Assembly: GCA_001574975.1 (NCBI GenBank)
Contig: KQ965739.1
Span: 226,656 to 290,655 of the forward strand
Length of the DNA stretch: 64,000 nt
Source: Gonapodya prolifera JEL478
Lineage: Eukaryota > Monoblepharomycota > Monoblepharidomycetes > Monoblepharidales > Gonapodyaceae
Reading direction: 5' to 3'
The notes beneath the pieces were generated by a model, which worked only from the letters and a program-made list of their open reading frames with translations, did no database searches and had not been told where the DNA came from. Position 1 is the stretch's first letter; each line of letters begins with the position of its first letter. The position numbers and the translations under genes are program-made. Shown one piece after another: positions 1 through 64,000 of this stretch.

Positions 1-42
1 TCCGGCGGAAAGCCATTGTCACTCTCCGGGGCGTCACCTCAG

Positions 43-752
43 GCCAAAAGTGATCAAAATAATACCAAGCGCAACAGAGTGATGGCAATCGTGGGCGACG
101 GAAGCTTTCAGGTGCAGTTCAATGACTCACGGAGCGGTCTCTCGAACGCAAAAGTTTTGTGGTTTACAAATAGGTCGGAGCTCAAGAACTCAGCACGGCA
201 ATCAGGTACGGCGCGGCAGGAGTTATGATGGTCGTGAATAACGGCGTGAGTGAGCGTGTGTCGTCGTTACGATTATGTATGCCTGATGGAAATGCCTGCT
301 GTCATTTTATCAGGGATACGCTATTGAGGACCAGCTCCACGAGTAAGCGCAGTGCCTTGAAGACGGATGCGACCGCTTTGTCTCACCAGCTCACGCATTC
401 TAGTGGCCCGTACAATCGGATCCAGGTATATACTGCGGTTCGTCTCCCTTGCACAAATGTAATGCTCAAGGCACCACCCTTCGCGCTCCCCGGCCCCTCA
501 CAGAACTGGCGCTTCGCAGACCTCGTCTCCCTCTTCTCTTCCGCGCCCACCGCCCTGAACCCCGCACACGCGTGGTCTGCGGTGTGCCACACGGGCGCAG
601 ATCTAGAGCGTGTCATGGAGCGCGTTCACGGAGATCCGGATGGCCTGGCACTGATCGAGGTGGTCATTCCGACCGACGATGTCACCAAGGAGTTGGCGGA
701 GTGGGGCGGCAAGGTGCGTGCGGACGGGGGTGGAGGGGAAGTGGGTATGTAA
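43..752 (+). CDS. Pyruvate/indolepyruvate decarboxylase-like TPP enzyme, C-terminal part (5' end outside window)
   Basis: This is the carboxy-terminal part of a thiamine-pyrophosphate-dependent 2-oxo acid decarboxylase. Exons read 43-111, 174-245, 314-342, 404-425 and 504-752; the spliced frame stays open and stops at 752. The TPP-binding GDG motif appears as VGDGSFQ. It is followed by AQELSTAIRYG, then VVNNGGYAIEDQLHDGPYN, the signature of the plant/fungal pyruvate decarboxylase TPP domain, then QNWRFADL and a closing LIEVVIPTDD. That order and spacing match the family. The N-terminal and middle domains lie before the window, and the first exon boundary at 43 is my guess. Substrate (pyruvate, indolepyruvate or phenylpyruvate) cannot be told from this piece. 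The last residues are Gly-rich and less conserved. Confidence 0.85.
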
Positions 753-1003
753 AGGTGACGGTTTTGTGGATAGGTCGGAGCGTATACGAAGCGGGTGGGG
801 TGAGAGGTCTCCATTTCATGGGGAGGGGGGTTCTTTCTGCAACAGCTTTTGCATAGTTTAGTTTTGCCTGTCTTCTCAATTCAACCGAACGTCTTCGCAA
901 TTTTGCAACCCACTACGACGGACAGCGGATCGTGCTTAAAGCATCACTACGGAAAGACGCAGCGCATTTCGAGACAGCCAGTTGCTGCAGCTCTATCACC
1001 GAA

Positions 1004-2276
1004 ATGCCGCCACTCCCCGTACAGCCGGTGGACCATCAACACCTCAGCGAGGTCCAGCTGGTAACAGTTGAGCAACACGACGTCGTCAGACACGTCACCA
1101 AAGGCGAGGTGGGGCTCCTTCGCGGAACAGAAGCAGCGATGCTGGAGATGGAGATGGTGGCGAGGGCGATGCCCAAGGTGCTACTTCACGAACATCTCGA
1201 GTGGGTGAGCACGAGGGGTGGAGTACGGAAGAAGATTTTATGTACTCACCGCTGCTGCGTCTTTTGTGACGTTGACTCGCCTCAGCGGCGGTCTCCGGCC
1301 GTCCACGCTTCTCGAACTTCTCGTCTCCCGTAACATGGCCACCCCAGCTCCGTGCGCAACCACGCTGACCACCTGGTTCCGCGACCGGGCGCACTCGGGG
1401 TCCCTTCCTGCGTACCTATCGTCCTTTGCGCTGACCATTGCGGCCATGGCGTCCCCCGAAGCCCTCGAGCGGGTCGCGTTCGAGGCGGCCGAGGACGCGT
1501 GGCATGACGGCGTGGTACTCGCTGAGTTCCGCGCGGATCCGCTCGCGTTTGAGGCCTATGGCGTATCGGGAGAGGATGCTGTTGAGGCCATGCTGCGCGG
1601 GTTGGCAAGGAGCGAGCTCCCCAACGGTCTGATTGTGTGCGGGATGCGGGAGACCCCCGAGGAAAGGGTCATGCGCGCGGCGGAGCTAGCGGCGCGGTAT
1701 GCGGGAATGGGAGTTGTTGGGTTCGACCTTGCCGGGCCCGAGTTTGGGTTCCCTGCGACAACGCATGCCCGCGCGCTGCGGGTGGCGCTGGACGCGGGGC
1801 TGGGGCTCACGCTGCATGCAGGCGAGGCAGATGGACCCGAGCGAGTGTTGGAAGCTGTGCGGTTGGGCGCGCGGCGGGTCGGACATGGAGTGAGGCTCGG
1901 GGATGTGCTAATGGACCCGGGGATGGCGTCGTTACTGGAAGAAGCCAAGGCGAAGGACGTGCACCTGGAGGTATGCCCTACGAGCAACGTGCATACAGGA
2001 GCGGTTGCGTCGGTGGCGGGGCATCCTGTGGTGGAGCTGTGGAGGGCGGGTGTGAGCGTGTCGTTTCACACGGACAATCGGTTGATGTCAGGGGTGACAC
2101 ACTCGGGGGAGGCGCTGGCGCTGATGATGGACGCGGGGTTGTCGGAGGAGGATTTGGTGCGAATGAGCATGGAAGCGGCGAGGCATTCGTTCCTGGCAGA
2201 GGAGGTGCGCAGTGCGGCGGTGGAGAAGATTCGCAAGTTTAGCAGCAGGAGAGGGGGGAGTGTGTTGGTGGAGTGA
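1004..2276 (+). CDS. Adenosine deaminase family protein
   Basis: Zinc hydrolase that deaminates adenosine or a related purine to its inosine form. Two exons, 1004-1200 and 1286-2276, give 395 residues. Splicing 1201-1285 (donor GTGGGT) restores the zinc motif LHEHLDGGLRPSTLLEL, which is broken without it. Later family motifs are in order: GFDLAGPE, LHAGEADGP, RRVGHGVRL (catalytic His), EVCPTSN and HTDNRLMSG. The Thr-Asp-Asn form of the last motif recalls actinobacterial adenosine deaminases, where animals have Thr-Asp-Asp. The start is uncertain: ATGs lie at 1004 and at 1139 in the same frame, and the long N-terminus before the MPKVLLHEH segment is not family-like. The gene is GC-rich like its neighbour upstream. 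It may be a salvage enzyme or a related aminohydrolase; the family call is firm, exact substrate is not. Confidence 0.88.
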
Positions 2277-2525
2277 CCTTGATTAGTGTATGGTGATTGG
2301 GTGTGTTGAGATTTGCAGATATTGTAATTTGATTGCTTATATTAGTTGGCTGCAGTGGGACACCAAACGGAAACAAACACGAAGCGCTGGTGTCAAGGAG
2401 CAACAGAGCAAAAGTAAAAGTAGGATATGAAGACGTTGGGTGTGTGAACGCGCACTCTGCGTTTTCTCCTTTCCTTCGTTGCGAGTGACCGAAGCAGGAG
2501 CGAACACCCGATCATTGCAAGAGAA

Positions 2526-5500
2526 ATGGCCCCGCCTGCAGGTGGACCGGTCTCGCCGCATGCGGAAACGCAGCGATCGCACAAGAAAAGCGGAAAAGCG
2601 TCAGCATCGTCCGCAAAGGGAAAGAGCACAGGAAGCTGGGATGACGAGGATGCGACGCGAGAGGGAATGCGACACCACTCGGACATGATGCTCGACGGCG
2701 ATTCGGGCGACTCCGACCCAGAGGGCCTGTCGCACGCGGCCCCGCTCTACTCCTTCTCGACACTCGAGCGCCAAATGACGGCCATCGCACCATCCCCCTC
2801 CGAGCCCGAATGCCCCGACTTCACGGACCTCTCCGCACCACACATCGAGTCCTTCAATGCCCTGTTCCAAATGCAGGGCGAGCAGGACGACGTCGGTTTG
2901 CTCACCTATGCCATTCGCGATGTCGGCAAGAGGGTCTTCTATGACGGGTTTGGCGTGCCACAGGAGGACGCAAACGCGCCACCAAAGAGTTTTACAAAAG
3001 GGGATGCCGAGAGTAGGAGAGCCGTGCTTGGGAATAAACTGGAAAGTGAGTGGTAGTCGTCCCATGGTTGGGTTCACCGACGTTAATGGTCGCACGGAGG
3101 AGCACGTGCTTTCGCTGCACCGATCTTGATTCCTATCTTGGAACGGAGAGCTGGATAAAGTCACTGGTGCTGGTGACAGACTCTGAATCGTGGAAAAACG
3201 GTGTGACGGATTCCGAACCGTGCAAAATGGCCACTAGTGGCGGTGACGAGGGATTCTACATCGTTGAAGAAAAGAAACTGGTGGCGAAAACAGTGGGGAA
3301 TAGTTTAATCCACGATTTCGAGGATATCGTGCCCAAGTGACACCACGCTGAGCACCTCAAATCCCATTCCTAACTCTCCTCTCATCCTATCAACCCCTGC
3401 TCACCGCACCTACTCACCCCCCAGTCTGGTTCTCCGACGTCCGTCTCTCTCGCCCCACGCTCCCCGACTCGTCCCTCTCCGCCACGCCCCAACTCTTCCC
3501 CTCGGAATGCCGCGAGCGCGGCGTCTCGTACAAGGGCAGAATGCAGGTTAAGGTGTCGTGGAGGATCAACGATGGACAGCTCAATGAGGTCTGGAAGGAG
3601 GGTGGGGGTGTGCCCGTTATGATTAAGGTGCGTGGGATTGAAGTGGGTGGGGGATGGTGGAGAAGAGCGGTTGTAGAGAGGAGAGGAGTAGTGATCGAGG
3701 GGAGTTGGAATGATCAATTTTGGGATTCGGTCGCTTTTTGCATTGCGGTTAAAGCGGGTACAACGGACGCCAACCTTGGAATATGACACAGATTTGATTT
3801 AACTCATTCTCCCATTCTTGCCCCGCACCCCTTCACTCCTCCTCCTATCCATCACCAGTCCGCCAAATGCAACCTGCACGCTCTCCCACCCACCAAACTG
3901 ATCCAACGCCACGAAGACCCCACCGACCTTGGTGCCGTCTTCCTCGTGAACGGGATTGAGCGTCTCATCCGTCTCCTCATCGTGCCTCGGCGGCACCACC
4001 CGACGGCGCTCATTCGCCCCTCGTTCGGCAAGCGCGGGGAGAAGTACACGCACTACGGTGTCGCCCTGCGGCTCGTCAGGAGGGACGAGTCGGCGCAGAC
4101 GATCACGCTGCACTATCTCGACGACGGCGCCGTCACGTTGCGGTTTTCGTGGAGGAAACAGGAGTATGTCGTTCCCGTTGTGCTCATCTTGAGGGCGCTC
4201 GAGGAGTGCTCCGATAGAGACTTGTTTGAGAAGATTGCAGGAACGCCGGCCAACAGGCGAGGTGCGTCCAAGGGCGCCGCCGACCCCTCTGCCGCATCAG
4301 ACCCTCTTTCCACACACACTGAGCTTCTGCTCCGGTCCTGGAGAGACACGCCCTTCTCGGGGCGCTGTCGAACGCGCGCAGAGTGTGTCAGATTCTTGGG
4401 GGAGAGGTTCCACGTCATGCTGGGAACGGACCCCGGAGCCACCGACGAGGAGGTCGGAAAGGAGTTCTTGGAAAGAGTTTTGGTGTCTGGAGACAGTCAC
4501 GGGGCGGATACGTCGGAGAGGTTTGAGATGTTGATGTAAGTTTGTGGCGAAAGGAAGGCCACGTTGACATCACCCTCACTCATTTGTCTGCGTATCGCGT
4601 TTCAGTCTCGCCATCCAAAAACTCTTCCTCCTCGCATCTGGACTCATAGCGCAAGACAACCCCGATTCTCCCGCCAACCAGGAGCTCTTGCTGGGCGGAT
4701 TCCTCTATGGGGGCATTCTCAAGGAGAAACTGGCCGACTGGCTGGACGCGATCGGGTTACAGGTGGGGGTCGACAAGAGGTTGTTAAAGGGGAAGACACC
4801 TGTCAATTTTGAGGACGGTGGGTGAACCGTTGGAAGTTCTGTCTTTGACGACGTGTCGCTAATACGACCCAATGAACATCAGCCAAATATGTTACACGCC
4901 TCTTTGGTCGTCCCTCCGCCGACTTTGGGCGGAAGCTGGAGTATTTCCTCGCGACGGGCAATCTCGTCTCCAACACCGGCCTGGACCTTCCCCAAACATC
5001 CGGGTTCACCGTGGTCGCGGAACGCCTCAACCATCTTCGTTATCTTAGTCACTTCCGGTCTGTGCACAGAGGTGCTTTCTTCGCCGAGCTGAAAACCACC
5101 ACCGTCCGTAAGCTCGTTCCCGAGGCGTGGGGTTTCCTGTGCCCGGTGCACACACCGGACGGAGCGCCGTGCGGGCTGCTCAACCACTTGGCTCACAAAT
5201 GTCAGGTTGTCACCCGGTGGGTGGATTCGAGTGCGGTCGCGAGGGGTGCCGCGGAGCTTGGCGTGCGGCGTGCCACACCTCTCGAACCGGCAGACCCCCG
5301 CGTCACTGTACCTGTGTGTCTCGACGGCAAGGTTTTGGGCCGAGTGACTCCCGAACACGCCCAGCGCGTCCGTGACGTGCTCAGGTTCTGGAAGGTTACG
5401 CGACAGAGGGGAATTCCGCTCGACCTTGAGCTGGCCTTGGTTCCCCTTTCGGATCGTGGGCTAATGCCTGGGCTCTTCATGTTCACGTCCCCAGCACGGA

Positions 5501-7456
5501 TGGTCCGGCCTGTGCGGTATTTGGGATTGACGCGAATCGATAGCAACTCCGGAAAACGGGTTCCAGTCGGGGATGAGAACCGTTCGCTGGATCTGATTGG
5601 GACCTTTGAGCAGGTTTTCATGGACGTGGCATGCTTACCGAGGGATGTTGTGCCCGGGGTGACCACGCATATTGACTACAACCCCACGGACATGTTGAGT
5701 GTGGTGGCGAACTTGACGCCGTTCAGCGATTTCAACCAGAGTCCGAGGAACATGTATCAGTGTCAGGTGAGTCCCAATCAAGACGTCTTCCCACAGTGCG
5801 TTAAAGATTAACCAACCGAACCTGTTGTCAAGATGGGGAAACAAACCATGGGTACTCCTGTGCTCAATTTCGGTTACCGAACGGACAATAAGCTTTACCG
5901 CCTCTACACGGGCCAGAGTCCGATCGTACGGCCCAAGTTGTATGACAAGTATGACATCGATTCCTACCCCAATGGAATCAACGCAGTTGTTGCTGGTGAG
6001 TAGTAGCACGTGCGACATATATCCGACTTTGATGCTTGACATTTCCCCAATCCCAACAACAAGTAATCGCATACACTGGCTACGATATGGAAGATGCCAT
6101 GATTATCTGCAAAGGAGCTCACGAACGTGGATTCGGACACGGAGTGATTTACAAGTCGGAGTTCGTTGACCTCGCCGTTGAGGCCGGCGGCATGCGCAAG
6201 GGAGCATCAACCAAGGCCATTCCATTCCACTTTGGTGTGTCGAGCAACGTACCCGGAGCGGGAAAGCGTGGCGGAGTAGATGCAAAAGTCATGAACTTCC
6301 TCGACCAAGACGGTCTCCCACATATCGGCACAAAGCTCTCAGATGGAGATCCTTACTATGCATACGTCGATGAGACAACCGGCGCAGTCAAAGTTGTGCG
6401 ATATAAGTCGCTTGAGGATTCTTATGTGGACGAAGTGCGATTACTTGGGGACGAGACTGGTAAGGCCCCCCTCACACGAGTGCACATTAAGCTTCGGATA
6501 CCGCGTCAACCTGTCATCGGCGACAAATTCTCGTCGAGGCACGGACAGAAGGGTGTGTGCTCGCAAAAGTACCCCCAGGTGGACATGCCCTTCAGCGAGA
6601 GCGGGATTGTACCGGACGTCATCATCAACCCTCACGCGTTCCCAAGTCGAATGACGATCGGTATGTTTGTCGAAAGTCTCGCTGGCAAGGCAGGAGCAAT
6701 GCACGGTATGGCGCAGGATGCGACGCCATTCGTTTTCGGGGAGGAAATCGACGAAGAAAGTGGACAGAAGGTAGAAAAGCTGAGTGCAGCAGACTACTTT
6801 GGGGACCAGCTCCAGAAGGCGGGGTACAACTATCACGGAAATGAACCAATGTACAGTGGGATCACTGGGAAGGAGTTCAAGGCCGATATTTACATCGGGG
6901 TGAGTTCAGATACACTCTTTCTATTCTATTCATCAATTCTGGATGATGAATTGGTTTGGCACAGGTGGTTTACTATCAACGTCTTCGACACATGGTGTCA
7001 GACAAGTACCAGGTGCGCACGGTCGGCCCTGTTCACAATCTCACACAACAACCAGTGAAGGGTCGAAAACGAGCCGGTGGTATCCGATTTGGTGAAATGG
7101 AGCGGGATTCTCTTCTCGCACACGGAACAAGTTTCCTTCTTCAAGATCGATTGATGAACTGTTCCGACTACTCGCAGGTGAGTTTCAATGAATAAGCGCA
7201 ATCCGTTCTTTGTGTTTCACAGTCGTGTGTCTTCGTTCCACCGCAGTCATACATCTGCAAAACGTGCGGATCTATACTCACACCATCTCCCCACCCCCCG
7301 AGCACGATGGTCACCTCGCGCAGAGAGCGTGTAACCTGCGGCACCTGCAAATCTTCCAAAGGCATTGACACTGTAGCAATACCCTACGTCTTCCGATACT
7401 TGGCAACTGAACTTCTGGCGATGAACATTAAGCTTACTTTGGACACGAAGTCTTAG
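2526..7456 (+). CDS. RPA2: DNA-directed RNA polymerase I second-largest subunit (RPA135/RPA2)
   Basis: Core beta-like subunit of RNA polymerase I, which transcribes rRNA genes in the nucleolus. Nine exons (2526-3045, 3425-3627, 3859-4535, 4606-4817, 4883-5766, 5833-5995, 6064-6899, 6965-7177, 7247-7456) join in phase to 1305 residues, near the family length of about 1200. Diagnostic Pol I segments: [18 protein letters not shown] early on, [17 protein letters not shown], the fork region [11 protein letters not shown], then [21 protein letters not shown], and a C-terminal clamp with CKTCGS and CGTCKSS zinc pairs. The ending [19 protein letters not shown] is typical. The variable N-terminus (first 80 residues) is acidic and Ser-rich. 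The first intron, 379 nt, is much longer than the others and carries an imperfect direct repeat. Start at 2526 is the first ATG of the long open exon. Confidence 0.97.
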
Positions 7457-7954
7457 ACTGAAATTTAGATATGCTGTACGATATTGTATATCCGTGATAC
7501 CCTGCTCTGCTCATTTCACCATTATTTTGTTTTTTGAACGGTGATCTTGCGAGAGATCTTCTAATCCCGAAAAGGTAATGAAAGAACAGAAATCGCTATC
7601 GCAGCCATTGCAATTAAATACGGAAATTACTACGCAAAGGATAGCTGGAAGCATACGGGTAGTTGGTAGAGCAGTGGGATTGATCCGTTATTCCGAAATG
7701 AACGTGTTGCGGACATTCTGGTGCAGACAGTCCAGGAAAGAAGCGGCACTGCAAAACATCTTCTTCCGTGCACTCAGTTCGTCGCATTTAGTCGCGAGAA
7801 TTCTCAAATTGAACGGAGTGTTGGCGAGGCGGAGGTTCGGGGATCTCCTCAGTCAGGCACACCGGCCGCCACCTCCAAACGCGGCGCACAAACGGTTCAG
7901 AGATTGGACTCTCTCGCCAGCCCATTGCACCCGAACGTCCGCGCAGCCCTGCAG

Positions 7955-9169
7955 ATGGAAAACGTGCAGCCTGCCTACCTGCTCAAGGCCTACGACCGCG
8001 TCCGGCGACACTTCGTCAAGGAACTCTACGACCTCCATCTCGTCCATCCGTCCGACCTGGCGCATCCCACCCTCAAAGTCCAGGAATCGCTGCAGGGTAT
8101 TCTATTGGACAACCGCCACGAGGTGGCGAAAGAGGTCGAGCAGGTGTCCGCGATCCTTGCGGTACTTGCGAAGGTTCCACACGAAAATTTCGCCAGTGTG
8201 AACACCCATGTTCTCCTCACAATCCACCGACTTCTCGTCGACTTTGAGAGCTTCCGCAAAAACTTCCTGCGTGCAATGAGCGAGAATTCCAAAAACGTTG
8301 CAATTGCAATCAGCGGCGACCCTGATCTTCGCGCTCGAATTCGGTCTGTTCTAGGAGCGTTGGACCAAGACCCTGAGTGGACTGTGAGGGAGCGTGCGAG
8401 CCAGATGCTGGATGAACTTTCGCTGCGGGAACCCGCCACAGTAACTGTATCGACTTCAAGCTCAATGGCCATAACTGCAGCCCCGGACTCGTATATTGTG
8501 TATTCCAGTGATTGGCCCAGAAGTGAGTGTGTTAATATTGTGCATCTTGGCAGCCTTATAACTGTGCACTTCCAGCAATACCGAGTGTACCATTGGCGCC
8601 AATGGTGCCACAGATCGTGGCAACCACAGGTCCTGGACACACACAAGCTCTCGTTATTACCGTTCCTTCTACAGCTCCACTAAATCAGTGAGTATGCTAT
8701 ACTAACGTTGGTTTTCACAAGTCCTAATGATTATGTTTTCGTTCCGAACATTGTTCTAAAGGTACCCCGCTGCCCTTCCAATGACTCACCAACGTTACCC
8801 GTCGGACTTCTATAAGATTCAGGAGCCACAGTACGGAGTGACGCAAGCGCCCTCGATGCCTTCGATGTCTTCCGTCGGACACCAAAATCAACATCCAATG
8901 CCCGTGCAACGCGCTTCCAGCCAGCGGTCCATCAACAAAAGCTGTGGTGAATGTGGAACGACATCTTCTCCAGAGTGGAGAACTGGGCCTGCTGGAACCA
9001 AGTAAGAACTTTACTTTTCAAATTTACCACCTTCAGTACCCGTCTGATTCATCATCGTCACGACAGACTTTGCAATGCATGCGGGCTTCGATATCGCAGA
9101 CGCAACCAACAAAGCGCGGCGCAGAAGGGCAATGGCCTTGAATCACATGCCGTGGGAACTGCCGCATGA
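7955..9169 (+). CDS. GATA-type zinc-finger transcription factor
   Basis: Likely nuclear DNA-binding regulator. Exons 7955-8522, 8576-8687, 8762-9001 and 9067-9169 give 340 residues from the first in-frame ATG. The C-terminal finger is C-x2-C-x17-C-x2-C: CGECGTTSSPEWRTGP, then, across the last intron, LCNACGLRYRRR, and the protein stops 22 residues later. The N-terminal half (about 150 residues) is predicted helical and contains repeated hydrophobic heptad-like stretches (for example LLTIHRLLVDFESFRKNFL); I do not recognise it as a named domain. The linker is Pro/Gln/Ser-rich. The open frame runs upstream to about 7670 without an ATG and still looks coding, so a further 5' exon is probable. 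Fungal GATA factors act in nitrogen, iron and light responses; which of these applies cannot be said. Confidence 0.82.
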
Positions 9170-9700
9170 ATCAATTTTTGTTTTGATGGGTTTCTGCACT
9201 TCACCAGCAAATTTGGAATGCAATCACGACTTCAATACCAAGCAGAATCGGAGGGGCAACGAGCAATGGACAACTACCTCTTTACCTTTACTACTTTCCC
9301 CAACTACCACAGTTTTAATGACAATATGTCTTGCATACAATTGCGTGGTAGACAAATACATTTCTAGCATATGAAATCTCTCTTATCTTCGTTTCATGAC
9401 TCAGCGTTTAGGTTTGCACCTGGCGTACCTTTCTTCCCTCACCCTTGGCATGTTTCGCTTTTGTTAGCTGTGGCCAAGTCCATGGCAAAACGTTCGTATT
9501 TATATTCATTATTCATTACGAGTAGTTATAAAATGATGCATGATCTCACAACCTTGTTGTTGTGCAAAGCTGACATGCAAGTAGCAAACTAAGTTTATGA
9601 ACGCATTGCGACCAGACCTCCAACACGGTCCTTAGGTCTGTAGCTCTGGATGAACCACGGCAGTTCATCTCTCTTGAGTCACCAGCCGGTCATCCCATCT
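9170..9700. other. Convergent intergenic gap, no gene seen
   Basis: This stretch lies between the 3' ends of the GATA-factor gene (+) and the SWIRM-JAMM gene (-). It is AT-richer than the flanking exons, with short T runs and no open frame that shows a family motif or coding-like splice structure. It probably holds the two 3' untranslated regions and their polyadenylation signals. Confidence 0.5.
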
Positions 9701-12700
9701 CTATGGCGCGACCTGCTCACCACCTTTCAAGGACTCGGCACCCAGTTGAACCGCAGATCCGCCGAGGCGCCCTGCAACCCACCCAACTATAGCCTCCACG
9801 TACTCCTCCCCTAGACCCACCAAATCGGCGCGAAGTGAGTCGAGGACTCGGGCAAGCCGCGGGGATGAACTCTCTTCTGATTGATCAGGACCCAGTGGTA
9901 CAGCACTGGACGAGTGTAAAATTTTAAAACGCACCAGCAGTAGGACCCATTCACAAAGCGCTACTCACTGCGGATCCCCTTTCGCCTCCTCCACGACATC
10001 ATCCATCTGCTTCCTCACTGTATCCCACGTGGCATGAACAACATGGTTTCTGACCTCATCATCTTTTGGTTGCTCTTGGAAGCCATCGAGCACAACCTCC
10101 CACCCCATGCTATATGGTACCCTTCCTGCGCCACCTGGTATCCATTGATCCAACCCCACATGGAAGACGCCCCATTTTGACCCCACGCCCTGTCCCCCAC
10201 GTGGACTCACAATGACGCCAACAAACGGCTCCACATCCTTCCCGCCTGACCCACCACTCTCTGTCACACACCCGCCCCTGCGGAAAAGTGCCTGATAGCC
10301 TCCCTGAGTCGCTACATCCCTTCCACTTGGTCTTGCCTCGAACGTCGGGTGAGAGTGGTACCATCCCACTACCTCGAGATCCCTTTCGGCAAACTCTTTC
10401 CTCGCCGCGAGCTCCGAGAGTGGGTCGATTTCACAGTGCACGGGGGAGGACGAAAGAGAGCGACATGGGCGCGCAAGACGGAGGTGAAGGGTCGCCGGGG
10501 AGTCCCCGGTAGAGGGACGGAAGGTACCAGCCAGAAGGCCCAGAGTTTCGTGGTGGGAGAGATGTGCATGCAGATCGATTAAAAGCTTCCATAAAAAGGG
10601 GCACAAGGAAGAGGAGTGGATGGTTTAGTGAATTCGAGCTCCCTTCACAAGCTAAACACTTACCTTCACCCCAACGTCGACCACCACCTTAAATGGACCC
10701 GCTCTTCCATAGTTTGACACCTCTATAAGTGCCAAATCTTCGTCCCCGTAGCCCACACCACTTGCACCCGCCCAGTCTACTTTCCACCGTCTCCTCCGGC
10801 CTCCCTTCCTCTTCTTCCCCCCTTTGCCCCTCTTCCTTCTTTCAAACCTCTCCAGTGCTGCTTCAACCTCCTTCGGGGCAAAATATCTTGCATTTGCAAC
10901 CATCAGTTTCCGTTGGTCCTCGTCTGACATCCCCAAAGAAGATCCCGTTGACCCTTGAGACGAATCCGTGTCTGAAGCCCCCCCGCCGCTCCTCGCTGTG
11001 GAAGTAGCCCAAAGTCCAGGCGGAGCACGAGAACGTGCGGGGTACCGAGCCAATCCGCGGTCATCTCCACCCTCCAAATCTGCACCCAAGACTACAGGGT
11101 CTGGTCGAGCTCGCTTTTTCGGAGGGAGCAAGTTCTTCTTCTCCCCGCGGCGCAACGCACCACGGTTGATAGCCCCACAACGCTCAAGAAAACGATGCAC
11201 TCTCGACACGGCATGCACGTCGCCCTCCTTGAGGCCTCGACGGCATCGCGTCTTTGTAAGATATCGAGGCCCCGCTGGGGGTGGGCGTACGCGGGACGTC
11301 AACTTCGCTGGCGTTGCTGACGAAACGGTCCTCTCATACTCGCCAAGGCATTCGGCCCACAACGCCAATACATGATTGCGGATTCGGACATATCGCTCTG
11401 GGGTTTTCTGAGCCTGCTTCAGGGATCGCGGGGGGAGAAAAAATTCAGGATTGTGCAAGGCTTCGAGTGGGTGGATCAGCGTAGATTGGATGGGCTTAAG
11501 GTGAACGTGGTCATTACCAGTTGCATAATAATGAAGAAAGCCTTCTTGAATCATCTCTCAGTATTCCTGCTCTACATGAAAACTCACCGTGTCCCAGAGA
11601 TCATCCGATTCCTCCTCCCCATCAGCGTCCGAGCCTCCATCACGCTCGTTACCATCGATGTCGGACTTTTTCTCAAGCTTGAGCTCGACGTTGCGATCGT
11701 CCGAGTTTTCGAGGAGTCCAGAGTCCATCTGATTGGCCTTCTTCTCGCTCTGTTCCCCATTCCCGGTGGCATCCGCTGGGGCGCTGGTGTCCCGAGAAAC
11801 GGATCGCTCTACCGAGGTTGTCGCGTCTGATGATTCCACAGTAACTCCGAACTTGTCGCGTCTCGTGGACACGTCGTGTCCTTTCACCCTGTCAACTTCT
11901 CCTTGAACGCTTTCGTACAGGTTCCCGTCCCCAACGCTTGCCAGTGGTTCGTTAGGCAACGCTTTCCTCCTCGCAACCCCATGCGAGGCCTGGGCCAGTG
12001 AATTGGTCTGTGTGGGTTCCCCTGTAGGAGCATCTGAGACCTCACTTGCACTGTCAGTTTCTCCTTTCGTCTGCTTATTCCCATGATACGAAATGTCTGA
12101 GCCAGGCGTATCGTCTTCCATTCGACCATTGGGTAGTGCTATGGGATTTTGCACTGGTTGCGCTCTGGGAACAGATAACTTGCGTTTTGAAGGTGGCTTT
12201 TGGTTTGATGGCGATGTCAGATCTGATGGTACGGAAGAGTTTGAGATTGGGAGCGTTAGAGGGGTGACGGGGAGTGGGGGGTCGGAAGGAGGATTTGGTG
12301 GGGGCTTGCGGCTTGGATCCCCATGTCCTCCGGTTGAAGCAGCGGCGAGACTGTCACGCTCCTGCACTCCGGAGCTTGCTGCCACGGTGTCTAAGTGTGC
12401 ATCTCCGGTGCTGTCCACATCGTCGAGCTCAACGTCAACATCAACTTCCAGTTCCTCGTTCAGCTCGTCCCCGTCAGCTTTCACGAGTCGCACAGTCTCC
12501 TTCGAAACAACATTAAGTCGTTGTGCAGGCTGTGAGGGATTGCTGGGTTGCGTAACCGCGTGCTCCGCAGGGCGGCTTCTCTTGGCTGGTCGTGCAGGTT
12601 GTGAGGACGGAGCGACTTGAGAGGGCTTTGGTTTCACAGGTCGCGGTTTTGGCTTCGACTTAGCCCGCGCCTGCACGGCTTTTGGTTGACGTGGATTCGG

Positions 12701-13255
12701 CTTCTTCCCTTGGCTCTTCGCTGCTGTTCCCGACATACCCTCTTGGTACTGGCCACTTTCCGCCAATGTCCCATATGGGTTCCCTACGCCTTCCACCCAG
12801 CCCCATTCCTTCATCTGCGCTAGGTGCGCAGCCTCCCTGTCTGCAACTTCTCGCGCTCTCGCTTCGTGCACCTCCTCCGCTGGTGGTCGTGTTTCTGCAA
12901 CAGCGTCCCGCGTGCGCCCAGCGATTCCACCGCTGCCCGCAATGTCCTCTGCAAGTATGGCCTCGATAAGCGCAATTGTGGACGCGTCTGTCGTGCTTCG
13001 GTCCAGGAGCGCGGTCGACTGCAGCAAGCTCTCTTCACCAACATCCGGCCTTGTCTTCACTTCCAGACTCGTTCTCCTTATTGCGCTAGGAGAATCGTCC
13101 TCTCTCCCACGAGTGGTATTGTTGCTGGCGAGGATTGATTGTGGTGGACCGCTCACAACAACAGGGACATTCCGTATCCGAGTGACTCCGATCCTCTGCT
13201 TGATATCTCCATCTGAGTCTGAATCGATGTCAATATCCTCTTCCTCATTTGACAT
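9701..13255 (-). CDS. SWIRM-JAMM protein, MYSM1-like histone H2A deubiquitinase
   Basis: Putative zinc metalloprotease that removes ubiquitin from chromatin. Exons 13255-11588, 11554-10664, 10585-9969 and 9905-9701 give about 1126 residues. Residues 1-556 are disordered and charged, with no SANT domain that I can see. A SWIRM domain follows (LHNPEFF, then RVHRFLERCGAINRG), a basic linker, then a JAMM/MPN domain starting PFKVVVDVGVKLLIDLHAHLS and HHETLGLLAG. Its catalytic motif is complete: the Glu in HHETLG plus EVVGWYHSHPTFEARPSGRD (HSHP-x7-S-x2-D). SWIRM followed by JAMM is the MYSM1 (2A-DUB) arrangement. The MSNEEED start at 13255 is chosen because upstream codons look non-coding. The join between the first two exons needs a 33-nt intron (11555-11587); otherwise a stop and a new ATG lie four bases apart. 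Confidence 0.85.
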
Positions 13256-13451
13256 GGCGCAAGTTTTCGGCAAAGCAGCAGTGTAGCGGCGGAGTTGCGA
13301 CGTTGCGAGGTGACATTGCAGCAAACTGTTAGACATAAAATTTATGAATAAGCAAGTTGTTTCAAGGTGTTTTACCTCGATTGCGTTTCGTATCGTCATA
13401 TTATCATTCGGGCAAATTTGTTTTACATGGTTCAAAGATTACTCATATCCT

Positions 13452-14374
13452 TCACTTGCTGATGTAGTTGAAGAAGCCTAAATAGGGTCCCACAGACAGA
13501 AAGTATTCATACGCGTTTCTTCTGTGGATCGTCCGACAACTTACCAGCCGCCAGGGTCGCATGGACGAGTCCAATAACAGTCTCAGGTCCCTTGGCCTCA
13601 GGCTGTGTCCATGACGTCCAAACACGGTCACGGAGCCGCGGCAATGCACCGTTAGAAGTTGCGAATTATATTTAAGCGCGATCGTGGCCCACCTTCTTGG
13701 GCTTGGTCAACAGGTAGAGGGCAACAACTCCGTGGTAGAACAGGTGTCCCAGACCGAACTATCAATAAATCAGAGCACGCATCGCAAAATATTCGGAAAC
13801 AACGCGGTGTCAGCGTGTAGATGAGGACTCCGTACCTCCTTGTGTCCGGACACGTTTCCAGACCTCCACAGAGTGAATGTAGGAATGGCGCTGAAGCCGA
13901 CGGCTAGATTGCGAAGGACACATCAAAAAAAAGTATTAGGCAATCAAGGTCGGACAAGACGTGCGTAACCAAAATCGAATGCCGAACGCAGTCGAACTCC
14001 AAACAATCGAATCCCAAACATCGCAGACTCTGATGGGTACAAACTGCCCATTCACGAACCCACCTGACAAGAAGAAAAGAACGTCGCCATCTGGGACCTT
14101 GTACACGCTCTGTCAAGGAGCATCACGTCAAAACTTGTTCTGCACGAATCCACGTTCACTAGAACCACTCACTCCCGCCTTAGTTACATCGCCGAGGGTT
14201 TTGAGGCCCACAACACCGCCCTCCATGAGGGTGTTGAGAAGGAAGAGAGTGGAGTCTGTTGCGGATGGCGGGAGAGGCCCATCGCGGAAGATTGGAAACG
14301 ATCACGTTCACTTTCTTCGTTCGGATGAGGCAATCGGCTTGTCCAAATGAGAACCGACCTGAGATAAAGCTCAT
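13452..14374 (-). CDS. Small multi-spanning membrane protein, paralogue A of a tandem array
   Basis: Function unknown. Seven short exons (14374-14359, 14255-14173, 14109-14064, 13903-13836, 13758-13693, 13602-13545, 13477-13452) join in phase to 120 residues with about four hydrophobic segments. The model was found by aligning it to its neighbours B and C: exons 4-7 match theirs in position and phase, and the 66-nt exon holding GHLFYH has exactly the same length in all three. Shared motifs are MSFISD..LFL near the start, a GNVS..KE segment and FGLGHLFYHGVVAL. A differs from B and C by an extra intron after codon 5 (donor GTCGGT), which makes a 16-nt first coding exon, and by a divergent C-terminus (FFNYISK). 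No signal peptide or catalytic motif is evident. I do not recognise the family by name. Confidence 0.72.
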
Positions 14375-14591
14375 TTTCGTGTTTGTCGTGTGTTGGCGGA
14401 AAGATTGGGCGTTTCGGAGGTCGGAACCACACGTGCCGTCAATTTCACGAAAATTTCTCCCGTCCCGTCCGCAGTCCTCACCCAATGGTGCAATTTTGGA
14501 ATGACAGACTCGACTCTTTTGGTAATACGGGAGTGCCAAATGAAAACTATTTATTTGCAAGACGAGTCCAAATTTGGTATGTACTTTGTGA

Positions 14592-15260
14592 TTACAACCG
14601 CACATGCACGTACTGCGCAAATCCTGAAATAATATCACGAACGCATCAGTTTTGATGAACACACGACGACAAACTCGTTTCTTGTGACCTCACCAATCAT
14701 GAGAAAACCGTGGAGAGCAGCAGTGGAGAGGTAATATTCAGGCTGTGGAGCTCGAGTTGTTGATCCCATCCCAACGGCATTCGAAACAAGAATGTCGAAC
14801 TCGCCTTGTTTTTGCTCAGAAGAGCCCATGCAAAGGCATATGTGTGGTAGAAGAGATGACCTACTGCCAACTGCACAGAAATGGAAGTGAGTTATGAGTT
14901 GTAACTGACCACAAGTTGCACAACAACACCGACCTCCTTCTGCGTTGAAGTATTTCCCGTATACCATGCAGCGAAAGTGGGGATGACACTGACCATTTTT
15001 CCGCAAGCATTACACGACGTCCGATCGTACTTTTTATTGAAAGTTACTTACGAGAATCCCCACGCGGCACCAATAAAGAGCGTTTCCGTAGTTCCCAGAG
15101 TCCGAATGCCCTGGCGATAGGTTTGAAATGAGAAAGCGTTGCTCCACAAAACCAAGTGCCGACATACCTTCTCCGTGATGGCCTTCCAAAACGGGGTGAT
15201 GGCAAGCGCCTCTGCGATGGTGTTGGCCAGGAAAAGATTGTTGTCTGAGATGAAAGACAT
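14592..15260 (-). CDS. Small multi-spanning membrane protein, paralogue B
   Basis: Function unknown. Six exons (15260-15168, 15110-15052, 14988-14934, 14870-14805, 14742-14694, 14623-14592) give 117 residues. The order of motifs is MSFISDNNLFLANTIAE, ETLFIGAAWGFS, AWYTGNTSTQKE, LAVGHLFYHTYAFAWAL, a short AALHGFLMIG helix and the ending FAQYVHVRL. Exons 1-4 and 6 have the same lengths as in paralogue C (93, 59, 55, 66 and 32 nt). Intron 4 starts GCGAGT, so it is a GC-AG intron; splicing it is required to join GHLFYH to the AALH exon, as in A and C. Intron 2 shares a 19-nt identical block with intron 2 of C. Four hydrophobic stretches suggest an integral membrane protein with both ends short. 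An alternative ATG lies at 15275 but is not supported by A. Confidence 0.78.
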
Positions 15261-15585
15261 TGCGAATCGCTCCAAGAACGTTGTGTCGTGTCAGCACGCG
15301 CGTCTCAGACCTGGAAATCGCCTAATAGAGTTTATACGTCGCCGTTGCGGGGAAGTGGCACCCTGTCTTTGCGGCACCCTGGCGTTACGGGAGGCAATTG
15401 CGCAATGGCTGACTGGCCTGACATCAAGGCGCAAGCCCACGTGTAGTGCGGACCAACTTTTTGAATGGAGAAACGGTGATTGAGAACCAGGGAAGAATCA
15501 CATGACATGTCTATATTTTCACCAAGGAGAGCCAATTTGGTAACTCGAGAGGTTTTACATCCCTCCTTCCATAATATAAATATGA

Positions 15586-16262
15586 TCACAACCTGGCTTG
15601 CACGTATTGGGCGAATCCTGCACAAGACATCAGTAGTCAGCAGTGTCCAAATCACGAAAAACAAATTCATTCCATAGACTCACCAACAGCGAGGAAACTA
15701 TGTATCGCAGCCGCTCCAATGTAAGATGAAGGGGGGTCAGGCTGGAGAGTCCGGATGGTTTCAGGTTCATGCTTCACGTGGCCTCCAAAGCGAGGGTTTC
15801 CCACTCACTCTGTTTTTCGTGAACAAGGCCCATGAAGTGACCCACGTGTGATAGAATAAGTGACCTATCGCCATCTGAACAGAGATCGACGGAGGTCAGT
15901 TGTGAACATGAAACGCCACAAACCGGGATCGAGACCAACCTCCTTCTGCGCTGAGACGTTTCCCGTGTACCATGCAGTGAAGGTGGAGACAGCCCTGACC
16001 ATATCCGCAAGCATTACACGACGGTCGATCGCGCTCGTTATTGAATCATACTCACGAGAAGCCCCACGCGGCACCAAGGAAGAGTGAATCGGACATACCC
16101 AGGCCCAGGATGCCCTAAAAGACTGGCTTGAAGCCTAGACTTGGGACCATCAATTCATTTTCCGCGCACCTGCTTGCGGATGTTCTTCGCAACCAGGAAA
16201 ATCGCCAAGGACTCCGCGAGGGAGTTGACCAGGAAGAGATTGGAGTCGGAGATGAGGGGCAT
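15586..16262 (-). CDS. Small multi-spanning membrane protein, paralogue C
   Basis: Function unknown. Six exons (16262-16170, 16114-16056, 15994-15940, 15874-15809, 15741-15684, 15617-15586) give 120 residues. Motifs run MPLISDSNLFLVNSLAE, DSLFLGAAWGFS, FTAWYTGNVSAQKE, MAIGHLFYHTWVTSWAL, IGAAAIHSFLAVG and FAQYVQARL. It is the closest relative of B: the two end in FAQYV-x2-RL and share exon lengths and intron phases, whereas A is more divergent. The 5' flank (the bases just before the ATG) is also similar to B's. It is the first gene of the array in the direction of transcription, 288 bp downstream of the FATP-family gene's stop. Conserved His, Tyr and His in GHLFYH could bind a metal or haem, but that is speculation. 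Confidence 0.78.
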
Positions 16263-16549
16263 CGCGAATCGCTGTGGCGTGTTGCGTGAACGTGAGTGCA
16301 AGCGAGCGAGGCGGAAGTGGCCCCTTCAAGGAAACGACTTTCTTGACCGCAGCGACGGCACAACCAGTGACTCCGCGCCAACAATTCCACGTCGGTCCCT
16401 TCCGTAAGACAGACAGAGACAGAGATTCGGGTCAATAACAGAGCAATTGTACACGAATTATAGTCCAATCAATCGATTATTTAAATCCATTGGACCAAGT
16501 TATAATCACAATTCACAACATGCTCTGCCCGGTCTTGACTCGAATCTTC

Positions 16550-19500
16550 TCAGTGGAAGTGAACAGAACGTACTCGTTCTGACCTGTTGCTCAGTGATTC
16601 AGCACCTTCGAACTGCATTTTAGCACTGACGCCGTCCAAACCTTGTGGCATCCAATATTCAGCATGTTCATAGCCAAGCACCAAGCCCTGTTGTTCTTTG
16701 AGTGCGGAGAGTGTTGGTTTTGCCGTTAGTGTTGGTTTGATGGAGGAGACAACTCCTCCATTCGTCCCACTAATGACGCATCGGTCAGAATCTCCTTGAG
16801 GCATTTTACCGCACATACCCCATCATTACCTTTGGTTCCTCGCTCTCCAACTCTCAGTCTCCTTTGAAACGTGCACGAAGACAGGAACGGCATCTGTGCG
16901 CTCGTGTGAGCAGCGTGCTCGAAACGAGTTCCCACACAAACTCACATCGTGGAAGCACTTTATTCGCGTACCGTCCAAAGTCCGCCATGAACTCCGAAGT
17001 GGGTCGCGTTTTTCCGGCGTCGCCAATGACAAGTGTGGCCACTTTATTGTGTGAAAGTCAGCTGTTTTTCCATCATCTGGTCATAGCGAGCTTGGGAACT
17101 CACTGCCTGGCCGATCTTCAGTGAGGGGAATATTGACACCTGCAAGGATACAATGCGATGAAGCAGTCCGAACCTCGAGCAGAAAGACAATGCACGACTC
17201 ACCGGCCACATGGATTTCCTGCACTCCCGAAAACATTCCAAGAAGATTTTCTACTTCTCGCGTGGTGACATAGTGAGACTGGAGTACTGTGAGATCGAGA
17301 TAAGAGGTTGAGGTGCTTTATCGTAACCGTACCTTCCACCGAAATCCACTGCCGACGTGACCGAGAAACCAGCTGCAGTTGTTGAGTCAGTCCAAATGAA
17401 CTTTTTGAGAATCCCCCACGGACGCTATTCAAGTCTACCATTCATCATTTGAATTGCGAACAAAAAGTCCCTGGAAAGTCACGTTGAAAATCGAAATGAG
17501 GAAGCACGTGCGAGAATTTGAACGGGACCAAACTCACTCCTGTACGTATCCACAACTTCCCAGACCAAAAACTAAGTGTGACTTAATACGTCAAAAAACC
17601 ATAGGGTTGGATGCAACTCACGTCGCCCTTCCTTAACAACATGGAGTTCATCGAACACGATCAATTTGAGATCACAGTTTCACACCGACTGCGGAATCAC
17701 CAGCCTTACCTGAACACATCCCTGCACATCTCCCTCCCTCCCCGTCCCTCGCCAGACACCACCGGTTGCTCGGACACCTATCACCAAACAGCCCAAGCCA
17801 TCACACGCGCCTTTCCACCCGCACGCATGTCTCGCCAGAACTCACCCTCCCAGCAGGCACAGGCACGACACACTCCCCCAGCTCTCCGATCCTCGCCTCC
17901 ACGCACAATCTTGTCCGCGCGTCTCGCTTCAGCGCGCCCGTCTGGACGTCGACGCTCACGAGAGCGGGAGCTGCCCCACGGCACACGGGACGGTCATTGG
18001 CAAGAGTGATGTACGGAAACGCCACAGTCGAACGGCTTACCGAGCCCACGCCATCGCGACATGCGGCCGAATCGGCCCACGGATCCGGTGCCTTCTAGGT
18101 TGAGGGTATGGTCGCGGCGTAGTGCAGGGGGGGCCCATGCAGGTAGCTGTGGAGGAATTTTTGGGTGTGAACAAGCACCTCGCAAGACCCGCCAAGGCGG
18201 AAACCGCGGTGCGCGCTTACGTGCAACTCCACGACATCACGCACGCGAAACCGGTCGTGGAACTCTGCCAATGAGGCGCGTCAGTCGCTGCTCGCAGCGC
18301 ATCACGTCCTGGACACCGCACAATCGGAAGTCGGAACCCACCATCCCTCTCCTCGGCCCCCATCCCCGCGCCAGCAACTCTTTGCACACCATGGGCCGCC
18401 TCCACGTCGGTGCGCTCCTCGGACAAGAGCAAACGGGCCAGTTCGTGGGTGTAGAAAAGAGTCGTGGCTTGGTGGTCTGCGCAGGCTTGCCAGAACGACG
18501 AGGGGTGGACGTCGAGAAGGGGAAGGGAAAGGGGCACAAAAGTGCCTGAGCGGGAGAGTGTCATCTGGAAATGAGGAGACACTTTGTATTGTTTCACCGG
18601 GGTGAAAAGTGGTCCGGGAGGCGGCACCCACGAGGAAGGATATGAAAGACGTGGAGTGGGACGGCGGTAGTGGCGAGATGACGACGTCGTGGGTGTGGGG
18701 AACGGGGAAGCTTGGAAGTTGGACGTTGGACGAGGGGGGTTACCGGGTCAGGATGCACCAATACGTGAAGTGAGGTGGTGTCAAGACCCAAGGAACGTAC
18801 CCCAAGTCCTTTGGTGCTTCGAGGGAGATGGCGAGGGCGTGGTCGATGACGATGTGGTGGGGTGGACTGGGGAGGTGGTGGGTCAGCCACGGCAGGACAG
18901 CCACAAAACAGGTCAAAATTTCGCACCCAGCGGACTTGTGTGAGGTTCAAGTTCAAACGAGTGTAAGGAGAGAGGGAATATGACGGAGCAATTGGAATGA
19001 GGTAAAATCGACCCGCTCGCTCACATTCCGCGTAGCCGTCTCAAACACCACTTCAGCCAGCCTAGCTTTGCTCTTCACCTCGTGCAGCGTGCTGCCAACC
19101 TTTGCCGCCTCCCCCGCTCCCTCTCCCGCCGCCGCTCCCGCTGCGGCTTCCAACCTCTTCTCACTCATAGTCCCGTCGACCGCAAACGCAGGCGTCTCTT
19201 CCTTGACCCCGGGCGCGTCCTCTCGGTGGGACCAGAACACGAGCCGCACGCTCATGGCGCGGAGTTCGGGAAGGATGGAGCGGACGGCGTGGATGCGCGC
19301 GGCGTCGAAGATGAGCACGGAGGGCGGGGTGAGGTGCATGTGCAGGCATGATAGGACTGAGGGCAAAGGGCAGTGGGGAGGTAGAGTCAAATGAGGAGAG
19401 GGGTTGGCGGTTGGGAAACAGTTCGTCTCATCAGCCCTTCACGAATCGTTTCCCTTTGGTCTTCCCTTCGCGGTCGCCCGCTCCCCTTCGCAATACATTC

Positions 19501-20277
19501 ACCTCCAGCGGGAGTATGCGCTCCACACTGTATCTTTCGCGCTTCGCGCAGATCTTCTCCTCCGGCGGAAAGTGTTGGTCATCGCCAAGTGGCGCTAGGC
19601 CTCGGGCTCGCTGCGATCGACCCTCCCCACCACCTTCCCTACTTACGGGAACGGCCCTTAGGATCGGTGTCATGGGGGCTCTGAGGAAAGGTGTGGAAGC
19701 TGAGGTAATCATTGGTGCGACGAGCAGTTGTTGGTCCAATTTACCACGATGCAGCCGGCTTTGATGGCGCCGAGGATACACAGCCATACCGGCGGTGCGT
19801 TGGCCATGGCAAATGCGACGCGGTGTCCGCTCTGCACACGTAATGTGGAGAGGAGGTAGAATGCGATGTGGTCGGAAAGAAGGTCGGTTTCTGAATGTGA
19901 TGAAAAAACACCGTGCGGTCAAGCTACCGACGCAGAGCAATCTACAGTGCGTGAAAAGAGACTCACCTCTGTAAGACCACTCCCTGCAAAACGACGAGTC
20001 CCGAATAGCACATCGCCGTGGGTGTCGTTGCGCAGCGGCGGCAAAGGACGCCAGACAGTGATCTGTGCGAGATGAGGTCCGCAATGCGATGTATTTGGCG
20101 AGACGGCGACGTCGCCTACGAGAAGTGGATTTGGCCGATAGCCACCCGCATCGCAGACGTGTTGTGTTACCTCGCTTCTGCCCAATGCGCAGAGATGCCC
20201 AGCTCCGCGTCAATGTAGAGCGCGCACACGCATGCTGCGAGGATTGCATGTGCGGGTGAGAGTGCAGGCAGATCCAT
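16550..20277 (-). CDS. FATP/Fat1-family acyl-CoA synthetase homologue with degenerate catalytic motifs
   Basis: Family members activate very-long-chain fatty acids and aid their uptake. Twenty exons (first 20277-20171, last 16769-16550) join in phase to 704 residues, close to the usual 620-680. Recognisable parts: N-terminal membrane anchor (AILAACVCALYIDAELG), WSYRETDLLSDHIA, GHRVAFAMANAPPVW with GAIKAG, DVVISPLPPSHST, FWQACADHQATTLFYTHELARLL, FHDRFRVRDVVELH, GSVGRFGR, FRWKSHYVTTREVENLLG, and RPGMATL before LPRYAVPVFVHV. Key catalytic motifs are altered: the AMP-binding loop TSGTTGLPK reads TCFVAVLPW, YGxTE is absent after VVELH, and RTGD reads VWEV. The frame survives across 19 introns, so this looks like an expressed pseudoenzyme, not a dead gene. 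One exon is 10 nt (17631-17622). The 290-nt intron 19357-19646 contains the GC-rich repeat described separately. Confidence 0.8.
19440..19625 (-). repeat. GC-rich modular repeat inside FATP intron
   Basis: Fills most of the 290-nt intron 19357-19646. Read in the sense of the gene it contains CCCGAGGCCTAGCGCC (complement of 19591-19606), a TCCGCCGGAGG block, GCGCGAAGCGCGAA and GTGGAGCGCATACTCCCGCT. The first matches the repeat in the SDR intron and the last matches the repeat in the transporter intron. The modules form short hairpins around GCGC/GGCG cores. Confidence 0.65.
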
Positions 20278-20501
20278 GCAGAATCGGACGAGTGATCGGT
20301 GGCGATCGCACGAGGCAGCACGGAGCACACCTATTGGTAAAGCATCCTGCAGGTGACGCAGACTCTGGAAAACGAATTATCTCGCGTGATGGTTTTTGAT
20401 GCTACGGGACATGTAATAAGAGACGAGGAGGGTGAAAGTGAACAAGCGGCCGGCTCGAAATGAAACCGAACCTCCGAAACCACACCTCTCCATTTCTCGC
20501 C
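20278..20501. promoter_or_regulatory. Divergent promoter region, FATP-like / SDR
   Basis: 224 bp separate the start codons of two divergently transcribed genes that may both act on lipids. Such a short shared region probably contains both promoters. I see no recognisable named element; the call rests on gene arrangement. Confidence 0.45.
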
Positions 20502-22047
20502 ATGTCGGATCAATCACCCTCAACTCAGCCTCAATTCAGAGTCGCGCTCATCACAGGCGCCGGATCGGGTACGCATCGCTCGCGAAAAACTCTCCACTCA
20601 AATTCATCGGGGCCTTTCTTCACATCGCTCCCCCATTGCTCCACCCACATCCAGGCGTCGGCGCCGCCGCAGTCGAAGCACTCATCACCTCTCCCTCTGC
20701 CGGATCCATCCCCTGGCACGTCGCCCTCGTCGGCCGGCGCGAGCAGCAGCTCCGCGACACCGCGACCCTTTTCGACCCTTCCGGAGCTCGCACGCTCTGT
20801 GTCGTGGGCGACGTCTCGGACCCAGACGCCGTCGCGGCCGTGTTTGCCCAAGTCGTGGCGAAATGGGGCCGCGTCGACGTCCTGTTCAACAATGCAGGAG
20901 TCACCAACGATATGGGCGTGCTTTTTGAGGACATTGCAGCCGCGGATTGGAAACGCGTTATTGACATAAACCTCACGGGTTCGTTTCTGTGTGCGCAGGA
21001 GGCCTTCAAGGTCATGAAGCGACAAGGCGGAGGTGAGTTGGTGTCCGACCAGGTACGAGCAATGCGAATAGAGGGAGGACACGTCGAGCGAAGCGAGACC
21101 CGAGGCCTAAGCGCCGAAAGGCGCTGACCGAGGCCATTTTCTCGCGGAGCGAACCCGAGGCCTAAGCGCGATAGCGCTGACTGAGGCTGTCGAGCGCATC
21201 GAGACGTCTGCAGGAAGTGAATTACCCTATGGACTGGAACAGGGGTCGCGGAGCGAGCTCAGGGCCGAAGTGCGCAGCGCTGGAAGAGAATTCCGTCCGA
21301 GGCGAAGGATCCAACGTGGAGTGGAATACTCATTGCGAAGCGATATCGAGGTCAAGGACAAGTTGGTACTTTATGCTCTTGTTGCACTTCCCTCCCCCCC
21401 CGGCATTCGCTCCCCCCTTCACCCCCACCCCACCCCACCCCACCATCTCAAGGCCGCATTATCAACAACGGCTCCGTCTCCGCCATTGTCCCGCGTCCAA
21501 ACTCGGCCCCATACACCGCGTCCAAGCACGCCATTTCCGGACTCACAAAATCCCTCGCCCTTGACGGCCGCAAATACAACAGTCAGTCATCCCTTGCTCT
21601 TACCTCTTTTCCCTTCCCATCGTCAAACGCGCCTGATGACATCGGGTCCTACTCTCTTACACTTTGTCCTCTACCAATCTTCCTCGTCCGATCTCCTTGA
21701 ATCCTCCTACCCTTACCACCCCCACCCCCCAAAGTCGCATGCTCCCAACTCGACATCGGCAACGCCGCGTCCGCGCTGCTCACAACCATCGGGTCCACGG
21801 GCGCCTTGCAAGCCGACGGGTCGCGCCGCCCTGAGCCCACCTTTGACGTCAAAGAGACGGGGCGCGCCATACGCTATATGGCGGAATTGCCCCCAGAGGT
21901 GCGTGTAGTTAGCGGTGTGATCATTGGTGGTGTGCGCTAACACGAGTCCATCCGCTGTGGCACTTGCGTCTGCGTCTGCGTCAGGTCAATGTCCTGGGCA
22001 TGCAGATAATGGCCACGAAGATGCCTAGTTGGGTTGGTCGTGGATGA
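20502..22047 (+). CDS. Short-chain dehydrogenase/reductase (SDR)
   Basis: NAD(P)-dependent oxidoreductase of the classical SDR superfamily. Exons 20502-20568, 20655-21032, 21453-21581, 21735-21898 and 21985-22047 give 266 residues, a typical length. The nucleotide-binding motif [16 protein letters not shown] spans intron 1; [10 protein letters not shown] supplies the NNAG motif; the catalytic triad is present as Ser in NNGSVSAIV and Tyr-Lys in [10 protein letters not shown]. An alternative in-frame ATG at 20460 would add 14 residues. The substrate is unknown. It is divergent from the FATP-like gene. Intron 2 is 420 nt, the longest in the window, and is filled by the GC-rich repeat modules; its 3' end is an unusually long C-rich tract. 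Confidence 0.9.
21083..21345 (+). repeat. GC-rich modular repeat inside SDR intron
   Basis: Lies in intron 21033-21452. Two copies of CCCGAGGCCTAAGCGC (from 21099 and from 21154) are each followed by a short loop and GCGCTGAC, giving small hairpins. Each is preceded by a GCGAAGCGA or GCGGAGCGA word; further degenerate units follow near 21248 and 21333. The orientation matches the direction of transcription. Confidence 0.7.
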
Positions 22048-22338
22048 ATGATGACCCGCCGACGATGAGAGAGAGAGTGTGTGTAAACATTGCATCATTG
22101 TGCAATGAATGTTGAGCATTAAGTCTTCAACTCATAAAGAGTGCGTGTGAGACAAGAGGGGAAAGAAGACATGTGATCGAACACGAACCATGGTATAGCA
22201 GTTATTAGATTTGCGATGAAACAATGGTATATTCAAACTATGCAATAGCCTTTCCTGCGAAATTAGTACCCGCCAGGGTGCTCGACCCTCCATAAACCCC
22301 AAATACCCCACCCCAAGGCCCCAACGCACCGCCAACAC

Positions 22339-25300
22339 TCACGCCACCCCACTAACCACAGCCGCCTCCCCCAACTTGCCACAGAACGTGTTGTGGCCCA
22401 GAATCTTCCAGTCCCGTTTTTGGCTGAAAGAACAAATGCAAAAAGCATCGCATCAATAATAGCTCCACGTCTAACATTGAAAGCCAACGTGCACACTCAC
22501 CATCGACGTGAGCAGTAACGCCTCGACTTGCTAGGAACCCCCGCACACATCAAACTTTCAGCATCCACCCCTCTCGTGATTCCAATACTCTCGTCAACTC
22601 ACCAGCCCCCGCACACCGAAATCACCATGTCCTCTGTCTCTTCCGTCCCACATACAGCGCACGTGAGAATCTCGTGCTCCTCACCTAGGGGCGAGAACAA
22701 CAAGGGCTGCATTGTCTCCAACCGTACCCGCTCCTCTTGCTCCTTGCGGGCCTGAGCTTCACGCTCCTATCAAGTCGGAAGCGGGGGGAGGGGAGGGGGC
22801 GTGTTCAGTGCAGGCACGACTTCAATTCAACATTGGTGCTTCGCTGCCTCACTTCCATCTCCTCTGCTTCTTTCCTCTCTCGTTCCTCCTTCTCCCTCTT
22901 GAGCCGCTCGGCCTCTTTCCTCTCTGCCTCTTCCTTCTTCTGCCGCTCAGCTTCCCCCCTCTTCTTCTTCTCAGCTTCCTCCTTGGCCTTCTTCTCTGCC
23001 TCCTTTTTCCGTTTGGCCTCGTCCTCCTTTTTGCGCTGTTCTTCCTTCTGCTTTTGAAGCTGCTCCTGTTTGATTCTTTGCCGCTCCGCTTCTTCCTTCT
23101 GGATAAAAAGAAAGCAAACAAAACGGTGAGACCGACAGGTGGACAATATTATCGGCATTCCCAACCGACAGTACCTTTAACCTTTCCTGTTCACGAGCTT
23201 GACGCTCCTTGGCCTTTTCAGCTTTGCGCTTCTTCCGCTCCGCTTCTTCGGCTTGCTTGCGCTGTTTTTCGGCTTGTGCAAGTCGGGCTGGTAATGAATG
23301 GCGTAGAAGTCAGTGAACGATGATATTTTGGTGATCTCCTTTGCTCACCTCTCTCCTGAGCCTCCTGTTTGCTCCGTTCCTTTTCTGGATTGCAGAACAC
23401 AACCAAGTCTCAAATCGACGTCATATTTGTCACTCGGGAGGCTACGTACCCATTATCTCCTTCTCCTTCTCCGCAACTTGTTGCGCTAACAGCTTCTTCA
23501 TCTGCTCCAGAAACTGAGCATTCGCGTCGGTGGACACCTCATCACCCACGCCTTCGCTCCGGCTTCCCACGTCACTAGCCATGTCCTCGTCTTCGTGTCC
23601 ACTTTCGCCATCCGAGGTGGACCGTGGTGCACCACCTCCACCGTGAGTTGCGCTGGCCCCGCCCGTGTAATCGAACTTATCAGACTCAACAGACTCAGAA
23701 TCTGAGTCCTCGCGATCCATCCCAGGTACCACGAGCTTCGGCGCCAATGGTGGAGCAAGCTCTTCATCGGACTCAGAATCTGATTCGGACTCCACCTTCT
23801 TCGAGGGACCTCCCTTGGAATCCGGTTTCCATTTTGGAGAAATGTCGTCGTCAGAGTCGTCAGACTCAAGACCGGGAGGCTCGTCGTCGTCATCATTATA
23901 TGTTCTCGGCGGTGGGAAAGATTGTGGTGTCGGTGTCGGTTTTGCTTGTGGTTCTGGGGCTTTCGGAATGAACAATTTGTGATCGTACGATTTTGGGAGA
24001 GACGAGAGAATCCGTTGGGCAGACGGTTGACGAATATACTGCACATTCAATGATGGGTTGCGATAACCTTCTGAAATCATCGTTTTGAGGCATGTCTTAC
24101 CTTCCAGAGGTCAAGATTTTCAAAGTATGCGTTGCCTAGCAGGGGAATTTGTGCATACCGAGTCACAGCCATCCCCTTTGATCGTGGAATCCCAGACGGC
24201 GCTTTCTTTTCTTCGGCATCTCTCCAGCTCTTATTCAATCCGTCAAACTCCTTCTGGAAGTCCCTTTCACGTGACATTAGTCGTGCAACAAAATCAAACT
24301 TGTCATCTCGACTTGAATCCACGAGAGCTACAATCGCGTCTACCACATCGTTGTCATCCAGCAGCTTCGGGTCGCGTTTCAGTCTTTCTGTGACAGGTAT
24401 CACAAAAGATTGTTGGAGCATTTCATCTGAGCGCCAGAATCGGGTAAACATAGTGATCATTTTCACGGCTTCATATGCGAACCGCCTGTTTGGTCGAATG
24501 ACATGTGCGCTATGTTATATGCCAAACGCAACAACACGTCACAAGGACACACTCACCACATCACTGCTTTAAGACGCCAGCGATCTTCGCCGGTCCATTC
24601 GGCCACGTCGAGTGCTACTTGCGCTATTTTAATACAGCAATACCTCGCGTCGCCATGGTCCAAGCCTGGCATACAGGAAAGAGAAAGGACATAGCACCCT
24701 AGCAAATCCTCCTCTGTCAGATTCTATCGAACACATTGATTGCGTCATCTCACCGATCGCTCTCACCCAATGAGCTCCCGGATCAACTCCATCTTTCCCG
24801 GTTTTGCGGTGCTTGTTGCGTTTCTCCTTCTCGCGAGAAGCTAGATGGACCTCGACATCTCCCATACACCTCCAGCTAATCCATTCAACATGTTGGAGCA
24901 TCTCCTTGTTTTTCTCCCAAGTCTGAGGCTTTGTGAGGTCCAACGATGAAGCCCGAGGAAAGAGTTGCAAGCACTTGTCCAAGTCACGGAGTGCGGGGAG
25001 AAGTTTCGAAGTATCCATAAGTAAGAAAGCGCGTGCACGAAGGTAGGTTGGCTCTTGCGCTCGGCCTGAACAACATGGGTTCAAAATGTTGATCCTATCT
25101 AGCGCATTCGGAACTGTTTGCTGGGCTGTGGTTCGAGCAAGTCCAACTGCGCTCCCATACAGCAAAGTTCATTCGTTTGCAGGTTTCAAGAAAATGTGGG
25201 ACCACCGGAAAAGTGGGACCGTCGAATCCTGCCCCGAGCTGAGAGCAAGTGCACGCTTACCACCAATAGACTCCGAAGTCGCTAGTGTGAGAGATGCATA

Positions 25301-25916
25301 AAGAAACTCCGCATCCAAGTTGTTGATGTTGGCTTTCCTGTGGCGCGCTAGAAGGCACAATTCAAGAACTTGTAAGCTTATTGTTGCAACTGGTAGAGAG
25401 ATTCCACTGATGTGGGTCGCCCAAACGCCCAAAACGTATCGACACATCCCCATCAAATACTCTCCACGTCAAAGATTTCAGTACGGGGTCCGGAGGGGCT
25501 TTTCATTGCGGGCTCAGCTTTCTCCTTGGGACGGAAAGCTACGGAGAAACAACCCACCGATCACCTCATTGAACTCAGAAAGCCTCTCCAGGAAGCATGC
25601 ACATGTCAACGGGTCAAGTTTCCAGGCTATGGTGAGGTTCTTCACCACCTCCGCATCCTGCTTGTTGTCGATCGCCAGTGCCGCTTTCCTGACATAGAGA
25701 TCAAGCGTTTTCAATAGTCCAATGGTTGGAGCAGTTGGGAATCGAGGGGCAAGGGTGCAGATAACGCACTGGATCGATGCCGAAATTGATTTCAGAGACG
25801 GGATTCGTCAACGCGAATGCATCGTAACCTACGTATTGCTTGGCCTGACATTGTTTCCGATGTTCTCCATCGTTCTCAAGCCGCAGGAGTTTTGGGCCCT
25901 TCTTCTTTTTCGCCAT
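22339..25916 (-). CDS. MYND-type zinc-finger protein with helical N-terminus and coiled coil
   Basis: Probably a protein-interaction scaffold; exact role unknown. Start MAKKKKGPKLL at 25916; stop at 22339. Spliced order: an N-terminal helical, TPR-like part (LTIAWKLDPLTCACFLERLSEF; YLRARAFLLMDTSKLLPAL with LDKCLQLFP), a second helical part (DVAEWTGEDRWRLKAVMW, then MFTRFWRSDEMLQQ), an acidic Ser/Asp tail, about 130 residues of Lys/Glu-rich coiled coil (23460-22850), and a C-terminal MYND finger. The finger is complete over three exons: CAVCGTEETEDMVISVCGGC, KSRRYCSRRC, then QKRDWKILGHNTFC, fitting the eight-ligand pattern. The stop lies 12 residues after it. One donor, at 25558, is GTGGGT. 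Several central exon borders are inferred and could shift slightly. TPR-MYND proteins are often assembly factors, including for cilia, but that is only suggestive here. Confidence 0.75.
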
Positions 25917-26013
25917 TGTGAAGAAGAATGCAACGCTGTGGAGAATGGGGATAATCAATGCGGCAACACCGACTGTACTATGCACATATATTTATTGAAT
26001 GCAAAGCCTAACA

Positions 26014-28170
26014 CTAGGGATAATTCAGCACTACTGATCTAAGAATCCACAGTGTACAGAAAGAAGTCACCCCGAGAGTGACCATATTCACAATCATAGC
26101 ATCTGATTCTTTCCCCACCGGTACATATAACGTCCAAAAGGTTGAAGAAACATTCGATGTAACCGAACTCCGTTCAATTGAAAGTGGTAGAGGAATTAAA
26201 ACTTGAGGAGGCAATCGATTTGTGAAGTTCAGGACTTCGCTCGAAATGTCGATGAACTCCAGTGGCTCAGTACATTGAGGAACGAGCACCGGTGGAAAGA
26301 AACACGAATTAGATTCATTCACTTGGGTAAGGAGATAAATTGTCGGAAGCGGAACGTGAACAGGTCGTTGACGTTCCTTGGATGCGTTGTCCATCAGTGG
26401 CGACTGGTACCTGAGATGCAAAGGAACTTCAATGTCGATCGACCTGCAAACCATTGGATTCGTTCGTGTGCCGGCATAGTACCGCTTTCCTCAAATAAAG
26501 AGCTTACCCAGACCAATCTCGCACTTCGATCACAAGGCCATTAGATCTCGAGCCCACCATCTCTGAAGCACCTTCAAGGTCTGCCTCGCCCCACGCACGA
26601 AACCGGAGCAATGCAGCCTCAGTGTAGTACTGCTCTCGACCATACCAACGAGCAATCTCGAACTCATCCACGAAAATGGTGTGGGGCAGAGCAATATGTA
26701 TCAGAGCGCTGAGATATCGCTCCTGCAAGGCTGCCAGCAGATCTGCAGAGGGCACTGGAAGATGTATGTGCAACGTTGGATGGAAGCCCTTTGAGGGCTC
26801 AAGTCGCGCAGACATTTTTAGTTCTGAAGCCAAAAGAACCGCCTCGCAGATCATTGGAACGCTGATGCTTCGAGGGCGCGAGGCACCTGGTGATTATGAT
26901 TATGAAATGACAATCCAAACAATCAGGAATCAACCCATGGACAACCCTTACCATGTACGAAGTGGCTTTTCAGATCATAGGTTGTGCCTGTGAGTGCGCT
27001 CTCTGGAGAGCGACTAACAACTTCCACGCCAATGTCTTCATTTTTCAAATCCAACAAAAAGTCGCCTTCAGAAGGTGATACTTCTCCAAAACTCAAATAT
27101 TCCATTGCTATGGAATCGATACTTCCATCGATGACTGCGCGAGCATCCACAACAAGTTTTGCATATGTCAGGGACGTGAGCCGGAGCGCCAAATTGTCAG
27201 GTGCCAAGTTGTGTAATTTGGACCAGAGACGCAAAAATCCGTGATGCATATCTTCCTTCTGGAATAAATAATGATATCGAGTGAGCAGGCTCTCTTCTAG
27301 GGGGAGAAAGGAATAAAATGGCTGAACTATCGGTAGTTTGGTCAGATCCATGGAACTAGAAGTGGAGTGCGACGTCTGAAATCCCGCTATCACTGGTCAA
27401 AGGCACGCCTTCAGGCTGCGCGACACTCACGTTTTCACACCCACAGCAAACTATTTCAGGGAGTAAATAGTTTACAAAACGGCACAAACGCCGCATAGTC
27501 AGATCCCCCTTTCTGAACAAAACTTGAGTGGGGAACATTTCCAAAAGACGCTTATGTTCTCACTCCAAATGAGCTTTTCCATGGACATGCCTGTCTCGCC
27601 ATTCAACGATGGCATGGAGACCAACGTCACCAGAAGAAACAAGAGGAGTCATCATTGCTGCAAACGTATCTCTGCCTGGAATACTTCTGGTAGATGAGTC
27701 GGTGTTTATGAGAGAGTGGGACATGAACATCAATGTGAAGCTCTCAACCTCGACGGGAAAGGACGGTGGATCGGCAATGCCGACTAATAGAATCATTTTG
27801 AGGTGATATTCCCGAAAGGGACAGAAAAACACTGCAAAGGTTGGTTGACAAACTGACCTTGGGGGAGGAGACTTTGTAGACTGCCTCGGCTCTTGAATCT
27901 CCAATTGAGACCTACAGGATCCTTGATGAGTAGCTTGTCATCTAACTTTGCCCCTCCAAACGCATCTGATTGTTGCGATTCCCGTTCCTCGTGCCAAAGT
28001 AGAAGGTGGGAGTTTGCAGAACTAGCAATTCCATTACTGATGTTCATCCGCCGATTACATCCAAGAGACGAGGTCGATAGATGATTCTGTGGGGACGAAT
28101 TCCATCGTGGGCTTGAGACAATTATTGCCGGCCAAGATAAGAGCAGAAGAATCTGGCAAAAGTATTTCAT
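26014..28170 (-). CDS. PIG-X/Pbn1-like subunit of GPI mannosyltransferase I
   Basis: Endoplasmic reticulum membrane protein that stabilises PIG-M/Gpi14, which adds the first mannose to GPI anchors. The C-terminal half is diagnostic: GFHPTLHIHLP, LPHTIFVDEFEIARWYG, then IEVPLHLRYQSP, and after a Pro-rich lumenal stretch VPVGKESDAMIVNMVTLGV running into a single transmembrane helix close to the stop. The proposed start at 28170 (MKYFCQILLLLSWPAIIVSS) looks like a signal peptide, as in animal PIG-X. Segments between (27904-27560, 27393-26923) are open and coding-like, but I could not settle all exon joins; the first junction would need a very short intron. It is possible that the 5' third belongs to another gene. 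The stop lies 97 bp from the start codon of the MYND gene, on the same strand. Confidence 0.62.
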
Positions 28171-28332
28171 GATGAAACACTCTCTCCCTTAGTGAGGCTG
28201 AAGGGGAGCCGCGTCGGCTGAGGGGCTTTGGGTGGCTTCTGTAATGAATTGGGGATGTTTCTGGTGTGATCCTGACTGTGCAAGATGGTGATTGCGAAGA
28301 TGAACACAACATATTATTCACGCCGCCTGTAT

Positions 28333-29000
28333 TCACGCCTGTTTATAAACCAATACGCCAAGATTTCCTCCGAAATACATGAAGAGCAGGTTCTTGACCT
28401 CGTGCGTTATTTCATATCCGAACCCTTCCCCAATCACCACATGCCAAGTTGTCCCAGCCTTCTTGTCCATTGTCTCCTTCACAATCTTAGCAGCAGCCTG
28501 TGCGGCATAGACACAAGACAAGACGACGAACGATTTATCGATGAGATATTGGAGGGTGTTCTCTCGTGTCGACTGTCGCCTCACCTCATAGTTCCCTTGA
28601 TGCCGTTCGATTGCAGTAACCACAAGGTCTACAGCCTCTGTTCGCATTTCTTCATTCATGTCGCAAACCTACGATATTCCAAAAGTCCATGAAATTGGTT
28701 CTAAGCAGAGCGATCAACTCTCAAGGTGTTTTTGCACCACAAGATTCCGATAGCGAACAGCCATCGCTTTCTTTCGGCTGAAGAACTTGGCCGTTTCGAA
28801 AGGTCGCATTTGCCTCCATTCGTAGAGCTCTTAAGTATGTTCATTGTTCATTTGCGCCAACTCACTCGGACGAGGGGGTAATTGAAGTTCTTTCGGAAGT
28901 CTTGCGCCTCAGCTTTGTCTTGCTTGTCACCACCTGCCGCTGTAGCCCCTCCAGCTGGTTTAGTCTCCGCAAGATTGCCATTGGATGACAGGTCTCCCAT
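28333..29000 (-). CDS. Axonemal dynein light chain 4 (DNAL4-like, LC8 superfamily)
   Basis: Light chain of the outer-arm dynein motor of flagella. Exons 29000-28866, 28668-28585 and 28497-28333 give 127 residues. The first exon ends KNFNYPLVR, matching the TFPLVR of DNAL4; the second begins VCDMNEEMRTEAVDLVVTA; the third holds KIVKETMDKKAGTTWHVVIG and then GFGYEITHEVKNLLFMYFGG. The KETMDKK-x4-WHVVIGEGFG run separates DNAL4 from cytoplasmic LC8. The N-terminal extension is rich in Ala, Gly and Lys and poorly conserved, as is usual. Presence of this gene implies a motile flagellum. It is divergent from Yak1, with 240 bp between start codons. Confidence 0.93.
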
Positions 29001-29240
29001 GGGAATTGACTGACTGAATGAAACAGCGGTGACCACAGCCGCCCCCAAACGCGACAACCAGCGCTTGCACTTTAGTGCTTCTTTCTTTCTTTCTCTCTGA
29101 TAAATGTTCGATAGCTTTACAGCAGCCTAAAAAAAATCTGCAAATGCATCAAACTGTGAAGTTGCGACTGACCGAAGCCTGCCAGCCTCAAACCACCTTC
29201 GTCAGCTCATGCCGAAGGGGTTTGAGCAACCTCCGGCAAG

Positions 29241-32519
<3,279 letters not shown>

Positions 32520-32950
32520 CTCGAACAGAGATTTAGTCAAATTTTCATGGTCTGAGTGTGTTATGCTGGAATACTTGCGCCAAACTGAGAACAACTACAG
32601 AAAGCTGCAAGTTGCCTAGGACCCCATCTGGTTTGTTGCGGAGAATCCGCATACATTCAGTTCGCCGACCATGGCATCTTTTGGCTCATGGACAAGTATG
32701 GATCGACTGCGTGAGTTTGTCTGGATGCCGAAATGGGAGAAATCGGTTCCTCTGCCAATATTGTCATATGGAGACACGGAAGATACAAGCCCAGGAGAGG
32801 ATAACGCGGAAATATTGCTCTACACTTGGATTGCTCGGGACGGCCTCCTTTCTTTGCTTCAAACGTCTGTGGCAAACAACTCTCACCTCCGTTCCATGAT
32901 TCTTTCGTCCACCCGCAATACCGAAAAAAGCTCCCGATTCCTTTCATGTA
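32520..32950 (+). other. Intergenic and probable 5' UTR before CHD1
   Basis: 431 bp between the Yak1 stop and the CHD1 start. A 98-codon open frame (32671-32967) overlaps the CHD1 start codon but shows no family motif and no codon signal I trust, so I treat it as untranslated leader and promoter. No named regulatory element was recognised. Confidence 0.4.
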
Positions 32951-35900
32951 ATGTCGAACGTGACTGAGGATGATGATTTCAAGTTGCCTGATGACCGTTT
33001 TGATGTACAGCCGACCAGAATGGATGGGAACATCCCTCACGATCACGTTTCTTCACCTGCGGGTTCCAACAGCGGTTCCGATTCTTCTTTCGAAGGTATG
33101 AGATCTTTTTCTCGAATCACGATGAAGCATATCCCTCTCAGACATTCGACAAACTCATCATAGCTGGCCACAACGTTGCGAGCAATCTCGGCGCTACGGC
33201 CGAACATCCGGATTCAGATTCTGACTCCGATGCGTTTTCTTCCCCTTCTTCAGACGATGGAGTATCTTATTTACCTCCTCAACATCGATATGGAGCTCCG
33301 ATGAGCAGGAATTCTGATGTGCCGGATCATCTGACACGAGAATGGAATGGGGCGATGATGTTAGATACCATGAAACCTGCAAAGAAGATTCCAAAGGACC
33401 TTGAACCCGACATTTATGAGAACCCAGATCTGTATGGCCTCAGGCGGAGCGGTCGGAGCAGAGCAAATGCCACTCGCTATGAGGTATGTGCGTCGGTGAA
33501 CGTGTGCTCCGGCTTTTTGGCTTGTCTCGTGTTGTCGTTACGAGGCAATGCCGAATTGAGACTTGACACGGTTTCAGGAAACTACACCCGATGACAGCGA
33601 GAGTGAGGATTTCCGCTCTCGCAAACGGAAAGACGGCGCTTCTCGTCGAGTAGCAGGAAGCGGTGACTTCCGTAAACGTCGCAGAGGGGATGACAATGAA
33701 GATGGTGATGACGATGATGATGATATGGGAAATGGTGGCTCAGACTCATTTGAAGGAAGCAGCGGATCAGACGATGGTTACGGTGGACGATCAAGGAGGA
33801 AGCGAGGTAAAGCGAAGCGACGTGGTGAGTCTCCCATGCCGCAATGATTGTAAGAGAGATAGAAGTGTTCGATTCCCGCATCATTCCCGCCAGTTCGCCG
33901 TTCCGCCGGCGTGGATGACGAGGACGCCATCGCCACCTTGGATGGCCACCTTCGATTCTCGATGCGAGCTCGTCCACAAAAGAATTATAATGAACGAGCG
34001 ATGGGTGAGGATGCAGGGTTGACCAGTTCGGACGAGGATGAAGGGAAGAAACGTAAAAGACTGACCCAAGAAGAAATGCTGACCGAGGAAGGTGAGGCAG
34101 TGGATAAAATCTTGGATTGGAAAGTAGAGAAGAAGAAAACAGGTGATTTTCGTGAGGCTTAATCGATATTTTTATGATTGGAACCACCTCTCGCTGGCCC
34201 CTAGCAGAATCCGGCGAAGATAACGGAGAAGAGGAAGACGATGACGATGAACAAGTCACTTACTTTCTCATCAAATGGGTTGGTCGGTCACACTTGCACA
34301 ACACATGGGAGACACTGGAGAACCTGCGAGACCTCAAAGGGTTTCAACGGGTGAAAAACTTCATTAAGAAAAAGATTGAAGTGGATGCAGCAATTCGGGC
34401 AGACCCAACTGTTTCCAAAGAGGAGATAGAGCAACTGGACATTCGTCTCGAAATGGAGCGCGAAATACTTGAGGATTACAAATCAGTCGATCGAGTTATT
34501 TCGTGGAGACAGCGGGCGGACGGTGGAATGGAGTATTACTGCAAATGGCGGCGCCTCGATTACGCTGAGTGCACATGGGAATCAGCGGAAGCTATATCGG
34601 CGACATGTCAAGGGGCCATTGATGCATTTCTCAATCGGGAACAGAGCTTGACGGTGCCTTACCGGAGTATTTCGCACCGAAATATCAGGCTGCAATTTAA
34701 GGTCACTTTGGAGCAGCCCAGCTACATGGTCGGCGGAACTTTAAGGGACTATCAGTTGATGGGGGTTAACTGGGCGGTGAAGCTATGGCACCAGAATGAG
34801 AACGGAATTCTTGCGGACGAGATGGTAAGTTCCAGCCACAGTTGTGTTTGTTGGAAGCTGATGTTTCTTTCCGATTCAATCTAGGGTTTGGGAAAAACAG
34901 TTCAAACCATTTCTGTTCTCAACTATTTGTTCCACGACGATCGGATTCGTCTTTATGGTCCCTTTTTGGTTGTCGTTCCACTTTCGACCATTGGGTCGTG
35001 GCAGCGCGAGTTCGCCCGTTGGGCCCCAGACATTAATTGCATCGTGTACACCGGAGACCCGCTGTCCCGTGAAATTATCCGGGAATATGAATTTTGCTTT
35101 TCGTCGGGGAAGGCAAAAGGGAAGCTGAAGTTTAACGTTTTGCTCACCACATACGAATTGGTGCTCAAAGATGAAGCAGTACTAAGAGGTGTTCAGTGGG
35201 CGTACTTAGCTGTTGATGAAGCTCATCGACTGAAGAATCAAGAGTCTCAGTTACACGAAGCACTTTCGCGACTGTCTGTTGCGAACCGCTTGCTCATCAC
35301 CGGAACGCCATTGCAGGTGTGTGAAGATGTAGTCCTCGTGTTCACGTGTCCGCTAAGTCTTGCCATCCATTGCAGAACAACGTTCAGGAGCTCGTGTCTC
35401 TCGTCAAATTTCTTATGCCAGCGAAAGCGGCGGAATTGGAGAGCATCAACGTCAGCATCAACGATGACTCGGACAATCAGCAGAGGATTCGAGAGTTCCA
35501 CAAGTTGTTGACTCCTTATATGTGTCGACGACTGAAGAAGGATGTGGAGAAAGACTTGCCGAGCAAGACAGAGCGTATCCTACGCGTTGAGCTTGCACCG
35601 CTGCAAGTTAAGTATTATCGGAATATACTGACTCGAAATTACAATGCACTTGTCAGTACAAGTGGGAGGCCAAGGTCGTTATTGAACATAGTAATGGAGG
35701 TTAGTGCTATCATTTTATGTCGTTACCGGGACAAGTCAGCAACACAACGTTACCGTAGCTCAAGAAAACGAGTGACCACGCATACTTGATTGAAGGAGCG
35801 GATGACACATACACTGCTTTGAAAGAAGATCGTTTACGCGCTCTCGTAACAAACTCCGGAAAAATGGTGCTCCTGGATAAACTTTTAACTCGACTGAAGG

Positions 35901-38900
35901 AGGATGGGCATCGAGTTTTGATTTTCTCGCAACTGGTTATGATGCTCAATTTGCTCTCCGAATACATGTCGTTGAGGGGCTTTGCGTTTCAAAGGTTGGA
36001 TGGAAGTATACCATCGGAAGCCAGAAAAAGGGCCATTGAAAGTTTCAATGCGTCCAATTCACCGGACTTCGCTTTTCTGTTGTCAACACGTGCTGGTGGT
36101 CTTGGCATCAATCTCGAGACTGCAGACACGGTAATTCTGTTTGACTCGGACTGGAATCCACAGAATGATTTACAAGGTCAGTTCTCATTTAGCGTTTCGA
36201 CGATCGTGTTTAATGTTCTGGATTCTGAAGCCATGGCTCGAGCTCACCGCATTGGGCAAACAAAACATGTGAACGTATATCGCTTCATTTCCAAGGATAC
36301 GATTGAGGAAGACATTCTCGAGCGAGCTAAGCGGAAGATGGTGTTGGAGTTCGCCCTTATCAAGCAAATGGAGGCGAAGGGGAGTATGGCGCCTTCAAAG
36401 AAAACATCAGCATCGCAAACGGATCCTGACAAGTATTCAAAAGCAGAGCTTGAAGCCATTCTGAAGTTCGGAGCTCAAAACTTGTTCAAGGACACTGAGA
36501 ACAACCAAGCGAAGCTTGATGAATTGAACTTGGATGATATCCTTGCACGAGCAGAGCATCACGAAACTACCACCGGGGAGGAAGATGAAGGGATGGAGTT
36601 TATGGAACAGTGGAAAGTTCAAGATTTCGGAGTCACTCAGCTTGGATGGGACGACATCATTCCTGAAGAAGAGAGAAAACGCGCTCAAGAGGAACTTCGA
36701 AATGAGGAGGAGTTGCGCAGGATAAAACAGTCTTCGGAAACCGGTAGTCGATTGCAGAAGCCAGAGAATGCCGGTGCGTTGGCGAAGATGTACGCTGCAG
36801 ATGCTGGAGATGGTCACAAACGTCAAAAGGCGAGAGCTGGATCCAAACGGGGAAAATCTGGTGGAGCGGTAGATGTCCTCACTCCGACGGATATCCGGGC
36901 ACTCATTCGAGGTTTGATGAAGTTTGGAGATGCTCCCGAGAGATTTGATCGGGTTCTCGAAGAAGGGGACCTCGCAAGTAAACGGCGAGATGTGGTGGAA
37001 GATAATGCGCACAATCTCATTGCAGCTTGCCGTGAAGCAGTTAAGATCGCAGAAACGACGAAGCGATCTAAGGCTGAGGAATCTGTGGAAGATTTCGAGC
37101 AACATCCTGTCGCAGGCAAAAGGGGCTCGAAAATGACTTCGATTGAATTTGGCGGAGTGAACCCAATCAATGCAGGAAAATTAGTGACGCGCTTGGAAGA
37201 TCTTGCGGTCTTACATGCACGCCTACAAAAGAAGAACCTCGAAAACTTTCGACTTCCTGTCGACGTCAAAGGAGTTCAGTCTGGCTGGAATTGCCCGTGG
37301 GGGATCAAGGATGATTCAATGCTTCTCGTTGGCATTTATAAGTATGGCTACGGTAGCTGGGAGAAAATGCAAGAAGACCACACACTCGGGTTTGAATCGA
37401 AGTTTTTCTTGAACGACGACGACGACGATGCCAAGAAAAAACCGCAATCGATTCATCTGGAGCGTCGTGCCGATACCCTCATTCGGGCGTGGAAGGCAGA
37501 GATACCATTTGATCGAGGTGAAGCGGGGGAGCGTAAATCATCCAAGGGCAAATCATTCAAAACCAAATTGGATGCCGTTGCGTCACGGAATGGCAAATCC
37601 TTGTCATCGGAAGGTACGACCAAGAAGAAACGACCAAGTAAAGCAGAAGAAGAATCTCTTCCGGGAAAGGTCCCAAAGGGCCGAGGCTCTGATGGTACGA
37701 AAGAGAGGAAGGAGAAATCTCGACCTGTTCAAGGTAGTTTTCGAAAATTAATTCCAGATGGCAAGAGGAAAAGGCTTGAGGACACTGCTGAAGGTGTTGA
37801 GAACCGAAAGAAGAGGAAAGATAGTGAGGGTAATAAGCGAGTAGGGGCGGCTAAGGAGGATGCTGAGAATGCAAAAGCTTCTTCAGGCCGGACGAGCAAT
37901 GCTGGCGAAAGTACCACAAACAAGAAAGCCGACAACCTATCTCCATCTGAAAGGTCGCTGTACAAGGAGAAAATGCGTGGCGTTAGAACTCAACTCAAAG
38001 AATTTGCTGTCCCAGATCACATGAGCTCCAAGGCGAAGATGTCGTATCTTTGGCCTCGGTTGCGAGAGGTCGTCATTCATTTAGAACATGTCGTAAAGCA
38101 GTCTGGATCTGACGCTGCCAATTTGGAAGGTGGCCTCTGGGACTACGTCGCCTCTCACTGGGTTCTCTTGAACGTCGACGGTGTGAAAATGAAGGAATTC
38201 TACGGGAAATTGAAGAAGCGGATGGAGCCGGAATCGACGGCTGACGGAGCCACCAGCTCTCATTCATCCATCACGAGTGGGTTTGGTGTTTGCATATAAC
38301 CCCTTCGATGTATTCTTAACTCTCTTCTGTGTTGTCTTAAGATGCGGGTTATCCAACGAAAGGAGAAGTGAAGGTGGAAGGCAAAGTCGCACAAAAGCCC
38401 GAAGGAAAAGGCTTTGAGCAAGGCGGGCACCAACGGAAACAAGATACTACCCAACTCCATGGTGACCCTCGGATCGATAAAAAAGGTGTGGCTACGATTG
38501 GAGACTCCGGCGCCCATCAGGAAGACGAAAAGAACCTGGAACGTGATACGCTTCGGAAAGGTATTCGAGTATTGGATTTATTGCTCACTGGAATTCTTTG
38601 CTAATGTTTTTTATCGCAGCTGATCGCAGTGGCGATCGACACCGAAGAAGCCGAAGTAGGGACTATTCGCGAGGTAAATTTTGATATCTTTGCGATTCAG
38701 CGTTATGTATCGCTCATTGCGCTCAACAAAGTAGATCGGGATCGTCGTCGCAGTAGGAGCCGAGGTGGGTGGTGCGGTGTGGTTATTCCAAGCACACTCG
38801 ATGACCATTTGACAATCAGAGCACGACCGTCCACGAAGTCGGGAACGAAGTCGCGATCGATTTCATCAACGCGAGGGAAGCCCTGGTCGTAAGCATAAAG

Positions 38901-39067
38901 ACCACAGGTGGGACCGAGAAGGAGGCAGAGACTTTGGTGAAAAGGGAGACAGGGGTCGAGAGGATCGCAGGGACACTGATGACAGAAGAGATCACGAGAA
39001 GGACCTGAGAAGAGAAGACTCACGCGGTCACACCGGCGGAGTAAGAGAAGGTGGTCATTACCGATAA
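32951..39067 (+). CDS. CHD1: CHD1-type chromatin remodelling ATPase
   Basis: Nucleosome-spacing ATPase that works with transcription elongation. Thirteen exons (32951-33095 through 38820-39067) join to 1784 residues. In order: acidic and basic N-terminus; paired chromodomains ([31 protein letters not shown]); Snf2 ATPase with [13 protein letters not shown] and the DEAH box LAVDEAHRL; helicase C domain with [14 protein letters not shown]; a SANT-SLIDE region ([20 protein letters not shown]); the CHD1 helical C-terminal domain (DUF4208; [20 protein letters not shown]); and an Arg/Ser-Arg/Asp tail encoded by four small exons ([17 protein letters not shown]). The intron at 36177-36230 is 54 nt with no in-frame stop; removing it restores the canonical [12 protein letters not shown]. 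Donors at 38277 and 38765 are GTGGGT. The C-terminal RS-like tail is unusual for CHD1. Confidence 0.97.
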
Positions 39068-39149
39068 TAGAAACCATACGCATGTCATATAAAGTCATAT
39101 TTCAACTGTGTAGTCACGATTTGCAATTTTGCATGGTACATTCTACGCA

Positions 39150-40783
39150 CTATACATTCGTCATCTGTTTTGCCTGCTGCAGTACAGTAGCGACATCTCC
39201 CAAATTTTTCCTCCAAATCTCCAAATGGAGGCTAAGTGCCTTCCACTGTTGCAATTTGAACTCCCGATATGTGGTCCGGCGCACCTGTACAGATTTAGTA
39301 AGCTGGTCCATCTTCGCATCCAAAAGGTTGAGTCGGATTGCTGAAAAATCCATTGAAAATCATTTTCATGTCGCCCCATTCCAAAATTTGCCCCTCACCA
39401 TCAATAACCCAAACTTCGACCTCGCTCTCGTTGATCTCCAATGCCTTCGCTATCGTTTTGTAGTCCACTTTTCCGGGAACATGACGCCCGGTAACAGTGA
39501 TAAGGGTGAGAATTCGCATTTTCCGGATGTTGTCGTCATCCGAAAGCTCTGTATACTCAACGTCGTAAATTTTTGGAAATGAGAAACGGAAAATAAACTC
39601 ACTATATTGACCCAACTCGGAGCTGTGATCTTTCGACCACTTCAGGTAGGCAGCTAAGTCGCCGTCAAGGAACACTTGTAACAGCTGACACATAGGATGG
39701 CTCTTCTGAATAGCGCGTACTGCCGGGAGAGCGTGCACTTCCTCGAAGTTGAACACCTCAGGGGCTCGAACAGCCATTGCAACACACTCAATTGCACGCT
39801 CTTGAACAGAGGCAGCAAAAGGCGGTTCGGTGTATGTCGAAATGAGTTTGATCGCGGATTCGTAAGCCTCTCGTCTATCCAATGACGTTGATTGTGACGT
39901 TTTTTTGCAGAAGTGGAAGGTACACGTACCTCCCCGTTGGCTTTTCCTTGAATGTATCGCTCAACAATACATACAGCTGCCTTGTTTGTTCAAGCGACAT
40001 TCCCCATTCCTGTACTAGTGAGTCAATCGCAGCAATGTGGGAAGAAATAACGGACAGTTCATCATGGCGTGCCGCAACTTCAACGAGTCGCACAGTCACA
40101 TCGAAGCGGAAGGGAGAATTAGGTAGGAGGGAGTTGTAAAGAGTAGCAAGACTGTGATTGGAAGTCAATATTAAAACTCGCTGCTTGTGTCGTGTCTTCA
40201 ATTTTTTCAGGAGTGGCTCTACCCAACAGACCAACTCGTGGCAGCAGGGTTGTAAACATACATTTTGAGTTTCGCCTGTCCTTTGGCGTGTTCACTCTCA
40301 GCAGTTGCTGTCGCTATGCTCTGAACCACTTTGTTGTCCGCTGAAAGTTGGTTGGTGTCGGCGAGGATAGCAATAAGAAGTATGAAAGCTGGCTCCACAT
40401 CTGAACAATCCAAGTTGACAGAAACGATTTTCATTGTTTTTTCATAGGGATGAAGGTTCCCGGAATCGTCTGTCAGTGTGGGTTTTCACAACGAATTGAT
40501 TGAACACACTCACCCTTCTCCGATGCTTTTCGCAACACATCCACCCGTCCAACGAGCAAAGAAGACACATCCTCCCATCGTTCATCTTCTGCGGCATCCC
40601 GAACGTTGTCCGCAAGAGATTCATCGTCTGCAAGACCTGCAACGAGCTTCGCAAGCTTGATCGCCTGGAGAGGGAAATTCCGAGACAATTTCAGGCGCGA
40701 TCTTGGATAGTCTGGTCAAAACACAGTGTTCGCACTTGATATTTTCGTCCCTCAGGGGGAAACACTGCGCGGGTTGCTGCCAT
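39150..40783 (-). CDS. Eukaryotic translation initiation factor 3 subunit M
   Basis: PCI-domain subunit of eIF3, the scaffold for loading mRNA on the 40S ribosome. Seven exons (40783-40736, 40664-40514, 40400-40262, 40151-39930, 39874-39603, 39548-39399, 39340-39150) give 390 residues, matching the usual 375-390. Supporting segments: a helical N-terminus, LATLYNSLLPNSPFRFDVTV, EVHALPAVRAIQ, KMRILTLITVTG, the winged-helix KALEINESEVEVWVIDAIRL, and a C-terminal basic helix ending QWKALSLHLEIWRKNL. The 54-nt intron 39549-39602 lacks an in-frame stop, so an unspliced reading also stays open, but removal fits the family better. The gene converges with CHD1, only 82 bp separating the stops. Confidence 0.93.
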
Positions 40784-40864
40784 TAGTGGAAAAGAGAAAA
40801 TGAAGCTACATCATTACTTCCTTTACTTTACAAAAAGTCAGAACATGTTACCACCAGTTACACC

Positions 40865-43574
40865 TCAATGTACAATCGAAACAAGCTTTTCCCACTCAAT
40901 CATGTCTTTCAATCCTCCAGATATCCCAATTTCCAACGCGACTTGGCTCATCACCTCACCCTCGAACAACCCCGAGCTCCCCACCCTCGCCATAGCCATT
41001 CGCCTCCGCAACCACAAAGCGTGTCGAAACATTCCTAAAATTGTCGCGCCAGCCTTCCCTGGGCCTATCAAGCCCGCGCGCAGGTGAGAAACGAAAACGT
41101 AGAAATCAATTGCGGCCGAGATTCGGTCTCGACAAGGGCGACATATTGGTTCCCACGGCGCAGACTCGGTGGAAGGCTGCGTGCTAGTTTGTGGAGTGGA
41201 GAGGAGCCGCATTCTGAAATGACAGTCGCGAGTAGCATTGCACGACGGGCACTTGGCACGTGGCACCTGATCAAGTTGCGAGTTTTGCGAGTTTGTCGAT
41301 CCACCGAGAGTTCCTACGGACTGTTGTGCTGGGGACTGTCGAGCTTCCTGGTTGAATGGTGTGATTTCCAAGGAGGCTTTGACGACATGCTCCAACAACT
41401 TTTTGCGGAACGTCGAGGCCGCACCCGATCCGGCGGTGAATTTGAATATCGTGCCACTCGATGCAGCGTAGCTGAGTCCATAGTGGAGGCACGGTTCCAC
41501 ATCCTCCACAAGACACCGTTTGAGAAACTTGGTCGAGTGATTCAGAATGGGGTCGTAAGGAAGACTTGAAGATCCGACCGTCTGTTTAATATGCTCTTGG
41601 AACTCGGTGAAAATGATCCCGTCGATGAAATGCACGTTGCCAGCATCCGCTGCCACGGGGAAGTCCAACCTGTTGCGCATCCCGACGGACGCGATAATGG
41701 CGGCTGATCCCAAACTCGTCCTGCGAGGGTTCGACATTCGCCGAGGAGACGCTATGGGCGACACTGTGACTGAACCGCTGCGCTTTCGTGCCCCCTCCAG
41801 CGCGTGGAGGCAGCGCTTCATTTCGTGCAGTTCTTCCTCCCTTCCGGCGCACTTGCGGACCATGTCCTTGAGCTGCCCCGAAAGATCGCGATTCGTCACT
41901 TCGAGCTCCTCGCGCATTTTGGCTTCCTCGATGACCATTCTGTTGGCTTGGTCGAACAGCTGTGCGGTCAGCTCTTCAATCTCCTGTTCCAGTATGTCTT
42001 TCGCAAGCTGCACCTGCTCTCGATCTGTTTCAACCTCGCCGAGTTGCGTCGTTGTAGATGCAAGATCTTGTTGGAGGTCTTTGACGGTGTCGTTGAGGCG
42101 ATCGATCTCAAGCATGTGCGTTCGGCAGTTGGGGCAGTTTTGCGCACTGACAGTGCCTCGCTGTCCCGGCGTCCATGATTGATAAGGCGCGGAGGATGCT
42201 GGGTGTTTCGCCAGCGCTTGCGACGACGGGGGACCTGTGACGGCACGGGACTCCATTCTCGGTCCCGTGTGATCAGCCAAATCCCCTGCTTCATTGTCGC
42301 CAACGTCTGAAGCACTTGCAGGAGCTGTAGCGCGCGCAGACTTTGGTTTTTGGTGTGTCGAAGAGGAGGTGCTCTGATACTGCCTTTTTTCAGAACCAAG
42401 ACCACCTCCTTTCATTTGCGACTTGTCCAGGTCGTTCTCCGTGTCCTTTTTAGCGAGCTGCGCATCTCCGTTGTTTTTCGCAATGTGCGCAAGCGGTGCG
42501 TCCTCATCTTCCTCCGACGTGGATTCGGCTTCGAAGGCCATCTCCACCTCCCCCTCCGGGTTCAGTCGCGGAAGATTACACAGCAACGCCGGCACACCCG
42601 GGCGGAGCCGCGCGACGTCGAGAATGTTGCCCACGGACGCCTGGGCCTGCTTGAGGTAGTTCCAAGCGAGCCGGATGCGCTCAGACGATTGGACGTCGTT
42701 GTATTGTTTGGAGTCGAGGCGGCTTCCGTGGCCGCCGCCCGCGCCCCTCTCCTCGCTACTACCACTACCGCGGAGGTTGGAACCTCCGGCCGTGGACGAA
42801 CCGGTCTGGTCTCGACCGGGTGCAAGAATGCGATCCTCAAACACCGCGCCAGGTCGGTTGGAGGCAGTAGCGTTACCGCCCTGTGTAGGACTACTGTGTG
42901 CCCCTGCAGTTCCTTGATGTGTTCCTGCAGCCCCACCCGGTCTCCCATTGTCACCTTGAGCGGACATGGCCAGGACTTTGCCGAGAAACAGAATCGCCTC
43001 CTTGGTGGCAAAGTCGAGCCGGTGCAGCTTGACGCGCATGATGTCGATCACTGCGTTCTTTCGAGCGAGCTGGTCGGTGTGGAGGGCCTTGAGGGAGGTT
43101 ACTTTCTCGTCGTGCGCCTAACATGGAAGTAGGTTGGTACAGCCATCTCGCAGCGCGTCGCGTTAGCTCTTCTCAGAGCGTGGTAGCCATGCAACATGCC
43201 TTGCTATCACCCTCCTTCTCTGCAAGCGTGAGCTTCAGGCTCGTTATCGTGGCGTGGGCCTCGACGACAAGCGTGGCCAGCTGGTCCGTGGTGAGCGCAC
43301 GCAGCTTGTCCAGGTCGGGGGGACCCGCGTCCGTCAAGCATGCTCCAGGGTCCGCGGGGGGTTGTGATTGGAGTTGGAGCGGGGAGGGGGAGGGGAGGGG
43401 AGGAGCACCGGGGAGCTGTTTGGCGCTCACCCCGACCAGATCCCCGACCGAGCGGCTGACCGAAAGCCCGCCGCCCGCGGCGTGAGGGGATGATGGCAGC
43501 GGAGGTAGAGTTTCTGTTGCGGAGCGGTCGGAGAGAGAGAGAGCCGGGGTTGACTTTGAAAGTCTGTCTGCCAT
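40865..43574 (-). CDS. Sec2/Rabin-type Rab guanine-nucleotide exchange factor
   Basis: Activates Sec4/Rab8-type GTPases on secretory vesicles and, in flagellates, at the cilium base. Two exons, 43574-43200 and 43117-40865, give 875 residues. The Sec2 coiled coil is clear (ELTAQLFDQANRMVIEEAKM, then REELEVTNRDLSGQLKDMV). A Rabin/GRAB-like C-terminal half follows, with PYDPILNHSTKFLKRCLVED, a CPSCNATRDC cysteine pair, PICRPCRDRI and a basic LRRRMAMARVG helix. The N-terminal exon is Pro/Ser-rich, then a coiled coil (ALTTDQLATLVVEAHATITS). The phase-correct intron, 43199-43118, begins GCATGT after AAG, a GC-AG intron; the nearest GT would break the frame. Its stop is 82 bp from the eIF3m start codon on the same strand. 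Confidence 0.88.
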
Positions 43575-43785
43575 GCGGAGCGGGTGCAGGCACAGCGGCG
43601 CGACGCCGGGGCGAGTCGAGTGTTGCGGCGTGGGATGCCTGCGTTGCGGGCGGAATGGGAGCGAGTGGAGCCCTTGGTGGGAACACCGGGTGCGCTGGGA
43701 AGTGTGGCGCGGCACGTGTCCGCAGCGATCATCACAACTCTCCATCTTCGCTCTCCGTTTTCCAAGATTCAATCAAGCAAAAGCG

Positions 43786-44094
43786 ATGATGGCCACCCAG
43801 CCTGCGCCAACCGGCGGGTCCAAAACAATGCTCGAGCATGCCCAGCAGCAGGGGGGAGCGGGCCCGCCGGACGCCGCCGCAAAGTTCTCGTTCGCATCTG
43901 AGCCGAGAGCAGTCAAGTCCGGTTCCGTAAAAGAGGGAGGGACAGAGACGCCTAGTAAGAGCAAGTACAGGGACCCCAGGACACTGATGCAGCAGCAGTT
44001 TGGTGGGGCGGGGCAGCAAGTGCAGCAGCAGAAAGCACCGTGCGTTGACAGCGTTTCTGCCGGTTTTGTGGGGGCGCTGTATGACAGGAGATGA
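43786..44094 (+). CDS. Small Gln/Gly-rich protein of unknown function
   Basis: Single-exon frame of 102 residues starting MMATQPAPTGG and ending VSAGFVGALYDRR. It is low in complexity, with QQQ runs and a basic SKSKYRDPR segment. No domain is recognised. Codon use resembles its neighbours and the frame has a plausible ATG, 211 bp from the divergent Sec2 start. The stop codon lies only 34 bp before the radial spoke protein 3 start on the same strand, so the two could share a transcript or the second promoter could lie inside this gene. A flagellar role is possible by proximity only. Confidence 0.5.
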   Translation: MMATQPAPTGGSKTMLEHAQQQGGAGPPDAAAKFSFASEPRAVKSGSVKEGGTETPSKSKYRDPRTLMQQQFGGAGQQVQQQKAPCVDSVSAGFVGALYDRR

Positions 44095-44128
44095 GAGTGA
44101 AGAGGTCTTATTTTGATTTCATCATTTC

Positions 44129-45441
44129 ATGGCTGCGAAATTCGGGAATGTCGATACATTGCTTGCGTGCATTGGTACCACTCAAACATCGAACAGTCCT
44201 ACCAACATCATGTTCGACCGACGAGTCTACCGCGGCAACACGTACGCCTCGCCCGTCTTGCCTCTGGTGAGTCCTCACCGCTCAACCTCTCCTGGTGTCA
44301 CTTCACGCCGTCCGTCCACTCGTCTCACCCCCCACCCTCCCCCCTTCGTCAGCACGCCCAACCAGACCCCGTCGAAATCCACCGCCAATCCGAAGCCCGC
44401 CGCCGCGCCAAAGCCCGTCGCCGCGCCGAACTCCAACGTCGCGTTCGTACCCCCGATCCCGTTCAAGGGCGCAGGCACGCGGACGTGCAGACGGACCTGT
44501 ACCTGGAGGAACTATCCGACAAGGTCCCCGAGTCGCACGCGGGCACGCAGACGGACGCGTTTCTGGACAGATCACCGACACCCATGTATGTTCCGGCAAA
44601 GAGCGGGGTGGATAAGGATACGCAGATCGAGGATGGGGAGCTGTTTGATTTCGATTTCGAGGTGGCCCCCGTGGTGGAGGTTATGGTAGGCAAGACCCTG
44701 GAGCAGGCGTTGGCCGAGGTGATGGAGGAGGATGAGTTGGAGACGTTGAGGAAGAGACAGGTGAGTCGGCCCCCCCTCCGAGGTTTTGCGTGTGCGTGCT
44801 CCTTCAGGCAGACGTCACTGACAATCCTGCCGTCTCGTCTCTCGTCTCCAGGCCGAGTTCGAACAACGCCGCAACGCCGAACTGGCAGAAGTCCAAAGGC
44901 TCGAGGAAGCCGAACGTCGCCGCACCGAAGAAAAGGTACGTATCCAAAGTCCACACGTCACATGACTTGCGGATACTCATACCCATGATTCTTCTCATGA
45001 CACTACGACTCTACCCTTTCCCCCCCCTTCCCACAGGACCGCCGCCTCGCCGAAACTCTCCGCCTCCACCACCAAAAATCCGTCGCGGCCGCCAAGATCG
45101 CCGCCCGCTCGTTCGCCACGTCCTACCTGCACGACCTTGTCCCCGTCGCCCTGCGCCGGCTTGAGGACGAAGGATTCTTCTACGACCCGGTCGAGAGAGA
45201 AGTGGAGAGGTTCTTCTTGCCGTGGCTTACGGATAAAGTCGAGGGGAGGAGGATGAGAGAGGTGGGCGCGAGAGTGGTGGTTGATGGTACGTTGAGTCGT
45301 TTTGTGCGGTGCCGGGGTTGAGTGTGTGGTGGATTGTTAATCGTGATTGACTGTTTCGCATAATCGATAGACATCATTATGAACGCGCTTCGCAAGCTGC
45401 ATGGACGCGCGGCACCTGCACCTTCACCCACTGCTTCGTAG
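44129..45441 (+). CDS. Flagellar radial spoke protein 3
   Basis: Anchors the radial spoke to the axonemal doublet and binds PKA as an AKAP in algae and animals. Exons 44129-44266, 44353-44760, 44852-44935, 45037-45286 and 45371-45441 give 316 residues. Family motifs in order: NIMFDRRVYRGNTYA, QPDPVEIHRQSEARRRAKAR, RTPDPVQGRRHADVQTDLYL, GTQTDAFLDRSPTPMYVPAK, VGKTLEQALAEVMEEDEL, an EFEQRRNAELAEVQRLEEAE coiled coil, SYLHDLVPVALRRLEDEGFF and YDPVEREVERFFLPWL. It is shorter than animal RSPH3 but complete through the conserved core. It shows that the organism makes a motile flagellum. Degenerate copies of its last exon and 3' flank follow downstream. Confidence 0.96.
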
Positions 45442-46382
45442 ATTTCCAATTTGCGTTTTCGTTTTTCGTTTCTTGTAAATATATGATGATTTCGATGTGT
45501 TTGCGGTGCCACTGCCAGGGTGTGTGGAGGAATGGAAATCGCAATCGTCCGTTTTTCGCACAACTGCAATGGACAGATATCATTATAAACGCAAAACGCC
45601 TGCATCCGTGTCCGTGTCCGACCCTGCTTCTGCTTCGTAGTTGGCCATTTTTCAGTTTTATGTAGTACATGCTGATTTCGAGATGTTTTTTAAGCCTCAA
45701 AACCTTGCGGTCGTGTCCGTGATTCCTCTAGATTCTAGCGAATTGATATCCAGCTTATAACGGGGATATCTCTAGAATGACGTGAAACCAGACACCAGGA
45801 GAGGGGAGGTCTAGCATGACGTATTGCAGAGTAAAGCCATTTTCAATTTTTTCTGATTTCGAGGTGCTTTTTTGCCTTCGAACAATACAGTCGCATCAGT
45901 ATAACTGGTCTAGATCCTAGCCAATTGGTGCCCTACCTGAAACGCGGACATCACCGGAATGACGTGATCCATACGCCAGGTCTCTCTCGCAGTCAGTTTG
46001 CGAAACCTTACAGTCGCTGAGTCTGTTGATTGCACCACGGGGGCTGTGTGAGAAGATAGGCGGGCCGTACCCTCGTAGTGCAGTGGAAGGGTGTCCGGGG
46101 GAATTGATGTGGTGTGTCATCACCAGTCACACTCCGCCGTTCCGCCACACGGTTCGCCACAACCCGAGCAGGCAGTGCCGGAGTGTGCAGGACTTTGCAC
46201 GCGTCTGCTGTCGCCGGGGGAATGCGAACGCGTGGCAGAACTCGCGCCGGTCCGGCGGAGAAGCGGGGGAATCTCAGGAGTCATTTATCCGGCCCGGCTA
46301 ATATTTTGGTTCCGACGCCAAATTGAGGTGAAGAAAAGTTCACATCGCATCTCCTTCTCTCTCTCCCCACTCTCCTTGCACG
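45442..46382. repeat. Decayed tandem duplications of the RSP3 3' end and flank
   Basis: No gene is supported in these 941 bp. From 45574 a segment (GATATCATTATAAACGC, later CTTCTGCTTCGTAG) mirrors the last RSP3 exon around 45371-45441, with many changes. After it, two diverged direct repeats of about 145-150 bp follow each other: roughly 45655-45805 and 45837-45980. Both run from a TGATTTCGAG-GTG-like start, through a CTAGATYCTAGCSAATTG core, to ATGACGTG and CAGG ends. The rest before the transporter gene (46383) is GC-rich leader. Confidence 0.6.
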
Positions 46383-48837
46383 ATGGCCGAGGAAGCGAAA
46401 ACCGGAACATCGCAGGAACAGAGCACCAGCCCCGCAGAGCCTGCGCACCCCCCGCAGCTGGGCATTGTCTCGCACAGATTCCAGAGCAGAGCGAGTGGAA
46501 AGTCCGTCTCCGAATTGCCACTCCAGCGAATCGCATCGGACAGGCGACCGTCCATCGTTGCGGCACTGGCGTTTTCAGGGGATACGTCGGCACTGGTGGA
46601 CGCGACGCTCGAGGACGGCGACGGAGAAAAGGCGCCCGGAAGAGTCACCGTGCTCAAACCAGCGTCCAGCAGGAGGATCATTGCACTTGAGCCGTCGGAA
46701 AAGAGTGCGCATCCCGACGCAAACGGAAATGGAGGTCCCCGGCACTCTTCCGAGATGGCGCTCGTCGACGAAGACATGGACATTGAAAAGAACACCGACG
46801 ATATGCCCGTCTCCGGTGTCCTCGACTACCCAGAGGGCGGGTACGGCTGGGTCATCATCGCAGCTTGCTTCGTCCTCATGTTCTGCGGCTTGGGAATGCT
46901 CTACTCGTGGGGCGTCTACCTCCGCACATACGTCGCACTCGACATCTTTCCCGGGTCGACCTACTTCTCTTTATCTTGGGTCGGGTCTTTGACGCAGGGC
47001 GTCAACACCCTCGGAGCGCCGTTCATGGGTCAGCTCGCGGATAGGCTGGGGTCGAGGCTGATTTGCATCTTTGGCAGTTTGCTTCTGGGGGTGTCGTTTG
47101 TGTTGGCGAGCTTTTCGACGCAGGTGTGGCATGTGAGTGTCAAGCGAGGACCGCGAGCGAAGCGGGCCCGAGGGTCAAGCACGCAGCGAGTGTGTCCGCC
47201 AGAGGCGAGTGCCCCACGATGTGGAGTTATACTCTTGCGGAGCGAATACAGAGGATTTCACCGGAGGCGAATGATTCCACGAAGCGCGAATGATACAGCG
47301 CGGAGCGCATATTCCCGCCGGAGGCGAATGCTCCGCGAAACCGCGCTGCACCTCTTTTGTGATGCCCCGTCTTACCCTCCCTTCCCCCGCTCGTGCTCCC
47401 GTCCAGCTCTTCCTCACGCAAGGCTTCATGTTCGGTCTGGCATGCAGCGCGCTCTACTTTGGCTTGATCGGAATGCCCGCCCAGGCACGTACTTCGCTCC
47501 ATTTCTCCTCCTTCTTCAATCCATGTGACGCTTTTTACCCCACTTACCCCACTCCAGTATTTCCTCAAGAAGCGCGGTATCGCCGTCGGGTTCGCAGTCG
47601 CTGGCGGCGGGTTGGGTGGGATGGCGTGGGGGGTGCGTACTGTCACAGATTCTCCGCCCCGTATAGTCACGAGACTAACCTTCACCTCACCGTGTTGTAG
47701 CCAATCACCCAAGCCCTCGTGGACAACATGGGCTTCCGATGGGCGCTTCGACTGAGCGGGATTATTTCTGGAGGCGGTGAGTGGAGTCCTGAAAATGCGC
47801 AGGGTGGTCATGGTTCTTTAACCATCCCGATTCGATTCGATTCCCGCACCGCAGTGCTTCTGCTGGCGTCCCTGCTGCTCAAATCTCGGTTCCCCCCGCC
47901 CCCTCGCTCGCCGTTTTTCAACCTCGCGTACTTCCGGGACTGGAAATTCGTCGTGCTTTACTGTGAGTTCTCAAGCAGTCCTTGCTTGGTCCCGTAAGGG
48001 GGGCTGGCGGCCAAGTGTTCTTTCGCTCATACTTTGGCCCTGGATGTTTGCAGGTGCGTTTTTCTTCTTCCAGTTCGGTTTCTTCTTGCCATTCAGCTAC
48101 CTCCCCACCTACGCCGTCGGCGTCGGATTGACGAGCGGGCAAGGATCTTTTGTGCTGGGTGTAAGTCCACCTCCCATCCCCCAAACTTTTCGATCACGTA
48201 TTTACCCAACACGCCCACCTACTCCTTAAAGCTCACCAACGGCGTCTCAGCCGTGGGCCGAATCGTCCTTGGCCTGACCGCGGACCAACTCGGTCACTTG
48301 AATGCCTTCACGGTCTGTGAACTGGTCGCGCCGATTGCCGCGCTCGTGATCTGGCCCTTCTGCAAATCCATGGCGTCGCTGTGTGTCTTCGCGGCGGTGT
48401 TTGGGTTCTTTAGCGGCGGGTTCATTTCGTTGATGCCTACTGTTGTACGTTGCGGTTTCGTTCGATGTTTTCGGGGGAGTATTGGCCAGTGACGTGTTTT
48501 CAACACCAGATTGCGTCCGTCTTTGGAACTGAAGGACTCGGGTCACGCATGGGCATGCAGTTCACGTCATCCCTCGTTGGAGCGATTGCCGGCGGGCCCA
48601 TTGCCGGTGCATTGATTGACATGTACACAACCGTCGACCCCGTCAGCCGCACATCATCAGTCAACGTGAGTCCTCTATTGATTTCTGACTGCTTCCGCCC
48701 GCACACCTGACTCGACTCTTTCCTTCAAGTTCACTCCCATGATCATGTTTACTGGCGCGACGATGCTCGCAGGAGCCTTGCTCATTGCAGGAATGAGGAT
48801 GGTGGTCGCAGGAGGGGTGCTTATCAAGAGGGTGTGA
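46383..48837 (+). CDS. Monocarboxylate-transporter-like MFS permease
   Basis: Plasma- or organelle-membrane permease of the MCT (SLC16-like) branch of the major facilitator superfamily. Nine exons (46383-47132, 47407-47484, 47558-47632, 47701-47776, 47855-47962, 48054-48160, 48232-48444, 48510-48665, 48730-48837) give 556 residues. After a 150-residue acidic cytosolic N-terminus comes the MCT signature PEGGYGWVIIAACF, then twelve hydrophobic segments, with a GGGLGGMAWG loop in the middle and SAVGRIVLGLTADQLG in the second half. Substrate unknown; fungal relatives include riboflavin and monocarboxylate carriers. Intron 1 (274 nt) contains the GC-rich modular repeat. Intron 2 (47485-47557) starts GCACGT and must be a GC-AG intron to keep phase. 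The gene converges with RuvBL1, 158 bp apart. Confidence 0.92.
47143..47345 (+). repeat. GC-rich modular repeat inside MFS intron
   Basis: Lies in intron 47133-47406. It consists of units carrying GCGAAGCG or GCGGAGCG, a GCCGGAGGCGAATG-type core, and reverse-complement ends (CGCGGAGC against GCTCCGCG near 47299-47336), so it can fold into hairpins. GCGGAGCGCATATTCCCGCC (47300-47319) differs at only a few positions from a unit in the FATP intron. Confidence 0.7.
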
Positions 48838-48995
48838 AGTGTGTCTTTTCTACATCGTATTTTGGCTTCCATTCAGTTAGAATGTGCATCCGTACATCGT
48901 CATATCAAATAATGCATGAAATGACTGTGCCTGCCATGCCAGGGGTATATCGAATTGCAAAAAACATAGAGTACATCCAACTGCACTACACTGCA

Positions 48996-51034
<2,039 letters not shown>

Positions 51035-51084
51035 CCTGAAAATGGAGGGGGAACTGATTCTTGAGTTGATGGTGCTTCGGTCAA
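51035..51084. promoter_or_regulatory. Very short bidirectional promoter gap, RVB1 / RNase H2A
   Basis: Only 50 bp separate the two divergent start codons. The promoters must overlap each other or lie in the RVB1 first intron and RNase H2A first exon. No TATA-like or other named element is visible. Confidence 0.4.
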
Positions 51085-52536
51085 ATGGAACTCAATCAAA
51101 TGCGTCAAACACGCTCAAAAGCAAGCAAACAGCCGGAACCGGAAGGCGATGGGCAGGAAGAGGACGTAGCGGAGCTGGAAGAGGACTTGCCATCCCTCTC
51201 CCAGTCTCGAGACGATGTCATGATTGATGCCGACCCTTCATGGGAATTGGCAACCGATGTATCTCTCCCAAAGGCACCTCTCACGAAATCCTACACATAT
51301 ATGTCGCCGATCCCTAAGTCATGTGATAGGAGTGACTCGGGTGATGCTCCAAAGGTGGTGCTTGGGGTAGATGAGGCCGGTCGTGGTCCTGTTCTAGGTG
51401 AGCAATGTCAATCTTTGTGATTTGAGACGATTCGGTCTTATCCAGCTGGCACATGATCATTTTTTAAGGTCCAATGGTGTACGCTATTGGCTATTGCTCC
51501 ATCGAGCATAAAGAAAGAATGAAAGACTCCGGCGTTGCGGGTTGGTTTATCTCTCCGTAGCATTTCAATCGCCCCATTCAATAACCAAGAAAATTGGCAA
51601 GATTCCAAAATACTCAATGATGCGACGCGAACTACTATTTTCTCGAAACTGCGATCGGCGGACGATTGGTTTGGTTGGGGCATCCGCGTTCTTTCCCCGC
51701 AAGACATATCCACCTCAATGCTCAGCGTGTAAGAAGCACCCCCCTTACACTTGTGCCATCATAGAAAGACGTTGGGTACTTATCAGAGATATCCTTTGCA
51801 GCGGACGTATATCGCTGAACGTCATCGCCCACTCCGCGACACGGCTTCTCATCCAAGAAGCTCTAGACCGTGGTGTCAATGTCTCCGAAGTCTATGTGGA
51901 CACTGTAGGTACACCCGAAACGTACCAAGCCAAACTTTCGGGCTGGTTCCCGGGCATTAGCTTCACTGTTGCAAAGAAAGCCGATGCGTTGTATCCGGTG
52001 GTGAGCGGCGCCAGTATATGCGCCAAGGTGTGTACTTGGTTTATCAACTCGCTTTGCGCGAGGATTCACGTGTTGGTGCGCTATTGTTACGTTTTAGGTT
52101 ACGCGGGATCGTCTCCTTCACCACTGGACATTCGTCGAACCTCCGTTGCCGAAATGGACTGCGAATTCTCTTGGCTCGGGATACCCTGGAGACGCTCGAA
52201 CGGTAAACTGGTTGAAGACGTCACGAGATCGAATTTTCGGATGGCCGCGGGTTGTCCGGTTCTCGTGGCAAACGGCGGTGAAGCAAATCGAGGACGAAGG
52301 AGTGAAAGTGGAGTGGTTTGTAGCACGCGTATACTTTTGTTGTCGTGAAATTGTTAATGGTGTTGCTCCTGCGTAGGCCTGAGGACGAAGAATCCACGGG
52401 TATGCTTCCAATCACTTCTTGGTTCGCCCGAAAGCAGGACTCCGGTGTGGATCTGCAGGCGCCAGCGGAGAAGAAGTCTAAGCCCCGCCATCAAGCCTTT
52501 CTTGACATGAAAATGCGGAGCATGGCAACTGTCTAA
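51085..52536 (+). CDS. Ribonuclease H2 catalytic subunit A
   Basis: Removes single ribonucleotides and RNA primers from DNA. Six exons (51085-51397, 51469-51540, 51590-51728, 51802-52027, 52098-52315, 52377-52536) give 375 residues. Catalytic acids are in place: [14 protein letters not shown] with PMVYAIGYC, the [13 protein letters not shown] motif, and [15 protein letters not shown] with [27 protein letters not shown] and [14 protein letters not shown] match the eukaryotic subunit. The N-terminus (about 90 residues) is an acidic extension. Intron 2 starts GTTGGT (51541) and the phase demands it. An ATG at 51042 lies in another frame. It converges with the next gene, 70 bp apart. Confidence 0.93.
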
Positions 52537-52606
52537 TATTACACATGAAGGAAGGAGACACGGCCTTGATTTCTACACCCAGATTTGTTTTGGAGATGTC
52601 AGCGCA

Positions 52607-53537
52607 TTAGACACGAATTGATTCTGTTTCTATTGTTTCATGGACCAGTCCCGCCTTTTGCCTCAATACCTCTCGCACACCGCCCAACCCTGGGTTTTCA
52701 TTCGGATCGCACCTGAAGTTCTTGGCAAGTGCGATCAAGTCTCGTCGATCGTCAGAACCTTCAGAGAGAAGCTTCTTCAGCCTCGACGCCTCTTCCCGGA
52801 GTCCACCGATTTCCTCTAACAGCTCTCCGTGGTGCTGGTTATGCTTTTCAATGGAGGTTCGGAGTTGGGTATTTCGAAACGTGAGAGGTTGTAGCGGCGA
52901 AGAAAGATGGGTAAAGTTCTTGCAGTAGGCAGGATTAAGGCATGACAGAGTCGATTCGGCAAGCCCTTATACGTACTGTCCGCACTCTTTCCGCCACAAT
53001 CTCCACTCGTTCCCCTTCTCTCCGCTCTATTCTCTCTTTTGCTCGTTCTACTTCTCTTTCGCTCTCTTTCAACTCTTCCTCAAACACGTTGCGTTTCGTT
53101 TTGATTTCTTCAGCAAGATGTCGGAGCTCGGACGATCTTTGAGTGTCCGACAAAGGGCTAGAAGGGTGGAAAGAGAGCAATGCGGAAAGATCCGAAGACA
53201 GCTGGTTGTATCGGGAGGTCTTTTGCTCCAGAACGGAGCGAAGAACTACATCGTATGATAAAGTATCTTGTCATGCCTGAAAATGTGTGAGAAAACAATG
53301 ACATTCACTTGCCAACGTTCGCTCCCCCTCGTCACGCGCGCGATCTGTTTCTTTCTTCTTTGCTTGACCCTCGATGATTCCTTTCCGTAGATGGGATGTG
53401 TAAGTATTGTCGAAGCCCTCGGTCCATGAAAGAATAGACGATATGCGGGTGTTCTAAAAGAAGCAATCCGAACGTCTTCCGTCATGCAGCCCGAAGGATC
53501 ATGTCTCAACACACCAGTTCTCCAACAATTGCTTCAT
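52607..53537 (-). CDS. Coiled-coil protein, family not recognised
   Basis: Proposed exons: 53537-53511 (MKQLLENWC), 53453 to about 53308 (NTRISSILSWTEGFDNTY), a long exon about 53260-52970, and a last exon ending with TAA at 52609-52607. Phases agree at each junction I checked. Most of the protein is heptad coiled coil, rich in Glu, Arg and Lys (EEELKESEREVERAKERIE; IGGLREEASRLKKLLSEG), with no enzyme motif. The length of roughly 260 residues and the layout (short N-terminal hydrophobic helix, then long coils) would suit a kinetochore, centrosome or basal-body component, but this is speculation. The 9-codon first exon uses a GTTGAG donor, so the start is the least certain part. Confidence 0.55.
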
Positions 53538-53624
53538 GTTCGATTGCAAGAGCGGTGTTGGCCGACTCCCTTTTTGAGTGAAGTTTATGGTCAATCATGC
53601 ACCATCATGCCAGGTTGCATCAAT

Positions 53625-54215
53625 TCACGTTTGCTCAATCTGTCTTTCCACTTTTGAGATCTGTTCCTGCCTCTCTAATATTTCATCTCTCAGTTTTTCC
53701 AGTCTTGCAAAGCGCACCTCTTTCTCTTTGAGTCGCTCCTGTCTTTTCAGATATCGCTTGTAGCCCAGTGGGTTCACCGACTTTAACACCGCAACGTCCG
53801 ACGGACGTAGATTATCCTGTTTCTCTAGCATGGCGACAGATATGACGCCTCTTTGGTTTTCACGAGCACGATGGGCCGCGTGTTTGTGAGACGCCTCGTG
53901 TGCTGACATGTGAGAGCCGAAATGTGTCTCATCTTCTTTCAACCGGTTGCGATCACCTCGTCCCCCGAAATCTATTCGAGCACAACCATTTCGCTGGTTC
54001 GATGGAGAGGAGGGAGCCACAGATCGAGCGAATGAAATGTGCGGGAGGCCATGTGCGATGAATGCTTCATGAACATCGATTGGAACAAGCCAATGGAGGC
54101 GGCGGAAGCGAGCCGATGGAGAGAGAGTCGGGGAAGGTGGTTTTGTTGCAGGGGAAAGAGTGTGATGTCTGTTTGATGGCATGAGGTCCTGCAACTTGGC
54201 TTTGCACAGACCCAA
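53625..54215 (-). CDS. Basic coiled-coil protein, unknown function
   Basis: Single-exon frame of up to 196 residues; an in-frame ATG 12 codons in (MPSNRHHTLS) is an alternative start. The first half is Pro/Ser/Arg-rich. The second half has a conserved-looking core, HRARENQRGVISVAMLEKQ then LKSVNPLGYKRYLKRQERL, and ends in a charged coiled coil (EKLRDEILERQEQISKVE). No named domain is recognised. The gap to the next gene upstream on this strand is short, and Dbf4 starts 290 bp away in the opposite direction. Coding status rests on length, on position in an otherwise empty interval and on the amphipathic C-terminus. Confidence 0.55.
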   Translation of the reverse strand: MGLCKAKLQDLMPSNRHHTLSPATKPPSPTLSPSARFRRLHWLVPIDVHEAFIAHGLPHISFARSVAPSSPSNQRNGCARIDFGGRGDRNRLKEDETHFGSHMSAHEASHKHAAHRARENQRGVISVAMLEKQDNLRPSDVAVLKSVNPLGYKRYLKRQERLKEKEVRFARLEKLRDEILERQEQISKVERQIEQT

Positions 54216-54505
54216 AAACGTTGTGCCACGGATATTTTGTTCTGGCCCCTCTCACTCTCAACTTCCGGATTCGCCCATTACCGGGACTGATTCTTTGTCC
54301 TGAGCAGCCACTGGAACCAAGAAAGAGGTTTCTGAGCTCAAAAGGTCTCTGGCTTTAATCTCCCGTGGCCGAAACCTCTCACCCCGCCGGCGGCAGCCTT
54401 TCCCACCGGCATCGATTGCATCTTGATTCTCTCGAATCCATTACATCATCACATCGCTGGCGCCTCCTGGATATTCAATCTGTGATTTCGCCTGCGGTGC
54501 TTCCA

Positions 54506-57500
54506 ATGAACACCTCGGCACTCCGACCACGAACAACCCTCCCTCAGAATGGAGCGGTCTTCAAGGTTCCCCAAGCGCGTCCTCCGAAAACCAGCACACC
54601 TCTGACACACTCCACTGTCAGCAACCGGCTTCCTCAGAAATCACCTGGTAAAACAGGCACACGGTCGCCTGCCAACGCTGCCGATATTGCGGCAGCTGCT
54701 GCGAGTCAACTGTCGGCGTCAAAGAGACCGAGCACAGCAGCCACTATCTCATCGTTTCCTCAGCAAAACCTGCCCGGCTTGAGAGCTTCCTCTGTCCGAG
54801 GTGCCACATCCACCGCCATCCCTCATCCATCGGAGGAGACGTTACCAAACAAGAGGTCATCGTCTGTCACTCGAAGTGGAGTGTATGCGGATGAAAATGT
54901 CCCCAACAGGACTTTCGGTGATTCCGCGGAGGGGCCGCGCTTCCAACAGTCTCATTCATTGTCAGCACCCAGGTTGCACGGAAAATCTGCATCTGCGCAG
55001 GCGAGTATGCCTCATTCGCGAGGTCGTACTCTCACCCCTGGTCGCTCGAGTCGCTCAGCCAGCGCCTCGAACAAGGAGAATATCAATGGACCACCGAAAA
55101 CTCCGGAGAACCGGCGCTCGGGTTCAGTTCCGGCAGGAACGCGGGACGTGTCGCATGGCGGTGGACGGCCGGCGGGAATTCGACGAACGCACTCCTTAAA
55201 GGACCTCAGAAAGTTTGTGTATTTTGTGGACAGAACCTCTCTGTTGCCGGCAGATTATCATATCATCTCTCAGATGATTGCGAGGTTTCCTGCAGTACGT
55301 TCATCCACACGATTTTTGTTTGGGGGGGGATTCAATATGACTTTTCCGATGTTCAGCGCCTCGAGAAGTTCTTCAACAAATCTGTGACCGTGCTCATTAC
55401 TAAGGATGTTAGCAACGGGTAATTTGACATATTCTGACTGTCTCCCTGTGCCAGAAAGGTTTAACGCGACTTTTTTTTTGTTACAGAGCTCTCGTTGAGA
55501 AGGCGAAGGGATTCACTTCGATGCAAACGTGGTCCGTTGGATGTGAGTCCAATCCTTTACTCTATAGAGAGTGGCCCCCAACACTTCTACGCGCGGCAGA
55601 CTTTCGTCTTCAAGCGCAAAGGGCTCTTGGCATCACCGCCGAGCCCCCAAACACACGGCCAAACTTGCTGGAGCGACTCACTGCAGAACGCGCTTGGGGA
55701 CCATCGACAGGTGACTCGGGAGTGTATTATCTCCATGGACACTACCTTCTTTGCGAAGAACGCTCGGGAGCATTTAAGCCTATCCTGTGTAAGGAATACG
55801 AGAAAGAGGACGGCGAACGACATGGATATCCGTGTTTATACGGGACAGGGGAGCGAGCAATGCCCCACAGGTAAGTAGTTCTGTTTCAGGATCGTTTCAC
55901 ATGGCATGCCGAGCGTCTCTCACCCATGCACGTATCAGGTGTCCGTTCACTTATAATGATGTGGATCTACTCGAAATCAAAAAGATCATTGCTGAAGACG
56001 ATCTCAGAGTGATGAAAGTACGACACTCCGACCTGCGCCGACACAACGCAAAGCTGAAAAGGCGCGAAACAAGACTGGCTATGGGATTCAGTGGCACATT
56101 AAATGATGAAATGAAATCTGCAAGATCCCGCCATTCGTTCTTCGATGGAATTAATCAAACAGAGGACAAGGTGATTCGGGCCTGGGAGGGCGGTGATGTG
56201 AGTTTGTGCAACTCCGTCAGTGAATCGTCGATGCACCCAATCTTAATCTTTTCCCCCAGACTACTTTGCAAAACACCATCTCTGGAGCTTCAGTAAGGCG
56301 TCGTGGCGATCCACAGTCGTCTGGAATGCGCGGTACAACCTCAACGGCCATCCCTCGCCACCAAGCAGCTCCAATGCCAACTATTCCTGGTGCTCGGGTT
56401 GTGGAGATGACCAAGGCTGCTGCTGGCAAGAAGCCACGTGTTACCGGTGGAGCTTTGAAGGGCAAGAAGGACACAAAAACTGGTGGTGACCGCATCATGC
56501 CCGGATTCATGGTAAAGGCCGGATATTGTGAGCACTGCAGTGTAAAATATGAAATTTTTGGAGAGGTGAGTCTCATCGGCATTTTGATGGCTTCAATTCA
56601 GCTCATTGTACTTCAATGTTAGCACGTTGCCTCAAATATGCACAAAGATAAGACAAGCGATCCGGAAGTTTTCTCGGTGCTGGACCAGGTTCTCGCGAAG
56701 CTCACTCGTCCCCCAAAGGAGGTTTCACTGCACAGCACTTCGTCGATGACCATGAATGCATCGGATGACGATGGTCAGGAGAATGGGAACGACTGCCTCC
56801 GAGACGGAGACTCCTTTTGCGACGAAGTGACTTTTGGTATGGATGAAGGGGACGACTCGGATGGAGCCAAGGGAGAAGGCGAATCTGGGGAATCGGATGA
56901 GGTAACAGATGAAATCTGGGACGATGACGGGAGCGATGACGATATGGACGACTCTGACTCTACGGATAGCCACCATTCTGACCAAAATGGTGATGGCGGA
57001 AGTCCAGATGTCGAGGATACTTCCAATGCGATGGACATTGAACTAAGAAATACACCGCAAGAAAACTTAATGCTGGATCAGCGTAACGAGGACATAATGG
57101 CGATTCTTGGAGATTTAATTATTTCCAATGGAACCACCAGTGATGCTGGCAAGAAGCGTGAGCGAGAAGAAAACGCTGACGTGGTAGATGTCTCCAACGA
57201 AGACACTCGGAGTCCGAAGAAGCCTCGGGTTCAGCTCGACGATGCTGCGCAGCCGAATCACGTCGAAAACACCGAGAGAATTGATCCCCAAAAAAAAACC
57301 GAACAACTATTGGAGGATAGCAACGCCGCGCAGCTGTTTTTCGGCTCAGCTGATGAAGAACACTTGCACCGAAACGATCAGTTAGAGTTGGAGCGACCTT
57401 GTTCTGCGGAAGTTTTGCGGGATGCTGATCCAACTGTCGCTTGTGATTCTGCCTCGCAGTCAGTTTCCACAACGACGGGTGCCGATGCACGACTCCTGGA

Positions 57501-58311
57501 CGGCATGATCAGACTCGACTATATCGCGAACAGTACATCCGCAGAACTTGTTCGTGAAGGCGACTCGCCAAGCGGTAGCATGGAAGTGGATGTTGAGGGA
57601 CAAGCAGGGCCAGATGAAGAACGTCCAGCGCACATACCAGAGGACATGAAAGAAGAACTGACCACACCTAAAAAGTGGCATGCGATAGCCCGGAACTTGG
57701 ACCCCGGAAGCTCGCCTGATCCCCTTGTTGCTCCATTGGAGGTAAGAAAGCTGATAATTGGATCGAGGTTCTTTCCAATGATGCTGAGCTTCCGTATTTT
57801 CTGCTCCCAGTCTGACAATAAATGTTCCAATCCCGAGCCTACTCGACGAATGGTTCTTTTGATACCCAAGCTTCCTCCCAGCGGAATCTTGGGAGAAGCT
57901 TCTAGTGCAGCTTTATCCCTCCCAGGACGTTCATATCTGAACTCACCGGATCCGCTCACTATGCCGCAGGAAACAGAGGATGTCCAGACACATTATGTTT
58001 CACCCAACTCATTCGAACCAAAACGCCCTATTGAAAGCGGTATCGAGCACCTACCTGTAGTCAGTGAAAGCAGTGGAGGTTGTTCTGAAGGAAAGGGGTT
58101 GGGTTACATGAACGACGATACCATCGCCAAGTTACCAGGACGCGCATATGGACTCCGCTCTACCTCCCGCCAGCACGAAACAAGTCATGTTAGTGTGCCA
58201 GGTGCGGTAGTAGCTGAACTGCCTCATCCATATGGGCAAGCGAGGGGAAAAGAACGTTCTGTTGGTAAAATTAACTTTGATCTGGGTCCGCACCGATCGT
58301 ACGTCAAGTAA
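54506..58311 (+). CDS. DBF4: Dbf4-type regulatory subunit of Cdc7 kinase
   Basis: Activates Cdc7 to fire replication origins. Seven exons (54506-55294, 55357-55418, 55487-55870, 55939-56197, 56260-56565, 56623-57741, 57811-58311) give 1139 residues. After a Ser/Pro-rich N-terminus comes motif N, BRCT-like (RLEKFFNKSVTVLITKDVSN, then GALVEKAKGF). Motif M reads GHYLLCEERSGAFKPILCKE and RCPFTYND. Motif C is the Dbf4 zinc finger: AGYCEHCSVKYEIFGEHVAS then NMH (C-x2-C, H, H). A long acidic, probably disordered tail follows. An in-frame 69-nt intron without stops (57742-57810) is inferred in the tail from good splice signals; the unspliced form would also be open. The tail is longer than in yeasts. 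Confidence 0.92.
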
Positions 58312-58451
58312 AATGTGTAGAACATTTGATTACTATTGATTGATAATTCATTGCAGATAAAACTTCAAATATGTGATCGGTTGCTTTGGTGGTTTCAAAC
58401 TGTACCCACTCTCATCTTCGTTCCTTTTGAACAACAAAGCGCCTTTCATAT

Positions 58452-59314
58452 ATGCCTAAGATCAAAAAGGCGAGAACGAAGCCGCCTCCAGGTCAGTTCC
58501 CTGTTCGCTAGAGAAGCCCGCCTTACACCACAATCAACGATCCGGCTCTCCCTTTCCCCGATGGCGGGTTCGAATTATCTGTCGACAAAACCGGTGGCGG
58601 CACCTATGTTTATGATGTTTAGACGGATGGGAGGAAATAGAGCCAACTTTAACGGAACTCAATCAAAAGCTTCGAGAAGGTGAGTCCTCTTGGCGTCTCT
58701 CCGAACAAGAGCCGGGCTTAAATGACATTCCCGTGATGTGAAGCTGAGAATGAACCGCATGAGGGAAAACGAAAAGCGGAATCGCTATGGCCTATCTTTC
58801 GTGTACATCACCAGCGCTCTCGATATATTTACGAGCTTTACTACAAGAGGCACGTAATATCAAAGGAGCTTTATGACTACTGTGTAAACGAGCGGTATGC
58901 TGACGCGACGCTCATTGCCAAATGGAGAAAGGTATGTTGACGAAAATGTCTGCCGCAGGAAGGGTTGGGAGAAACCACCACCTGTCCCAAAGCTCTGGTG
59001 CTCTATTGTGGATTACCCTTGCAAGGTGCTGGAGTGTCTGCGGTGGTGTTGTTTCTGTGGCTGGCATTAATTTTAACGAAATGGACCTTTTGTTGCAGCC
59101 CGGATTCGAGCGGCTTTGTTGCCTCCAATGTATTCAAACACGAGACACCAATTTTGGTACGACGTGTGTGTGCCGAGTGCCGAAGGACAAGTTGGAGACG
59201 GGGAGAGTCGTCGAATGCAGACATTGTGAGTCAGGAAAGCACTGCTCATTATCCGTTTCTGAACTCATAATCTCTGTCTTCCCAAAAGGCGGTTGCAGAG
59301 GTTGCTCTGGGTGA
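58452..59314 (+). CDS. BUD31: Bud31/G10 splicing factor
   Basis: Small zinc protein of the activated spliceosome (NTC-related). Five exons (58452-58491, 58623-58679, 58744-58931, 59099-59225, 59289-59314) give 145 residues, against 144 in human. The whole protein matches the family: [60 protein letters not shown], then [39 protein letters not shown] and the ending CRGCSG, whose cysteines form the triple zinc knot. Every exon junction is fixed by this near-invariant sequence, so the splice sites here are a good local reference. It converges with STI1, 76 bp between stops. Confidence 0.98.
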
Positions 59315-59390
59315 ACTCAACCATTGTAAAATATGCAAACGCCAGTTATCAAATTGCGAATACTACATAGATTTTTCAAAAACGACGCGA

Positions 59391-61761
59391 TTATTGTACT
59401 CTGATAACACCAGCTGCCGCCAGCTTTCTGATGTTTGCAGCGACCTGGGGGTTCTTCATGTGACTGTAAAGAGGCAAGAGTGATCAGAGGGTGTCCAAAA
59501 CAACCAATGACGCACAAGAAGTGCGAACTCACTCTTTGATAGCTGCAGGATCAGACTCCATCTGTCTCAAAATCTGCATCATAACTGGATCAGAGAGAAG
59601 CTTCTGAATTTCGGGGTCTTGCATTGCCCGCTTCATGACATCCTCTCGGCTCGAGTTCTGTGATTCATAGAGTGCTTGAGTCGTTTTTTGGTACTGAAGT
59701 CGAGGCGCGTTAAACTTATTCCCCATTTCAAAACACAAAGTTTAGGCCACTCACCTGTTGCTGAATTTCCACGGTGTGCTTTCCCTCGGGATCTTTCGCC
59801 TTTGCTTCGTCCAAAATTTCCATCGCTTTCAAGTAGTCCTTCTTGGCGTATTGGCACTGAGACTTCCTTATGTACCCCTTGACAAAGTTAGGGTCCAGCT
59901 TGAGCGTCTGCTCCACATCCCGCTCCGCCTCAGCAACAGCCAAAAGTTTCAGATAGCACGCAGCCCGATTCGAGTAGTTGCGTGGGTCCGTGTCGTCCCG
60001 TTTGATCGCTTCCGTGTACTCCTTGACCGCTTCGGGCCACTTACCCAGCTTGAACAGGTCGTTGCCCCGTTCTCGGGCTTCGTGGGACAGCTGCGGGTTG
60101 CGGTAGGCCTCCTTATCCCGCTGCTCCTTCAGCTTCTCACAGTCGCGGAGCCTGGTAAGTACGTCGGGGCTACGGTGTTCGGTCAGCGACTTTTGGTAGA
60201 ATTTGATGGCATTGGGGAGGTCGTCAAGAGCACGGTAGGCGTTACCGATGCGTTCGTAAGCACTGCAGCCGAGAATTTCAATGAGCGTGTAGTGAGACAG
60301 CAAATGTGGGGCGACGAAGAGAGCTCACCGAGCGAACACCTTGAAGTCCACGCGTTCTTCACGACCCTTGTCAATAGCTTGTTCACAAACCTTGATAACC
60401 TCCTCGTAGCGCTTCAGCTCAAACAAAACAGCTTTTCATGTCATAGAACTGAGTAGGTTTGTTGGCAATGAAAACTTGTCAATGATAAACGTACCGGCCT
60501 TGTTGTTGAGGACCGCAACATTAGAATCGTCCAATTCAACCGCCTTCTCGTAGTGTCCAAGCGCAGTATCAAAGTCCTTCTTCTTGTACGCGGCATTTCC
60601 CAGGTCCTTCTCGGCATCACTGGCCTTCCTGTTGCGCTTCTTCCCGTCGACTTCCATCTCGTCTACTTCGGGCTCCGGCTCAGGTTCCGGCGCCTTCTTT
60701 GGCGCTGCCCTCTGCTTAGGTGGTTCCGGCTCGTCGGGAATTTCCTCAATCTTGGCGCCAACAGAGTCATGATCGTGGTCGTGCGAAGTGCCTGGTACGT
60801 GGTCGTGCCCGTGGCCGTTGGCTTCCCCAGCTGCAGCGGCCGCGCCCGGTGCGCCCGTGTTGAAGAGGGAGGGTCCGCCTCCACCCATGCCCTGCATAAA
60901 CTCGTCTCCAGTTTGCATGCTGACGCCGAGAGCGACGCCGAGGGCTTGGAGGATTCGAGGGTCCTGCATATACCTTCGATGATATGGTGTGTAAATTTGT
61001 CCGGAGTTGTTGGAAAGGACAGATATGTCGTACTCACTCTGACATTTTGTTGGGGTGTCGTTGGATTTCTTGTAGCTTGGCCATGAAGTCGGGTTGAGAG
61101 AGGAACGCGCGGGTTTTTGGGTTGGCCGCGAGCTTGGGAATGATGTCGGGCCCGAACATGTTACCTGTTGACCGAATAGAATAGAATATACCAATCAAGA
61201 AGTTGCAGACAGACGACGGGGTAAACCCACCAAGACCACCGCTTCCAGAATCCATGGCATTTTCTAAATCCTCCCTCGCCTTGAGAAGCTGCTGGTTGGT
61301 GGGCTCGATCTCGAGACCCTTTTTGTAGACGGCGTCTGCCTCTCTCAAGCGGTTCAATCCAAACAGGGCAGCACCTTTGCGGGAATAGCCCTGTTGTAGT
61401 GACACGATCGCATGTCAGATTGTTGACGGGGTGGGACGTTGACCACTGAAGCTGATTTGAACGCATACCTTGGCCCAATCGGGTTTCAGCTCGACAGTTT
61501 TCTCACCATCTTCCAGGGCCTTGTTCCATTCCTTCAAACTGGCGAAACAAGCGGATCTGCAACATCACCAACGTAAATTTAGCCTCTCACCCTCGAATCC
61601 ATGCTGCAGCTGGTATAATCTACGGGTACAGACCTGTTTGAGTAAAGGACGTGGTTCTTTGGGTCGACATTGATGGCGTCCGTGAAGAACTTGATTGCAG
61701 TCTGGAAGTCTCCCGATTGAAACGCCTTGTTTCCCTGCGCTTTAAGTTCGTCGGCACTCAT
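59391..61761 (-). CDS. STI1: Sti1/Hop Hsp70-Hsp90 organising co-chaperone
   Basis: Hands client proteins from Hsp70 to Hsp90 in the cytosol. Starts MSADELKAQGNKAFQSGDFQ (TPR1) at 61761 and ends VAANIRKLAAAGVIRVQ at 59391. In between: TPR1 (GYSRKGAALFGLNRLREADA), DP1 with RAFLSQPDFMAKLQEIQ and DPRILQALGVALGV, a His/Asp- and Pro/Glu-rich linker, TPR2A (KDLGNAAYKKKDFDTALGHY; RAYERIGNAYRALDDLPNAI), TPR2B (ERGNDLFKLGKWPEAVKEYT) and DP2 (AMQDPEIQKLLSDPVMMQIL). The charge-clamp Asn and Lys/Arg residues are present in the TPRs. At least eight short introns interrupt it. A perfect heat-shock element lies 70-84 bp upstream of the start codon, matching stress induction of Sti1 elsewhere. Confidence 0.96.
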
Positions 61762-61830
61762 GAGTAGATTGAGTAAGTTGGGGTAATGTGGACGATTGAA
61801 ATGTCACCGAAGGGACTGGTGGAAAAGCAC

Positions 61831-61845
61831 GGAAGGTTCGAGAAG
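61831..61845 (-). promoter_or_regulatory. Heat-shock element upstream of STI1
   Basis: The sequence GGAAGGTTCGAGAAG is three perfect alternating nGAAn units (GAA, TTC, GAA), the binding site for a heat-shock factor trimer. It lies 70-84 bp upstream of the STI1 start codon. More GAA triplets follow directly (GTGAAGGAACC), which may extend the site. Confidence 0.75.
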
Positions 61846-62159
61846 TGAAGGAACCGTCTGACCACAGCCCCCAACCCAGATTTTACCTGACCTCATGTGT
61901 CTTACGGAAAGAATGTGAAACTATCATTTGGGATATTACAGACGTGACCGTAAAGAATTAGATGCACGAACTAAAGGTAGGAGGGGTGTGGGGGCCATTA
62001 AAGAAAGTGACAGCAACAACTGAGGAGGGTAAGGTGTTACCAATAGATTAGCTCTATTGCCCGTATCTCTCTAGTCATCCTCATAAAGGCCTTAGCATCG
62101 ACTGAGCACTTGGTTGGAAACGATGGCCACAGACATCACAATACCCGACGCCGTTTCGT
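61846..62159. other. Divergent intergenic region STI1 / unknown gene
   Basis: About 310 bp beyond the heat-shock element contain no supported gene. An ATG at 62122 begins a short frame (MATDITIPDAV) that could be the true start of the next gene if a small intron joins it, but I could not confirm that. No further regulatory motif was recognised. Confidence 0.4.
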
Positions 62160-64000
62160 ATGTCCAGCACTGCAAAATGCCGCTACTGCGACGACATCCA
62201 TTCTCGCCACCCGATTGACTACCTGCAGCAAGCCTCTGCGGCCATCAAACCCGCTGTGACCCGGTTCCCCCCACACCCGCTCTCCTTCCTTTCCCGACTC
62301 ACTCCCTCGCAATCCAATGACCTCAAAACCAGTCTTGCGGGCGCCGAAGCTGCGATCCGCGCCCAGCCCCCCGCGGACGGACTGCGCGGGGCGTTGAACT
62401 CGGTGTTCCGGGGAATCTTCCACCAGTCCAGGGCCGTCGGGGTCACGCCCGGGGAGCGGGAGATTTTCGGATGGTGCGCGCTGTTCTACCCGACGACGGA
62501 CATGGAGGACGAGTTCCACTGGCCAGTTTGGGTGACGGAGACGGGCGAGGCAGGGTCGGCGAGTGAGGACCGGTTCACTCTGGAGGAGAAGGCGCTCCTA
62601 TACGCCGCATCGCTGATTGCAGAATATTTTGGACGTGAGAAATGCGATATGTATTTGTGTTGTGGCTGGTCGCCGTGCTTACATAAATGTTGTTTATCCT
62701 TGCAGGTCACCCCGATATCGCAGACTTCACTTCGGAAGCTGCTCCCGAGGTGGAGAAGTCCATCTTTATGTTCAGCAAAAAGTTTTCATCCTCCTCTTCC
62801 TCTTCTTCTTCGTCCTCGTCAACGTCCAGCAAGGACTCCGAAGCTGCCGGGGAGGAATTTGTCGACGACCTCGGCGCCTCCGACATTCTCCCCACCTTTG
62901 GCGCCCAACTCATCTCCTTCCTGCTCGTCTCTCTCCCCCTGGTCGCCTCCCCAACCACGCGCGAGACTCTCATGGACATCCTCGACACAGTCCAGTCCCT
63001 CATCGTGGCCTCGCCCAGGCTAAGCTTCGTCGTATCCTTCGTCGCGGCCGTCAGAGCTAACAGGGACCGTTTAAACACCCTTATGCCCAACGTGCCCCTG
63101 CCCGATACCTCGGACGGAGTGGCCAAAAAGGCCCGCTTCTGGCACATGGTGGCTAACGCCGGGGAGGTGCTTGGTGTGGGCGTTGAGGACCAATTGGACG
63201 CATTCATGGCGAAAACCGTACAGGCTACGCGGTCGCTGGCGCAGCCGAGGGACTTGGCCGTGGTGGTGCCACTGTTAGTCAGGGTGTGGTGTTGTCGGAT
63301 TCGAGGGGCGACGGGGAGTGCTGATCCGAAGCACATGGGGACAATCGTCGACGTATGCAACACAGTACTGTCCTTGTCTGGCCCCGCGGGCACCGTCAAA
63401 GTCCCTGCGGCCCTCGTGAACTCGATCCGATCTGCACTGACAGAACTCTCTGATGCGTGGGCGGTCGCCAAGGCCCGCTCCGAAGCCGCGGCGGCCAAGA
63501 AACCCACCATACCGGAAGCCGTGCTCGCCGGGGCGAAAAAGGCCGCTTGGCCCGCGCGGTTTGTGGGGAAGATGTTTGGGAGGAAGGAGCCGGAGAAGGA
63601 ACGGTCAGAGGCCGTGGAGACACGAGTGGCCCAGTTGGCGGGGTCGCAGGCGGTGAAAAGCGATCCGGTGCTGGCGCCGGTCGCGAGAATTTTGAATCTG
63701 ATGCCCCCTTTGGCGGTGCCAGTAGCACCGCAGGTTCATTCGGAGCCGTGTCAGTCGTGCCATACAGACAGTGGAACCCAAATCGTTGTACATGCGCACA
63801 AAGTGCGAAAACATCAGTGAGTATTGGTACTTCTTTCATGATGCGGATGGTGGACTGGGTTCAATGTCTCAAAACAACTCCTTTCAATTCCCACAGTTCC
63901 TTTGCCAGAAAACCGCTCCTCTCCACATCTCCTCACGATGTTCCCTACTTCTCGCACCCTAACCCCCTTGCTAACATCAATCCCTTTATCCAAACAAATG
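62160..64000 (+). CDS. Unrecognised protein with Cys/His pairs, continues past the window
   Basis: Exons 62160-62634, 62706-63816 and 63897 onward, phases agreeing, at least 560 residues, 3' end outside. The start MSSTAKCRYCDDIHSRHP holds a C-x2-C pair. The middle is helical and Ala/Leu/Val-rich (SAQLISFLLVSLPLVAS-like stretches at about 62900), preceded by a run of some 13 serines at 62789-62830. Near the end lie a second pair (EPCQSCHTDSG) and VVHAHKVRKH, and the next exon reads HSFARKPLLSTSPHDVPYF. Two hydrophobic helices could be membrane-associated. I do not recognise a family. The reading frame is long and spliced cleanly, so it is a real gene; function is unknown. Confidence 0.7.

Follow-up and report, generated by a model that had tools for sequence, protein, structure and literature searches.

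A GC-rich repeat shared by three introns of unrelated genes, and its probable insertion into existing introns of a plausible zoosporic fungus

Repeats shared between introns are usually the first clue to introners, and the locus considered here (a 64-kb stretch of DNA, referred to throughout as the window) raises the question in a direct form: did the repeat found in three of its introns create them, or did it arrive later? A preliminary description favoured the former, suggesting that each intron derives from the inserted element; the repeat appears, rather, to have entered introns that were present beforehand. As that description also proposed, the source organism is plausibly a zoosporic fungus, judging from a Radial_spoke_3 gene in the window (E 3.6e-90) and from an RPA2 fragment whose best solved match is 7aoc, which we take to be a fission yeast structure. 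The three host introns are as follows:

21033–21452, plus strand: SDR host intron, 420 nt, GTGAGT..AAG; gene at about 20502–22048
19357–19646, minus strand: FATP-like/AMP-binding host intron, 290 nt, GTAAGT..CAG
47133–47406, plus strand: MFS host intron, 274 nt, GTGAGT..CAG; gene at about 46383–48837

All three were set by hand from protein homology, the gene finder having called none of them as given, and Pfam domains continue over each junction in the spliced products: a single adh_short match for SDR (profile 1–188 of 195, E 4.3e-46), an AMP-binding match for the partial FATP-like protein (E 4.2e-13, residues 2–288) and an MFS_1 match for MFS (E 1.3e-29, residues 190–439). By these domains, the host genes are non-paralogous. 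For comparison we used 103 introns, being gene-finder predictions corrected by hand (four removed, namely three antisense predictions at the SDR gene and an erroneous MFS intron; eight added, including the three hosts), with a median length of 69 nt and a 90th percentile of 223 nt. Billed earlier as ‘three of the longest’, the hosts in fact rank 3rd, joint 6th and 9th in length; some of the longer introns are doubtful models, and these ranks, like the intron share of non-coding DNA, rest on otherwise predicted gene models.

Smith-Waterman alignment finds one GC-rich repeat in common to the SDR, FATP-like and MFS introns, always in the sense of the host gene, with scores of 47 (FATP-MFS), 32 (SDR-FATP) and 24 (SDR-MFS) against maxima of 17, 17 and 19, respectively, in dinucleotide shuffles (n=500); the reverse-complement comparisons score 11, 11 and 10, which is the level of chance. 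When all non-overlapping pairs of the 103 predicted introns were ranked, in both orientations, these three took ranks 1–3, and the next score was 18. The earlier claims of a shared repeat and of a common orientation relative to transcription are thereby borne out. The introns align collinearly in pairs over 85–142 columns (FATP and MFS copies: 80% identity over 85 columns), the interior of the element has some 65–80% identity between copies, and 0/1000 shuffles match the observed score for any of the three element pairs. Words of the form GCGRAGCG occur 17 times in the window where 5.6 are expected, eight of them within the three introns and all eight in host sense. The hairpin core named before, CCCGAGGCCTAAGCGC, lies exactly at 21099 and 21154 in the SDR intron, and its FATP copy, one A shorter, was missed by an ungapped scan and aligned by Smith-Waterman. 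The GCATATTCCCGCCGGAGG unit is likewise present in MFS and FATP, though at 47307–47324 (not 47300) in the former and, with 2 mismatches, at 19502–19519 on the minus strand in the latter.

Where the preliminary description saw related modules building the introns, the shared repeats are collinear elements of 136, 184 and about 270 nt; they take up 47–67% of each intron and do not reach its ends:

21082–21354, plus strand: SDR element; two head-to-tail copies, 21082–21231 and about 21242–21354
19487–19622, minus strand: FATP element; 136-nt monomer
47156–47339, plus strand: MFS element; 184 nt

The best reading of the SDR element is a truncated dimer of about 270 nt, which aligns pairwise to the FATP and MFS copies; the MFS element contains an internal partial duplication (47178–47219 and 47297–47338, 74%). 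An nhmmer profile built from the four copies returns them at E 3.8e-24 and 2.8e-26 (SDR, the second match extending to 21376), 6.5e-34 (FATP) and 2.6e-30 (MFS), values that refer to its own training sequences; in the 64-kb window it finds no additional copy above threshold. The proposed start of the element resembles AGCGAAGCG, and its end in MFS and FATP is GCGAA. In collections not meant for fungi, exact-pattern scans for the repeat family (viral_contigs and genome_contigs) gave 0 matches, blastn of the MFS intron (one of the three) gave 0 records among phages and one at chance level (E 0.8) among plasmids, and searches of viral_contigs with the RSPH3 and MFS proteins gave no relative, and hence no empty site; given what these collections contain, such negatives carry little weight.

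Each element is bordered by an exact 6-bp direct repeat, in every case intron-internal, which we infer to be a target-site duplication:

21076–21081, plus strand: AGGACA, 5' copy, SDR; putative target-site duplication
21355–21360, plus strand: AGGACA, 3' copy, SDR; 3 nt past the end of the SDR-MFS alignment
19623–19628, minus strand: GGGGAG, 5' copy, FATP; putative target-site duplication
19481–19486, minus strand: GGGGAG, 3' copy, FATP; adjoins the last aligned base (..GCGAA)
47150–47155, plus strand: ACCGCG, 5' copy, MFS; putative target-site duplication
47340–47345, plus strand: ACCGCG, 3' copy, MFS; adjoins the last aligned base (..GCGAA)

The gap between the 5' copy and the start of homology is exactly 1 nt in all three, and that between the end of homology and the 3' copy is 0, 0 and 3 nt. 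Computed after the repeats had been spotted, the chance of such a repeat is 0.005–0.014 per element with homology-end anchors and 0.05–0.16 in looser windows; mismatched border partners share at most 5 bp in all six pairings, and in the tightest window (8 nt out, 2 in) the SDR repeat is itself only 5 bp. The MFS and FATP elements end in GCGAA immediately 5' of the 3' copy, whereas the SDR element ends in GAGGTCA and its 3' border is less certain.

Synthesising these observations, we propose that a short, non-autonomous mobile element has probably inserted into existing introns on three occasions. A GC-rich, apparently non-coding element would enter a pre-existing spliceosomal intron within its first 35%, duplicating 6 bp of target; the host donor and acceptor would remain outside the insert, such that the element could be removed along with the intron; enzymes encoded elsewhere would presumably mobilise it, and the introns would be older than the insertions. 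Secondary insertion is supported by the lengths that result when the insert and one repeat copy are subtracted (84 nt for MFS, 148 nt for FATP and 141 nt for SDR), set against the median and 90th percentile given above. Against it count the small number of insertions, three, and the reconstructed ‘empty sites’, in which a YTRAY branch motif is present for FATP but absent for MFS and SDR. What is observed directly is the homology, the common orientation, the sharp borders and the 6-bp direct repeats alongside them, without terminal inverted repeats.

As to the kind of element, none of the three has terminal inverted repeats (first versus last 30 nt, p 0.57–0.91), the window holds no tRNA gene, and the element has no Rfam match at E up to 1 (the window's sole match is at 15729–15826), which together leave no pointer to the mobilising class. 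MITEs are short and non-coding, often lie near genes, and carry target-site duplications and terminal inverted repeats; the 6-bp direct repeats (three of three, tested afterwards) agree with the former feature, but the elements are without the latter. SINEs are, like these elements, short, dispersed, flanked by direct repeats and without terminal inverted repeats, although SINE duplications are normally longer than 6 bp. Their head is tRNA-, 5S- or 7SL-derived and their tail A-rich or a simple repeat; here no tRNA or Rfam match marks a head (a decayed one could escape both), and no A-rich tail is seen at the borders, the ends being GCGAA (two) and GAGGTCA (SDR).

All copies found are intronic, which counts against the proposal, since insertion at random in non-coding DNA would have a probability of about 0.05 of producing this; three of three lie in sense, as described before, but this is a weak argument, since three orientations agree by chance with p = 0.25, and a sense bias is unproven from three copies. 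With the three elements taken together, AGs that score as acceptor-like (no lower than the 10th percentile of genuine acceptors) number 1/54 in sense versus 7/21 in antisense, counts to be read with the caveat that the scoring matrix favours pyrimidines; they would fit selection against antisense copies. Six of the seven antisense sites lie in the SDR element, the MFS element has 0 in both senses, and donor-like sites show the opposite trend (3 sense, 1 antisense). We consider it possible, if doubtful, that this is a novel intron-targeting class, inserting with a target-site duplication shortly downstream of 5' splice sites and enlarging existing introns, always in sense, perhaps because the antisense orientation would bring false acceptors.

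An alternative that we regard as unlikely is an intronic minisatellite or satellite, expanded by slippage and carried from one intron to another through recombination or repair rather than transposition. The SDR tandem dimer, the MFS internal partial duplication and the recurrence of degenerate words such as GCGRAGCG speak for it; against this, the introns are collinear in pairs over the alignments described, no array covering the elements reaches a score of 30 in Tandem Repeats Finder, and a different 6-bp direct repeat surrounds each insert.

Similarly improbable, in our judgement, is an introner family whose element made each intron by exon insertion, its ends later diverging beyond recognition, even though all copies are intronic and in sense, occupy about half or more of each intron and lie in unrelated host genes. 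Homology begins at intron base 25–51 and ends 67–130 nt before the acceptor (Smith-Waterman), leaving 5' flanks of 21, 24 and 49 nt and 3' flanks of 68, 131 and 76 nt, and none of the six flank pairs is similar above chance, in contrast to the interior. The C-rich acceptor tracts noted earlier are there, outside the element, with no sequence in common above chance. The direct repeats start 17–43 nt past the donor and end 61–124 nt ahead of the acceptor, not at exon junctions. Introners as treated by Gozashti et al. 2022 (PMC9860276; no word starting ‘chytr’ occurs in its main text so far as available) are also short sequences repeated in introns of unrelated genes, and some of their families show target-site duplications; families there comprise at least four similar introns, with similarity extending to near both splice sites, whereas here three introns in 64 kb share an internal similarity. 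Since the homology is internal, the intron ends are unrelated and that published boundary is not reached, the introner reading is not supported. The descriptions in PMC9860276 and PMC7789003 would place introner duplications, where there are any, at intron ends; our direct repeats are intron-internal. In the latter, the introner elements of Amoebophrya are likewise repeats within introns that carry short direct repeats, but these (3–5 nt) overlap the boundaries between exon and intron, and the intron ends are joined by inverted repeats, where our elements have no terminal inverted repeats. The Introner-Like Elements of Dothideomycetes (Collemare et al. 2015, PMC4457414) are also related intron sequences of fungi; there the multiplied unit is described as an invasive intron, while here splice sites and intron ends lie outside the repeat.

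A structured or regulatory intron-hosted RNA (for example, a snoRNA-like gene) would account for the sense orientation, and in some copies a short stem does follow a CCCGAGG-like motif (five motif copies, with shuffle p of 0.0035, 0.05, 0.10, 0.24 and 0.03). This stem is found in three SDR copies (one at p 0.10) and in MFS; the FATP copy has a different best stem, which is not significant, and we make no claim of a conserved hairpin. Folded in its entirety, the FATP intron outperforms its shuffles (z -2.10; 6/200 as good), while the other two introns do not stand out (z 0.39 and -1.10), whole-element folding is no better than shuffles in four of four elements (sense z -0.5 to -1.2), and element length differs twofold. 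By its centroid, the FATP fold appears to reflect largely pairing between the intron's own flanks. Given the Rfam, tRNA and folding results, the RNA-gene reading is not favoured and we hold it to be very unlikely. The possibility that GC-rich introns resemble one another by chance or through composition, for which the degenerate words and the moderate GC content of the window (mean about 53%) might speak, is refuted by the shuffle comparison (0/500 reach the score in any of the three pairs, with the reverse orientation at chance) and is exceedingly improbable.

Among the matches listed for introners in chytrids, fungal intron gain and intron repeats, the titles and abstract openings mention no such element. 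Collinear homology, a single orientation and unrelated hosts can evidently occur together with indications of secondary insertion, so what decides is where the duplicated target lies with respect to the splice sites. If a genome survey showed a strong preference for introns and for the sense orientation, this repeat would offer a tractable case, in early-diverging fungi, of splicing acting as a filter on how insertions are oriented.

A single GC-rich repeat is common to three predicted introns of the window and lies in the sense of the host gene in each, as the preliminary description had proposed:

21033-21452, + strand, SDR gene intron, with the element at 21082-21354
19357-19646, - strand, FATP-like (AMP-binding) gene intron, with the element at 19487-19622
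47133-47406, + strand, MFS gene intron, with the element at 47156-47339

Aligned in host-gene sense, the introns give Smith-Waterman scores of 47 (FATP-MFS), 32 (SDR-FATP) and 24 (SDR-MFS), which none of 500 shuffles per pair matched, and the scores fall to chance in all three pairs when one intron is reversed. These pairs rank first to third among all non-overlapping pairs of the 103 predicted introns, taken in both orientations; the fourth scores 18. Single-sequence searches, which are independent of any profile, find the MFS copy (1.4e-11) and the SDR copy (6e-4) from the FATP copy. A profile built from four element copies, whose E-values are not independent because the same four trained it, recovers these across the window up to E = 10, plus one other match at 50229-50189 (E = 1, under the inclusion threshold). 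The repeat family is real, dispersed and short. No relatives were found in viral, bacterial/archaeal, phage and plasmid collections and, these being the collections searched, its novelty stands on weak grounds. Window bases 1-21 are 81% identical to 19561-19581, within the FATP element, and were not detected by the four-copy profile; they may belong to a copy truncated by the start of the window, though this has no support.

The three predicted introns are supported by protein homology and not by the gene finder, which predicted none of them with these boundaries. Joined over the proposed junctions, the host genes give a single adh_short match (SDR; profile 1-188 of 195, E 4.3e-46), an AMP-binding match (FATP-like; E 4.2e-13, residues 2-288) and an MFS_1 match (MFS; E 1.3e-29, residues 190-439), each spanning its junction. 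The following MFS-gene intron (47485-47557, +) is apparently GC-AG (GCACGT..CAG), this being the only one of three exon ends tried that holds the frame (..GMPAQ into YFLKKRG). The FATP-like gene (-) and the SDR gene (+) are arranged head to head (19357-21452), and ~1.5 kb separates their elements, which occupy opposite strands of the DNA.

It had also been suggested that the element supplies the intron, as an introner would; this is not supported, since the similarity stays internal. With borders set by profile search, intron interiors beat all 1000 shuffles in all three pairs, whilst the intron starts (first 21, 24 and 49 nt) and ends (last 68, 131 and 76 nt) are alike at chance level only (0 of 6 pairs above it). 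The boundary rule set out by Gozashti et al. (PMC9860276) has introner similarity start within 5 exonic or 10 intronic bases of both boundaries, with the stated purpose of keeping out secondary insertions into existing introns; all three known copies fall outside that limit, and for this reason we do not file the family as an introner.

An exact 6-bp direct repeat flanks each element when borders are taken from pairwise alignments alone: ACCGCG (MFS), GGGGAG (FATP) and AGGACA (SDR). The 5' copy sits 1 nt from the start of homology in all three, and the 3' copy 0, 0 and 3 nt from its end (MFS, FATP, SDR). When the windows are broad enough to include every one of the three repeats, the chance of at least 6 bp per element is 5% with slid borders and 11-16% with local shuffles; in the tightest window the SDR element yields 5 bp only, and mismatched partner controls gave at most 5 bp in six of six pairings. 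An anchored rule lowers the chance to 0.5-1.4% per element. On the assumption that the elements are independent, the combined chance comes to ~1e-4 to 4e-3 with the loose windows and 2e-7 to 3e-6 with the anchored rule; the former is fairer because the anchored rule was chosen once the repeats were known. The natural reading is that these are putative target-site duplications, at intron bases 18-23 (MFS), 19-24 (FATP) and 44-49 (SDR).

Removal of the insert and one repeat copy leaves introns of 84, 148 and 141 nt (MFS, FATP, SDR), inside the range of the window's predicted introns (median 69, 75th percentile 90, 90th percentile 223), and the duplicated repeat excludes both donor and acceptor. 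A scan for a YTRAY branch motif placed it at -78 and -34 of the FATP empty site and did not find it in that of MFS or SDR.

In our gene models introns account for 37% of the non-coding DNA, giving a probability of ~0.05 for three intronic copies under random insertion there; three agreeing orientations have a probability of 0.25. Neither figure establishes a preference of the element for introns or for sense orientation. A splicing filter is possible, in that acceptor-like sites would be more frequent in an antisense element, where 7 of 21 AGs qualify, than in a sense one, where 1 of 54 does. The SDR element, however, holds six of those seven, and donor-like sites show the opposite trend (3 sense, 1 antisense).

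The window is eukaryotic and dense in genes; the predicted models assign ~34.6 kb to coding sequence, 10.9 kb to introns and 18.5 kb to the remainder. One gene points to a flagellated organism:

44129-45441, + strand, axonemal Radial spoke protein 3 gene (Pfam Radial_spoke_3, E 3.6e-90)

Together with a fragment of the RNA polymerase I subunit RPA2, for which the best match among solved structures is 7aoc (which we take to be from fission yeast), this makes a zoosporic fungus a plausible source. A 59-nt direct repeat (45727-45785 and 45909-45967; 75% identity, 182 nt start-to-start) sits between the RSPH3 and MFS genes, both copies ending in GAATGACGTGA. Elsewhere, two adjoining stretches (69 nt at 80%, 113 nt at 77%) recur ~1 kb apart at 14928-15112 and 15934-16116, possibly as a tandem duplication.

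The FATP element is a 136-nt monomer, the MFS element (184 nt) carries an internal duplication of 42 nt at 74%, and the SDR insert (~270 nt) holds two copies head-to-tail; on neither strand do the elements fold better than shuffles. The family is not filed as a SINE because neither head nor tail was found, nor as a MITE because terminal inverted repeats were not found in the elements (p 0.57-0.91). The best explanation is that it is a non-autonomous mobile element which entered introns already in place: a short element would land within a pre-existing intron and duplicate its target site there, and so work like a small transposable element.
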